Assembly: GCF_900499005.1 (NCBI RefSeq)
Contig: NZ_LS991316.1
Location: 222,191 to 269,674, forward strand
DNA: 47,484 nucleotides
Reading direction: 5' to 3'
Source of the DNA: Actinomyces culturomici
GTDB taxonomy: Bacteria; Actinomycetota; Actinomycetes; Actinomycetales; Actinomycetaceae
Below, one piece after another: positions 1 to 47,484 of the stretch. The notes beneath the pieces were generated by a model. That model did not search any database and was not told the DNA's origin. It saw only the letters and a list, made by a program, of their open reading frames with translations. Numbering within the stretch: position 1 is the first letter of the stretch; every line of letters starts with the position of its first letter. Both the position numbers and the translations under genes were made by a program.

Positions 1-39
1 GAAGTGTTGGCGGCTGGGCCAGCGGTGGTCGGCATGATG

Positions 40-222
40 TCTTGCCCCTGTCTACTCAATGATCCGGGGGTGTTGTCACCGACCATCCGCGCGGCTGGTG
101 GTGACCGCTGATCAGGGGAACGCCCCGAAGACGTGACTGTCGAGGTCTTTCGTAACGTGGGTGCGGGGCGACCAGCTCAAGGGACGCTGGCCGTCCACCC
201 CTACGACGGACGGGATGACGAC
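40..222 (+). ncRNA. candidate IS110 bridge RNA / structured leader
   Basis: The leader contains several stem-loops. A 10-bp stem with one bulged G pairs 75-85 with 96-105 around a 10-nt loop. A second pairs 126-132 with 145-152 (one bulge). In a third region CCAGC at 171-175 can pair with GCTGG at 186-190, nested inside GGGTG/CACCC. IS110-group elements are known to encode a recombinase-guiding bridge RNA in the left non-coding end. That this leader is such an RNA is inference. Its exact ends and guide loops were not determined. Confidence 0.4.
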
Positions 223-1431
223 ATGGTCACCGACGACATCGACGTGTTCATCGGCATCGACGTGGGCAAGTCCGACCACTGGGCGACCGCCTTGACCCGA
301 GACGGGAAGAAGCTCTTTGATCGGGCTCTCCCTAACGACGAGGCCCGCCTGCGTGATCTTTACGACCGTCTCGGCTCCCATGGGCGGGTGCTGGTGGTGG
401 TGGACCAGCCCGCCACCATCGGCGCCCTGGCCGTCGCTGTCGCCCAGGACGAGGGCTTGGCGGTGGGCTACCTGCCGGGCCTGTCCATGCGCAGGATCGC
501 CGACCTGACTCCGGGCAATGCCAAGACCGACGCGAGGGACGCCGCGGTCATCGCCGAGGCGGCCCGCACCATGCCCCATACCTTGCGAGCGATCAGCTCC
601 TCGGACGAGGACGCCGCGGCCTTGGGTATGCTCACGGGCTTCGACCTGGACCTGGCCCGTCAGGTCAACCAGATCTCTAACCGGATCCGGGGCCTGTACA
701 CCCAGATCCACCCCGCCCTGGAGAAGGTCCTGGGGCCCTGGCTCGAGCACGACGCCGTCCTGGAGGTCATCGCCTCCTGGCCCACCCCCGCCGCCCTGCG
801 CAAGGCCGGACGAGGCAGCGTGGACGCCAAGCTCGAGGCCCACGGCGCCAGACGCCACACCACCTGGGCGAACGCCATCATCGACGCCCTGGACTCCCAG
901 AGCGTGGTGGTCGTCGGCACCGACGCCGCTGGCGTGGTGCTCCCGCACCTGGCGCGCCAGCTCGCAGCCCTGCACGCCCAGAGGGCGGACGTCGCCGCGA
1001 AGGTTGAGGCCCTGGTGGAGGCCCACCCTCTTTACGAGGTCCTGACCTCCATGCCCGGCATCGGGGTCAGGACCGCCGCCGTCTTCATCGCCGAGACCCT
1101 CGGGCGCACCTTCGAAACCGGAGCCCACCTGGCCTCCTACGCAGGCCTCACACCAGTCACCCGCAGATCAGGATCCTCCATCCGAGGCGAATACGTTTCC
1201 CACGCAGGCAACAAACGACTCAAACGAGCAATGTTCCTGTCCGCCTTCGCATCCCTACGCTCAGACCCCACCTCAAGGGCCTACTACGACCGCAAGATCA
1301 CCCAAGGCAAACGCCACAACCAAGCCCTCATCGCCCTCGCCCACCGACGCATCCTCACACTCCACGCCATGATCCGAGACGGAGCCCTCTACAACCCCAA
1401 CCCGACAACACACCTGCCAACAGCCGCTTGA
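223..1431 (+). CDS. IS110-family transposase (DEDD recombinase)
   Basis: 402 residues from the ATG at 223. The N-terminal RuvC-like DEDD domain opens with FIGIDVGKSDHWATAL (first catalytic Asp), followed by a coiled middle part. The C-terminal Transposase_20 domain carries MPGIGVRTAAVFIAETLG, then SYAGLTPVTRRSGSS and GNKRLKRAMFLSAFA. The GSS segment matches the conserved serine region of IS110 recombinases. An open frame extends 30 codons further upstream to 133, but that part overlaps the structured leader and has no family similarity, so the ATG at 223 is preferred. The enzyme would excise and insert the element at sites chosen by its RNA. The length is normal and nothing is truncated. Confidence 0.9.
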   Translation: MVTDDIDVFIGIDVGKSDHWATALTRDGKKLFDRALPNDEARLRDLYDRLGSHGRVLVVVDQPATIGALAVAVAQDEGLAVGYLPGLSMRRIADLTPGNAKTDARDAAVIAEAARTMPHTLRAISSSDEDAAALGMLTGFDLDLARQVNQISNRIRGLYTQIHPALEKVLGPWLEHDAVLEVIASWPTPAALRKAGRGSVDAKLEAHGARRHTTWANAIIDALDSQSVVVVGTDAAGVVLPHLARQLAALHAQRADVAAKVEALVEAHPLYEVLTSMPGIGVRTAAVFIAETLGRTFETGAHLASYAGLTPVTRRSGSSIRGEYVSHAGNKRLKRAMFLSAFASLRSDPTSRAYYDRKITQGKRHNQALIALAHRRILTLHAMIRDGALYNPNPTTHLPTAA

Positions 1432-1470
1432 CACACCACATAGGGGGCACCCCCCTTCGCTCGTGTCAGC

Positions 1471-1558
1471 AAAGAGATCCCCTCGGCGGAGCAAGGTGAT
1501 GCTCTCGGCGCCCAAAGGTGATGCTCTCGGCGGAGCAAGGTGATGCTCTCGGCGGGCG
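1471..1558 (+). repeat. 22-bp tandem repeat array, locus A (four units)
   Basis: Units start at 1471, 1493, 1515 and 1537. The last three share the 18-base core AAGGTGATGCTCTCGGCG, and the first is a diverged unit with AGAGATCCCCTCG in place of the core. GCTC and GAGC within a unit and its neighbour can form a small hairpin. The array lies between the end of the IS110 element and the start of nnrD at 1578. Related copies are at 15652, 16047, 16161, 27142, 27427 and 47323. Confidence 0.9.
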
Positions 1559-1565
1559 GGGGTGA

Positions 1566-1571
1566 GAGGAT
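1566..1571 (+). promoter_or_regulatory. weak -10-like box for leaderless nnrD
   Basis: GAGGAT ends 6 nt before the ATG at 1578, the spacing seen at other leaderless starts in this window, but the first base is G instead of T. No clear Shine-Dalgarno is present. Confidence 0.3.
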
Positions 1572-1577
1572 CGGGGC

Positions 1578-3260
1578 ATGATCCCCGCCTACCCGCGCGC
1601 GCTCGTCCGCACCGCCGAATCCGCCCTCGTCGCCGAGGCGGCGAGTGCCGGCGACCCCGACCACTTCATGCGCTCGGCCGCCCGCGCCGTCGCCGACGCG
1701 GTCCTCGACGCGCTCGGAGACGACCCCCGCTCTCACGGCTCCCCGGCCGTCCTCGCGCTCGCCGGAGGCGGGGACAACGGCGGGGACGCGCTCTATGCCG
1801 CCTCCTTCCTCGCCGAATCGGGGATCCCCTGCATCGCGCTCGGCCTCCACAAGCGCATCCACGAGCGGGCGAGTGCGGCCGCGCGCGAGGCCGGCGTCGA
1901 GATCCTGCGCGCGCCCGTTCCGGGCGCGCGGACCGATTCGGACGACACCGCCGAGCAGGACGACACCGCCGAGCAGGACGGCGCCGTCGCGTCGCGTGCC
2001 TCGTCGGGGTCCGGGTCCGCCCTCGTCCCCGCGCTCGCCGACGACCCGCGGATCGCGGCGGCCCTGCGGGCCGGAGTGTGGATCGACGGGATCCTCGGCA
2101 CCGGGCTCGAGGGCGCGCCGCGCGAGCCCGCGCGCTCCTGGATCCGAGAACTCGAGGCGCTCCGCATCGCCAAGGGCGCCCGCGTCGTCGCCGTCGATGT
2201 CCCCTCCGGCGCCCTGTCCGACGAGGGCGCCGTCACCGAACCCGTCCTCGCCGCCGACCGCACGGTGACGATGGGCGGTCTCAAGTCCGCGCTCGTCCTG
2301 CCGCCCGCCCTCCACAGGGCGGGCGCGGTGACCGTCCACGACCTCGGGCTCGACCTTCCGGACTCGACGGTCCGGGTCGTCGAGGACGCCGATGTCGCCG
2401 AGGTCCTCGGCGTGCCGGACCCCTCGGACCACAAGTACACGCGCGGCGTCGCCGGCCTCGTCGCGGGCTCCGACTCCTACCCGGGCGCGGGCGTCCTCGC
2501 GTGCCTCGGTGCGCAGGCGGCGGGCCCCGGCATGATCCGCCTCGACGCGCCCGGACGCGTCGAGGACCTCGCGCTCGCCCGCATCCCCGGGATCGTCACC
2601 GAGGGCGGGCGCATCCAGGCGGGGCTCGTCGGCCCTGGCATGGACGAGACCCGCGAGCAATCGGTCCGCGACCTCGCCCGATTCTGCCTGAGCTCGGGCC
2701 TTCCCCTCGTCGTCGACGCGGGCGCCCTCGCCCTCGTCCCCGAGTTCGCGCGCACCGGGCTCGCGGACACCTGCGTCCTCACGCCGCACGCGGGGGAGGC
2801 CGCGGCGCTCCTCTCCGCCCTCGGGGAGTCGCGGCCGCGCTGGTGGATCGAGGAGAACCCCGCCGAGGCCACGCGGATCATCGCGTCGGCGACCGGCGCG
2901 CGCGTCCTTCTCAAGGGCGCGGCCTGCGTCCTCGCCTCCCCGGACGGCTCGCTCGTCGCGATCCCCGCGGGGCTCGGCTGGACGGGGGTCGCCGGCGCCG
3001 GAGACGTCCTCGCGGGTCTCCTCACCGGTCTCGCCGCCACTTGGCGCGCCCGCGTCGAAAGCGATCGCCCGCACGCCGACTTCGCGACCGTCCTCGCCGT
3101 CGGCGCTCTTCTTCACGCGAAGGCCGGTGCGTTCGCGGCCCGGCGCCACGGGCCCCTCGGCGCGCCCATCGGCGCGCACGAGATCGCCGGCGCCGTCCCC
3201 GCCGTCATCGGCCGCTTTCTGGCCGGGGCCGACGAGGCCGTGGAGCCGGTGGGATACTGA
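1578..3260 (+). CDS. nnrD: bifunctional NAD(P)H-hydrate epimerase / ADP-dependent NAD(P)H-hydrate dehydratase
   Basis: 560 residues. The N-terminal YjeF_N epimerase half carries GGGDNGGDALYAASFL at residues 63-78, the family's glycine-rich nucleotide loop. The C-terminal half is a ribokinase-fold dehydratase with GVAGLVAGS, LVGPGMDE, VVDAGALAL, VLTPHAGEAAALL and the catalytic VAGAGDVLAGLLTGL. The fused enzyme repairs hydrated NADH and NADPH in the cytosol. A low-complexity linker at about residues 117-150 holds an exact 18-bp tandem duplication (1941-1976) encoding DDTAEQ twice. It begins the same-strand block nnrD-alr-tsaE-tsaB-rimI; pairing with alr and tsa genes is common in actinobacteria. 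The start is supported by a -10-like box 6 nt upstream. Confidence 0.9.
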   Translation: MIPAYPRALVRTAESALVAEAASAGDPDHFMRSAARAVADAVLDALGDDPRSHGSPAVLALAGGGDNGGDALYAASFLAESGIPCIALGLHKRIHERASAAAREAGVEILRAPVPGARTDSDDTAEQDDTAEQDGAVASRASSGSGSALVPALADDPRIAAALRAGVWIDGILGTGLEGAPREPARSWIRELEALRIAKGARVVAVDVPSGALSDEGAVTEPVLAADRTVTMGGLKSALVLPPALHRAGAVTVHDLGLDLPDSTVRVVEDADVAEVLGVPDPSDHKYTRGVAGLVAGSDSYPGAGVLACLGAQAAGPGMIRLDAPGRVEDLALARIPGIVTEGGRIQAGLVGPGMDETREQSVRDLARFCLSSGLPLVVDAGALALVPEFARTGLADTCVLTPHAGEAAALLSALGESRPRWWIEENPAEATRIIASATGARVLLKGAACVLASPDGSLVAIPAGLGWTGVAGAGDVLAGLLTGLAATWRARVESDRPHADFATVLAVGALLHAKAGAFAARRHGPLGAPIGAHEIAGAVPAVIGRFLAGADEAVEPVGY

Positions 3261-3268
3261 GTCGCGTG

Positions 3269-4594
3269 ATGCCCTCCGTCCACACCCCCTCGGCCTATCC
3301 GGGACGCGCGATCGTCGACCTCGGCGCGATCGCCGACAACCTCGCGGTCCTGCGCGCCGCAGCTCCGCGCTCCCTGCAGATGGCGGTCGTCAAGGCGGAC
3401 GCCTACGGCCACGGCATCCTCCCCGTCGCCCTCACCGCGCTCGAGGCCGGATCCGAATGGCTCGGCGTCGCGCAGCTCGCCGAGGCCCTCGAACTGCGCG
3501 CCGGACTCGACGCCGCCGGTATCACTCGCGAGGCCGCCCCGATCCTCGCGTGGATCGCCCCGAGCGGTGCCGACTGGGGCGAGGCCCTGCGCGCCGGCAT
3601 CGACCTGTCGGTCTCCTGGACCTGGGTGCTCGCCGAGATCTGCGCCGCCGCGCGCGAGACGGGGATCCGCGCCCGTATCCACGTGAAGATCGACACCGGA
3701 ATGTCGCGCGCTGGATCGACCCCGGCCGACCTGCCCGCCCTCGCCGCCGCCGTCCGCACGGCCTCCGACGCGGGCCTCGTCGAGGTCGTCGGCGTCTGGA
3801 GCCACCTCTCGCGCGGCGACGACCCGAGCCCCGAGGGCAACGCCTCGACCGCCTCCCACGTCGAGATCTTCACCCGCGGTCTCGAGGTCCTCGCGGCCGC
3901 CGGCGTCACCCCTCGGATCCGTCACCTGTCGGCGACCTCCGGGATCCTCTGGCACCCCGAGGCCCACTTCGACATGGTCCGCGCCGGCATCGGCATGTAC
4001 GGCCTCAGCCCCGACCCGTCGGTCGCGACCGCCGCCGAGCTCGGCCTTCGCCCGGCGATGACCCTGCAGGCGCCCCTCACCTCGGTGAAGGTCGTCGAGG
4101 CCGACGTCCCCGCCTCCTACGGCGGCACCTGGCGGACGCCCTCGCGCCGCTGGCTCGGGCTCGTTCCTCTCGGCTACGCCGACGGGATCCTCCGCGCCGG
4201 ATCGAACGGCGCCCCCGTCCTCGTCGATTCCCCCGAGGGGCCGATCCGCACGAGCGTCGTCGGGCGGATCTGCATGGACCAGTTCATCATCGACCTCGGG
4301 CCCGCCGACGCCGAGCCCGGCACACCGACGGCCCGGACGCCCGAGCCGCCCGCCCGCGTCGGCGACCTCGCGGTCCTCTTCGGCGATCCCGCGGCGGGCG
4401 CGCCGCTCGCCGACGAGTGGGCGGCGAAGGCGGGGACGATCAACTACGAGGTCGTCTCGCGACTGGGGGAGCGGATCCCCCGTACGCACCTGCCCGCGGC
4501 GCGGACGCGGCCCGACACCGGGGACGATTCCGCCGGCGCCCCTCTCGACGACGCAGCCGCGAACGACGACCCCTCGAAGGAGACCCTGCGATGA
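3269..4594 (+). CDS. alr: alanine racemase
   Basis: 441 residues. This PLP enzyme interconverts L- and D-alanine for peptidoglycan. The PLP lysine sits in AVVKADAYGHG (about residue 39). The catalytic tyrosine of the second base is in ASYGGTW, followed by VPLGYADGILR and GRICMDQFIIDLG of the C-terminal barrel domain. The tail after INYEVVSRLGERIPR is a hydrophilic extension of about 35 residues. A GTG at 3266 is an alternative start: GATACT at 3253-3258 would lie exactly 7 nt before it, as at other leaderless genes here. The stop overlaps the tsaE ATG (ATGA at 4591), so the two are translationally coupled. Confidence 0.92.
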   Translation: MPSVHTPSAYPGRAIVDLGAIADNLAVLRAAAPRSLQMAVVKADAYGHGILPVALTALEAGSEWLGVAQLAEALELRAGLDAAGITREAAPILAWIAPSGADWGEALRAGIDLSVSWTWVLAEICAAARETGIRARIHVKIDTGMSRAGSTPADLPALAAAVRTASDAGLVEVVGVWSHLSRGDDPSPEGNASTASHVEIFTRGLEVLAAAGVTPRIRHLSATSGILWHPEAHFDMVRAGIGMYGLSPDPSVATAAELGLRPAMTLQAPLTSVKVVEADVPASYGGTWRTPSRRWLGLVPLGYADGILRAGSNGAPVLVDSPEGPIRTSVVGRICMDQFIIDLGPADAEPGTPTARTPEPPARVGDLAVLFGDPAAGAPLADEWAAKAGTINYEVVSRLGERIPRTHLPAARTRPDTGDDSAGAPLDDAAANDDPSKETLR

Positions 4595-5172
4595 CCGCAC
4601 TGTCCATGCCGACCTCCTCGGCCGACGAGACCCGCGCCCTCGGGCGCGCGCTCGGCGAGGTCCTGAAGGCCGGCGACCTCGTCATGCTGCGTGGCGGCCT
4701 CGGCGCCGGCAAGACGACACTCACTCAGGGCATCGGCGAGGGGATGGGCGTGCGCGGCCGCGTCGCCTCTCCGACCTTCATCGTCGCCCGCGTCCACCCG
4801 AGCACCCACGGCGGACCGGACCTCATCCACGCCGACGCCTACCGGATCCGCGACCTCGAGGACCTCGAGACCCTCGACCTCGACTCCTCGCTCGCCGGCT
4901 CCGTCACCGTCGTCGAATGGGGCGAGGGCAAGACCGAGGCGATGTCCGACGAGCGTCTCGAGATCGACGTCGTGCGCGCCACCGGCGGCGACATCGCCCA
5001 CGAGGACGGGGCCGTCGACCTCGAAACCATGGACGACGGAGCGCGCGTCCTCGAACTCCACCCCCACGGCTCGCGCTGGGACGGCGTCCTCGAGCCGGTC
5101 CTCGCACGTGCCGCCGAACTCGCCCGGCAGTACGACTCCGCCGCGCAGGGCGCCGACGCCGACCCCGAGTAG
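4591..5172 (+). CDS. tsaE: tRNA threonylcarbamoyladenosine biosynthesis ATPase TsaE
   Basis: 193 residues. A P-loop ATPase of the TsaBDE complex, which makes t6A37 on ANN-decoding tRNAs. Walker A is seen as RGGLGAGKTTLTQGI (about residues 34-48). It is followed by VASPTFIVARVH, then HADAYRI and VTVVEWGEG, which are the usual TsaE sequence blocks. The family is often near 150 residues; here a C-terminal tail of about 45 residues follows. The ATG overlaps the alr stop, and the stop overlaps the -10 box of tsaB. Confidence 0.92.
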   Translation: MTALSMPTSSADETRALGRALGEVLKAGDLVMLRGGLGAGKTTLTQGIGEGMGVRGRVASPTFIVARVHPSTHGGPDLIHADAYRIRDLEDLETLDLDSSLAGSVTVVEWGEGKTEAMSDERLEIDVVRATGGDIAHEDGAVDLETMDDGARVLELHPHGSRWDGVLEPVLARAAELARQYDSAAQGADADPE

Positions 5173-5175
5173 GAT
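5170..5175 (+). promoter_or_regulatory. -10 box of a leaderless tsaB transcript
   Basis: TAGGAT ends 7 nt before the GTG start at 5183 and overlaps the tsaE stop codon. There is no Shine-Dalgarno between them, so an internal leaderless promoter is likely. Confidence 0.55.
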
Positions 5176-5182
5176 CCGCACC

Positions 5183-5878
5183 GTGACTGATCTGACCCTC
5201 GACACCTCCGCCGCCACCGTCGTCGCCGTCGTGCGCGACGGCGAGGTCCTCGGACGCGCCCGCAACGACTCCTCGCGCCACCACGCCGAGTCGATCACCG
5301 TCTTCGTCCGCGAGGCCCTCGAGGCCGCCGGCCTGCCCGCGCAGGCGGACGTCGCCGGACTCGACCGCGTCCTCGTCGGCACCGGCCCCGCCCCCTTCAC
5401 GGGCCTGCGCGCCGGACTCGTCTCCGCGCGCGTCCTCGCGCGCGCCTGCTCCGTCCCCGTCTACGGCGCCTCGAGCCTCGACCTCGTCGCCCGCGCCGCC
5501 CTCGACCTCCTCGCCCCCGACGCGCACGTCGTCGCGATCTCCGACGCGCGCCGCAAGGAGCTCTACTGGGGCCACTTCGTCGCCGAGGGCCCCGACGACG
5601 TGCGCCTCGTCGACCGCCTCGAGGTCGGAACCGCGCAGACCCTCGTCAACTCGATGCGCGACATCGACGCGCTCCTCGTGTCCGCCGGACCCGCGCCCGC
5701 GCACTCCGAGCAGGTCCTCGCGCAGGTCCCGCGCGGCCCCGAGGTCGAACTCGACCCCGCGATCCTCACGCGCATCGTCGACGCCCGCCTCGCCCGCGGC
5801 GAGGAGTCCGTCCTCGGCACCGAGCCCCTCTACCTGCGCCGCCCGGAGATTCAAGGGCAGCCCATGGAGCGCATGTGA
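5183..5878 (+). CDS. tsaB: tRNA threonylcarbamoyladenosine biosynthesis protein TsaB
   Basis: 231 residues from GTG. An ASKHA-fold, catalytically inactive partner of TsaD in t6A synthesis. LTLDTSAATVVAVV opens the ATPase fold. SSRHHAESI and VGTGPAPFTGLRAGLVSARVLA form the usual TsaB signature (family consensus GPGSFTGLR, here GPAPFTGLR). SDARRKELYWGHF follows. The start was chosen because TAGGAT lies 7 nt upstream. The 3' end overlaps rimI by the GTGA at 5875. Confidence 0.92.
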   Translation: MTDLTLDTSAATVVAVVRDGEVLGRARNDSSRHHAESITVFVREALEAAGLPAQADVAGLDRVLVGTGPAPFTGLRAGLVSARVLARACSVPVYGASSLDLVARAALDLLAPDAHVVAISDARRKELYWGHFVAEGPDDVRLVDRLEVGTAQTLVNSMRDIDALLVSAGPAPAHSEQVLAQVPRGPEVELDPAILTRIVDARLARGEESVLGTEPLYLRRPEIQGQPMERM

Positions 5879-6426
5879 CGCTCTCGCCCGCCGGGATCCG
5901 TCTCATCCCCGCCGGACCCGGCGACGCGGCGACGCTCCTCGCCCTCGAGGAGACGCTTTTCCCCGAGGATCCGTGGACCGCCGCGATGATCCGCGAGGAA
6001 CTCGCCTCCGCCTACTCCGTCTACCTCCTCGCGCTCGAAGGCGACGCCGCCGCGCCGCCCGGATCCGGGATCGACGAGGCCGGTGCGGTGTGCGGATACG
6101 GGGGAGTGAGGATCGTCGGCGAGGGCGCCGACATCATGACGATCGGCGTCGTGCCCGAATCGCGCGGGCGGGGCCTCGGGGCCGCGATCCTCGAGCGCCT
6201 CCTCGACCTCGCCGCCGCGCGCGGGGCGTCCGCCTGCTTCCTCGAGGTGCGCGAATCGAACGGGCCCGCCCGACGCCTCTACGAGCGCGCCGGATTCGTC
6301 GAGGTCGGGCGGATCCGCCGGTACTTCCGCCGCCCGACCGAGGACGCGATCGCGATGCGCGCCGGCCTCGTCGATCGGTGCGGAACGGCGCCGTCGGACG
6401 GTTCCGCGAAATCCGCAAACATGTGA
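5875..6426 (+). CDS. rimI: ribosomal-protein-S18-alanine N-acetyltransferase RimI
   Basis: 183 residues from GTG. GNAT-fold acetyltransferase with EETLFPEDPWTAAMIREEL at the N-terminus. The acetyl-CoA loop is IGVVPESRGRGLGAAILERL, followed by ACFLEVRESNGPARRLYERAGF and RRYFRRPTEDAIAMR, the full RimI signature. It follows tsaB with a 4-base overlap. In many actinobacteria tsaD comes next, but here sdhCAB and two small genes intervene. The family acetylates the N-terminal alanine of S18 in Gammaproteobacteria; the actinobacterial substrate range may be broader. Confidence 0.9.
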   Translation: MTLSPAGIRLIPAGPGDAATLLALEETLFPEDPWTAAMIREELASAYSVYLLALEGDAAAPPGSGIDEAGAVCGYGGVRIVGEGADIMTIGVVPESRGRGLGAAILERLLDLAAARGASACFLEVRESNGPARRLYERAGFVEVGRIRRYFRRPTEDAIAMRAGLVDRCGTAPSDGSAKSANM

Positions 6427-6603
6427 TGGTGAAAACATCTGCGCGCGCACCTCGGCGGGGCTCTCGAAGCGGATCGGGGAGGACATTCGTGGCGCGCGTC
6501 GCATTCGCGGGAAATCGCGCGATCACGCGGAAAACGACACCGCGTCCCGAAACGGGCCAGGGTCCTCGGTCCTGAGTCCCAGAGGGCCGGAAGTCCTCGC
6601 GCA

Positions 6604-6609
6604 TAAGCT
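6604..6609 (+). promoter_or_regulatory. -10 box of leaderless sdhC mRNA
   Basis: TAAGCT ends 7 nt before the sdhC ATG at 6617, and no Shine-Dalgarno lies in between. The sdh operon mRNA is therefore predicted to start at or next to the A of the ATG. Confidence 0.55.
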
Positions 6610-6616
6610 GTGCAAC

Positions 6617-7318
6617 ATGGCCACAACAAACGTCGCGACGAAGAGGCGCCGTGCGTGGACCACCAGCGTGTTCGTGAAGCAGCTGATGGCCATCTCGGGC
6701 TTCGTGTTCGTCTTCTTCCTCCTCTTCCACTCCTACGGCAACCTCAAGATGTTCCTCGGACAGGAGGCGTACGACAACTACGCCCACTGGCTGAAGAACG
6801 AGGCGTTCGTGCCGATCTTCCCGCACGGCGGATTCATCTGGGTCTTCCGCGCCGCGATGATCCTCATGCTCGTCATCCACCTGTTCGCGGCGGCCTACAC
6901 CTGGAAGCGTTCGCGCAGGGCCCGCACGAGCCGCTACGTCGTGAAGAAGTCGGTCACCGACTCCTACGCCGCGCGCACCATGCGCATGTCGGGCGTCCTC
7001 ATCCTCCTCATCTTCATCTTCCACATCCTGCACTTCACGACCGGTACCGTGAAGACCGGCTTCACCGCCGACTCCACGCCGTACGAGCGCATGGTCGCGT
7101 CGTTCCAGTCGCCGCTCCTCGTCATCGTCTACGCCCTGTTCGTCGGCCTCGCCTGCCTCCACGTGTCGCACGGCTTCTGGTCGATGTTCCAGACCCTCGG
7201 CTGGGTGCGCCCCGGGACGCGGAAGTTCATGCTCGTCCTCTCCGGCATCGTCGGCGCGATCATCTTCGTGATGTTCATGGCTCCGCCGCTCGCCATCGCC
7301 GCCGGATTCATCTCCTGA
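6617..7318 (+). CDS. sdhC: succinate dehydrogenase cytochrome b subunit
   Basis: 233 residues with five predicted membrane helices (about residues 20-40, 74-95, 123-145, 170-192, 206-228). This is the single large membrane anchor of a type B, di-heme-like succinate:menaquinone oxidoreductase. No separate sdhD is present. Histidines in LLFHSYGN, LVIHLFAA, FIFHILHF and CLHVSHGFW fall in or next to helices at positions expected for heme ligands. It is followed after 15 bases by sdhA and begins a tight sdhCAB operon. Confidence 0.9.
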   Translation: MATTNVATKRRRAWTTSVFVKQLMAISGFVFVFFLLFHSYGNLKMFLGQEAYDNYAHWLKNEAFVPIFPHGGFIWVFRAAMILMLVIHLFAAAYTWKRSRRARTSRYVVKKSVTDSYAARTMRMSGVLILLIFIFHILHFTTGTVKTGFTADSTPYERMVASFQSPLLVIVYALFVGLACLHVSHGFWSMFQTLGWVRPGTRKFMLVLSGIVGAIIFVMFMAPPLAIAAGFIS

Positions 7319-7333
7319 GGAAGGTCGAAAACA

Positions 7334-9313
7334 ATGAGTGACACCCTCATCCAGGGCCTCTACCGCGAGGGCGAGAAGATCGCCGACACCAAGGCGCCCC
7401 TCGACGTCCCGATCTCCCAGTGCTGGGAGCAGCGCAAGTTCTCCGCGGCCCTCGTCAACCCCGCGAACCGCCGCAAGCTGCGCGTCATCATCGTCGGCAC
7501 CGGCCTCGCCGGCGGCGCGGCCGCAGCCTCGCTCGGCGAGATGGGCTACAACGTCGACGTGTTCTTCTACCAGGACTCGGCCCGCCGAGCCCACTCGATC
7601 GCCGCCCAGGGCGGCATCAACGCGGCGAAGAACTACCGCAACGACAACGACTCCGTCTACCGCCTCTTCTACGACACGGTCAAGGGCGGCGACTACCGCG
7701 CCCGCGAGACGAACGTCTACCGCCTCGCCGAGGTCAGCGCGAACATCATCGACCAGTGCGTCGCCCAGGGCGTCCCCTTCGCCCGCGAGTACGGCGGCCT
7801 CCTCGACAACCGCTCCTTCGGCGGCGTCCAGGTCTCCCGCACCTTCTACGCGCGCGGCCAGACCGGGCAGCAGCTCCTCATCGGCGCCTACCAGGCGCTC
7901 GAGCGCCAGGTCGCGGCGGGCACCGTCAAGGAGCACTCGCGCCACGAGATGGTCGAGCTCATCGTGTCCGACGGGCGCGCCCGCGGCATCATCGCCCGCA
8001 ACATGGCGACCGGCGAACTCGAGACCTACGTCGCCGACGCCGTCGTCCTCGCGACCGGCGGCTACGGCAACGTCTTCTTCCTCTCGACGAACGCCATGGG
8101 CTGCAACGCGACCGCCATCTGGCGCGCGCACCGCAAGGGCGCCTACTTCGGCAACCCCTGCTTCACGCAGATCCACCCGACCTGTATCCCGCAGCACGGC
8201 GATCAGCAGTCGAAGCTCACCCTCATGTCCGAGTCGCTCCGCAACGACGGCCGCATCTGGGTGCCGAAGAAGGCCGAGGACTGCTCGAAGGATCCGCGCG
8301 AGATCCCCGAGGAGGACCGCGACTACTACCTCGAGCGCATCTACCCCTCGTTCGGCAACCTCGTGCCCCGCGACATCGCGAGCCGCCAGGCGAAGAACAT
8401 GTGCGACGAGGGCCGCGGCGTCGGCCCGAAGATCAACGGCGTCGCCCGCGGCGTCTACCTCGACTTCGCCGAGGCGATCGGGCGCATGGGCAAGGCCGCC
8501 GTCTCCGCGAAGTACGGCAACCTCTTCGACATGTACGAGCGCATCACCGGCGACAACCCGTACGAGGTGCCGATGCGCATCTACCCGGCCGTCCACTACA
8601 CGATGGGCGGACTGTGGGTCGACTACGACCTCGAGTCGAACCTCCCGGGCCTGTACGTCGCCGGCGAGGCGAACTTCTCCGACCACGGCGCGAACCGCCT
8701 GGGCGCCTCGGCGCTCATGCAGGGCCTGTCGGACGGCTACTTCGTCCTGCCGAACACGATCAACGACTACCTGTCGAAGTGCTTCAACCTGCCGAAGCTC
8801 GACGAGTCCTCCCCGGACGTCGCCGAGGCGCTCGCCAGCGCGCAGTCCCGCATCGACACGCTCATGTCGATCAACGGCTCCCGCTCCGTCGACTCCTTCC
8901 ACAAGGAGCTCGGCCACATCATGTGGGAGTACTGCGGCATGGAGCGCACCGAGGAGGGCCTGAAGAAGGCGATCGGACTCATCCGCGAACTCCGCAAGGA
9001 CTACTGGAAGAACGTCCGCGTCCCCGGCAAGTCGATCGGCGAGCTCAACCAGTCGCTCGAGAAGGCCGGCCGCGTCGCCGACTTCATGGAGCTCGGCGAG
9101 CTCATGTGCATCGACGCCCTCCACCGCGAGGAGTCCTGCGGCGGCCACTTCCGCGCCGAATCGCAGACCCCCGAGGGTGAGGCCCTCCGCCACGACGACA
9201 AGTACCTGTACGTCGCCGCGTGGGAGTGGGCCGGCGAGGGTGAGCCGCCGATCCTCCACAAGGAGGACCTCATTTACACCAACATCGAGCTGAAGCAGCG
9301 GAGCTACAAGTGA
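7334..9313 (+). CDS. sdhA: succinate dehydrogenase / fumarate reductase flavoprotein subunit
   Basis: 659 residues. The FAD-binding Rossmann motif is [19 protein letters not shown] (about residues 51-69). The covalent-FAD histidine is His87 in [16 protein letters not shown]. Active-site elements include [12 protein letters not shown] and [18 protein letters not shown]. The cytoplasmic flavoprotein oxidises succinate to fumarate and passes electrons to SdhB. The length is that of the type B SdhA found in actinobacteria and Bacteroidetes. It overlaps the sdhB GTG by four bases. Confidence 0.96.
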
Positions 9314-10053
9314 ACCTCACACTGAAGATCTGGCGCCAGAACGGTCCCGAGGACCGCGGCGCGATGCACGAGTACCAGGTGAAGGGGATCTCGGAGGGGT
9401 CGTCGTTCCTCGAGATGCTCGACATCCTCAACGAGGACCTCTTCGCCCGCGGCGAGGAGCCGATCGCGTTCGACTCCGACTGCCGAGAGGGCATCTGCGG
9501 CCAGTGCGGCATCGTCATCAACGGCATCGCCCACGGGCCGGAGGTCACGACGACCTGCCAGCTGCACATGCGCACCTTCCACGACGGCGACGTCATCACG
9601 ATCGAGCCGTGGCGCGCGGACGCGTTCCCGGTCATCAAGGACCTCGTCGTCAACCGCTCCGCCCTCGACCGGATCATCCAGGCCGGCGGCTACATCTCGG
9701 TGAATACGGGCGCCGCCCCCGACGCCCACGCCACCCCGGTCCCGAAGCAGGACGCGGACCGCGCCTTCGAGGCGGCGGCCTGCATCGGCTGCGGAGCCTG
9801 CGTGGCGGCGTGCCCGAACGCGTCGGCGATGCTCTTCACCTCGGCGAAGGTCACGCACCTCCAGCTCCTCCCGCAGGGCAAGCCGGAGAACTACAAGCGC
9901 GTTGTCAACATGCTCAACCAGATGGACGAAGAGGGCTTCGGTACCTGCACGAACATCGGCGAGTGCGCGGCGGTCTGCCCCAAGCAGATCCCGCTCGACG
10001 TCATCGCGACCCTCAACCGCCAGCTCGGCAAGGCGACCCTCAAGGGCGTCTGA
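9310..10053 (+). CDS. sdhB: succinate dehydrogenase iron-sulfur subunit
   Basis: 247 residues from GTG overlapping the sdhA stop. The N-terminal ferredoxin-like domain holds the 2Fe-2S ligands in [11 protein letters not shown] and TTCQLHM. The C-terminal domain holds 4Fe-4S and 3Fe-4S cysteines in [17 protein letters not shown] and [17 protein letters not shown]. It carries electrons from FAD to the quinone site in SdhC. A strong hairpin follows the gene at 10073. Confidence 0.96.
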
Positions 10054-10072
10054 TCCGCCGAATCGGCCATCC

Positions 10073-10106
10073 GGGACCCCCGGCCGCGCACGCGGCCGGG
10101 GGTCCC
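10073..10106 (+). terminator. hairpin terminator after sdhB
   Basis: Perfect 14-bp GC stem (10073-10086 with 10093-10106) around a 6-nt loop, 19 bases after the sdhB stop. No U-tract follows, which is common for actinobacterial terminators. Confidence 0.7.
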
Positions 10107-10164
10107 GCGCATTTGGCGGTACGCGCCACGGGAGCGCGGATCGTCGTGCGCGAAGGGCGCCCAG

Positions 10165-10341
10165 ATGCAGCAGACGCTGGAGGAAGTCCCCCTTCTCAAG
10201 GACGCCGCCTCCGCCCTCGGCAATCGGGGACCGGAGATCCGGGTGCGCTGCCCGAAGTGCGGCTTCCTCGAGACCGAGGACGCCCGCTTCTGCTCCTCGT
10301 GCGCGGCTCCCTTGGGCCCCGGGGCGTCGCCGAGCGTCTGA
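10165..10341 (+). CDS. small zinc-ribbon protein
   Basis: 58 residues. Two CxxC knuckles, VRCPKCGFLE and ARFCSSCAAPLG, form a typical treble-clef/zinc-ribbon pair separated by 13 residues. A GAAGGG Shine-Dalgarno lies 7 bases before the ATG. The N-terminal half is an acidic, probably helical stretch. The gene stands alone between the sdh terminator and the next small membrane protein. Function is unknown; such stand-alone ribbons can be nucleic-acid or protein-binding adaptors. Confidence 0.65.
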   Translation: MQQTLEEVPLLKDAASALGNRGPEIRVRCPKCGFLETEDARFCSSCAAPLGPGASPSV

Positions 10342-10483
10342 GCCTCCTCCCGCCCGCGCTCGGGAGCTCTCCGGTCGGTCCGGCGACCCGGGGCGCCGCC
10401 GAAGAACCGCCACGTCGGGCGCGATTCGCTTGGGGCGCGCGGCGATAGGATGGGGCCACCACGACGTACGGAGGCGAGGACGC

Positions 10484-10738
10484 ATGACGAAGTACGACAC
10501 CACCGGCCCGAACACGCGCACGCGGCGCTACTGGGTGGCCTCGACCATCGGGATCGGCGCGATGATCGTCTTCGCGATCCTCTCCCTGCTCCTCCTCGGC
10601 GGCGTGATGTTCGGCCCCGACTCCCTCAAGCCCATCGCCGACAAGGCCTTCCCCTGGTCGCTCCTCGCCCTCGGAGTCGCCGGCGTCGCCATGTACGTCG
10701 CGAACATCCGCTCGAAGGACACCGACCCGCAGGAGTAG
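10484..10738 (+). CDS. small two-helix membrane protein
   Basis: 84 residues, not recognised. Two hydrophobic segments, at about residues 17-40 and 52-70, flank a short loop, with a charged C-terminus ending in SKDTDPQE. GGAGGCGAGG upstream supplies a Shine-Dalgarno, and TAGGAT at 10446-10451 is a plausible -10 with a leader of about 27 bases. It lies 65 bases before tsaD on the same strand. No function is proposed. Confidence 0.65.
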   Translation: MTKYDTTGPNTRTRRYWVASTIGIGAMIVFAILSLLLLGGVMFGPDSLKPIADKAFPWSLLALGVAGVAMYVANIRSKDTDPQE

Positions 10739-10790
10739 GCGTGTGACCGGTCGCGCCGGAACGCGCCGGGAGCCGAACGCGCCGCGGACC

Positions 10791-10796
10791 TACACT
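10791..10796 (+). promoter_or_regulatory. -10 box of leaderless tsaD mRNA
   Basis: TACACT ends 7 nt before the tsaD GTG at 10804. tsaD therefore probably has its own promoter here, consistent with its separation from tsaE-tsaB-rimI. Confidence 0.55.
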
Positions 10797-10803
10797 GGGG
10801 GGC

Positions 10804-11856
<1,053 letters not shown>

Positions 11857-11872
11857 GGACGCGCGGCCCCGG

Positions 11873-11892
11873 CCTCGTCGATCGCGACGAGG
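11873..11892. terminator. palindromic hairpin after tsaD
   Basis: CCTCGTCG and CGACGAGG pair around ATCG, 16 bases after the tsaD stop. The same CCTCGTCGATC sequence recurs in other intergenic gaps of the window, so it may be a terminator or a repeated element. Confidence 0.5.
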
Positions 11893-11934
11893 TCTCAGCG
11901 CGCAGTCGACCGCGAACTCGAAGCTCCCAGCGGC

Positions 11935-11940
11935 TATGCT
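11935..11940 (+). promoter_or_regulatory. -10 box of a leaderless transcript for the gene at 11947
   Basis: TATGCT ends 6 nt before the ATG at 11947. No Shine-Dalgarno is seen. Confidence 0.5.
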
Positions 11941-11946
11941 CGCCGT

Positions 11947-13737
11947 ATGTTGCCGCGCGCTATTGAATCGGACAACAATCCGATGGAGTACCCCTGGGCC
12001 GCGCCCGAGGAGTCTTGCCTCGTCGACCTCGGCGCCCGCGGCGAGTCAACGGTGCGCTCCGCAACGGTGATTCCCGGACGGAGGCTCAACTATCTCAAGA
12101 TTTGCGGGCTCGACGGCCAAATCGACTCCTTCGACACGGTCTGCAAGATCGCCAACGAGGAATGGGCGGACCAGAGGATCCTCGTCGTCGCCCTTGGATC
12201 GAACGCTTCTCCGTCCGTCATGATCAACAAGATGAATCGGCGCAATCCTGGCGGCGCGCATCTCATCCCGATAATCCGCGCGCGCATCCACGGAATGGGA
12301 ATCGGCTACTTCGCCTCCGTCGCGCCGCGAGGATACATCGCCGCCACGCCGTTCTCGGCACCGGGAAATTCTTCCGAGGTCTGGGCTTCGCTCCTTACCG
12401 GTGATCAATTCGCAGCGCTCACCAGCACAGAACCGGGATATACCTGCCGACTCGTGTCCGCCCGCGACTACCCCCTGGAGATCCTCGGCGAGCCCAAGGC
12501 CGGGTTGCGTACGGGGTCGCAGATCGCCGAGCGCCCCGACGCCTACTACATCTTCGACGCCGACTGCGGATATCTTCTTGACGCTGCCGGGAAGCCGCTC
12601 TCCCTCGTACCCGGCCAGACGGCGCTCCTCAATTCCTTACGGACAGACGGAATCCTGCCAACCGAAGCCGGCGGCGACGCTGCCGCCAATGCCGCGTGGC
12701 TCACCGAGGAACGCAATCAGCACTGCCTCATCGCGAACCTGCGCGACGCGGGAAGGGTCCATCCCGCCGACATTAGAGGCGAGGAGCTCACCGGGCATGC
12801 CCTTCGGTACGAGGAGATTGCATCGGACTTCGGCGACCCCCCGGACAGTGGGGAGCACTATCGCGTCACCCCTACCCGATTCGGGATCGATCGGCGCGGT
12901 GGCCCCTCAGTTGTTCTTCCGCTCGGGAGCATCGCTGCCTCCGACGTCGTCGCTCTGCGCGCCGAGCCCGGCGGAGAGGGCTTTGGCGCACATGAAGCCG
13001 GTGTATTCCCCGTAGTCGCGCACGTCGCTCATGGGATTGCGGCATCCCCAGGGACCATCGAACTGGACCAAACGCTGCGAGATGGACTCGGAGTGGCGAA
13101 CGGCGAATACGTGCGAATTGAGCCAGCTCGGCTCAGAAGAACCGCCATCGCCGACTTCATCTGCGGTCGCCGGTACCTGCTGCTGCGTGCGCAAGTCGCC
13201 GACCACACCAACATGGAAACAGACGTCGCTTTGGCCCCGCCACTCGCTCTCACGATGCTCGGCATCTCCGGCGGCGACCGAGTCGTCATCGAAGGTGCCC
13301 CGAGCCCGGACGGGACGGTCCCGGAGATCCGGCTACGACTCGTCGAGATGACGGACGATGTCCTCAACCGACGGGAGGCGATCCAAAGATCCGCCCGAGG
13401 GCTCTATTCGAGCGCCCGACGAGGACTGGGCGTGCATCCGGATATCATGCCGATCCTCCTCGACCACGATGCACGCGTACGGCTCAATCACTCCGAGCAC
13501 CTGCTTGTTCCTGTCCGCGTGAGGCCCTCCAGAGGGCCCAAGATCGTCAACGAACTCCGTGAGCTCATGCTCGTTCTCTTCCTCGGATTCATCTCGATGG
13601 TGACGCTCATCAACGACTGGAGGATCGTCACGACCCTCATGACGTTGCTCATCTGCCTGACACTCGTCCTGACGGTTGCCCGGGTGCGCTCGACAATCGG
13701 CGGCGGACGGCCGACGCGTGACCCGGCACCCCATTGA
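11947..13737 (+). CDS. multidomain membrane-anchored protein with GGCT-like and double-psi-barrel-like regions
   Basis: 596 residues, function unknown. Residues about 78-185 resemble gamma-glutamylcyclotransferase-like folds: VALGSNASPSVM at 81-92 in the YGSN position, and LTSTEPGYTCRLV with Glu162 in the position of the catalytic acid. Residues about 355-465 contain two repeats like the double-psi barrel of Cdc48/VAT N-domains (GTIELDQTLRDGLGV..GEYVRIE; LTMLGISGGDRVVIE). Two membrane helices lie at about 540-578, leaving the bulk cytosolic. Codon use differs sharply from its neighbours (AGA, ATA and TTG occur) and GC is visibly lower, suggesting transfer. Its last 89 bases overlap the convergent methyltransferase gene. 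The domain calls are by eye and tentative. Confidence 0.6.
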   Translation: MLPRAIESDNNPMEYPWAAPEESCLVDLGARGESTVRSATVIPGRRLNYLKICGLDGQIDSFDTVCKIANEEWADQRILVVALGSNASPSVMINKMNRRNPGGAHLIPIIRARIHGMGIGYFASVAPRGYIAATPFSAPGNSSEVWASLLTGDQFAALTSTEPGYTCRLVSARDYPLEILGEPKAGLRTGSQIAERPDAYYIFDADCGYLLDAAGKPLSLVPGQTALLNSLRTDGILPTEAGGDAAANAAWLTEERNQHCLIANLRDAGRVHPADIRGEELTGHALRYEEIASDFGDPPDSGEHYRVTPTRFGIDRRGGPSVVLPLGSIAASDVVALRAEPGGEGFGAHEAGVFPVVAHVAHGIAASPGTIELDQTLRDGLGVANGEYVRIEPARLRRTAIADFICGRRYLLLRAQVADHTNMETDVALAPPLALTMLGISGGDRVVIEGAPSPDGTVPEIRLRLVEMTDDVLNRREAIQRSARGLYSSARRGLGVHPDIMPILLDHDARVRLNHSEHLLVPVRVRPSRGPKIVNELRELMLVLFLGFISMVTLINDWRIVTTLMTLLICLTLVLTVARVRSTIGGGRPTRDPAPH

Positions 13738-14968
13738 TCGAAGCTCGCCGTCGGGCGATGACGGCGCGGTGACGTCCGTCGATCCGCGTCGCGAGGACGA
13801 CCGCCGCGCCCTCGGCAGCGGGGTCGAGCTTGAGGGCGGCGCGCAGCGCCGCGGGGTCGATGTCGGCGCCCCGCTTCTTCACCTCGACGCGGCCGACTCC
13901 GAGGCGCCTCAGCTCCGCAGCGATCGCCTTCGGCTTGAGGGCGACCACCGACTCGACCCCGAACCATGCGAGGAAGGGCGAGGGCGCGGCGGCGTCCGCG
14001 GTGAGGTAGGCGATCCGAGCGTCGACGAGGCGCGCGTCGTGCCGCTCGGCGAGGAGGGCGACGAGGCCGGAGCGGATGACCGCGTCATCGGGCTCGGCGA
14101 GGAAGGCGCCGATCGGGCCGGTCGCCGCGGTGCGGACCGGGGCGTTCGCGGGGCCGTCCTCGGAGAGGACCTCGATCGCGTCGTCGCGCACGACGACGGC
14201 CGAGCGGCCCGGGCCCTCCAGGGCGAGCGGACCCGTCCAGATCGCCGCCTCGAGGAGGTCGCCGTCGACGCTCGTCCATTCGACGCGGGCGTCCGCGGGG
14301 AGGTCCGCGTGGGCGATGCCGGGGGCGACCTTGACGCCGACCGCGGGGATCGTCTGGCGCCAGCCGAGGACGGTGGAGAGGGGAGGGGACCAGGACTCCG
14401 GATCGAGGACGCGCCTGCCGCCCTTGGAGGAGCCCGTGCGGCGCGCGGGGTCGGCGAAGAGAGCGTCGACCCCGTCCGCGGCGAGGGCGGCGATGTCGAG
14501 GTCGAGGGCGTTCGCGCGCTCGACGCGCGCTCGCGGATAGGAGGAGAGGTTCTCCGAGGCGGCGGTCGCCGCGTCCTCGTCGAGGTCGACGGCGAGGACG
14601 CCGAGGCCCGCGCGCGCGAGCGCGATCGAGTCCGAGCCGATGCCGCACCCGAGGTCGGCGATCCTCGTCGTCCCCGCCGCGAGGAATCGCTCCGCGCGGC
14701 GGCGCGAGACGATCGCGCGCGTCGCCTGCTCGAGGCCGTCGCGGGTGAAGAGCATCGAGTCGGCGTCGTCGCCGAACTTCGCGCGCCCGCGTCGGCGCAA
14801 GTCGACCTGGGCGAGGGCGGCCGCGGCGAGGGCGGGTTCCACGCCCTCGCGTCTCAGGGCTTCCCCTGCGGCGAGCGGGTCGGCGGCGAGCTCCGCCTCG
14901 CGCTCGGCGAGGCGCTCGAGGAGCGCGCGGCCCTCGGGAGCGAGGAGCGGGGCGAGAGAGGACGGCAC
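13649..14968 (-). CDS. class I SAM-dependent methyltransferase with THUMP-like C-terminal domain
   Basis: 439 residues from the GTG at 14968; the frame is open further upstream but that part is low-complexity. The Rossmann methyltransferase motif I is [20 protein letters not shown], then [18 protein letters not shown] and [11 protein letters not shown] (DPxR substrate loop). The C-terminal part, [21 protein letters not shown] and [16 protein letters not shown], is the THUMP-like domain of this actinobacterial family of presumed RNA methyltransferases. About 29 C-terminal residues are read through the convergent gene that ends at 13737, and look unrelated to the family, so the original stop may have been lost. 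A G10 run lies upstream. Confidence 0.8.
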
Positions 14969-14999
14969 GGGAGGATTCTTCCATGCGGCGCCCGTCGGC

Positions 15000-15009
15000 G
15001 GGGGGGGGG
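15000..15009 (+). repeat. G10 homopolymer
   Basis: Ten consecutive G between the methyltransferase start and the groES promoter region. Such tracts can vary in length by slippage, but no gene is read across it. Confidence 0.7.
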
Positions 15010-15088
15010 AGCAGGGACGCGTCGGCGCTCGGGGAGGACGGACTCGCCGAAGGGCCCGGCGGGCGGCGCAAGAAAGCGTCCTCGCGGT

Positions 15089-15115
15089 CTGGCACTCGGC
15101 TTGCTCGAGTGCCAA
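15089..15115. promoter_or_regulatory. CIRCE operator (HrcA site)
   Basis: TGGCACTC and GAGTGCCA form a perfect 8-bp inverted repeat with the canonical 9-nt spacer. This differs from the CIRCE consensus (TTAGCACTC-N9-GAGTGCTAA) only at the outer positions. HrcA would repress groES from here. Confidence 0.9.
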
Positions 15116-15129
15116 CGCGCGCCTATGCT
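15101..15129 (+). promoter_or_regulatory. groES promoter
   Basis: TTGCTC (15101-15106) and TATGCT (15124-15129) are 17 nt apart. The -35 lies in the CIRCE spacer, so HrcA binding would occlude RNA polymerase directly. Confidence 0.65.
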
Positions 15130-15230
15130 CGTGCGTGAAGCGCGGCCCCGGCCGCGATCGGGTTCCTCACCCGACCCCCGCGACGGCGGGCGAGGGACGA
15201 CCAGTTCTTCTTCAGAGAAAGGGAGCGACA

Positions 15231-15527
15231 GTGTCGATCTCCATCAAGCCCCTCGAGGACCGCATCGTCATCCGCCAGGTCGAGGCCGAGCGGACCACCG
15301 CGTCCGGCCTCGTCATCCCGGACAACGCCAAGGAGAAGCCGCAGGAGGGCGAGGTCCTCGCCGTCGGCCCCGGCCGCGTCGACGACAACGGCAACCGCGT
15401 TCCGGTCGACGTCAAGGTCGGCGACACCGTGATCTTCTCCCGCTACGGCGGCACCGAGGTCAAGTACGAGGGCCAGGAGTACCAGATCCTCTCCGCCCGC
15501 GACGTCCTCGCGATCGTCGAGCGCTGA
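15231..15527 (+). CDS. groES: co-chaperonin GroES
   Basis: 98 residues from GTG with GGGAG upstream. [17 protein letters not shown], the mobile loop [38 protein letters not shown] and DVLAIVER cover the whole GroES sequence. The heptameric lid caps GroEL. No groEL follows: a strong hairpin and repeat DNA come next, so its partner must be encoded elsewhere, as in many actinobacteria with multiple groEL copies. Heat regulation by HrcA is indicated by the upstream CIRCE. Confidence 0.96.
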
Positions 15528-15556
15528 GCGCGGGGGCCTTCGCCCCATTCGGCTCG

Positions 15557-15586
15557 AAGGGCCGGCGTCCTCGGACGCCGGCCCTT
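15557..15586 (+). terminator. terminator after groES
   Basis: 12-14-bp stem (AAGGGCCGGCGT with its complement) around CCTCGG, with TTT on the 3' side, 30 bases after the groES stop. Confidence 0.75.
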
Positions 15587-15620
15587 TCGCGTGCTGCCTC
15601 GCCCTCGTCTGTCGGGGTGT

Positions 15621-15694
15621 CGCTCGCCCTCGTCGCCTTCCGCGCCGCCGACCTTCGCCGAAAGCATCACGTTCGCGCATCGAGGGGATCTCTG
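15621..15694 (+). repeat. 74-bp direct repeat, copy 1
   Basis: Matches 16016-16089 at 72 of 74 positions, 395 bases apart. Its distal part is an inverted copy of the 22-bp repeat. Confidence 0.9.
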
Positions 15695-15695
15695 G
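15652..15695 (-). repeat. 22-bp repeat, locus B (inverted, two units)
   Basis: Reverse strand carries AGAGATCCCCTCG followed by AACGTGATGCTTTCGGCG in the same 22-base register as the other loci. Confidence 0.85.
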
Positions 15696-15738
15696 CTCCT
15701 CACGGGTTGGGGTGTAGTCGGTTGCCGATGCCTCGCAT

Positions 15739-16010
15739 GACTTGGATCGCCGTGTCGGCGTGCGTGGTGGATGGGGTGTGGCGTCGAGTGTGCGATCCGG
15801 GTTGTCCGGCGCGCGGAATCGGCGGCCTGCGTGACTTGGATCGCCGTGTCGGCGTGCGTGGTGGGTGGAGAGGGTCGTCGAGTGTGCGATCCGGGTTGTC
15901 CGGCGCGCGGAATCGGCGGCCTGCGTGACTTGGATCGCCGTCTCGGCGTGCGTGGCGGGTGGGGTGTGGCGTCGAGTGTGCGATCCAGGTAGCGTCGCGC
16001 CCAGAATCGG
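15739..16010 (+). repeat. 94-bp minisatellite, about three copies
   Basis: Copies begin at GACTTGGATCGCC at 15739, 15833 and 15927, an exact 94-base period. The first two are nearly identical and the third diverges after about 60 bases. It is bracketed by the 74-bp direct repeats. Confidence 0.9.
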
Positions 16011-16015
16011 GGCGC

Positions 16016-16089
16016 CGCTCGCCCTCGTCGCCTTCCGTGCCGCCGACCTTCGCCGAAAGCACCACGTTCGCGCATCGAGGGGATCTCTG
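16016..16089 (+). repeat. 74-bp direct repeat, copy 2
   Basis: Second copy of 15621-15694, with two substitutions, on the other side of the 94-bp array. Confidence 0.9.
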
Positions 16090-16090
16090 A
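16047..16090 (-). repeat. 22-bp repeat, locus C (inverted, two units)
   Basis: Same as locus B, with one T-to-C change inside the core. Confidence 0.85.
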
Positions 16091-16160
16091 ACCCCCGCCT
16101 CGGTCGAGGGCTGCGACTTCGGTGATCGCCTCGCATGAGCCCGCCGATCCGAGCGAGAAG

Positions 16161-16226
16161 GGCGAGATCCCCTCGCTGAGGCAAGGTGATGCTTTCGGCG
16201 CGCGAAGGTAATGCTCTCGGTGGGGT
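16161..16226 (+). repeat. 22-bp repeat, locus D (three units)
   Basis: Units at 16161 (AGATCCCCTCG type), 16183 and 16205 (AAGGTGATGCT and AAGGTAATGCT types). The array ends five bases before the stop codon of the convergent ccdA-like gene. Confidence 0.85.
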
Positions 16227-16230
16227 GGGG

Positions 16231-17109
16231 TCAGCTCGCAGGGGCGCCGCCGTCGGGGAGGGCGCCGCCGTCGGGGCGGACGCCCTCGTCGATGCGGCGG
16301 GGCCAGGCGTACCAGGCGGCGCCGGCGATCGCGAGGAGGGCGACGAGGAGCGCCCAAGCGGGGACGAGGGCCGCCCAGCCCATGAGCGACTCCTCCCAGG
16401 AGGCGAGGAGCGCCGAGGGGACGAGGCCGCCGAGCGGATTGTTCGCCGAGACGAGGAGGAGAGCGCCGAGCCCGACGAGGAGCGCGCCCGACACGATGTT
16501 CGTCCACGTCGTCGCCCGTCCGAGCACCGTCGCCGGACGAGGGCGCAGCCACGCGCGCTCTGCGAGGCGGGCACCGCGCCACAGTGCCGCGAGGAGCCCG
16601 AGCGGCAGGGCCATGCCCGTCGCGTAGAGGACCATGAGAAGCGCGCCCGACGCCGGATCGCCGCCGACGCCCGCGGCGACGAGGACCGCTCCGAGGATCG
16701 GGCCCGCGCACCCGATCCCGGCGAACCCGTAGGCGATGCCGAGGAGGAGGATCGACGCCGGATGGGTGCGATCCCGTTCGGCGCGGGCGCCGACGCCCGC
16801 GCGCGTCCGCCGGAATGAGGGAAGCTCGAGGGCGAGGATCTCGACGACGCCGAGGGCGATGACGAGGAGCGCGCAGATCCTCGTGAGGAGTCCGAGGTGG
16901 TCGCGGAGGACCGCTCCCGCGGCGCCGGCGAGGACGCCGAGCGGGACGAGCGAGACGAGAAGGCCCGCCCAGAAGAGGAGCGTGCGTCCGATGAGCGCCG
17001 AACGCGACTGGAAGGCGTAGGCGAAGAACGCCGGGAGGATCATCACCGAGCACGGGGCGAGGAGTGTGAGCGCCCCGCCGAGGAGCGCGGCGAGCGGGGC
17101 GAGCGTCAC
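16231..17109 (-). CDS. CcdA/DsbD-type thiol-disulfide membrane transporter
   Basis: 292 residues from GTG overlapping the upstream dsbA-like stop (GTGA). Six or more membrane helices. The two reactive cysteines of the family are present: one in LTLLAPCSVMILPAF of the first helix, one in GFAGIGCAGPILGAVL of the fourth. CcdA proteins pass reducing equivalents from cytosolic thioredoxin across the membrane for cytochrome c maturation or thiol repair. It has an extra C-terminal helix and a tail with a short repeat (DGGALPDGGAP). Pairing with a DsbA-like protein points to extracytoplasmic thiol chemistry. Confidence 0.85.
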   Translation of the reverse strand: MTLAPLAALLGGALTLLAPCSVMILPAFFAYAFQSRSALIGRTLLFWAGLLVSLVPLGVLAGAAGAVLRDHLGLLTRICALLVIALGVVEILALELPSFRRTRAGVGARAERDRTHPASILLLGIAYGFAGIGCAGPILGAVLVAAGVGGDPASGALLMVLYATGMALPLGLLAALWRGARLAERAWLRPRPATVLGRATTWTNIVSGALLVGLGALLLVSANNPLGGLVPSALLASWEESLMGWAALVPAWALLVALLAIAGAAWYAWPRRIDEGVRPDGGALPDGGAPAS

Positions 17110-18005
17110 TTCAGCGCCTCGGCCTGCGATTCGACGGTGGCTCGGACGAACTTGAGGTCGCGGTAGCCGGAGATGTAGGCCTCGCCGATGAACATGAACG
17201 GCGTCCCGGTGATGCCGAGGTTGTAGGCCTCCGTCTTCGCGTCGGTCACCGCCTTCTCCGTCTCGGCGGAGGTCATCGCCAGACGGAACGCGTCGAGGTC
17301 GGGGACGCCCGCGGCCTTCGCGAACTCCGTGAGGTTGTCCTCGGTGTACTCGGGGTGCTCGCCGTCCCCGGCCGCGGCGTAAACGGCGTCGTGGAACTCC
17401 CAGAAGCGCCCCTGGGCCGCGGCGGCGCGGCCCGCCTGGGCGGCGAGCGGCGAGGTCGGCGTGATCTGCGCGAGATCGCGCCACTCGATCCGCAGGGTTC
17501 CGTCCTTCACGAGGTCGGCGAGGCCCGGCTCGACCTGCTTGGCGAAGAGGGTGCAGTAGGGGCAGGCGAAGTCCGAGTAGAGGACCATGACGACGGGCGC
17601 GTCGACCGCGCCCTGGGCCTGGGCATCGGCGGGATCGCGGCGGGCCTGCTTGCGGATGACCTCGAGAAGGCCCGGGTTCGTCTCCGAGGGCGCGCCCTCG
17701 CCGGACGCCGTCGAGCCGGCTGCGGCCTGCGCCTCCGCCTGCGCCGTCGACTGGGCGGCGCGGGCCGCCTCGAGCGCCGACTGGGCGCCGGCGAACTCCG
17801 CAGTCAATCGATGACGATCGGCGACGAGAACCCCGGTCGTGAGGACGAGGGCGGCGACGAGGAGCAGGAGGAGCGCCGTCAGCGGGGATCGGGCCCTCCG
17901 CGCCTTCGGCGCGCTCGACGGGGGGATCGACGCGTCCCCGGGGCGAGCGGCTCCCTCGGGGCGGGCCGGGATCTCGGGCGACTGAGGGCGAAGCGGTTGC
18001 GACAC
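17106..18005 (-). CDS. membrane-anchored DsbA-family thiol oxidoreductase
   Basis: 299 residues from GTG. A cytoplasmic Pro-rich head is followed by one membrane helix (about 41-62) and an Ala-rich coiled-coil linker (68-100). The thioredoxin-fold DsbA domain has the active site SDFACPYC (Cys148, Cys151) and the cis-proline loop GITGTPFMFI. It probably forms or isomerises disulfides outside the membrane. AGGAG precedes the start. It forms a two-gene operon with the ccdA-like gene. Confidence 0.88.
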   Translation of the reverse strand: MSQPLRPQSPEIPARPEGAARPGDASIPPSSAPKARRARSPLTALLLLLVAALVLTTGVLVADRHRLTAEFAGAQSALEAARAAQSTAQAEAQAAAGSTASGEGAPSETNPGLLEVIRKQARRDPADAQAQGAVDAPVVMVLYSDFACPYCTLFAKQVEPGLADLVKDGTLRIEWRDLAQITPTSPLAAQAGRAAAAQGRFWEFHDAVYAAAGDGEHPEYTEDNLTEFAKAAGVPDLDAFRLAMTSAETEKAVTDAKTEAYNLGITGTPFMFIGEAYISGYRDLKFVRATVESQAEALK

Positions 18006-18107
18006 GGGGAACTCCTGCGTGGACGACGGGTCTCTCCAGTGTCTCAGAGACGGCGAAGGGGCGCCGCGCGATGCGCGGCGCCCCTTGCGAAGCAGTGCGG
18101 TGCCGGG

Positions 18108-18404
18108 TCAGGACGCCCGACGGGTCCTCGACGTCGAGCGGATCTCCTCGCGGCGCTCCTCCTCGGTCATCCCGCCCCAGATGCCGTAGGGCTCCTGGGC
18201 GGCCAGCGCGTACTCGCGGCACTGGTCGATGACGGGGCAGGTCGCGCAGATCGCCTTGGCGTTCGCGGCGCGGCGACGGCGCGCCGAGCCGCGCTCGCCC
18301 TCGGGGTGGAAGAAGAGCTCGGTGTCGAGGTCGCGGCACGCGCCGTCGTACTGCCAGTCCCAGGCGTCGATCATCGGGCCGGGGAGACGTGAGACGTCGG
18401 TCAT
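18108..18404 (-). CDS. whiB3: WhiB-family Fe-S transcriptional regulator, WhiB3-like
   Basis: 98 residues. Four iron-sulfur ligands are present: Cys23, Cys53, Cys56 and Cys62 (C-x2-C-x5-C). The G(I/V)WGG turn follows as EPYGIWGGMTEEER, then a basic C-terminal DNA-binding tail. LPGPMIDAWDWQ and FFHPEGERG match the WhiB3/WhiD subgroup better than WhiB1 or WhiB2. These proteins sense redox or NO and act with sigma-70. The upstream gap carries PHO-box-like repeats, one pair over the predicted -35, suggesting phosphate or PhoP control. Confidence 0.88.
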   Translation of the reverse strand: MTDVSRLPGPMIDAWDWQYDGACRDLDTELFFHPEGERGSARRRRAANAKAICATCPVIDQCREYALAAQEPYGIWGGMTEEERREEIRSTSRTRRAS

Positions 18405-18458
18405 GGGTACCTCTCAATCGCGGCCGGTATCGGGGTCCGTCCCCGTGCGGCCTCAGCC

Positions 18459-18488
18459 AGGATAGTTTATTGTGCGCAAGTTGTTCAA
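18459..18488 (-). promoter_or_regulatory. whiB3 promoter
   Basis: On the minus strand TTGAAC (18488-18483) and TATCCT (18464-18459) are separated by 18 nt, about 60 bases before the whiB3 start. Confidence 0.5.
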
Positions 18489-18504
18489 GACCCGTTCAAG
18501 AATT
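18483..18504 (+). promoter_or_regulatory. PHO-box-like direct repeat pair 1
   Basis: GTTCAAGACCC and GTTCAAGAATT are two adjacent 11-base units, as in PhoP sites of streptomycetes (GTTCA core, 11-bp period). They overlap the whiB3 -35. Confidence 0.5.
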
Positions 18505-18550
18505 CCGAGTGGAATCTCAGGAAAGGCGTCGAACCTGGGAAAAGGCTGGG

Positions 18551-18583
18551 GAATCGGTAAACTTCGGTGAACAGTCTGTGAAC
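18551..18583 (-). promoter_or_regulatory. PHO-box-like direct repeat set 2
   Basis: The minus strand reads GTTCACAGACT, GTTCACCGAAG, TTTACCGATTC: two good and one degenerate 11-base units, in the orientation opposite to pair 1. Confidence 0.5.
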
Positions 18584-18802
18584 AAGTCGCGCCGAGTTCC
18601 TTACGTCGCTTCGAGTGGCGGGCGCGCGCGGCGCGGGCGAGAATCGTCCTCAAGGGCGCGCCGCGCCCTGCGAACGCGGTCAAGAACCGCGACAATTCGG
18701 CGAAGACCCGGTTCGCCCGACGCGTCCGAGTCCGAACACAGACGACGAATCCTCCGCGGGCGCCGGCCTGCGGAGCGAACGGGGAACGGAAGGAGGGCGG
18801 AC

Positions 18803-19729
18803 GTGCCCAGAGCCCACGTCGGCGCCGGCGCCCCCTTCGAGGCGCCCCTCACCGTCACCGCCGTCTCCGTGCGGCTCGGCATTTCGCCCTCGACCCTGAG
18901 GACTTGGGAACGGCGCTACGGCCTCGGGCCCGGGGACCGCAGAGCCGGAGCCCATCGCCGCTACCTCCCCGCCGACGTCGCCCGCCTCACCCGCATGGTC
19001 GAACTCGTCCACCAGGGCGTGTCCCCGGCGGATGCGGCCGCCTCCGTCCTCGCCCTCGCCGACCCCGTCGAGGCCCCCGCCGAGGTCGCCGCCCCCCACT
19101 GCGTGCAGGACCTCGTCGACTCGTCGTGTTCGGCGGGCCCGGCGGGCCTGCGCGACGTGCTCGGCGCCGCCATCGAGGAGGAAGGCCTCGTCCACACGTG
19201 GTCCCGGCTCGTCAGCCCCGCGCTCGACCGTCTGCGCGCCGACGACCTCGGACAGCTGCCGGGGTGCGCGCCCTCGGCCGTCCTCCAGGGCGCCTTCCTC
19301 GAGATCCTCGCCCGGATCGCCGACCAGAGCCCCGCGCGCGGCTCCGCCCTCGCGTCCGTCATCGTCCTCACCGACGTCGCCCACGAGCTCGCCGCCCATG
19401 TCGTCGGCGTCGCCCTGCGCTGGTACGGCGTCGACGCCCGCATCGTCGCCACCGGCTCGATCGACGGGCAGACCGGCTCGGAGCGCTTCCGCGCGCACAT
19501 CGCCCGCCGGCCCATCGACCTCGCCATCGTCATGGGGACGGGGACGAGCTGCGAGAAGTTCATCGCCTTCATCGCCGACGACTGCGAGACGGACGTCCTC
19601 CTCGTCGGCGCCGACGCTCCGCCCGTCGTCGACGGCCGGGTCCTGCGCGTCCGCACGCCCGCGGCCTGCGTCGAGGAGGCCCTCGCGCTCCTCGCCCCCG
19701 GCGTCGACCTCGTCGCCATCGGCGGCTGA
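18803..19729 (+). CDS. MerR-type transcriptional regulator with B12-binding-like C-terminal region
   Basis: 308 residues from GTG, with AGGAGG six bases upstream. The winged-helix MerR head is TVTAVSVRLGISPSTLRTWERRYGL..HRRYLPADVARLTRMVELV (about 16-75). The remainder resembles the helical plus Rossmann-like effector part of CarH/LitR-type regulators. The helical part is EEGLVHTWSRLVSPALDRL, and the later part includes VIVLTDVAHELAAHVVGVAL and VLLVGADAP. The DxHxxG cobalamin-binding signature is absent, so a B12 light sensor role is unlikely. It is divergent from whiB3 and shares its regulatory gap. Confidence 0.75.
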   Translation: MPRAHVGAGAPFEAPLTVTAVSVRLGISPSTLRTWERRYGLGPGDRRAGAHRRYLPADVARLTRMVELVHQGVSPADAAASVLALADPVEAPAEVAAPHCVQDLVDSSCSAGPAGLRDVLGAAIEEEGLVHTWSRLVSPALDRLRADDLGQLPGCAPSAVLQGAFLEILARIADQSPARGSALASVIVLTDVAHELAAHVVGVALRWYGVDARIVATGSIDGQTGSERFRAHIARRPIDLAIVMGTGTSCEKFIAFIADDCETDVLLVGADAPPVVDGRVLRVRTPAACVEEALALLAPGVDLVAIGG

Positions 19730-19857
19730 CCCGGGCGGTATCGTTCCCCGGACGGCCGCCGCGCCCGCCGGGTCGGGCCCGCGCTCCCGGCGCGGGAGCC
19801 CCGGAGCCTCCGGCGAATCCGCGCCCGAGCGCGCAGGTCGGCGGCCCTCCCGGTGCT

Positions 19858-19870
19858 ACCGTTGAACGGT
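19858..19870. promoter_or_regulatory. palindrome at the epimerase promoter
   Basis: ACCGTT-G-AACGGT is a perfect 6-bp inverted repeat. It overlaps TACCGT (19857-19862), a possible -10 box about 45 bases before the start at 19907. It may be a repressor operator. Confidence 0.35.
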
Positions 19871-19906
19871 CAAGAACCATTCGCGACGACGCATCTGGGA
19901 GCCGAC

Positions 19907-21172
19907 ATGAACACCCCGTGGAACGACACCGCCCTCCTCGCCGCCTTCGACGAGGACTTCCGCGCCCTCGTCGACTTCGCCTCGGCGTCCGCGGTCCCCT
20001 CCGGCTTCGGCTCCCTCGACGCCGCCGGCGCCCTCGACGACTCCAAGCCCGTCGAGCTGTGGATCTCCTGCCGGATGACCTACGTCTTCACCCTCGCGCA
20101 GATGCGCGGGATCGAGGGCGCCGCCGACCTCGTCGAGCACGGCCTCGACGCACTGTCCGGCCCCTTCCACGACGACGAGTTCGGGGGCTGGTTCTCCGCC
20201 GTTGACGGCTTCGAGGCCGACGCCGCCCCCGTCGAGGGCGTCCGCAAGGAGGCCTACTCCCACGCCTTCGTCGTCCTCGCCACAGCCGCCGCGATGCTCG
20301 CCGGCCATGAGCGCGCGGGCGCCCTCCTCGACGAGGCCCTCGCCGATCAGGACGCCCACTGGTGGGAGCCCTCCCACGGGCGCGTCCGCAACTCGTGGAA
20401 CCGGGACTGGACCGAATGCGAGGACTACCGCGGCCTCAACGCCAACATGCACACCGTCGAGGCCTACCTCGCCGCCTTCGACGCGACGGGGAACCGCATC
20501 TGGCTCGCCCGCGCCCGCGAAATCATGCGCTTCGTCGCCGACCTCGGCGCCCGCTTCGGATGGCGCCTCCCCGAGCACTTCTCGGCCGACTGGGAGCCGA
20601 GGCCCGACATGTTCTCCGACAATCCGGCCGACCCCTTCCGCCCCTACGGCGCGACCCCCGGACACGGATTCGAATGGGCGCGCCTCATCCTCCACGGCCG
20701 CGCCTCCCTCCTCGCGATCGACGACCGCCCCGGCCCATGGATGGTCGAGGTCGCCGGCGCCCTCGTCGACCGCGCCGATATCGACGGATGGGACACCGGC
20801 CATGCCGGAGGCATCGTCTACACGACCGACTTCGACGGACGGACGGTCGTCCCCACGCGCATGCACTGGGTCGCCTGCGAGGCCGTCAACGCCGCGCTCG
20901 CGCTCGGGAAGACCCTCGACGACGCCGGGGACGAGGACGGGGTCGCCGTTCAGTCCGAGCGCTTCGCCCGCTACGTGGCCTGGGCCGACCAGTACCTCCA
21001 CGAGGGGCCGGGCCGCTGGATCCACGAGGTCGACGAGGACGGGGCCCCCTCGACGACCGTGTGGGGCGGCAAGCCCGACGCCTACCACGTCGCCCAGATG
21101 CTCCTCCTTCCGCGCATCGGACTCGCCCCGGGGTTCGCGGCCGCGCTCGCGGCCGACCGGCGGGACGCCTGA
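19907..21172 (+). CDS. AGE-family sugar epimerase/isomerase
   Basis: 421 residues, alpha6/alpha6-barrel family of N-acylglucosamine 2-epimerase and YihS-type aldose-ketose isomerases. Barrel-lining histidines are seen in KEAYSHAFVVLATAA, GLNANMHTVEAYLAAFDAT and ATPGHGFEWARLIL; the last two are typical catalytic or substrate positions. WNRDWTECEDYRG and MHWVACEAVNAALAL are also conserved. The substrate is not certain: mannose or a related hexose is more likely than N-acylglucosamine. The first ATG with reasonable spacing after GGGAG was chosen. It stands alone, between a regulator and guaB. Confidence 0.8.
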   Translation: MNTPWNDTALLAAFDEDFRALVDFASASAVPSGFGSLDAAGALDDSKPVELWISCRMTYVFTLAQMRGIEGAADLVEHGLDALSGPFHDDEFGGWFSAVDGFEADAAPVEGVRKEAYSHAFVVLATAAAMLAGHERAGALLDEALADQDAHWWEPSHGRVRNSWNRDWTECEDYRGLNANMHTVEAYLAAFDATGNRIWLARAREIMRFVADLGARFGWRLPEHFSADWEPRPDMFSDNPADPFRPYGATPGHGFEWARLILHGRASLLAIDDRPGPWMVEVAGALVDRADIDGWDTGHAGGIVYTTDFDGRTVVPTRMHWVACEAVNAALALGKTLDDAGDEDGVAVQSERFARYVAWADQYLHEGPGRWIHEVDEDGAPSTTVWGGKPDAYHVAQMLLLPRIGLAPGFAAALAADRRDA

Positions 21173-21207
21173 GGCCGTCCGCCTCCCGCGATCAGGCGCG
21201 CCGCCGC

Positions 21208-21229
21208 GCCCTCGTCGATCGACGAGGGC
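21208..21229. repeat. perfect 22-bp palindrome upstream of guaB
   Basis: GCCCTCGTCGA followed directly by its reverse complement. It lies between the epimerase stop and guaB and may act as a terminator or protein-binding site. Related half-sites occur at 11873, 24583, 40858 and 44711. Confidence 0.6.
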
Positions 21230-21302
21230 GGGGGCGAGGCCGACGACAGGGGAGCGGGAGGGGCGGGAATCCGTTCGCGCCCGCCGGGCATCTCTCGCGT
21301 GA

Positions 21303-22901
<1,599 letters not shown>

Positions 22902-22906
22902 GCCCC

Positions 22907-22951
22907 ACTGGGACCCCCGCCGCGCCCCCGGGCTGCGACGGGGGTCCCAGT
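22907..22951 (+). terminator. terminator after guaB
   Basis: Perfect 13-bp stem ACTGGGACCCCCG with its complement around an 18-19-nt GC-rich loop, starting six bases after the guaB stop. Confidence 0.7.
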
Positions 22952-23025
22952 CTCCCGGGCGGGGCCGTCGATAAGCTGGACCCGTCGGAACGAATTCCCG
23001 CATATCGCGAAAGGGCGCTGCGCAC

Positions 23026-23715
23026 ATGCTCATTCTCATCGACCACGCGAACGTCGAGGCCATCGCCGAGACCCTCACCTACCTCCCCGTCGACGGCGTG
23101 ACGACGAATCCGACCATCCTCTACCGCGAGGGCAAGGAGCCCCTCGAGGTCCTCCACCGCATCCAGGACGTCCTCCCCGAGGGCGCCCAGCTCCACGTCC
23201 AGATCGTCTCCGAGCGCGCCGACGACATGGTCGAGGAGGCCCGCGCGCTCCGCGGCGAACTCGCCGGCGAGCTCTTCGTCAAGCTCCCCGTCACCCGCGA
23301 GGGCTTCAAGGCGATCCCGCGGATCGTCGCCGAGGGCATCCAGGTCACCGCCACCGGCATTCACTCGTCCATGCAGGGCTTCATGGCCGCGAAGGCCGGC
23401 GCCCGCTACGTCGCCCCCTACGTCAACCGCATGGACAACTACGGTATCGACGGCGTCCGTGTTGCCACCGAGATTCACCGGACCCTTAAGTCCTACGGCA
23501 TGGAGGCTGACGTTCTCGCCGCCTCCTTCAAGAACTCCGAGCAGGTCCTCGAGCTCGTCCGCCAGGGCGTCGGCGCGATCACCGCGGCCCCCGACGTTCT
23601 CGCCGCGCTCATCAAGAACCCGGCGACCGACGCCGCGATCGCCGAGCAGAACCGCCACTTCGAGATCCTCGTCGGCAAGAAGCGCTCGTGGAAGGACCTC
23701 ATCGACGAGAAGTGA
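23026..23715 (+). CDS. fsa: transaldolase-family protein, fructose-6-phosphate aldolase-like
   Basis: 229 residues, the short class (FSA/TalC) of the transaldolase family. VDGVTTNPTILYREG is the substrate loop. The Schiff-base lysine is Lys86 in ELFVKLPVT. VTATGIHSSMQGFMAAKAGARYVAPYVNRMDN and DVLAASFKNSEQVLELVRQGV follow. The sequence cannot decide between aldolase and transaldolase activity. GAAAGGG is the Shine-Dalgarno, and TAAGCT at 22972-22977 is a likely -10. Convergent with the exonuclease gene, with a shared hairpin between. Confidence 0.85.
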   Translation: MLILIDHANVEAIAETLTYLPVDGVTTNPTILYREGKEPLEVLHRIQDVLPEGAQLHVQIVSERADDMVEEARALRGELAGELFVKLPVTREGFKAIPRIVAEGIQVTATGIHSSMQGFMAAKAGARYVAPYVNRMDNYGIDGVRVATEIHRTLKSYGMEADVLAASFKNSEQVLELVRQGVGAITAAPDVLAALIKNPATDAAIAEQNRHFEILVGKKRSWKDLIDEK

Positions 23716-23721
23716 GACGGC

Positions 23722-23755
23722 TCCGCTCCCCGGGCATCCGATGACGGGGAGCGGA
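23722..23755. terminator. bidirectional hairpin between convergent genes
   Basis: Perfect 11-bp stem TCCGCTCCCCG with CGGGGAGCGGA around a 12-nt loop. It occupies most of the 51-base gap between the aldolase and exonuclease stops. Confidence 0.75.
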
Positions 23756-23766
23756 CTCGCCTCGGG

Positions 23767-24495
23767 TCAGCGCGAGGCCATCGGCCAGGACGGGTCGATA
23801 TGCGCGTTGCGGCCCTTGCGGCGCAAGAAGCCCTCGAAGTCCTCCGCCCAGTCCCGGTGGGCTGTGATCTGGTAGGCGTGGAGCGCCGCGGCGTCCATGC
23901 CGGAGAGCGCGTCGAAACGGCGCGCGATCCCCGCGAGGACGTCGAGGGTCATCGCGACGTCGACCTCGGCGGTGTGCGCGTTCGGCGAGGCGTCGACCCC
24001 GTAGACCGGCGCCATGTCCGTCAGCGTCTTCTTCCCCTTGCGATACCGGTCGAGGGCGCGGTCGAGCACGAGCGGATCGAGAACGGGCGCGGGCGTCCGT
24101 CCGAGCCGCTCGGCGAAGGTGCCGAGCCCGTGGCGGGCGAGTTCCGCGTCGACGAGCGTGAGGTCGTAGGACGCGTTGAATGCGACGACCGGGAAGCCGC
24201 GCCGCCAGTGCTCGACGAGAGCGCCTGCGACCTCGTCGAGGACCTCCGCGACCGGCTGGCCCTCCGCCCTCGCCCGCTCCGTCGTGATCCCGTGGACGGC
24301 GGCGGCCTGCGCGGGGATCTCCACCCCCGGGTCGGCGAGCCAGGTCCGCACCTGGTCGGGACGGCCCCGATCGGCGCCGTCGAGGCGCAGGACGAGCGCC
24401 GCGGTGACGAGCCTGTCGGACGAAGGGTCGACGCCCGTCGTCTCCGTGTCGAATCCCAGCCAGGGGACCTCGGTCCAGTTCCGCGCTCCGTTCAT
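23767..24495 (-). CDS. DnaQ-like 3'-5' exonuclease
   Basis: 242 residues. DEDDh exonuclease fold: ExoI LGFDTETTGVDP (Asp16, Glu18), ExoII VVAFNASYDLTLVDAEL, ExoIII NAHTAEVDVAMTLDVL with the His and final Asp. It resembles stand-alone actinobacterial DNA polymerase III epsilon-like proteins; the target (DNA or RNA) is not determined. A second in-frame ATG at 24513 would add six residues. The start at 24495 is favoured because CACACT lies 6 nt upstream, as at leaderless genes here. Divergent from guaB3. Confidence 0.88.
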   Translation of the reverse strand: MNGARNWTEVPWLGFDTETTGVDPSSDRLVTAALVLRLDGADRGRPDQVRTWLADPGVEIPAQAAAVHGITTERARAEGQPVAEVLDEVAGALVEHWRRGFPVVAFNASYDLTLVDAELARHGLGTFAERLGRTPAPVLDPLVLDRALDRYRKGKKTLTDMAPVYGVDASPNAHTAEVDVAMTLDVLAGIARRFDALSGMDAAALHAYQITAHRDWAEDFEGFLRRKGRNAHIDPSWPMASR

Positions 24496-24501
24496 GCCCC
24501 C

Positions 24502-24507
24502 AGTGTG
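24502..24507 (-). promoter_or_regulatory. -10-like box of leaderless exonuclease mRNA
   Basis: CACACT on the minus strand ends 6 nt before the ATG at 24495. It matches the TACACT boxes of tsaD and guaB except for the first base. Confidence 0.4.
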
Positions 24508-24639
24508 CGCCATGGCGCCCCCGTCTGCGTCCCTCGGCCCGCGCGCGGACCCTCCCGCGCCCCTCCGCCGACGCGGCGCCCCGCCCTCGTCCTCCCAGGT
24601 CACGAGGGCGAACGCCCGTCCCCGGCGGGAGGGAGTCGA

Positions 24640-24645
24640 TAGGAT
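24640..24645 (+). promoter_or_regulatory. -10 box of leaderless guaB3 mRNA
   Basis: TAGGAT, identical to the tsaB box, ends 6 nt before the GTG at 24652. Confidence 0.5.
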
Positions 24646-24651
24646 CGCGTT

Positions 24652-25776
24652 GTGAGCAACGAAGTCGAAATCGGCCGGGGCAAGCGCGCCCGGCGCGCCT
24701 ACACGCTCGACGACATCGCCCTCGTGCCCTCGCGGCGCACCCGCGACCCCGAGGACGTCAACGTCGGCTGGCAGATCGACGCCTACCACGTCGACATCCC
24801 GATCATGGCCGCGCCGATGGACTCCGTCATGAGCCCCGACACCGCGATCGCCTTCGGGAGGCTCGGCGGCATCGGCGTCCTCGACCTCAACGGGCTGTGG
24901 ACCCGCTACGAGGACCCCGAGCCGATCCTCGAGGAGATCTCGCGCCTCGCGGAATCCGAGTCGATCGCCCGGCTCCAGCAGATCTACTCCGAGCCGATCA
25001 AGCCCTCGCTCATCACCGCGCGCCTTCAGCAGATCCGCGAGGCCGGGGTCGTCGTCGCGGGCAAGCTCTCCCCGCAGCTCACCCAGAAGTACTGGCGCTA
25101 CGTCGTCGACGCCGGCGTCGACCTCTTCGTCATCCGAGGCTCGACGGTGTCGGCCGAGCACGTGTCGAGCCGCCGCGAGCCCCTCAACCTCAAGCGCTTC
25201 ATCTACGAGCTCGACGTCCCCGTGATCGTCGGCGGAGTCTGCACGGACACCGCGGCCCTCCACCTCATGCGGACCGGCGCCGCGGGAGTCCTCGTCGGCT
25301 TCGGAGGGGGAGCGGCCCATTCGACCCGCCAGTCGCTCGGCGTTCACGCGCCGATGGCGACGGCGATCGCCGACGTGGCGGCCGCCCGGCGCGACTACAT
25401 GGACGAGTCGGGCGGGCGGTACGTCCACGTCATCGCCGATGGCGGGATCGGGCGCTCGGGCGACCTCTCCCGCGCGATCGCCTGCGGCGCGGACGCGGTC
25501 ATGCTCGGGGCGGCCCTCGCGCGCGCCGAGGAGGCGCCGGGCCGCGGCTGGCACTGGGGCTCGGAGGCGACCCACCCCGACATGCCGCGCGGCCAGCGGG
25601 TTCGCGTCGGCACCTCGGGAACTCTCGAGCAGATCCTCTACGGCCCCTCGACGCGGGCCGACGGCTCGCTGAACTTCGTCGGCGCCCTGCGCCGCACGAT
25701 GGCGTCGACCGGTTACTCGGAGGTGAAGGACCTCCAGAAGGTCGAGGTCGTCGTCAGCCCGTATCGGCCGAGCTGA
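24652..25776 (+). CDS. guaB3: GuaB3-family IMP dehydrogenase-related protein
   Basis: 374 residues from GTG. A TIM-barrel relative of GuaB without the CBS pair: EIGRGKRARRAYTLDDIALVPSRRTRDPEDV, PIMAAPMDSVMSP, then VIVGGVCTDTAALHLMRTGAAGVLVGFGGGAAHSTR. ADVAAARRDYMDESGGRYVHVIADGGIG follows, all typical of actinobacterial GuaB3. The loop that carries the catalytic cysteine in GuaB reads GGGAAHSTR here, with no Cys, so classical IMP dehydrogenase chemistry is doubtful. Its role may be regulatory or a different reaction. It is followed by a strong terminator at 25805. Confidence 0.88.
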   Translation: MSNEVEIGRGKRARRAYTLDDIALVPSRRTRDPEDVNVGWQIDAYHVDIPIMAAPMDSVMSPDTAIAFGRLGGIGVLDLNGLWTRYEDPEPILEEISRLAESESIARLQQIYSEPIKPSLITARLQQIREAGVVVAGKLSPQLTQKYWRYVVDAGVDLFVIRGSTVSAEHVSSRREPLNLKRFIYELDVPVIVGGVCTDTAALHLMRTGAAGVLVGFGGGAAHSTRQSLGVHAPMATAIADVAAARRDYMDESGGRYVHVIADGGIGRSGDLSRAIACGADAVMLGAALARAEEAPGRGWHWGSEATHPDMPRGQRVRVGTSGTLEQILYGPSTRADGSLNFVGALRRTMASTGYSEVKDLQKVEVVVSPYRPS

Positions 25777-25804
25777 GTCCTTGACCTCCTTCTCGGGATC
25801 GCCC

Positions 25805-25847
25805 AGGAGCGCCCGGTCGCGGCTCGTCGCCGCAGCCGGGCGCTCCT
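25805..25847 (+). terminator. terminator after guaB3
   Basis: Perfect 12-bp outer stem AGGAGCGCCCGG with its complement and a short inner stem, 29 bases after the guaB3 stop, followed by CGTCTCC. Confidence 0.75.
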
Positions 25848-25898
25848 CGTCTCCGCCCCGTCGTCGCGGAGCCCGTTCCTGACGAGTCGTCAGTACCG

Positions 25899-25927
25899 TT
25901 GACGCACTAAGGGTGACCCTATTAATG
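25899..25927 (+). promoter_or_regulatory. orphan promoter with AGGGT-G-ACCCT operator
   Basis: TTGACG (25899-25904) is followed after 17 nt by TTAATG. Between them lies CTAAGGGTGACCCTA, a near-symmetric site of the kind bound by DtxR-type metal regulators. Directly downstream is a decayed IS256 element rather than a matching gene, so the promoter appears to have lost its gene. Confidence 0.4.
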
Positions 25928-25979
25928 GTAGGAAGTGCGCGGTAATCATGCGCGCATTGATTCCGACTTGGGCGTGCCG

Positions 25980-27141
25980 AAAGCGCACCCCGGAGCGCAC
26001 GACCCGCCGCAACGGGACGCGCTCGAAGACCCTGGCCACTCCAGCCGGCGAGGTGGACCTGGCGATCCCCAAGCTGAGGGAGGGGTCGTTCTTCCCGTCC
26101 CTGCTGTCCCCGCGCAGGAGGGTCGACAAGGCCCTGTACGCCGTTGAATTGCCACTGCCTGGATCGACGGCGTGTCCACCCGCAAGGTCGACCAGCTGGT
26201 GCGCGCCCTGGGCAACGACACGGGCATCTCCCGCTCCACGGTCTGGCGGATCTGCACCGAGATCGACGAGACCGTCGCGCAGTTCCTGACCCGACCCCTG
26301 GACCACACCTGGTTCCCCTACCTGTTCCTGGACGCCACCTACCTCGACGTCAGGGTGCGGGGCCGCGTCGTCTCCCAGGCCTTGGTGGTCGCCACCGGCG
26401 TCTCCGGTCAGGGGCGCCGCGAGATCCTCGGGATCAGCCTGGGGGACGCCGAAACCACCGACTTCTGGACAAGCTTCCTGCGCTCCCTGCGCGAGCGGGG
26501 CCTGAAGGTCGCCTCGCCGGCGGACCCCGCTGGGGTCACGCTGGTCACCAGCGACTCCCACGCCGGCCTGAAGGCCGCGGTCAAGGCGATCCTGCCGGGA
26601 GTGGCCGGGCAGCGGTGCCGTGTGCACTTCTCGCGCAACGTCACCCAGCGCCTGGGGTCGGCGCGCTCCAAGCCCGTGAACGCGCTGATCTCCACAATCT
26701 TCGCCCAGACCACGCCCGAGGCCGTCACCGCCCAGTACCAGGCGGTCACAGACTCCCTAACCGGCTCCTTCCCCGAGATCGCCCACATGCTCGCCGACGC
26801 CGAGGCTGACCTGACGGCCTTCGCGGCCCTGCCCAGAGAGCACTGGCAGAAGGTCTGGTCCAACAACCCCATCGAGCGGCTCAACCGCGAGATCAAGCGC
26901 CGCGCCGACGTCGTCCAGATCTTCCCCGACCGCCAGTGCGTCACCCGCCTCATCGGAGCCGTCCTGCTCGAGCAACACGAAGAATGGCAGTACGGCGAAC
27001 GCCGCTACTTCTCCGACATCTCCATGCGCAAACTCATCCACACCCTCACCGACCACCACGACACCACCAAACCCCAGCTCCACCTCACCGCCTGACCCAC
27101 ACCCAGCAGACGAAGTGACACCACTCAAAGGGACTTGACCC
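25980..27141 (+). mobile_element. IS256-family element, 5'-truncated remnant
   Basis: The right end is preserved: AAAGGGACTTGACC after the transposase resembles an IS256-family terminal repeat. The matching left repeat is absent and the transposase lacks its N-terminal part. The remnant stops exactly where a 22-bp repeat array begins (27142). Confidence 0.7.
25984..27095 (+). pseudogene. IS256-family transposase, truncated and frameshifted
   Basis: Similarity begins near RTPERTTRRNGTRSKTLATP (reading from 25984) and continues through GEVDLAIPKLREGSFFPSLL. The frame breaks at about 26140-26160, between DKALYAV and AWIDGVSTRKVDQ. It then runs in another frame to 27095 with the DDE-type Transposase_mut core: LFLDATYLDVRV (first Asp), VTLVTSDSHAGLKAAVKAILPG (second Asp), QRCRVHFSRN, and SNNPIERLNREIKRRADVVQIFP with the catalytic Glu. 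About 60-80 N-terminal residues are missing. One indel plus the truncation make it inactive. Confidence 0.85.
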
Positions 27142-27179
27142 ATCCCCTCGACGCGCGAACGTGATGCTCTCGGCAGAAT
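27142..27179 (+). repeat. 22-bp repeat, locus E (two units)
   Basis: ATCCCCTCG-type unit directly after the IS256 end, then AACGTGATGCTCTCGGC at 27158. The 72-bp array starts immediately after. Confidence 0.85.
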
Positions 27180-27428
27180 CGGGCACACGCCACCGACAAC
27201 GCGCCCGAAACCGACCCCAACCTCAGCCGTATCGGGCACATACACCGGAATCGGGCACACGCCACCGACAACGCGCCCGAAACCGACCCCAACCTCAGCC
27301 GTATCGGGCACATACACCGGAATCAGGCACACGCCGCCGACAACGCGCCCGAAACCGACCCCAACCTCAGCCGTATCGGGCACATACACCGGAATCAGGC
27401 ACACGCCGCCGACAGCGCGCCCGAAACC
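27177..27428 (+). repeat. 72-bp minisatellite, 3.5 copies
   Basis: Copies begin at 27177, 27249, 27321 and 27393 (AATCGGGCACACGCC or AATCAGGCACACGCC), an exact 72-base period. The last copy is cut at about 27428. Copies are almost identical, with small changes such as GCCACC to GCCGCC shared by later copies. ATCGGGCACA occurs twice per unit. The period keeps frames open on both strands, but no start, Shine-Dalgarno or known product supports coding. Confidence 0.92.
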
Positions 27429-27492
27429 GCCGATCCCCTCGACGGAGCAACGTGATGCTTTCGGCGGAGAAAGGTGATGCTCTCGGTGGTTA
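27427..27492 (+). repeat. 22-bp repeat, locus F (three units)
   Basis: Units at 27427 (GATCCCCTCG type), 27449 (AACGTGATGCTTTCGGCG) and 27471 (AAGGTGATGCTCTCGGTG). The array runs into the stop codon of the minus-strand gene fragment at 27490. Confidence 0.88.
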
Positions 27493-27618
27493 GAGGAGGG
27501 GGGCGAGGTCGTCGCGGTGGACGACGGGGCGCGGGTGCTCCCACCCGGCGAGGCGCAGGTCGGCGGCCGAGGACCCGGCCATCTGCGCGATCGCGTCGGA
27601 GTCGTAGGAGACGATGCG
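27490..27618 (-). pseudogene. 3' fragment of an unidentified gene
   Basis: The minus strand reads IVSYDSDAIAQMAGSS, then DLRLAGWEHPRPVVHRDD and APLL before the stop at 27490. This looks like the conserved end of a real protein. Upstream of about 27618 the frame becomes low-complexity and lies antisense to an LPXTG-type tail, so the 5' part is missing. The parent family was not recognised. Confidence 0.5.
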
Positions 27619-27765
27619 CCCTCCGCGTCCACGACCGGAACCCCGTCGGGAGCGACGAAGGCGAGCGGTCTCGCGCGAACCGGTTTCGATGGCGGATCCG
27701 TCCTCCTGTTCGCGGGCCTCCTCCTCGGCGCGAGCGCCGTCGCGCTCGCGGCGAAGCAGCGCTGA
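27613..27765 (+). pseudogene. orphan LPXTG-type cell-wall sorting signal
   Basis: The plus strand encodes SASTTGTPSGATKASG, then LARTG (27670-27684), a hydrophobic segment GSVLLFAGLLLGASAVALAA and the tail KQR before the stop. This is a complete sortase sorting signal with a spacer, but no exported protein precedes it. It is the 3' end of a lost surface-protein gene. Confidence 0.6.
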
Positions 27766-28165
27766 CGCGCGAGTCGTATGGATCGGCGCCCGGGAGCGGC
27801 CCGCAGCCGCCCCGGGCGCCGCGCGCTCGGACACGCCGAGCGCCTCAGAATCGCCGGTCGAGCGCGCGTCCGCCGTTGCGTGAAGGCGCGGCCGGGGGCA
27901 GCGTCCTTCGTGCTGGGACGAAAGTCGCACCGCGCACGGCGCGGTGCGCGCTCACGTTGCCGGGGTGAGCGCTCCCTGTTGGGCGGCTCACATTGCGAAA
28001 AGATAAAGGCCCTAGTCGACCCCGCATACCCTTGCTACAGTTGCCAACTCCCGACATTGCAGGATGTCAATGTTCGACGACGAGCGCCGGACGAGCGGGC
28101 GATGCCGCCCACTCATCCGATCCTCGGCCCCGGCCTCGTCGTCCTCGATATCGAAGGAAGTATGC

Positions 28166-28783
28166 ATGCCCTGGTGGGAGATCATCGGTTGGACCGGATC
28201 GGCGCTCGTCGTCATCTCGCTCGTCGTCCCCTCGATCCGCAAATTCCGAACGCTCAACCTCCTCGGCTCGCTCATCGCGACGATCTACAACGTCGTCTTC
28301 GGGATCTGGCCCTATGCGGCGATGAACGCGGTCATCACGATCATCGACGCCTACTGGCTTATCCGCCTGCGCGGCGGGGGAGCGCGGGAGTACAGGGTCG
28401 TTCCCGTCGATGCGGCCTCCGGGCCGGTCGCCGACTTCGTCGCCCGCCACGGCGACGGCATTCGCGGTGCCTTCCCGGCCTTCCGCGCCTCCGATCTCGA
28501 GGATTCGAACGCGACGGCATTCCTCACGATGAGCGGGGACGAGGTCGCGGGCCTCTTCGCCCAGGTCGCCGACGGCGCCGACGGATGGATCCTCGTCGAC
28601 TTCGTCACAGAGCGTCATCGCGACCTCAAGCCCGGTTCCGTCCTCTACGCCGACGAGAAGGTGCGCGCCTGTGCCCCCTCGCGACTCGTCGTCGAGGTCG
28701 GAGCCGTTTCCGATCCGGACTACTTCCGCCGGATGGGATTCCGCGACGAGGCGGGGCGGCTCGCCCTCTCGTTGCATGATTGA
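28166..28783 (+). CDS. YgjV-like inner membrane protein with C-terminal soluble domain
   Basis: 205 residues. Three membrane helices lie within the first 75 residues (MPWWEIIGWTGSALVVISLVVPSIRKFRTLN.., SLIATIYNVVFGIWPYAAMNAV, ITIIDAYWLIRL), a pattern like the YgjV/YtfJ-type small membrane proteins. The soluble part, about 85-205, includes FLTMSGDEVAGLFAQV and PDYFRRMGFR and is not recognised. GAAGGAAG precedes the start. The function is unknown. It ends 11 bases before the -35 of the bmpA promoter. Confidence 0.65.
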   Translation: MPWWEIIGWTGSALVVISLVVPSIRKFRTLNLLGSLIATIYNVVFGIWPYAAMNAVITIIDAYWLIRLRGGGAREYRVVPVDAASGPVADFVARHGDGIRGAFPAFRASDLEDSNATAFLTMSGDEVAGLFAQVADGADGWILVDFVTERHRDLKPGSVLYADEKVRACAPSRLVVEVGAVSDPDYFRRMGFRDEAGRLALSLHD

Positions 28784-28793
28784 CCCGGGGGAC

Positions 28794-28822
28794 TTGACAG
28801 TTCCCGTCCAACAACACAGAAT
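28794..28822 (+). promoter_or_regulatory. promoter of the nucleoside uptake operon
   Basis: TTGACA (28794-28799), a 17-nt spacer and CAGAAT (28817-28822) give a strong sigma-70-type promoter. A leader of about 125 bases precedes the start at 28956. Confidence 0.7.
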
Positions 28823-28955
28823 TTGCTCACACGTCAATTCGGAGTTTTACAAACGTTCCGGCCAGTGCGAGCGGCTCCGAAGACGAAACGGTGCCGACGA
28901 CGGCTGCGCCGACAGCGCTGTTCAACGACGAACGACCGAATCTGGAGGAAACCCC

Positions 28956-30053
28956 ATGAAGACCCTCTCCAAGTGCTTCGCGATCGCGGGTGTCGCCGCG
29001 CTCGCGCTCACCGGATGCGCGAGCGGCTCGAGCAGCTCGTCGTCCTCGTCCGAGTCCGGCTCGTCCGCCGCCTCCGACTTCAAGGCCTGCGCCGTCTCCG
29101 ACGCCGGCGGCTGGGACGACAGGTCCTTCAACGAGTCCGCGTACAACGGCCTCGAGGCCGCCAAGGAGAAGCTCGGCATCGCGATCAACACCGCCGAGTC
29201 CTCCTCCGACGCCGACTTCACCCCGAACGTCGAGGCCATGGTCGACGACGGCTGCAACCTCATCATCGGCGTCGGCTTCAACCTCGAGAAGGCGCTCCAC
29301 GACTCCGCGACGAACAACACCGATCTCCACTACGCGCTCGTCGACTCCTCCTTCACGGACGCCGACTTCAACACGGTGACGATCGACAACGCCCGCCCGC
29401 TCCTCTTCAATACCGCCGAAGCCGCCTACCTCGCCGGCTACGTCGCCGCGGGCATGACGAAGACCGGAAAGGTCGCCACCTTCGGCGGCAAGCCGATCCC
29501 GTCCGTCACCGTCTTCATGGACGGCTTCGCCGACGGCGTCGCCGCCTACAACAAGGCGAAGGGCACCAACGTCGAGCTCCTCGGCTGGGACAAGGCCTCG
29601 CAGAACGGCTCCTTCACCCAGTCCTTCGACGACCAGTCGCTCGGCAAGCAGCAGGCCCAGCAGTTCATCGACCAGGGCGCCGACATCATCATGCCGGTCG
29701 CCGGCCCGGTCGGCCTCGGCGCCGCCGCCGCCGCGAAGGAGAACGGCTCGACCCTCATCATCGGCGTCGACTCCGACTGGTACGAGGCGAACCCCGACTA
29801 CTCCTCCATCGTCCTCACCTCGGTGATGAAGCAGATCGGCGCCTCCGTCGAGCAGGCGATCTCCGACTCCGTCGACGGCAAGTTCACCGCCGATCCCTAC
29901 GTCGGCACCCTCGAGAACGGCGGCGTCTCCATCGCCCCGTTCCACGACTTCGACTCCCAGGTTCCCCAGGAGCTCAAGGACGAGGTCACCAAGCTGACCG
30001 ACCAGATCAAGAGCGGCGAGCTCAAGGTCGAGTCGCAGAACTCCCCGAAGTGA
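28956..30053 (+). CDS. BmpA/PnrA-type nucleoside-binding lipoprotein
   Basis: 365 residues. Lipoprotein signal with a lipobox LTGC (Cys21) and a Ser-rich linker. The periplasmic-binding-protein fold then shows SDAGGWDDRSFNESAYNGLEAA, LIIGVGFNLEKAL, YLAGYVAAGMTKTGKVATFGG and the PVAGPVGLGAAAAAKENG hinge. The BMP family binds purine and pyrimidine nucleosides for the ABC importer encoded downstream. GGAGG precedes the ATG. A 16-bp hairpin separates it from the ATPase gene, which could raise its expression relative to the transporter. Confidence 0.92.
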   Translation: MKTLSKCFAIAGVAALALTGCASGSSSSSSSSESGSSAASDFKACAVSDAGGWDDRSFNESAYNGLEAAKEKLGIAINTAESSSDADFTPNVEAMVDDGCNLIIGVGFNLEKALHDSATNNTDLHYALVDSSFTDADFNTVTIDNARPLLFNTAEAAYLAGYVAAGMTKTGKVATFGGKPIPSVTVFMDGFADGVAAYNKAKGTNVELLGWDKASQNGSFTQSFDDQSLGKQQAQQFIDQGADIIMPVAGPVGLGAAAAAKENGSTLIIGVDSDWYEANPDYSSIVLTSVMKQIGASVEQAISDSVDGKFTADPYVGTLENGGVSIAPFHDFDSQVPQELKDEVTKLTDQIKSGELKVESQNSPK

Positions 30054-30060
30054 TGACGGA

Positions 30061-30099
30061 CCGAGGGCGCGGCGGAGCGTTCATCCGCCGCGCCCTCGG
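30061..30099 (+). terminator. attenuator-like hairpin between bmpA-type gene and ATPase
   Basis: Perfect 16-bp stem (30061-30076 with 30084-30099) around GCGTTCA, inside the operon and without a U-tract. Probably partial termination or mRNA 3'-end protection. Confidence 0.65.
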
Positions 30100-30153
30100 C
30101 GTCTCCAAAGCCCGATAACCGAGACTCGAAGAAGAGCAGAAGGACGGCTTCCG

Positions 30154-31701
30154 GTGAAACTGGAACTCAGAGGGATCACGAAGCGATTCGGCCCCCTCGT
30201 CGCGAACGACCACATCGACCTCACCATCGAGGAGGGACGCATCCACGCCCTCCTCGGCGAGAACGGCGCCGGTAAGTCGACGCTGATGAACGTCCTCTAC
30301 GGGCTGCACCAGCCCGACGAGGGCGAGATCCTCATCGATGGGAAGCCCGTCGTCTTCAAGGGGCCCGGCGACGCGGTCGCCGCCGGCATCGGCATGGTGC
30401 ACCAGCACTTCATGCTCATCCCCGTCTTCACCGTCGCCGAGTCCATCGCGCTCGGCTACGAGCCCGTCGGCCGCGCCGGCCTCATCGACGTCGCCAAGGC
30501 GCGCGAGCTCGTTCGCGAGGTCTCGGCCCGCTTCGGCTTCGACCTCGACCCCGACGCGAAGATCGAGGACCTCCCCGTCGGCGCCCAGCAGCGCGTCGAG
30601 ATCGTCAAGGCCCTCTCCCGCGAGGCGAAGGTCCTCATCCTCGACGAGCCGACCGCGGTCCTCACGCCGCAGGAGACCGACGAGCTCATGGCGATCATGC
30701 GCCAGCTCGCCGACTCGGGCACCTCGATCGTCTTCATCACCCACAAGCTCCGCGAGGTCCGCGCCGTCTCCGACGACATCACGGTCATCCGCCGCGGCGC
30801 CGTCGTCGGCACCGCCCAGCCCTCCGACACCGAGGGCGAGCTCGCCAACAAGATGGTCGGCCGCGCCGTTATGATGAAGGTCGAGAAGGAAGCCGCGAGG
30901 CCCGCGGGCGGCGGTCTCTCCTTCGACCACGTGTCGCTGCTCGCGCCCTCGGGCGCCCCGATCCTCGACCACATCACCCTCGACGTTGAGCGCGGTGAGA
31001 TCGTCGCGATCGCCGGCGTTCAGGGCAACGGCCAGACGGAGCTCGCCGAGTCGATCCTCGGCCTCACCACACCCGATTCCGGAACGATCTCGCTCGAGGG
31101 CACGGACATCACCCACGCGAATCCGCGCAAGTCCCTCGAGGCCGGCATCGGCTTCGTCCCCGAGGACCGCTCGAAGGACGGCATCATCGCCTCCTTCTCC
31201 ATCGCGGAGAACCTCGTCCTCGATCAGTACGACCGCGCCCCGTTCTCGTCCGGCCCGATGCTCCGGCTCGGCACGATCGCGAAGAACGCGCACGCGAAGA
31301 AGGACGAGTACGACATCCGCCTCACCTACATCGAGGACCCGATCTCCTCCCTCTCGGGCGGCAACCAGCAGAAGGTCGTCGTCGCCCGCGAGATGTCGAA
31401 GGACCTCAACCTCCTCGTCGTCAACCAGCCGACCCGCGGCGTCGACGTCGGCTCGATCGAGTTCATCCACAAGCAGATCGTCGCGGTGCGCGACAAGGGG
31501 ACCCCGGTCCTCCTCATCTCGTCCGAACTCGACGAGGTCGTCGCCCTCGCCGACCGGATCGCGGTCATGTACCGCGGCCGCATCATGGGCGTCGTCCCGG
31601 CCGACACCCCCCGTGAGGTCCTCGGCCTCATGATGGCGGGCGTCCCGCTCGACGAGGCCATGGCCCCCCAGTCCGCTTCCGAGTCCGAGGAGGAACGATG
31701 A
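30154..31701 (+). CDS. nucleoside ABC transporter ATP-binding protein (two ABC domains)
   Basis: 515 residues from GTG. The first cassette has Walker A GENGAGKSTLMNVL, a degenerate signature LPVGAQQRVEIVKAL and Walker B VLILDEPTAVLTP. The second has a degenerate Walker A VQGNGQTELAES, a canonical signature LSGGNQQKVVVAREM and LLVVNQPTRGVDVGS. This asymmetry is normal in the RbsA/YufO-type sugar and nucleoside importers. Its stop overlaps the permease ATG (ATGA at 31698). Confidence 0.93.
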   Translation: MKLELRGITKRFGPLVANDHIDLTIEEGRIHALLGENGAGKSTLMNVLYGLHQPDEGEILIDGKPVVFKGPGDAVAAGIGMVHQHFMLIPVFTVAESIALGYEPVGRAGLIDVAKARELVREVSARFGFDLDPDAKIEDLPVGAQQRVEIVKALSREAKVLILDEPTAVLTPQETDELMAIMRQLADSGTSIVFITHKLREVRAVSDDITVIRRGAVVGTAQPSDTEGELANKMVGRAVMMKVEKEAARPAGGGLSFDHVSLLAPSGAPILDHITLDVERGEIVAIAGVQGNGQTELAESILGLTTPDSGTISLEGTDITHANPRKSLEAGIGFVPEDRSKDGIIASFSIAENLVLDQYDRAPFSSGPMLRLGTIAKNAHAKKDEYDIRLTYIEDPISSLSGGNQQKVVVAREMSKDLNLLVVNQPTRGVDVGSIEFIHKQIVAVRDKGTPVLLISSELDEVVALADRIAVMYRGRIMGVVPADTPREVLGLMMAGVPLDEAMAPQSASESEEER

Positions 31702-32930
31702 CGCAGAAGCAGCCGTCCAAGGCGGGGATCCTCCTCCGCCGTGCCCTCGGATCGAAGTGGTTCGTCTCGGTCCTCGCCGTCGTCATCGCCTTCGCGATCG
31801 GCGCGATCCTCATCGTCATGGCGGGCGCTTCGGTCACCGAGGCCTACTACGCGATGTTCCGCGGCGCGATCTTCGATCCGCAGGCCGCGAGCTTCGAGAG
31901 GCAGATCAAGCCGCTCACCAACTCCTTCTTCTACGCCATCCCGCTGATCATCGGCGGCCTCGGCCTCGCCTTCGGATTCCGCGCCGGCCTGTTCAACATC
32001 GGCGGACAGGGCCAGGTGATCTTCGGAGCCCTCGCCGCCGTGTGGGTCGGCTTCAAGATGGACTTCCCGCCCGTCCTCCACTCGCTCATCGCCGTCGCCG
32101 CGGCCATGGCCGCGGGCGCCCTCTACGCGGGCATCGCCGGCGCCCTGAAGGCGCGCACGGGCGCGAACGAGGTCATTCTCACGATCATGCTCAACTCGAT
32201 CGCGGCTCTCGCCCTCGGGTTCACGCTCTCGCAGAAGGCCTGGCAGGTCCCCGGCTCCAACCAGCCGCAGACGCCGCAGGTGGCCGACTCGGCCGCCTTC
32301 ATCAAGCTGCTGCCCGCGCCGTTCAAGCTCCACGCCGGACTCTTCGTCGCGATCCTCGCGGTCGTCGTCTTCTGGTGGCTTCTCGACCGCTCGACGCTCG
32401 GCTTCGAAATCAAGGCCGTCGGCGCCAACCCCGACGCTGCGCGCACCGCCGGCATCTCGGTCGGCAAGATCACGACCGTCACGATGATGATCTCGGGCGC
32501 GTTCCTCGGCCTCGCCGGCGCGAACGAGGCGCTCGGCACGATCGGCTACGTCTCCCACGGCATCGCCGGCTCGATCGGCTTCGACGCCATCACCGTCGCC
32601 CTCCTCGGACGCAACAAGCCGCTCGGCACCTTCTTCGCCGGGCTCCTCTTCGGCGCCTTCAAGGCCGGCGGCTACGTCATGCAGCCGAAGGGCGTGCCGA
32701 TCGACATGATCCTCATCCTCCAGTCGGTCATCGTCCTCCTCATCGCGGCGCCCGCGCTCGTCCGCTGGCTCTTCCGCCTCCCCAAGGAATCGACGAAGTC
32801 CCTGCGCGAGGAGCTCGCCGGACTCGGCGAGCCGGCGCTCGCGACCGCGACCGCCGCCCCCGCCACCGAGTCGAACGGCGCCGCCGCCGTCGACGAGGCC
32901 GCCACGATCAAGGAAGGAGAAGCCCGATGA
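31698..32930 (+). CDS. nucleoside ABC transporter permease 1 (YufP/NupP-like)
   Basis: 410 residues, about eight to ten membrane helices. FRAGLFNIGGQGQVIFGALAA and GANEVILTIMLNSIAA are the typical branched-chain-type (BPD_transp_2) permease motifs. GANPDAARTAGISVGKI is the ATPase-coupling loop. An Ala-rich hydrophilic tail of about 45 residues follows the last helix. The stop overlaps the second permease start (ATGA at 32927). Confidence 0.92.
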   Translation: MTQKQPSKAGILLRRALGSKWFVSVLAVVIAFAIGAILIVMAGASVTEAYYAMFRGAIFDPQAASFERQIKPLTNSFFYAIPLIIGGLGLAFGFRAGLFNIGGQGQVIFGALAAVWVGFKMDFPPVLHSLIAVAAAMAAGALYAGIAGALKARTGANEVILTIMLNSIAALALGFTLSQKAWQVPGSNQPQTPQVADSAAFIKLLPAPFKLHAGLFVAILAVVVFWWLLDRSTLGFEIKAVGANPDAARTAGISVGKITTVTMMISGAFLGLAGANEALGTIGYVSHGIAGSIGFDAITVALLGRNKPLGTFFAGLLFGAFKAGGYVMQPKGVPIDMILILQSVIVLLIAAPALVRWLFRLPKESTKSLREELAGLGEPALATATAAPATESNGAAAVDEAATIKEGEAR

Positions 32931-34204
32931 GCGCCCCGCAGCAGCAGATGGACGACGTCGTCGTCAAGCGCTCCTGGAAGATGCCGGTCGTCTACACGCT
33001 GGCGACCCTCCTCCTCGCCTGCTTCGCGTCCACCGCCAAGGGCGACGTGAAGATCCGCCTCACCGACAAGTCGCAGGCCTACAAGATCCCCGACGTCGTC
33101 GTCGGTGGCGCGGGCATCCTCTGGGTGCTTCTCGTCCTCGTCGCGATCGTCGCCGCGTGGGCGCTCTACACGACCGCGACGCGCCGCACCTCGCCGCGCT
33201 GGGTCGGGATCGTCGCGATGATCGTCGCCGGCCTCGGCACGATCCTCGGCTTCCTCATCTTCGCGGGCACCGGCTCGTCCGGCGTCCTCACGCTCACCTC
33301 GGTCCTCGTCGGCACGGTCGCGATCTCGACCCCGCTGATCTTCGGCTCCCTCTCGGGCGTCGTGTCCGAGCGCGTCGGCGTCGTCAACATCGCGATCGAG
33401 GGCGACCTCCTCGTCGGCGCCTTCGCCGGCGTCATGGCGGCCTCCTTCTTCCACACGCCCTTCGCCGGGCTCGTTGCGGCGCCGCTCGCCGGCGCGCTCC
33501 TCGGATGCCTGCTCGCCCTCTTCTCCGTGAAGTACGGGGTCGATCAGATCATCGTCGGCGTCGTCCTCAACGTCCTCGCGCTCGGCCTCACGACGTTCTT
33601 CTACGGAACGCTGATGAAGGTCTCGCCCGAGACGCTCAATACGAACCGGTTCTCGCTCCAGGCGGTGAAGATCCCCGGCCTCGCCGAGATCCCGGTCATC
33701 GGCCCGATGCTCTTCAACCAGTCCATCCTCGTGTACCTCATGTACGCGGCGGTCGCGTTCCTCACCGTGTTCCTCTTCCGCTCGCGCTGGGGCCTGCGCC
33801 TGCGCGCTTGCGGCGAGCACCCGAAGGCCGCGGACACGGTCGGCATCAACGTCAACCGGACCCGCACGCGCAACACGATCCTCGCCTCGAGCTTCGCCGG
33901 CCTCGGCGGCGCGTTCTTCACGATCGGATCGGGCCTCGCCTTCACGGATAACATCTCCGCGGGCAACGGCTACATCGCCCTCGCGGCGATGATCCTCGGC
34001 AAGTGGCACCCGCTCGGCGCCACCGCCGCCGCCGTGATGTTCGGCTTCGCGCAGGCGGTCGCCCGCATGCTCCCGAACGTCGCGCCCGGGATCCCCTCCG
34101 ACCTCGTGTCGATGATCCCCTACATCGTGACGATCATCGCGGTTGCCGGCTTCGTCGGGAAGTCCCGTCCGCCGGCCGCCGAGAACATCCCCTACGTGAA
34201 GTGA
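32927..34204 (+). CDS. nucleoside ABC transporter permease 2 (YufQ/NupQ-like)
   Basis: 425 residues, longer than the usual 300-320. An N-terminal extension of about 130 residues carries three extra hydrophobic segments before the core. The core has SERVGVVNIAIEGDLLVGAFAG, YGVDQIIVGVVLNVLALGL and the coupling loop CGEHPKAADTVGINVNRTR, then NGYIALAAMILGKWHP. It forms the membrane channel with permease 1. Only seven bases separate it from cdd, joining uptake and catabolism in one transcript. Confidence 0.92.
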   Translation: MSAPQQQMDDVVVKRSWKMPVVYTLATLLLACFASTAKGDVKIRLTDKSQAYKIPDVVVGGAGILWVLLVLVAIVAAWALYTTATRRTSPRWVGIVAMIVAGLGTILGFLIFAGTGSSGVLTLTSVLVGTVAISTPLIFGSLSGVVSERVGVVNIAIEGDLLVGAFAGVMAASFFHTPFAGLVAAPLAGALLGCLLALFSVKYGVDQIIVGVVLNVLALGLTTFFYGTLMKVSPETLNTNRFSLQAVKIPGLAEIPVIGPMLFNQSILVYLMYAAVAFLTVFLFRSRWGLRLRACGEHPKAADTVGINVNRTRTRNTILASSFAGLGGAFFTIGSGLAFTDNISAGNGYIALAAMILGKWHPLGATAAAVMFGFAQAVARMLPNVAPGIPSDLVSMIPYIVTIIAVAGFVGKSRPPAAENIPYVK

Positions 34205-34211
34205 GGCGGAT

Positions 34212-34643
34212 GTGAACGACACGATCGACGCCGCGACCTGGGAGCGCCTGACCTCCCTCGCGGTCGAGGCGATGAAGCGGGCGTACTGCCCGTACAGCGG
34301 CTACCCGGTGGGCGCGGCCGGTCTGACGACCGACGGCCGGTGGGTGTCGGGCTCGAACGTCGAGAACGCCTCCTACGGGTGCGGCTTGTGCGCCGAGTGC
34401 TCGATGGTCTCCGAGCTCGTCGCGACCGGCGGCGGACGCCTCGCCGCGGTGGCTTGCGTCAACGGCAACGGCGAATCGATCGTCCCCTGCGGACGATGCC
34501 GTCAGCTGATCTTCGAGCACGGCGGGAACGACTGCGTCGTCCTCATGCCGACCGGACCCATGCCGATGAGCGAGGTACTGCCGGGGGCGTTCGGCCCGGC
34601 CGACCTCGACGAGGTCGCGAGCGCGGCCTCTCGGCACGACTGA
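34212..34643 (+). CDS. cdd: cytidine deaminase
   Basis: 143 residues from GTG with GAGGCGG upstream. Zinc enzyme converting (deoxy)cytidine to (deoxy)uridine. The catalytic and zinc residues are in LCAECSMVSEL (Cys60, Glu62) and VPCGRCRQLIFEHG (Cys93, Cys96). YCPYSGYPVGAAGLT and GSNVENASYG are also conserved. Length matches the tetrameric form. It feeds uridine to the phosphorylases downstream. Confidence 0.95.
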   Translation: MNDTIDAATWERLTSLAVEAMKRAYCPYSGYPVGAAGLTTDGRWVSGSNVENASYGCGLCAECSMVSELVATGGGRLAAVACVNGNGESIVPCGRCRQLIFEHGGNDCVVLMPTGPMPMSEVLPGAFGPADLDEVASAASRHD

Positions 34644-34707
34644 TACGAACGATGGCGCGGCGCGGGCCGGGGAACCGGTCCGCGCCGCCGTACGAAGGAG
34701 TAGTGGA

Positions 34708-35991
34708 ATGGAGAAGTTCGACGTCGTCGACGTCATTCGGACCAAGCGCGACGGGGGAGTCCTCTCGAAGGCGGAGATCGACTGGACAATCGACGCCTAC
34801 ACGCGCGGAGCCGTCAAGGACGAGCAGATGGCCGCCCTCGCGATGGCCGTCTTCCTGCGCGGGATGAGCCGCGAAGAGATCGCGCAGTGGACCGCCGCGA
34901 TGATCGCGTCGGGCGAGCGCATGGACTTCGGGCGGATCTCCCGCCCGACCGCCGACAAGCACTCGACGGGCGGCGTGGGCGACAAGATCACCCTGCCCCT
35001 CGCCCCGCTCGTCGCCTGCTTCGACGTCGCCGTCCCGCAGCTGTCGGGCCGCGGCCTCGGGCACACCGGCGGCACGCTCGACAAGCTCGAGTCGATCCCC
35101 GGCTGGCGGGCCGCCCTGTCGAACGAGGAGATCTACTCGCAGCTCGGCGAGGGCTGCGGCGCGGTGATCTGCGCGGCCGGCTCGGGCCTCGCGCCGGCGG
35201 ACAAGAAGCTCTACGCGCTGCGCGACATCACTTCGACGGTCGACTGCATCCCGCTCATCGCGTCCTCGATCATGTCGAAGAAGATCGCCGAGGGCACGGG
35301 CTCGCTCGTCCTCGACGTCAAGGTCGGCTCGGGCGCCTTCATGAAGGACATCGACCAGGCGCGCGAGCTCGCACGGACGATGGTCGACCTCGGCACCGAC
35401 GCCGGCGTGAAGACCTTCGCCTACCTCACCGACATGTCGACGCCGCTCGGCCTCAAGGTCGGCAACGCGCTCGAGGTCGACGAGTCCGTCGAGGTCCTCG
35501 CCGGCGGCGGCCCCGCCGACGTCGTCGAGCTCACCGTCGCGCTCGCGCGCAAGATGCTCGAGATGTCCGGCAAGACCGACGTCGACGTCGAGGCCGCCCT
35601 CAAGGACGGTCGCGCGATGGACCGCTGGCGCGAAATGATCTCCGCCCAGGGCGGCGACCCGGATGCGACCCTTCCGACCTCGGCGCTCACCGAGACGGTC
35701 GTGGCCGAGGCCGACGGCGTCCTCGAGACGCTCGACGCGCTCGCCGTGGGCGTCGCGTCCTGGCGTCTCGGCGCGGGGCGCGCGGTGAAGGAGGATCCGG
35801 TGCAGGCGGGGGCCGGCATCGAGATCCACGCGAAGCCGGGCGACGCCGTGAAGAAGGGGCAGCCGCTCCTCACCCTCCACACGGACGACGAGTGGCGCAT
35901 CCCGCGCGCACTCGAGTCCCTCGAGGGCGGGATCGTCATCGGGCAGGGCGCGCCGGAGCGCCGCTCCGTCCTGCTCGACGAGATCGGCTGA
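34708..35991 (+). CDS. deoA: thymidine/pyrimidine-nucleoside phosphorylase
   Basis: 427 residues. It splits thymidine or (deoxy)uridine with phosphate into base and (deoxy)ribose-1-phosphate. The phosphate-binding KHSTGGVGDKITLPLAPLVA and GRGLGHTGGTLDKLESIPG are present, as is the substrate loop LYALRDITSTVDCIPLIASSIMSKKIAEG with VLDVKVGSGAFMK. The C-terminal domain carries IEIHAKPGDAVKKGQPLLTLH. GAAGGAG precedes the ATG. A UUCG-capped hairpin follows. Confidence 0.95.
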   Translation: MEKFDVVDVIRTKRDGGVLSKAEIDWTIDAYTRGAVKDEQMAALAMAVFLRGMSREEIAQWTAAMIASGERMDFGRISRPTADKHSTGGVGDKITLPLAPLVACFDVAVPQLSGRGLGHTGGTLDKLESIPGWRAALSNEEIYSQLGEGCGAVICAAGSGLAPADKKLYALRDITSTVDCIPLIASSIMSKKIAEGTGSLVLDVKVGSGAFMKDIDQARELARTMVDLGTDAGVKTFAYLTDMSTPLGLKVGNALEVDESVEVLAGGGPADVVELTVALARKMLEMSGKTDVDVEAALKDGRAMDRWREMISAQGGDPDATLPTSALTETVVAEADGVLETLDALAVGVASWRLGAGRAVKEDPVQAGAGIEIHAKPGDAVKKGQPLLTLHTDDEWRIPRALESLEGGIVIGQGAPERRSVLLDEIG

Positions 35992-36010
35992 ACGCCGCAC
36001 CATCCAGCAC

Positions 36011-36034
36011 GGGTCGGCCCTTCGGGGCCGACCC
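36011..36034 (+). terminator. UUCG-loop hairpin after deoA
   Basis: GGGTCGGCCC and its complement enclose TTCG, a very stable tetraloop hairpin, in the 63-base gap before the regulator gene. No U-tract. Confidence 0.65.
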
Positions 36035-36054
36035 GGTCCACAGGGGAGGACGAA

Positions 36055-36999
36055 GTGGACAAGAAGGACGAGCAGGCGATCGACGCGGTGCGCCTCTACT
36101 TCGAGCACGGTCTCAGCCAGGCCGAGGTCGCGCTTAAGATGGGGATCTCGCGCCCGACGGTCGCGAAGCTCTTGCAGAGGGGCAAGGACGCCGGATTCGT
36201 CACGGTCGAGATCCATGATCCGAGGGAGACCTCGTCGGAGCTCGGCGTGCGGCTGCGCGATCGCTTCGACCTCGCCGAGGCGCGTGTCGTCCACTCGGTC
36301 GCCTCGAATGAGCGCGAACTGCTCGACGAGCTCGGCCGGGTCGGCGCGACCCTCGTCGAGGGACTCGTCGAGGACGGCATGAGCGTCGGCGTCTCGTGGG
36401 GCCGGACGATGAGCGCCCTCGCGGCGAACCTCCATCGGACGGTCCGCCGAGATGTCGAGATCGTCCAGCTCAAGGGCGGCACCTCGCATTCGGAGCACGC
36501 GACGAACGACTTCGAGATCATGCGCGCGTTCTGCGAGGCCTTCAACGCGACGGCCCGCTACCTGCCGCTGCCGGTGATCTTCGAGGACGTCCGGACGCTC
36601 CGGATCGTCGAGGACGACCCGCATATCGCGGGGATCCTCGAGGCGGGCCGCAATACCGACCTCGTGATCTTCACGGTGGGGTCGGTGGCGCGCGAGTCGC
36701 TGCTCCTCAACCTCGGGCATCTGCGCGAGGAGGAGATCCGGACGCTGCTCGACCGGGCGGTCGGGGACGCGTGCTCGAGGTTCTTCACGGCGTCGGGCGA
36801 GGTCGCGGCGCCCGACATCGATGCGAGGACCGCGGGGATCGCCCTCGCGGATCTTGCGAAGCGGCCGACTCGCGTGCTCATCGCGGGCGGTCCGAAGAAG
36901 GCCGAAGCGCTGTCGACGGCGATGCGGATGCGTCTGGCGACGCACATCGTCGTCGATCAGGCCCTCGCCCTCGCACTGCTCAACGAGGACGGGGACTGA
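36055..36999 (+). CDS. deoR: SorC/DeoR-type deoxyribonucleoside regulator
   Basis: 314 residues from GTG. N-terminal helix-turn-helix is GLSQAEVALKMGISRPTVAKLLQRG (about 19-43). The C-terminal sugar-binding domain of the SorC family follows: DGMSVGVSWGRTMSALAANL, VEIVQLKGGTSHSEHA, LVIFTVGSVARESLLL, THIVVDQALALALL. By analogy with B. subtilis DeoR it would repress the locus until deoxyribose-5-phosphate or a similar ester accumulates. Its position between deoA and deoD, beside a candidate operator, supports this. Confidence 0.85.
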   Translation: MDKKDEQAIDAVRLYFEHGLSQAEVALKMGISRPTVAKLLQRGKDAGFVTVEIHDPRETSSELGVRLRDRFDLAEARVVHSVASNERELLDELGRVGATLVEGLVEDGMSVGVSWGRTMSALAANLHRTVRRDVEIVQLKGGTSHSEHATNDFEIMRAFCEAFNATARYLPLPVIFEDVRTLRIVEDDPHIAGILEAGRNTDLVIFTVGSVARESLLLNLGHLREEEIRTLLDRAVGDACSRFFTASGEVAAPDIDARTAGIALADLAKRPTRVLIAGGPKKAEALSTAMRMRLATHIVVDQALALALLNEDGD

Positions 37000-37047
37000 T
37001 ACCGGGGGAACGGGGAGCGGCGGGGCCGCACCCACAGGTGGAACAAT

Positions 37048-37067
37048 TGTCAAAAACGCAATTGACA
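37048..37067. promoter_or_regulatory. candidate DeoR operator
   Basis: TGTCAA-N8-TTGACA is an inverted repeat that contains the deoD -35. Binding here would block the promoter. Assignment to the adjacent regulator is inference. Confidence 0.45.
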
Positions 37068-37090
37068 CTAGGTGAGACACTGAATACTCT
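37062..37090 (+). promoter_or_regulatory. deoD promoter
   Basis: TTGACA (37062-37067), 17 nt, TACTCT (37085-37090). About 60 bases of leader precede the deoD start. Confidence 0.6.
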
Positions 37091-37157
37091 GGACGGCATC
37101 GGGGCGAGGACGCCCCGCGAATTCGAGCACCCGATGCCCGACAGGACTGGAGGAGAC

Positions 37158-37865
37158 ATGAAAGCCACGCCGCACATCGACCCGCAGGCCCCGATCGCCG
37201 AGACGATCCTGCTCCCCGGCGACCCACTCCGCGCGAAGTTCATCGCCGAGACCTACCTCGAGGACGCCCAGCAGTTCAACTCGGTCCGCAACATGCTCGG
37301 CTTCACCGGCTACTATCAGGGCACCCAGGTGTCCGTCATGGGCTCGGGCATGGGCATCCCCTCGATCTCCCTGTACGCCTGGGAGCTCATCCACGTCTTC
37401 GGCTGCAAGAAGCTCATCCGCATCGGCTCGTGCGGCGCCATGCAGCCCGGCGTCAACCTCTACGACGTCGTCATCGCCCAGGCCGCCTGCTCGAACTCGG
37501 CGTTCATGGACCAGTACGACCTGCCCGGCACCTACGCGCCGATCGGCTCCTACCGCCTCATCGAGGCCGTGCGCGAGCGCGCGAAGGAGAACGGCGTCGT
37601 CACCCACGTCGGCAACATCCTCTCGTCCGACACCTTCTACAACGCCGACGAGACCTTCAACGCCCGCTGGCAGGCGATGGGGATCCTCGCGGTCGAGATG
37701 GAGTCCGCCGGACTCTACGCGACCGCCGCCCACGCCGGCGTCGAGGCCCTCGGCATGTTCACCGTCTCCGACTCGCTCGTCACGGGCGAGGCGACGACGG
37801 CCGCCGAACGCCAGACGGCATTCACCCAGATGATGGAGCTCGCGCTCCCCCTCGCCCAGATCTGA
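37158..37865 (+). CDS. deoD: purine-nucleoside phosphorylase, DeoD type
   Basis: 235 residues, the usual length of the hexameric bacterial enzyme. It converts purine (deoxy)nucleosides and phosphate to base and (deoxy)ribose-1-phosphate. [18 protein letters not shown] binds phosphate. [18 protein letters not shown] and [11 protein letters not shown] follow, then the nucleoside site [16 protein letters not shown] with [10 protein letters not shown] and the catalytic Asp. GGAGGAG precedes the ATG. It opens the second part of the deo locus, deoD-deoC-mutase, with its own promoter. Confidence 0.95.
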
Positions 37866-37884
37866 TCCGAAGGAGAACACTCTC

Positions 37885-38538
37885 ATGAAGAAGTTCGAAG
37901 TCGCTCAGATGATCGACCACACCCTCCTCAAGCCGGAGGCCACCGCGGCCGACGTCGCGAGGATCGTTGCCGAGGGCGTGGAGCTCGGCACCTACTCGGT
38001 GTGCGTCTCGCCCTCGATGCTTCCGCTCGAGGTCCCCGCCGGCCTCAAGGTCGCCTGCGTCGCCGGCTTCCCGTCGGGCGCCGTCAAGGCCGAGGTCAAG
38101 GCCGCCGAGGCCGCGCGCGCCGTCGCCGACGGCGCCGACGAGGTCGACATGGTCATCAACATCGCCCTCGCGAAGGAGGGCCGCGCCGACGACCTCGAGG
38201 CCGAGATCCGCGCCGTCCGCGAGCAGATCCCCGCCCCGAAGGTCCTCAAGGTCATCATCGAGTCCGCCGCCCTCACCGACGACGAGATCGTCATGGCGTG
38301 CAAGGCCTCCGAGGCCGCCGGCGCCGACTTCGTCAAGACCTCGACCGGCTTCCACCCGGCCGGCGGCGCGTCCGTCCACGCCGTCTCCCTCATGCGCGCC
38401 ACCGTCGGCGACCGCCTCGGCGTCAAGGCCTCGGGCGGCATCCGCGACGCCGCGACCGCGCTCGCGATGATCGAGGCCGGGGCTTCGCGCCTCGGCGTGT
38501 CGGCGACCCTCGCCATCCTCGACGGAATCGAGGAGTGA
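37885..38538 (+). CDS. deoC: deoxyribose-phosphate aldolase
   Basis: 217 residues. Class I aldolase cleaving deoxyribose-5-phosphate to glyceraldehyde-3-phosphate and acetaldehyde. [16 protein letters not shown] at the N-terminus. The two active-site lysines are in [14 protein letters not shown] and in [16 protein letters not shown] (Schiff base). [26 protein letters not shown] follows. AAGGAG precedes the ATG, 19 bases after the deoD stop. Confidence 0.96.
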
Positions 38539-38540
38539 GC

Positions 38541-40223
38541 ATGGACGCCTCTCTTCTCGACTCCGCCCGCGACTGGGCCCTCCACGATCCGGACCCCGCG
38601 ACTTCCGCGCGCCTCCTCGACGCCGTGAAGGCCGCCGAGGCCGGCGATGAGACCGCCGCGGCCGAGATCCGCGCCGCGATGGCCGGTCCGCTCGAGTTCG
38701 GCACAGCGGGTCTGCGCGGCGAGATCGGCCCGGGCGAATCCCGGATGAACCTCGCCGTCGTCATCCGCGCGACCGCGGGCCTCGCCGCCTACCTCAAGAC
38801 GCAGACCGACCGGGAGCCCCGCGTCGTCATCGGCTGTGACGCCCGCCACGGCTCCGTCGACTTCGCGCGCGCCGCCGCCCGGGTCGTCTCGGCGGCCGGC
38901 TGCCGCGCCCTCGCCCTCCCCGTCTCGAACCCGACGCCGCTCACCTCCTTCGCGGTCCGCGCACTCGACGCGGACGCGGGCATCATGGTGACCGCCTCGC
39001 ACAACCCCGCGAAGGACAACGGCTACAAGGTCTACCTCGGCGGGAGTGTCGTCACCGACGCCGGCCAGGGCGCCCAGATCGTCCCGCCGTACGACGCCGG
39101 CATCGCCGCCGCGATCGCCGCGGCCCCCAAGGCCGACGAGGTTCTCCAGGACGAGGCGAACATCGAGCAGGTCGACCCCCGCGACGACTACGTCGCCGCG
39201 GCCGCCGCCCTCGCCTCCGAGACCCCCGAGGCCCGCGCCGACCTCAAGATCACGCTCACCGCGATGCACGGCGTCGGCGCCGCGCTCACCAAGCGCGTCC
39301 TCGAGGCCGCAGGCTTCGGGCAGGTCGAGCTCGTCGCCGAGCAGGCCGAGCCCGATCCCGACTTCCCGACAGTTTCCTTCCCCAACCCGGAGGAGAAGGG
39401 CGCCCTTGATCTCGCGATGGCGCACGCCCGGAAGCAGGGCGCGGACCTCATCATCGCCGTCGACCCCGACGCCGACCGTTGCGCGATCGCCATCCCGGAC
39501 GCGTCCGCCGAATCCGGCTGGCGCCAGCTCTCGGGCGATGAGACCGGCTCGATCCTCGGCGAGTACGCGACCCAGCGCGCGCCGAAGGGCGCCGTCCTCG
39601 CGAACTCGATCGTCTCTAGCCGACTCCTCGAGAAGATCGCGCACGCGCACGGCCTCGAGTACCGCCACACCCTCACCGGCTTCAAGTGGATCGCCCGCAC
39701 CCCGGGCATCTTCTTCGGCTACGAGGAGGCGATCGGCTTCTGCCCGGATCCCGACCATGCCCGCGACAAGGACGGCATCTCGACCTCGGTCGTCGCCTCC
39801 TCGCTGTTCGCCGGTCTCAAGGCCCGTGGCCTCACCGGTCAGGACGAGCTCGAGCGCCTCGCGCACGCGTACGGCTGCCACCTCACGGCGCCGCTCACCT
39901 TCCGCGTCGAGAACCTTGCGCTCATCGCCGAGGGCATGGAGCGCCTCCGCGACAACCCGCCCGCGACCCTTGCGGGGTCCCCGGTCTCCTCGATCGTCGA
40001 CCTCTCGAAGGGCTGGGACGGACTGCCCGGCACCGACGCCCTCATGGTGATGACCGAGGCGGGCGACCGCGTCATCGCGCGCCCCTCCGGCACTGAGCCG
40101 AAGCTCAAGTGCTACCTCGAGGTCATCCTCCCCGTCGCCGAGGGCGAGCCCGCCCCCTGGGACGAGGCGAAGGCGCGCCTCGAGACGATCAAGGCGGAAT
40201 TCGGCGCCGCGATCGGCATCTGA
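38541..40223 (+). CDS. alpha-D-phosphohexomutase family enzyme, probable phosphopentomutase
   Basis: 560 residues. Four-domain phosphohexomutase fold: N-terminal LEFGTAGLRGEIGPGESRMN, the phosphoserine loop GIMVTASHNPAKDNGYKVY, metal-binding IIAVDPDADRCAIAIP, sugar-specificity loop GYEEAIGFCPDP and the phosphate-binding ARPSGTEPKLKCYLE. The family includes phosphoglucomutase, phosphomannomutase and PGM2-type phosphopentomutases. No classical deoB (alkaline-phosphatase-fold) is present. Directly after deoC, it most likely converts (deoxy)ribose-1-phosphate to the 5-phosphate. The ATG is two bases after the deoC stop region, with GGAG. Confidence 0.88.
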   Translation: MDASLLDSARDWALHDPDPATSARLLDAVKAAEAGDETAAAEIRAAMAGPLEFGTAGLRGEIGPGESRMNLAVVIRATAGLAAYLKTQTDREPRVVIGCDARHGSVDFARAAARVVSAAGCRALALPVSNPTPLTSFAVRALDADAGIMVTASHNPAKDNGYKVYLGGSVVTDAGQGAQIVPPYDAGIAAAIAAAPKADEVLQDEANIEQVDPRDDYVAAAAALASETPEARADLKITLTAMHGVGAALTKRVLEAAGFGQVELVAEQAEPDPDFPTVSFPNPEEKGALDLAMAHARKQGADLIIAVDPDADRCAIAIPDASAESGWRQLSGDETGSILGEYATQRAPKGAVLANSIVSSRLLEKIAHAHGLEYRHTLTGFKWIARTPGIFFGYEEAIGFCPDPDHARDKDGISTSVVASSLFAGLKARGLTGQDELERLAHAYGCHLTAPLTFRVENLALIAEGMERLRDNPPATLAGSPVSSIVDLSKGWDGLPGTDALMVMTEAGDRVIARPSGTEPKLKCYLEVILPVAEGEPAPWDEAKARLETIKAEFGAAIGI

Positions 40224-40305
40224 CGCGCGGATCCGGGGCGCATCGGCACGTGCTCACGCCGCTGCGCCCCGGTGACGCGACAATGGATACGGCCCGCGCA
40301 GGGGA

Positions 40306-40407
40306 GCTCGCACTCCGGCGCGGGCCTTTCCGCATCCCCGGGCATGTCGTCGCCGTTGTGCTTGTTCGTGCTCGCGCTCCGGCGCGGGGCCCTTCCGCAT
40401 CCCCGGG
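40306..40407 (+). repeat. 37-38-bp direct repeat pair
   Basis: 40306-40342 and 40370-40407 share GCTCGC-CTCCGGCGCGGG and TTCCGCATCCCCGGG with few differences. Confidence 0.8.
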
Positions 40408-40410
40408 AGT

Positions 40411-40566
40411 GATTGGCGGCTTTCCGCACGTACGGCGGCTTTCCGCACGTTTGGCGGCTTTCCGGATGTCTGGCGGCTTTCCGGATGTTTGGCGGCGAGA
40501 AACTGCCAAGATTCCGCCGCCAAACGCCACAAGACCCGCCAAACGCTGTGAAACCCGCCAAACGCG
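40411..40566. repeat. two inverted arrays with exact 19-bp period
   Basis: GGCGGCTTTCC begins at 40415, 40434, 40453 and 40472, with a final GGCGGC at 40491. On the other side of a GGCGGCG/CGCCGCC core hairpin, CGCCAAACGC begins at 40518, 40537 and 40556. The right arm is the inverse complement type of the left (TTTGGCGG against CCGCCAAA). The whole could extrude as one long imperfect hairpin. Confidence 0.85.
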
Positions 40567-40610
40567 TGTTGGAGGGGGAAGACGAGCGCGGGGAGGCGCG
40601 ACGTCCTCAA

Positions 40611-40773
40611 CGGACCCGACTCCGCTGGCGAACCTGACCCGCCCCCGCGCGCGAAGCGGACCCGACTCCGCTGGCGAAGCGGACTCGACCCCAAGAGCGA
40701 ACGGGACCCGCCCCCTCGGGGTTGCGGACGCGGCGGGCGACGGCCTCGACCCCGCGAGCGAACGGGACCCGCC
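40611..40773 (+). repeat. degenerate direct repeats of about 46 bp
   Basis: A 22-base sequence starting CGGACCCGACTCC is exactly repeated at 40611 and 40657. GAGCGAACGGGACCCGCC is exactly repeated at 40695 and 40756. The four stretches share a GCGAA-GGACCCG pattern. Confidence 0.75.
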
Positions 40774-40910
40774 GATGCGACGAAACGGGGGCGGCGGCCC
40801 GGGGGAATCCCCGTGCCGCCGCCCCTTCGTTCGTCCTGCCACCCGCGCAGCGGGCCCGCCCTCGTCGATCAGCCGCGCGGGGCCGACCGACGGCGCGAGG
40901 CCACACCGGA

Positions 40911-42581
40911 TCACAGGCCCGGGCGCTTGCCGATCATCAGCGTGACCTCCTGCGTGCCCGCGAAGAAGTCATTGCCCTTGTCGTCGACGACGATGAACGC
41001 CGGGAAGTCCTCGATCTCGATCTTCCACACGGCCTCCATGCCGAGCTCCGGGTACTCGAGGAGCTCGACCTTCTTGATGCAGTTCGCCGCGAGCTCGGCC
41101 GCCGGGCCGCCGATCGAGCCGAGGTAGAAGCCGCCGTGCTTCTCGCACGCGTCCGTCACCTGCTTCGAGCGATTGCCCTTCGCCACCATGATCATCGAGC
41201 CGCCGAGGGCCTGGAACTGGTCGACGTAGGAGTCCATACGCCCCGCGGTCGTCGGGCCGAAGGAACCGGAGGGCATGCCCTCCGGGGTCTTCGCCGGGCC
41301 CGCGTAGTAGACAGGGTGGTCGAGCATGTACTGCGGCATCGGCTCGCCGTTCTCGATGCGCTCGCGGATCTTCGCGTGGGCGATGTCGCGGGCGACGATC
41401 ATCGTGCCGTTGAGCGAGAGACGGGTCTTCACCGGGTACTTCGTGAGCTCGGCGAGGATCTCCTTCATCGGGCGGTCGAGGTCGATGCGGACGGCGCCGG
41501 TGTCCTCGCCGAGCTCGGCCGGGTCGGTCGCCGGGAGGAAGCGGCCAGGATCGGTGTCGAGCTTCTCGAGGAAGACGCCCTCGGGCGTGATCTTCGCCTT
41601 CACCTGGCGGTCGGCGGAGCAGGACACGGCGATCGCGACGGGCAGCGAGGCGCCGTGTCGGGGGAGTCGAACGACGCGGACGTCGTGGCAGAAGTACTTG
41701 CCGCCGAACTGGGCGCCGATCCCCATCTGACGGGTGAGCTCGAGGACCTGCTCCTCCATCTCGACGTCGCGGAAGCCGTGCGCGAGCTCGGAGCCCTGCG
41801 TCGGCATCGCGTCGAGGTAGTGGGCGGACGCGTACTTCGCGGTCTTGAGCGCGAACTCGGCGGAGGTGCCGCCGATGACGATCGCGAGGTGGTAGGGCGG
41901 GCAGGCGGCCGTGCCGAGCGAGCGGATCTTCTCCTCGAGGAACTGCATCATGTGCTCGGGATCGAGGATCGCCTTCGTCATCTGGTAGAGGTACGACTTG
42001 TTCGCCGAGCCGCCGCCCTTCGCCATGAAGAGGAAGTGGTAGGAGGTCTCCTCGCCCGGGCGGGTGTCGGCGTAGAGCTCGATCTGCGCGGGGAGGTTGC
42101 AGCCGGTGTTCTTCTCCTCGTACATGGAGATCGGGGCGTTCTGCGAGTAGCGGAGATTGAGCTCCGTGTAAGCGTCGAAGACGCCCTTCGCGAGGGGGCG
42201 CTCGTCCGGGCCCTCGGTGAGGACGCGCTGGCCGCGCTCGCCCTTGATGATCGCGGTGCCCGTGTCCTGGCACATGGGGAGGACGCCGGCCGAGGCGACG
42301 TTCGCGTTCTTCAGGAGGTCGAGGGCGACGAACTTGTCGTTCGCGGAGGCCTCGGGGTCGGCGAGGATCTTCGCGACCTGCTCGAGGTGGGCGGTCCTCA
42401 GGTAGAAGGAGATGTCGTGGTAGGCGGTCTTCGCGAGGAGCTCGAGAGCCTCGGGGGAAACCTTGAGGAAGGACTTCCCGTCGGGCCCCTCGACGGTCGA
42501 CACCCCCTCGGTGGTGAGCAGTCGGTACTCCGTGGTGTCCTCGCCCAGCGGCAGCATGTCCTCGTAGAAGAACTCGGTCAC
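40911..42581 (-). CDS. fum: class I (iron-sulfur) fumarate hydratase
   Basis: 556 residues from GTG with GGAGCC upstream. The three cysteines of the 4Fe-4S cluster are Cys104 ([10 protein letters not shown]), Cys227 ([16 protein letters not shown]) and Cys321 (AVSCSADRQ), at nearly the E. coli FumA positions. Other blocks include [17 protein letters not shown] and the C-terminal beta part with [18 protein letters not shown]. It hydrates fumarate to malate in the TCA cycle and is oxygen-labile, suiting an anaerobic or facultative host. It complements sdhCAB in the same window. Confidence 0.95.
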
Positions 42582-42723
42582 GTTTCGGCTCCTTCGCGCC
42601 TCGTGTCGTTCGTCGTTCGGACCCACGGTAGGGCGCGGGGTCGCCGCTTCGCGGGACGGGGGTCCCTCCTGTTCACTCGGGGCGCACCCCTCGGCTCCCG
42701 GGCGGCCGGTTTTCGGCTCCACC

Positions 42724-43230
42724 ATGCGGATCGTCGACGAGCGGAGGCCTGTGGTCCGGGCATCGGGGCGGGTGCTCCCAGAGCCCCGTGGAATCGAGGG
42801 AACGGTCCGCGACGGCGGATTAGCGATCGCCGGTGTTGCGCATTTCGGCGAGGAGTCGCGCGAAGCGCCCGAAGCGCCCTCCGCGGACGACGCGATCGTC
42901 GTCACCGGGCTCCTCGTCCTCGCCGCGTCCACCGCGCTGAAGTACGCGATCCCGGGCAAGCGGCTCGTGAAGTCGGGGACTCCGAACTCGACGCTCCTCC
43001 TCGCGCTCGCGGTCGGCGTCGTCGGCTGGTTCGTCGTCCCCGTCCTCGGCCTCCCGCTCGGAGCCCTGGGGGCCGTCTACCTCCTCGAGCGCCACCGCCT
43101 CGGCGCTCACGCCGACGCATGGTCCGCGATCCTCGACGTGCTGAAGTCCCTCGGGCTCTCGATCCTCATCGAGGTCGTCGCGGCGCTCGTCGTCGCGAGT
43201 CTCTGGATCCTCGGGCTCCTCCTCGTCTGA
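42724..43230 (+). CDS. DUF456-family membrane protein, N-terminal half missing
   Basis: 168 residues. Residues from about 58 match the C-terminal half of DUF456 proteins: [59 protein letters not shown] and [16 protein letters not shown]. The first two DUF456 helices, with a VLPG-type motif, are replaced by about 57 hydrophilic residues without similarity. It may be a 5'-truncated gene translated from a later start. No Shine-Dalgarno supports the ATG at 42724. Divergent from fum. Confidence 0.6.
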
Positions 43231-43316
43231 GCCGCGGATCGCGTCGCGTCCCTCCGCGAGCGCTGAACAGGCCCGGGACCAGGGGATTCCCCGATGCGCG
43301 CGGGCGCTCGCTCGCA

Positions 43317-43322
43317 TAGCCT
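43317..43322 (+). promoter_or_regulatory. -10 box of the leaderless DUF418 gene
   Basis: TAGCCT ends 6 nt before the ATG at 43329. Confidence 0.45.
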
Positions 43323-43328
43323 CGGGGC

Positions 43329-44681
43329 ATGTCCGTCTCCACGTCCTTCACCGGCGCGCGCGGCATCCGCTACCCCGCGCCGGACGTCGCCCGGGGCCTC
43401 ATGCTCCTCCTCATCGCGGTCGCGAACGTCCCCTTCTGGCTCGCCTTCTTCCCCGACGCCCCCGCCGGCGGCTCCCTCGACCGGGGGTGGGTGCTCGTCC
43501 GCTCGCTCCTCGTCGACCACCGCGCCTACCCGCTCTTCTCGATCCTCTTCGGATTCGGTCTCATGACGATGCTCGACCGCGGGGAGGAGCGCCACATCGA
43601 CGCGAGGACCGCCGAGCTCGACGCGCGGCTCCCCGGCATGCCGGAGGACGTGCGGACCGGCTGGATCGAGGGGTTCGCCCGCGAGGCCCGCGACCGTTCG
43701 AGGCGCCTCGTCCGGCGCAGGGGCTGGTGGATGCTCCTCTTCGGCCTCGTCCACGGGCTCGTCTTCGCCGGCGACATCATCGGCGCCTACGGGCTCGTCG
43801 CGGTGCTCTTCGCCGGTCTGCTCGCCCGGCGCGCGTGGAAGACGCTCACCGCGCTCGGCGTCGCCCAGGTCCTCGTCATGACTCTCGCCCTCCTCGCGAG
43901 CCCGGGGGCGTCGGCCGCGGGCGGCTCGGCGGGCTCCATGGGGGACGGTTCGATCGCCGCCCTCCTCGACTGGTACTACCCGATCCTCTCGGGGCTCCTG
44001 TGGGCGACCTCGACGCTGCTCATCGCGGTGCTCGCGGCCGTCGTCCCTTGCGTCGTCATCGGCGCGGCGCTCGCCCGCACAGACCTCCTCGCCCGCCCGG
44101 ACCTTCACCGCCCGCTCCTCGTCGCGATCGGGCTCGGCGGACTCGCGCTCGCGGCCGCCGGGGGAGCCCCGCAGGCCCTCGAGGCCGCGGGATTCGCCGC
44201 GTCCGCGCCGTCGTGGGCGCACGCCCTCCACGAGCTCTCCGGGATCCCCGGGGCGATCGGCTGGCTCGCGCTCCTCGCCCTCCTCGCGGGTCCGCCGGCC
44301 GAGCGCCTCGGCGCGGTCCGCGGGCTCCTGTCGGCGATCGGGAAGCGCTCGATGACCGCCTACATCGGGCAGACGATCCTCTTCGTCGCGGTGTTCGGGA
44401 TCGCCGGGCTCCTCGGGGTTCGCGGCGTCGGCCAGTTCGCTGGATTCCTCATCGCCGTCGGCGTCTGGGCGGCGCTCGCCGCCATGTGCGGCCTGCTCGA
44501 GCGGGCCGGATACGCGCGCGGCCCCTTCGAACGGCTCCTGCGCAGGGCGGTCGCCCTTTCCGAGATCGACCGGCCGATCCCGCCGATCCCCGCGCCGCCC
44601 GCGTATCCGCCGGACACGGTTCCGGCGGGTGCGACTGAGCGGGCCGCGGCGCCGGAGGACCCGATGGGCCCGAGGGCCTGA
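43329..44681 (+). CDS. DUF418-family polytopic membrane protein
   Basis: 450 residues with about eight to ten membrane helices. Diagnostic DUF418 blocks: PDVARGLMLLLIAVANVPFW, YPLFSILFGFGLMTML, RRRGWWMLLFGLVHGLVFAGD-IIGAYGLVA, and GKRSMTAYIGQTILFVAVFG near the C-terminus. Family function is unknown; it is distantly related to acyltransferase-type membrane proteins. The hydrophilic Pro-rich tail of about 45 residues is cytosolic. It is a single gene, with direct repeats between its end and the convergent SdpI-like gene. Confidence 0.85.
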   Translation: MSVSTSFTGARGIRYPAPDVARGLMLLLIAVANVPFWLAFFPDAPAGGSLDRGWVLVRSLLVDHRAYPLFSILFGFGLMTMLDRGEERHIDARTAELDARLPGMPEDVRTGWIEGFAREARDRSRRLVRRRGWWMLLFGLVHGLVFAGDIIGAYGLVAVLFAGLLARRAWKTLTALGVAQVLVMTLALLASPGASAAGGSAGSMGDGSIAALLDWYYPILSGLLWATSTLLIAVLAAVVPCVVIGAALARTDLLARPDLHRPLLVAIGLGGLALAAAGGAPQALEAAGFAASAPSWAHALHELSGIPGAIGWLALLALLAGPPAERLGAVRGLLSAIGKRSMTAYIGQTILFVAVFGIAGLLGVRGVGQFAGFLIAVGVWAALAAMCGLLERAGYARGPFERLLRRAVALSEIDRPIPPIPAPPAYPPDTVPAGATERAAAPEDPMGPRA

Positions 44682-44696
44682 GCGTCCGTCCGATCG

Positions 44697-44783
44697 GCGC
44701 CCGGCCCCGGCCTCGTCGATCGGGAACGAAGCGGCCGCGCGCCTCAGCGCATTCGGACGAGGGCGCCCAGCCCCGGCCTCGTC
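44697..44783 (+). repeat. 21-bp direct repeat at the end of convergent genes
   Basis: A 21-base sequence ending CCCCGGCCTCGTC occurs at 44697-44717 and 44763-44783 with one mismatch. The same CGGCCCCGGCCTCGTC sequence follows tsaD at 11865. Confidence 0.7.
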
Positions 44784-45147
44784 ACTTCATGCGATTGACG
44801 GCCGACACCGCGGCCGCCGAGGCGACGAACCACAGCGCGATCGCGACGACGACCCCCGAGAGGCAGAGGATCCGGGTGAAGGCCACGCCGTCGGCTCCCA
44901 TGAGGAGCCCCGCGATCGCGCAGCCCACCGCATGGAACGCCGCGACCGCGGCCGCCATCGCGAGGATCGGCCAGGCGGCCTCGTGGCCGGTCCGCCAGGC
45001 CTCCTCGGAGGCCTCGAGCTCCCGGTTGTGCAGGCCGATCGCCGCGCCCTTCTTCAACGTGCCCGCGCGGCCGCGAGCCGCGACGAGCGCGTAGAGCACA
45101 GCGAGGAGCCCGAAGCCGAGCAGGCCGAAGATCCCGAGCGGGTTCAC
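44782..45147 (-). CDS. SdpI-like membrane protein
   Basis: 121 residues from GTG overlapping the nadE stop (GTGA). Three membrane helices (about 5-22, 57-77, 92-112). GAAIGLHNRELEASEEAWRTGHEAAWP resembles the SdpI-family signature (G-RT-T--SDEAW-AGH). SdpI proteins give immunity to the SdpC toxin in Bacillus, but most homologues have no known role. It follows nadE and may be co-transcribed with it. Confidence 0.7.
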   Translation of the reverse strand: MNPLGIFGLLGFGLLAVLYALVAARGRAGTLKKGAAIGLHNRELEASEEAWRTGHEAAWPILAMAAAVAAFHAVGCAIAGLLMGADGVAFTRILCLSGVVVAIALWFVASAAAVSAVNRMK

Positions 45148-47267
45148 TTCGCCTCCGCCTTCGCCTCAGCGCCGTCGGAGGGCGCGTCCACGCCCGAGCC
45201 CGGGACGCCGGCGACCGCTCGCTCGAGCTCGGCGATCCAGCGCGCGCCCGTGACGTCCGACGGCATCCTCCAATCGCCGCGCGGCGAGATCGCGCCGCCC
45301 GCCATCACCTTCGGACCGTTCGGAAGGGCCGAGCGCTTGAACTGCTGGGAGAAGTAGCGCTTGAGGAACAGCGTCTCCCACTTCACGATCTCGTCGAGCG
45401 AGTAGGCGACGCGGTCCTCGGCCGGGAAGCCCGAGGGCCACTGGCCCGTATCCGCGTCCGACCAGGCCTTCTCGGCGAGGAACGCGATCTTCGAGGGGCG
45501 CGAACCGCGACGCAGCACGTGGTAGAGCGTGAAGTCCTGCAGGTTGTACGGGCCGATCGTGTCCTGCGTCGACTGGATCTTCTCGCCGGGCTTCGACGGA
45601 ACGAGCTCGGGGGAGATCTCCGTGTCGAGAATCGAGAGGAGAACCCGGCCCGCCTCGTCGGAGAACTGGCCCGACGTGACGACCCAGCGGATGAGGTGCT
45701 GGATCATCGTCTTCGGGACGCCCGTGTTCACCGCGTAGTGGCTCATCTGATCGCCGACGCCGTAGGTGCACCAGCCGAGCGCGAGCTCCGACAGATCGCC
45801 CGTCCCCAGGACGATGCCGCCGCGGTGGTTCGCGATGCGGAAGAGGTAATCGGTGCGCAGTCCCGCTTGGACGTTCTCGAAGGTGACGTCGTAGTCGTCG
45901 GCGCCCTCCGAGCAGGGGTGGTGGAGGTCGGAGAGGAGCTGGCGGGCGGCCGGCGTGATGTCGATCGTCTCGCAGGGGATCTCGAGGGACTCGCAGAGGG
46001 CGAGCGCGTTCGACTTCGTCCCCTCCGAGGTCGCGAACCCCGGCATCGTGTAGGCGAGGATGTCCGTGCGCGGGCGCCCGAGGAGGTCCATCGCGCGGGC
46101 CGCGACGATGAGCGCGTGCGTCGAGTCGAGGCCGCCGGACACGCCGATGACGACCTTCGGGTTCCCGATGGCGCGCAGGCGCTGGACGAGGCCCGAGACC
46201 TGGATGTTGTACGCCTCGTAGCAGTCCTGGGCGAGGCGCGCCGGGTCGTCGGGGACGAAGGGGAAGCGGTCGACCGGGCGCTCGAGCCCGAGGTCCGTCC
46301 GCGGCGGATCGAGGCGGACGATTTCGCGGTCGAAGGCGTCGGCGGGGGAGTTCTCTCCCGCGTAGTCGGCGTTGTCCTTGAAGGAGTTCTGGCGCGTGCG
46401 CTCGGTGACGAGGCGGTCGAGGTCGACGTCGGCGATCGACAGGGTCCGCCCGCCGCGCGCGAAGCGCTCGCCCTCGGCGAGAAGGTCCCCGCACTCGTAG
46501 ATCATCGTCTGGCCGTCCCACGCGAGGTCGGTGCTCGACTCGCCCTCGCCCGCCGCGCAGTAGAGGTAGGCCGCGTTGAGTCGGGCGGAGGCCGAGCGGA
46601 CGAGGAGACGGCGGTCCTCCGCGCGCCCCACCGTGATCGGGGACGCCGAGAGATTGACGAGGACGGTCGCCCCGGCGAGCGCCGCGTAGGAGGACGGGGT
46701 GATCGGGACCCACATGTCCTCGCAGACCTCGGGCGCGAGGACGAAGCCGGGGAGGTCCTCCGCTTCGACGAGGATCGAGCCGAAGCGGACGAGGTCGTCG
46801 CCCGCGGCCGACCACTTCGACGCGTCGATGGCGTACGGCGTCTGAACGCCGGGCGTGACGAAATGGCGCTTCTCGTAGAACTCCCGGTAGTTCGGGAGAT
46901 GGAGCTTCGGCGTGACGCCGAGGATCCGGCCCCGGTGGATGGTCACCGCGCAGTTGTAGAGGGCCCCTTCGGCGCGGATCGGCGCGCCGACGACGATGAT
47001 CGGGAGGAGGTCGACCGAGGCCTCGGCGATCACGCGGATCGCCTCGTCGACCTCGTCGAGGAGGACGTCCTGGAGGAGGAGGTCGTCGATCGCGTAGCCC
47101 GACAGCGCGAGCTCGGGGAGGACGAGGGCGACGACGCCTCTGTCGGAGGCCTCCTTCGCGACGGAGACGACCTCCGCGGCGTTGCGCAGGGGTTCTGCGG
47201 GGTGGACGGGGACGGTGGCGGCCGCGACCCGGGCGAATCCCTGGTCGTAGAGCGAATGGAAGTTCAC
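45144..47267 (-). CDS. nadE: glutamine-dependent NAD(+) synthetase
   Basis: 707 residues from GTG preceded by GAGGAGGA. The N-terminal nitrilase-fold glutaminase has the triad Glu52 (VLPELALSGYA), Lys121 (VTPKLHLPNYREF) and Cys182 (APEVCEDMWVP). The C-terminal synthetase has the ATP loop IGVSGGLDSTHAL (about 374-386) and GDLSELALGWCTYGVGD. It makes NAD from deamido-NAD with glutamine-derived ammonia. Size and motifs match the two-domain mycobacterial enzyme. A longer frame to 47297 adds ten residues without support. Confidence 0.95.
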   Translation of the reverse strand: MNFHSLYDQGFARVAAATVPVHPAEPLRNAAEVVSVAKEASDRGVVALVLPELALSGYAIDDLLLQDVLLDEVDEAIRVIAEASVDLLPIIVVGAPIRAEGALYNCAVTIHRGRILGVTPKLHLPNYREFYEKRHFVTPGVQTPYAIDASKWSAAGDDLVRFGSILVEAEDLPGFVLAPEVCEDMWVPITPSSYAALAGATVLVNLSASPITVGRAEDRRLLVRSASARLNAAYLYCAAGEGESSTDLAWDGQTMIYECGDLLAEGERFARGGRTLSIADVDLDRLVTERTRQNSFKDNADYAGENSPADAFDREIVRLDPPRTDLGLERPVDRFPFVPDDPARLAQDCYEAYNIQVSGLVQRLRAIGNPKVVIGVSGGLDSTHALIVAARAMDLLGRPRTDILAYTMPGFATSEGTKSNALALCESLEIPCETIDITPAARQLLSDLHHPCSEGADDYDVTFENVQAGLRTDYLFRIANHRGGIVLGTGDLSELALGWCTYGVGDQMSHYAVNTGVPKTMIQHLIRWVVTSGQFSDEAGRVLLSILDTEISPELVPSKPGEKIQSTQDTIGPYNLQDFTLYHVLRRGSRPSKIAFLAEKAWSDADTGQWPSGFPAEDRVAYSLDEIVKWETLFLKRYFSQQFKRSALPNGPKVMAGGAISPRGDWRMPSDVTGARWIAELERAVAGVPGSGVDAPSDGAEAKAEAK

Positions 47268-47322
47268 GGAAGTCCTCCTCGTGGGGTTCCGGATCATTGT
47301 CTCCTAATCGGGCGCGTGCGCG

Positions 47323-47356
47323 CGCCGAGAGCATCACCTTCGTGCGACGAGAGCAT
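47323..47356 (-). repeat. 22-bp repeat, locus G (one and a half units), cut by IS30
   Basis: The minus strand has ATGCTCTCGTCG, then AAGGTGATGCTCTCGGCG in the 22-base register. The first unit lacks its AAGGTG half, where IS30 sequence begins instead. It lies between the IS30 end and the nadE start. Confidence 0.85.
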
Positions 47357-47484
47357 GGCGGTTTCAGGCGGTGAGTGCAACGGCGTTGTCGTCGAGTAAT
47401 TTTTGCATGAGTTCGGCGGGTGTTTTCCAGCCGTGGCGTTTGCGGGGTCGGGTGTTGAGTTGGCGTTCGGCCTCGGCGAATGCT
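47357..47484 (-). mobile_element. IS30-family element, partial at window edge
   Basis: Transposase end followed by GAAACCGCC, a sequence typical of IS30-type ends in actinobacteria. The rest lies beyond the window. Confidence 0.65.
47364..47484 (-). CDS. IS30-family transposase, C-terminal part
   Basis: The last 39 codons are present: AFAEAERQLNTRPRKRHGWK, then TPAELMQKLLDDNAVALTA and the stop at 47364. The LN-RPRK-HGWKTPAE block is the conserved end of the IS30 rve domain, just after its catalytic Glu. The gene continues out of the window, so integrity cannot be judged. The sequence is less GC-rich than nadE next to it. Confidence 0.85.
   Translation of the reverse strand, partial: AFAEAERQLNTRPRKRHGWKTPAELMQKLLDDNAVALTA

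Follow-up and report, generated by a model that had tools for sequence, protein, structure and literature searches.

Dispersed 22-bp tandem arrays in Actinomyces culturomici form a REP-like repeat family interrupted by insertion sequences

Introduction

What are the short repeats that recur, at an exact 22-bp period, between the genes of a 47,484-nt stretch of the Actinomyces culturomici genome (contig NZ_LS991316.1, positions 222,191 to 269,674; hereafter the window, meaning the whole stretch of DNA that was analysed)? A preliminary description of this DNA recognised seven such loci and likened them to a REP/BIME-type family in which short tandem arrays start with a fixed leader unit. Among the papers listed by our literature search, which covered open-licence PMC full texts, none appeared to describe such repeats in Actinomyces or Schaalia. 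The best matches of NadE were to Schaalia cardiffensis (79%) and Actinomyces mediterranea (78%), and we infer from them that the window belongs to the same genus as these relatives, close to Schaalia.

Here we describe the anatomy, distribution and insertion-sequence (IS) associations of the arrays. On balance we lean, if only slightly, towards regarding them as REP/MITE-like, non-coding, non-autonomous palindromic array elements that are used as landing pads by IS elements.

Results

Seven array loci in the window

All seven loci were recovered in 22-bp register. A leader unit of type GATCCCCTCG, diverged from the repeated unit, heads arrays A to F, and none is in view at G, as had been described. 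The arrays and their neighbours, in window coordinates, are:

133 to 1431, plus strand: IS110-family transposase (PF01548, PF02371), whose downstream flank reaches the leader of array A
1471 to 1558, plus strand: array A, leader and 3 units at a 22-bp period, between the IS110 gene and a yjeF-type gene at 1578
15652 to 15695, minus strand: array B, leader and 1 unit
15694 to 15713, plus strand: ISL3-type inverted-repeat end, adjoining the leader of B and followed by 94-bp tandem repeats
15735 to 16016, no strand: 94-bp tandem repeats between B and C
16047 to 16090, minus strand: array C, near-duplicate of B
16161 to 16226, plus strand: array D, leader and 2 units
26172 to 27095, plus strand: Mutator/IS256-type transposase (PF00872), just upstream of array E
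27141 to 27179, plus strand: array E, leader and 1 unit
27176 to 27429, no strand: 72-bp tandem repeats between E and F
27427 to 27492, plus strand: array F, leader and 2 units, abutting a ProB C-terminal fragment
40414 to 40566, no strand: 19-bp TTTGGCGG arrays in inverted orientation (fold z -5.6), the window's second repeat family
47323 to 47356, minus strand: array G, cut by an IS30-type insertion at GGTGATG^CTCTCG
47357 to 47484, minus strand: end of the IS30-type element, with inverted repeat GGCGGTTTCAGGCGG...; the window ends inside the element

Locus G has no leader because the IS30-type element sits inside its unit. B and C are an 83-bp near-duplicate, and the tail of D lies 8 bp from the stop of a DsbD-like gene (16231-17109, minus strand). 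The ProB fragment beside F (27493-27624, minus strand) matches at 93% over 44 aa; an array / repeat / array arrangement similar to that of E and F is also found after proB, at C17:658094-658313 (C17 being a contig of the same genome), and E and F are not independent of another locus. The stretch 27141-27624, comprising E, the 72-bp repeats, F and the ProB fragment, resembles a copy of this post-proB segment. In a convergent gap elsewhere in the window, a 23-bp tandem array (CGGACCCGACYCCGC..., 40611-40797) adjoins the 19-bp TTTGGCGG arrays; its exact motif was absent from 36 sampled stretches of the genome. The window matched no Rfam 15 family at the gathering score, and positions 1440-1577 had no match in plasmid or phage collections.

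Repeat unit and genome-wide copy number

Alignment of 73 copies gave the unit consensus [GC]ATCCCCTCGAYG NNNN AASGTGATGCTYTCGGYG, in which the 4-bp spacer varies. Of 61 spacings between neighbouring plus-strand units, in DNA from this genome and the congener G150, 54 are 22 bp and five are 23 bp. By reading rather than by count, certain positions consistently distinguish the leader from the repeated unit, and longer arrays often end in the unit GTAATGCTCTCGGTG.

A genome search with the core GTGATGCTYTCGGYG bore out the expectation that the family extends beyond the window: 210 matches at no more than one mismatch were found in the 2.56-Mb genome (reversed control, 1). The exact core occurs 106 times here, 19 times in G150 and 0-2 times in each of the other 211 of 213 family genomes; a two-unit pattern occurs 189 times here (reversed control, 0), 39 times in G150 and never in the other 211. 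A strict leader-plus-core scan of a wider genome-contig collection, from which this genome may be absent, gave no match.

We catalogued 110 arrays, built as a diverged leader with 1-5 units at 22 bp, in 84 regions of the genome; these regions (0.98 Mb) were in many cases chosen for containing the core and allow no density estimate, and the 110 include one probable chance match inside a gene (C17:92448). A script flagged the leader in 82 of the 110, and some of the unflagged arrays (window A, for example) had their leader counted as a unit. A sample of 36 evenly spaced 20-kb stretches, together with the window (767 kb in all), held 45 arrays, and from the 38 outside the window we estimate a genome total of about 135.

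Exact cores are unevenly spread along contig C17: among the first 100 matches listed, 45 fall within its first 660 kb and 7 within the 944 kb beyond. The dnaA gene is at C18:316906; GC skew of the sampled stretches tracks the coding strand, and the terminus was not placed by it.

The palindrome lies in paired arrays

The preliminary description held that part of the unit (TGCTC-TCGGCG-GAGCA) can fold. Such a hairpin requires GAGCA in the spacer, yet the spacer varies, and the single unit is no clear palindrome; 36 single arrays compared with shuffles had only a slight advantage in folding (mean z -0.5 for one strand, -0.9 for the other). The palindrome arises instead where two arrays are paired tail to tail. 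There are seven such pairs, separated by 5 bp in six cases and 4 bp in one, and no head-to-head pair occurs within 40 bp in DNA from this genome and G150. Being inverted repeats, all seven fold strongly as long hairpins (z -4.3 to -8.7). Leaders stand at both outer ends in two pairs, at one end in four and at neither in one. Paired arrays account for 14 of the 110 catalogued, the other 96 being single arms.

In the flanks of 80 arrays, the longest shared k-mers were as in shuffles, giving no sign of a target-site duplication, and no plus-then-minus pair of arrays within 5 kb encloses a gene in the 0.98 Mb of catalogued regions.

Shared positions and other repeat families

Six of the 16 arrays of G150 (353480, 655720, 1108551, 1229814, 2120607 and 2402334) have both flanking genes, by orthology, in common with arrays here; the orientation is the same in four cases and opposite in two (655720, 2402334). 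At 353480 the TGA stop codon of the upstream gene is followed at once by the array in both genomes. Two further G150 arrays (517768 and 513692) each have one flanking gene in common with array C19:71825. The gap corresponding to G150 860889 has no array in our genome, and that corresponding to 2349094 holds an inverted pair of the 19-bp TTTGGCGG family instead, between alignable flanks. The shared fraction is no unbiased rate, since the regions compared are partial and largely picked for arrays; by these positions, arrays appear to have been present already in the ancestor shared with G150.

Other tandem families occur in the genus. Among 35 genomes, a 23-bp family (GARGTCCGCTC) gave two-unit matches in G155 (144), G156 (350) and G172 (2) and none elsewhere, and a 19-bp family, TAACCTATCC, gave 26-113 in ten genomes and none elsewhere; reversed controls for both were 0. 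At this two-unit stringency each of the 35 genomes carries at most one of the 22-bp, 23-bp and 19-bp TAACCTATCC families. In the regions examined, inverted pairs of the TAACCTATCC family have a gap of 1 bp in three cases and 20 bp in two more, and three of its pairs fold at z -7.4 to -9.1; the single pair of the 23-bp family that was read (in G156) has a longer, degenerate middle between its arms. Homology of the 22-bp and 23-bp units was considered and is undemonstrable (p 0.09-0.31). Tandem arrays of 18-19 bp were also found near nadE in S. cardiffensis (L137) and S. odontolytica (L143).

The 19-bp TTTGGCGG family (L034, L059, L033, L230, L231, L236) is built of inverted arms, often with CAACACGCG at the outer end, around centres that vary from copy to copy. 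It gave 20 two-unit matches in the 767-kb sample of this genome and none in 60-kb samples of 20 congeners.

A scripted survey of 30 proB loci, with proB and proA named by NCBIfam, compared one intergenic slot across genomes. Units of 22 bp lie between proB and proA in our genome (3) and in G150 (2), units of 23 bp follow proB in G155 (2) and G156 (8), and neither kind follows proB in the other 26 loci. No proA lies within 1.5 kb after proB in G155, G156, G167 or G175, so that the slot of G155 and G156 is shared on the proB side only. In G145, the roughly 400-bp gap that precedes proA contains a stretch that looks, by eye, like degenerate repeats. The same genome has a tandem repeat of about 24 bp (GGTCTCTCCCGTTCAGCGAGSAGC, L109) at the end of a gene whose orthologue here has array C19:1076 in that place.

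The arrays might be binding sites for a DNA-binding protein of the nucleoid-associated or insulator type, with a recognition sequence that shifts between clades and with the period and the 5-bp dyad gap reflecting protein spacing. The constancy of period and gap, the restriction of three families to at most one per genome among 35, and the positions in common with G150 would all suit such a role. We nevertheless think it unlikely, because the period itself differs between families (19, 22 and 23 bp), the number of units varies and an orthologous gap can do without an array, as at G150 860889.

Position relative to genes

Nearly all sampled arrays (43 of 45) fall between called genes, the calls coming from a simple codon-usage script that misses some genes and places starts approximately; the other two are inside a called gene, and one of these, which has no leader, is probably a chance match. 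Thirty-seven arrays could be assigned to gaps. The counts for tandem, convergent and divergent gaps were 20, 15 and 2, where gap length predicts 21.6, 8.5 and 6.9 (p = 0.62, 0.017 and 0.035, uncorrected). Convergent gaps are thus over-represented and divergent gaps under-represented at these uncorrected values, and in tandem gaps the arrays show no clear orientation bias (11 versus 9).

This distribution, together with the very stable hairpins of paired arrays, is what bidirectional transcription terminators or hairpins at mRNA 3' ends might produce. Most arrays, however, are single arms with little tendency to fold, and the even orientation in tandem gaps also speaks against such a function, which we consider quite doubtful.

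Insertion sequences in and beside the arrays

In the regions examined, GGTG-ATG-CTYTCG or its complement is the site of all 14 distinct ends of IS30-type elements. The complete copies, five in number and 1278 bp long, have ATG (or CAT) at both ends, and one intact copy (L221) has coding sequence for rve and HTH domains; the name IS30 reflects our reading of the ends and these domains rather than a comparison with an IS database. When the element at C17:537837-539114 and one ATG were removed by script, the site became a leader with 3 units in register, and its G150 orthologue is an uninterrupted leader with 3 units. A motif for ISL3-type ends gave 19 rows, of which three were set aside as loose, among them a possibly diverged end 185 bp from an array (L067). 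Of the 16 accepted, 11 abut a unit (at the 8-mer GGTAATGC or a variant), two a leader and three neither. Many array-abutting ISL3-type ends have an 8-bp GGTAATGC duplication, and the transposase beside one end has PF01610.

Most IS30-type ends come from regions picked for arrays, and it was at arrays that the IS-end motifs were first recognised. Counted over the evenly spaced stretches and the window, three of three IS30-type ends and three of six ISL3-motif rows fall no more than 45 bp from an array; zones of this width make up 0.78% of this DNA. The array unit itself appears to be what the IS30-type and ISL3-type elements recognise. Genes of IS110 and IS256 type adjoin loci A and E, an association that rests on one end each in the sample.

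Three segments bounded by ISL3-type ends (C17:199358-199907, C19:83096-83629 and C19:119070-119627) are only about 530-560 bp long, shorter than a transposase gene needs, and are inserted at GGTAATGC-like sites in array units.

One of four IS-end motifs lies within 45 bp of 24 of the 110 arrays, and the other 86 arrays have none, which disposes of the concern that copies might exist only as parts of IS ends. The idea that the arrays are fragments of IS ends, that is, transposase binding sites, draws on this proximity and on a loose likeness of the unit to the IS30-type inverted repeat, and is highly improbable given that the likeness is not significant (p = 0.11) and that IS copies interrupt arrays with short duplications, one such array being intact in G150.

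Comparison with known repeats and targets

MITEs are non-autonomous, non-coding elements with mirror-image ends. The arrays are likewise non-autonomous and non-coding, and the two complete pairs, among seven in all, have mirror-image ends; they differ in that no target-site duplication was found and no parent transposon was seen, and in being mostly single-armed.

The arrays resemble REP, BIME and REPIN elements in being present in many copies between genes, in forming inverted pairs in some cases, in belonging to lineage-specific families and in serving as IS targets. The arrays differ in being direct tandem repeats with a fixed 22-bp period and a leader. They work like REP/BIME elements but depart from the class in two of its features: high-copy intergenic repetition and inverted pairing (a minority, 7 pairs among 110 arrays) are present, and a palindromic unit and a Y1 (RAYT) gene are not. 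The REP/BIME-type label therefore holds for dispersed, intergenic, short tandem arrays with a fixed leader, and fails for the classical system in which a RAYT transposase spreads the family: abundance, intergenic position, occasional inverted pairs and IS targeting would all fit, yet we give the latter almost no credence, as the unit is no clear palindrome and the PF01797 profile, which matched 5 of 14 control genomes, found nothing in this genome or eight relatives. CGTC-type REPs, also dispersed without a dedicated or linked transposase, are described as palindromes of 20-40 bp (PMC3733652), unlike the unit here.

The REP-targeting families named in PMC1525189 are IS3, IS110, IS4, IS256 and IS5, and the IS30 and ISL3 types that target the present arrays fall outside these five. 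A strongly preferred target sequence is described, in PMC9333248, for an IS30-family element that makes a 2-bp duplication; the IS30-type element here likewise has a strongly preferred target, and differs in that this target is a dispersed genomic repeat unit and its duplication 3 bp (ATG).

Discussion

Our reading of the arrays as palindromic array elements starts from what is directly observed: their anatomy and spacing, the fixed gap between tails, the positions shared with G150, and the insertion sites with their target duplications. The full form would be leader - [22-bp unit]n - 5 bp - [unit]n inverted - leader inverted, so that the stem of the palindromic element would consist of tandem repeats. 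Single arms presumably derive from pairs that have lost one arm, as long palindromes are unstable, and the opposite orientation at two of the gaps shared with G150 is what loss of different arms would give; it could instead mean independent insertions. Arm loss is not proven, given that 14 of 110 arrays are paired and two of seven pairs have both leaders. The number of units would change, probably through slippage or gene conversion, and IS elements would land in arrays because these are abundant and harmless to interrupt. Selfish or neutral persistence is presumed, as is some process of amplification; an autonomous partner was not seen in the regions of this genome that were examined.

More tentatively, and with rather less conviction than we would need to adopt it, we suggest that the genus hosts a general class of palindromes with stems made of short-period tandem arrays, that lineage-specific families swap in the same intergenic slots, that one shared process renews them and that IS transposases have evolved to target them. 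The families behind this suggestion are the 22-bp family (here and in G150), the 23-bp GARGTCCGCTC family (G155 and G156), the 19-bp TAACCTATCC family (ten genomes) and the 19-bp TTTGGCGG family (here), which have their build in common and between which sequence homology is undetectable.

If true, these readings would extend REP-like repeats to a group in which the RAYT search found none, and would provide an example of palindromes built from tandem units as well as a natural IS30-family element with a very narrow target choice. The turnover of repeat families within one genus, in similar intergenic slots, would become testable.
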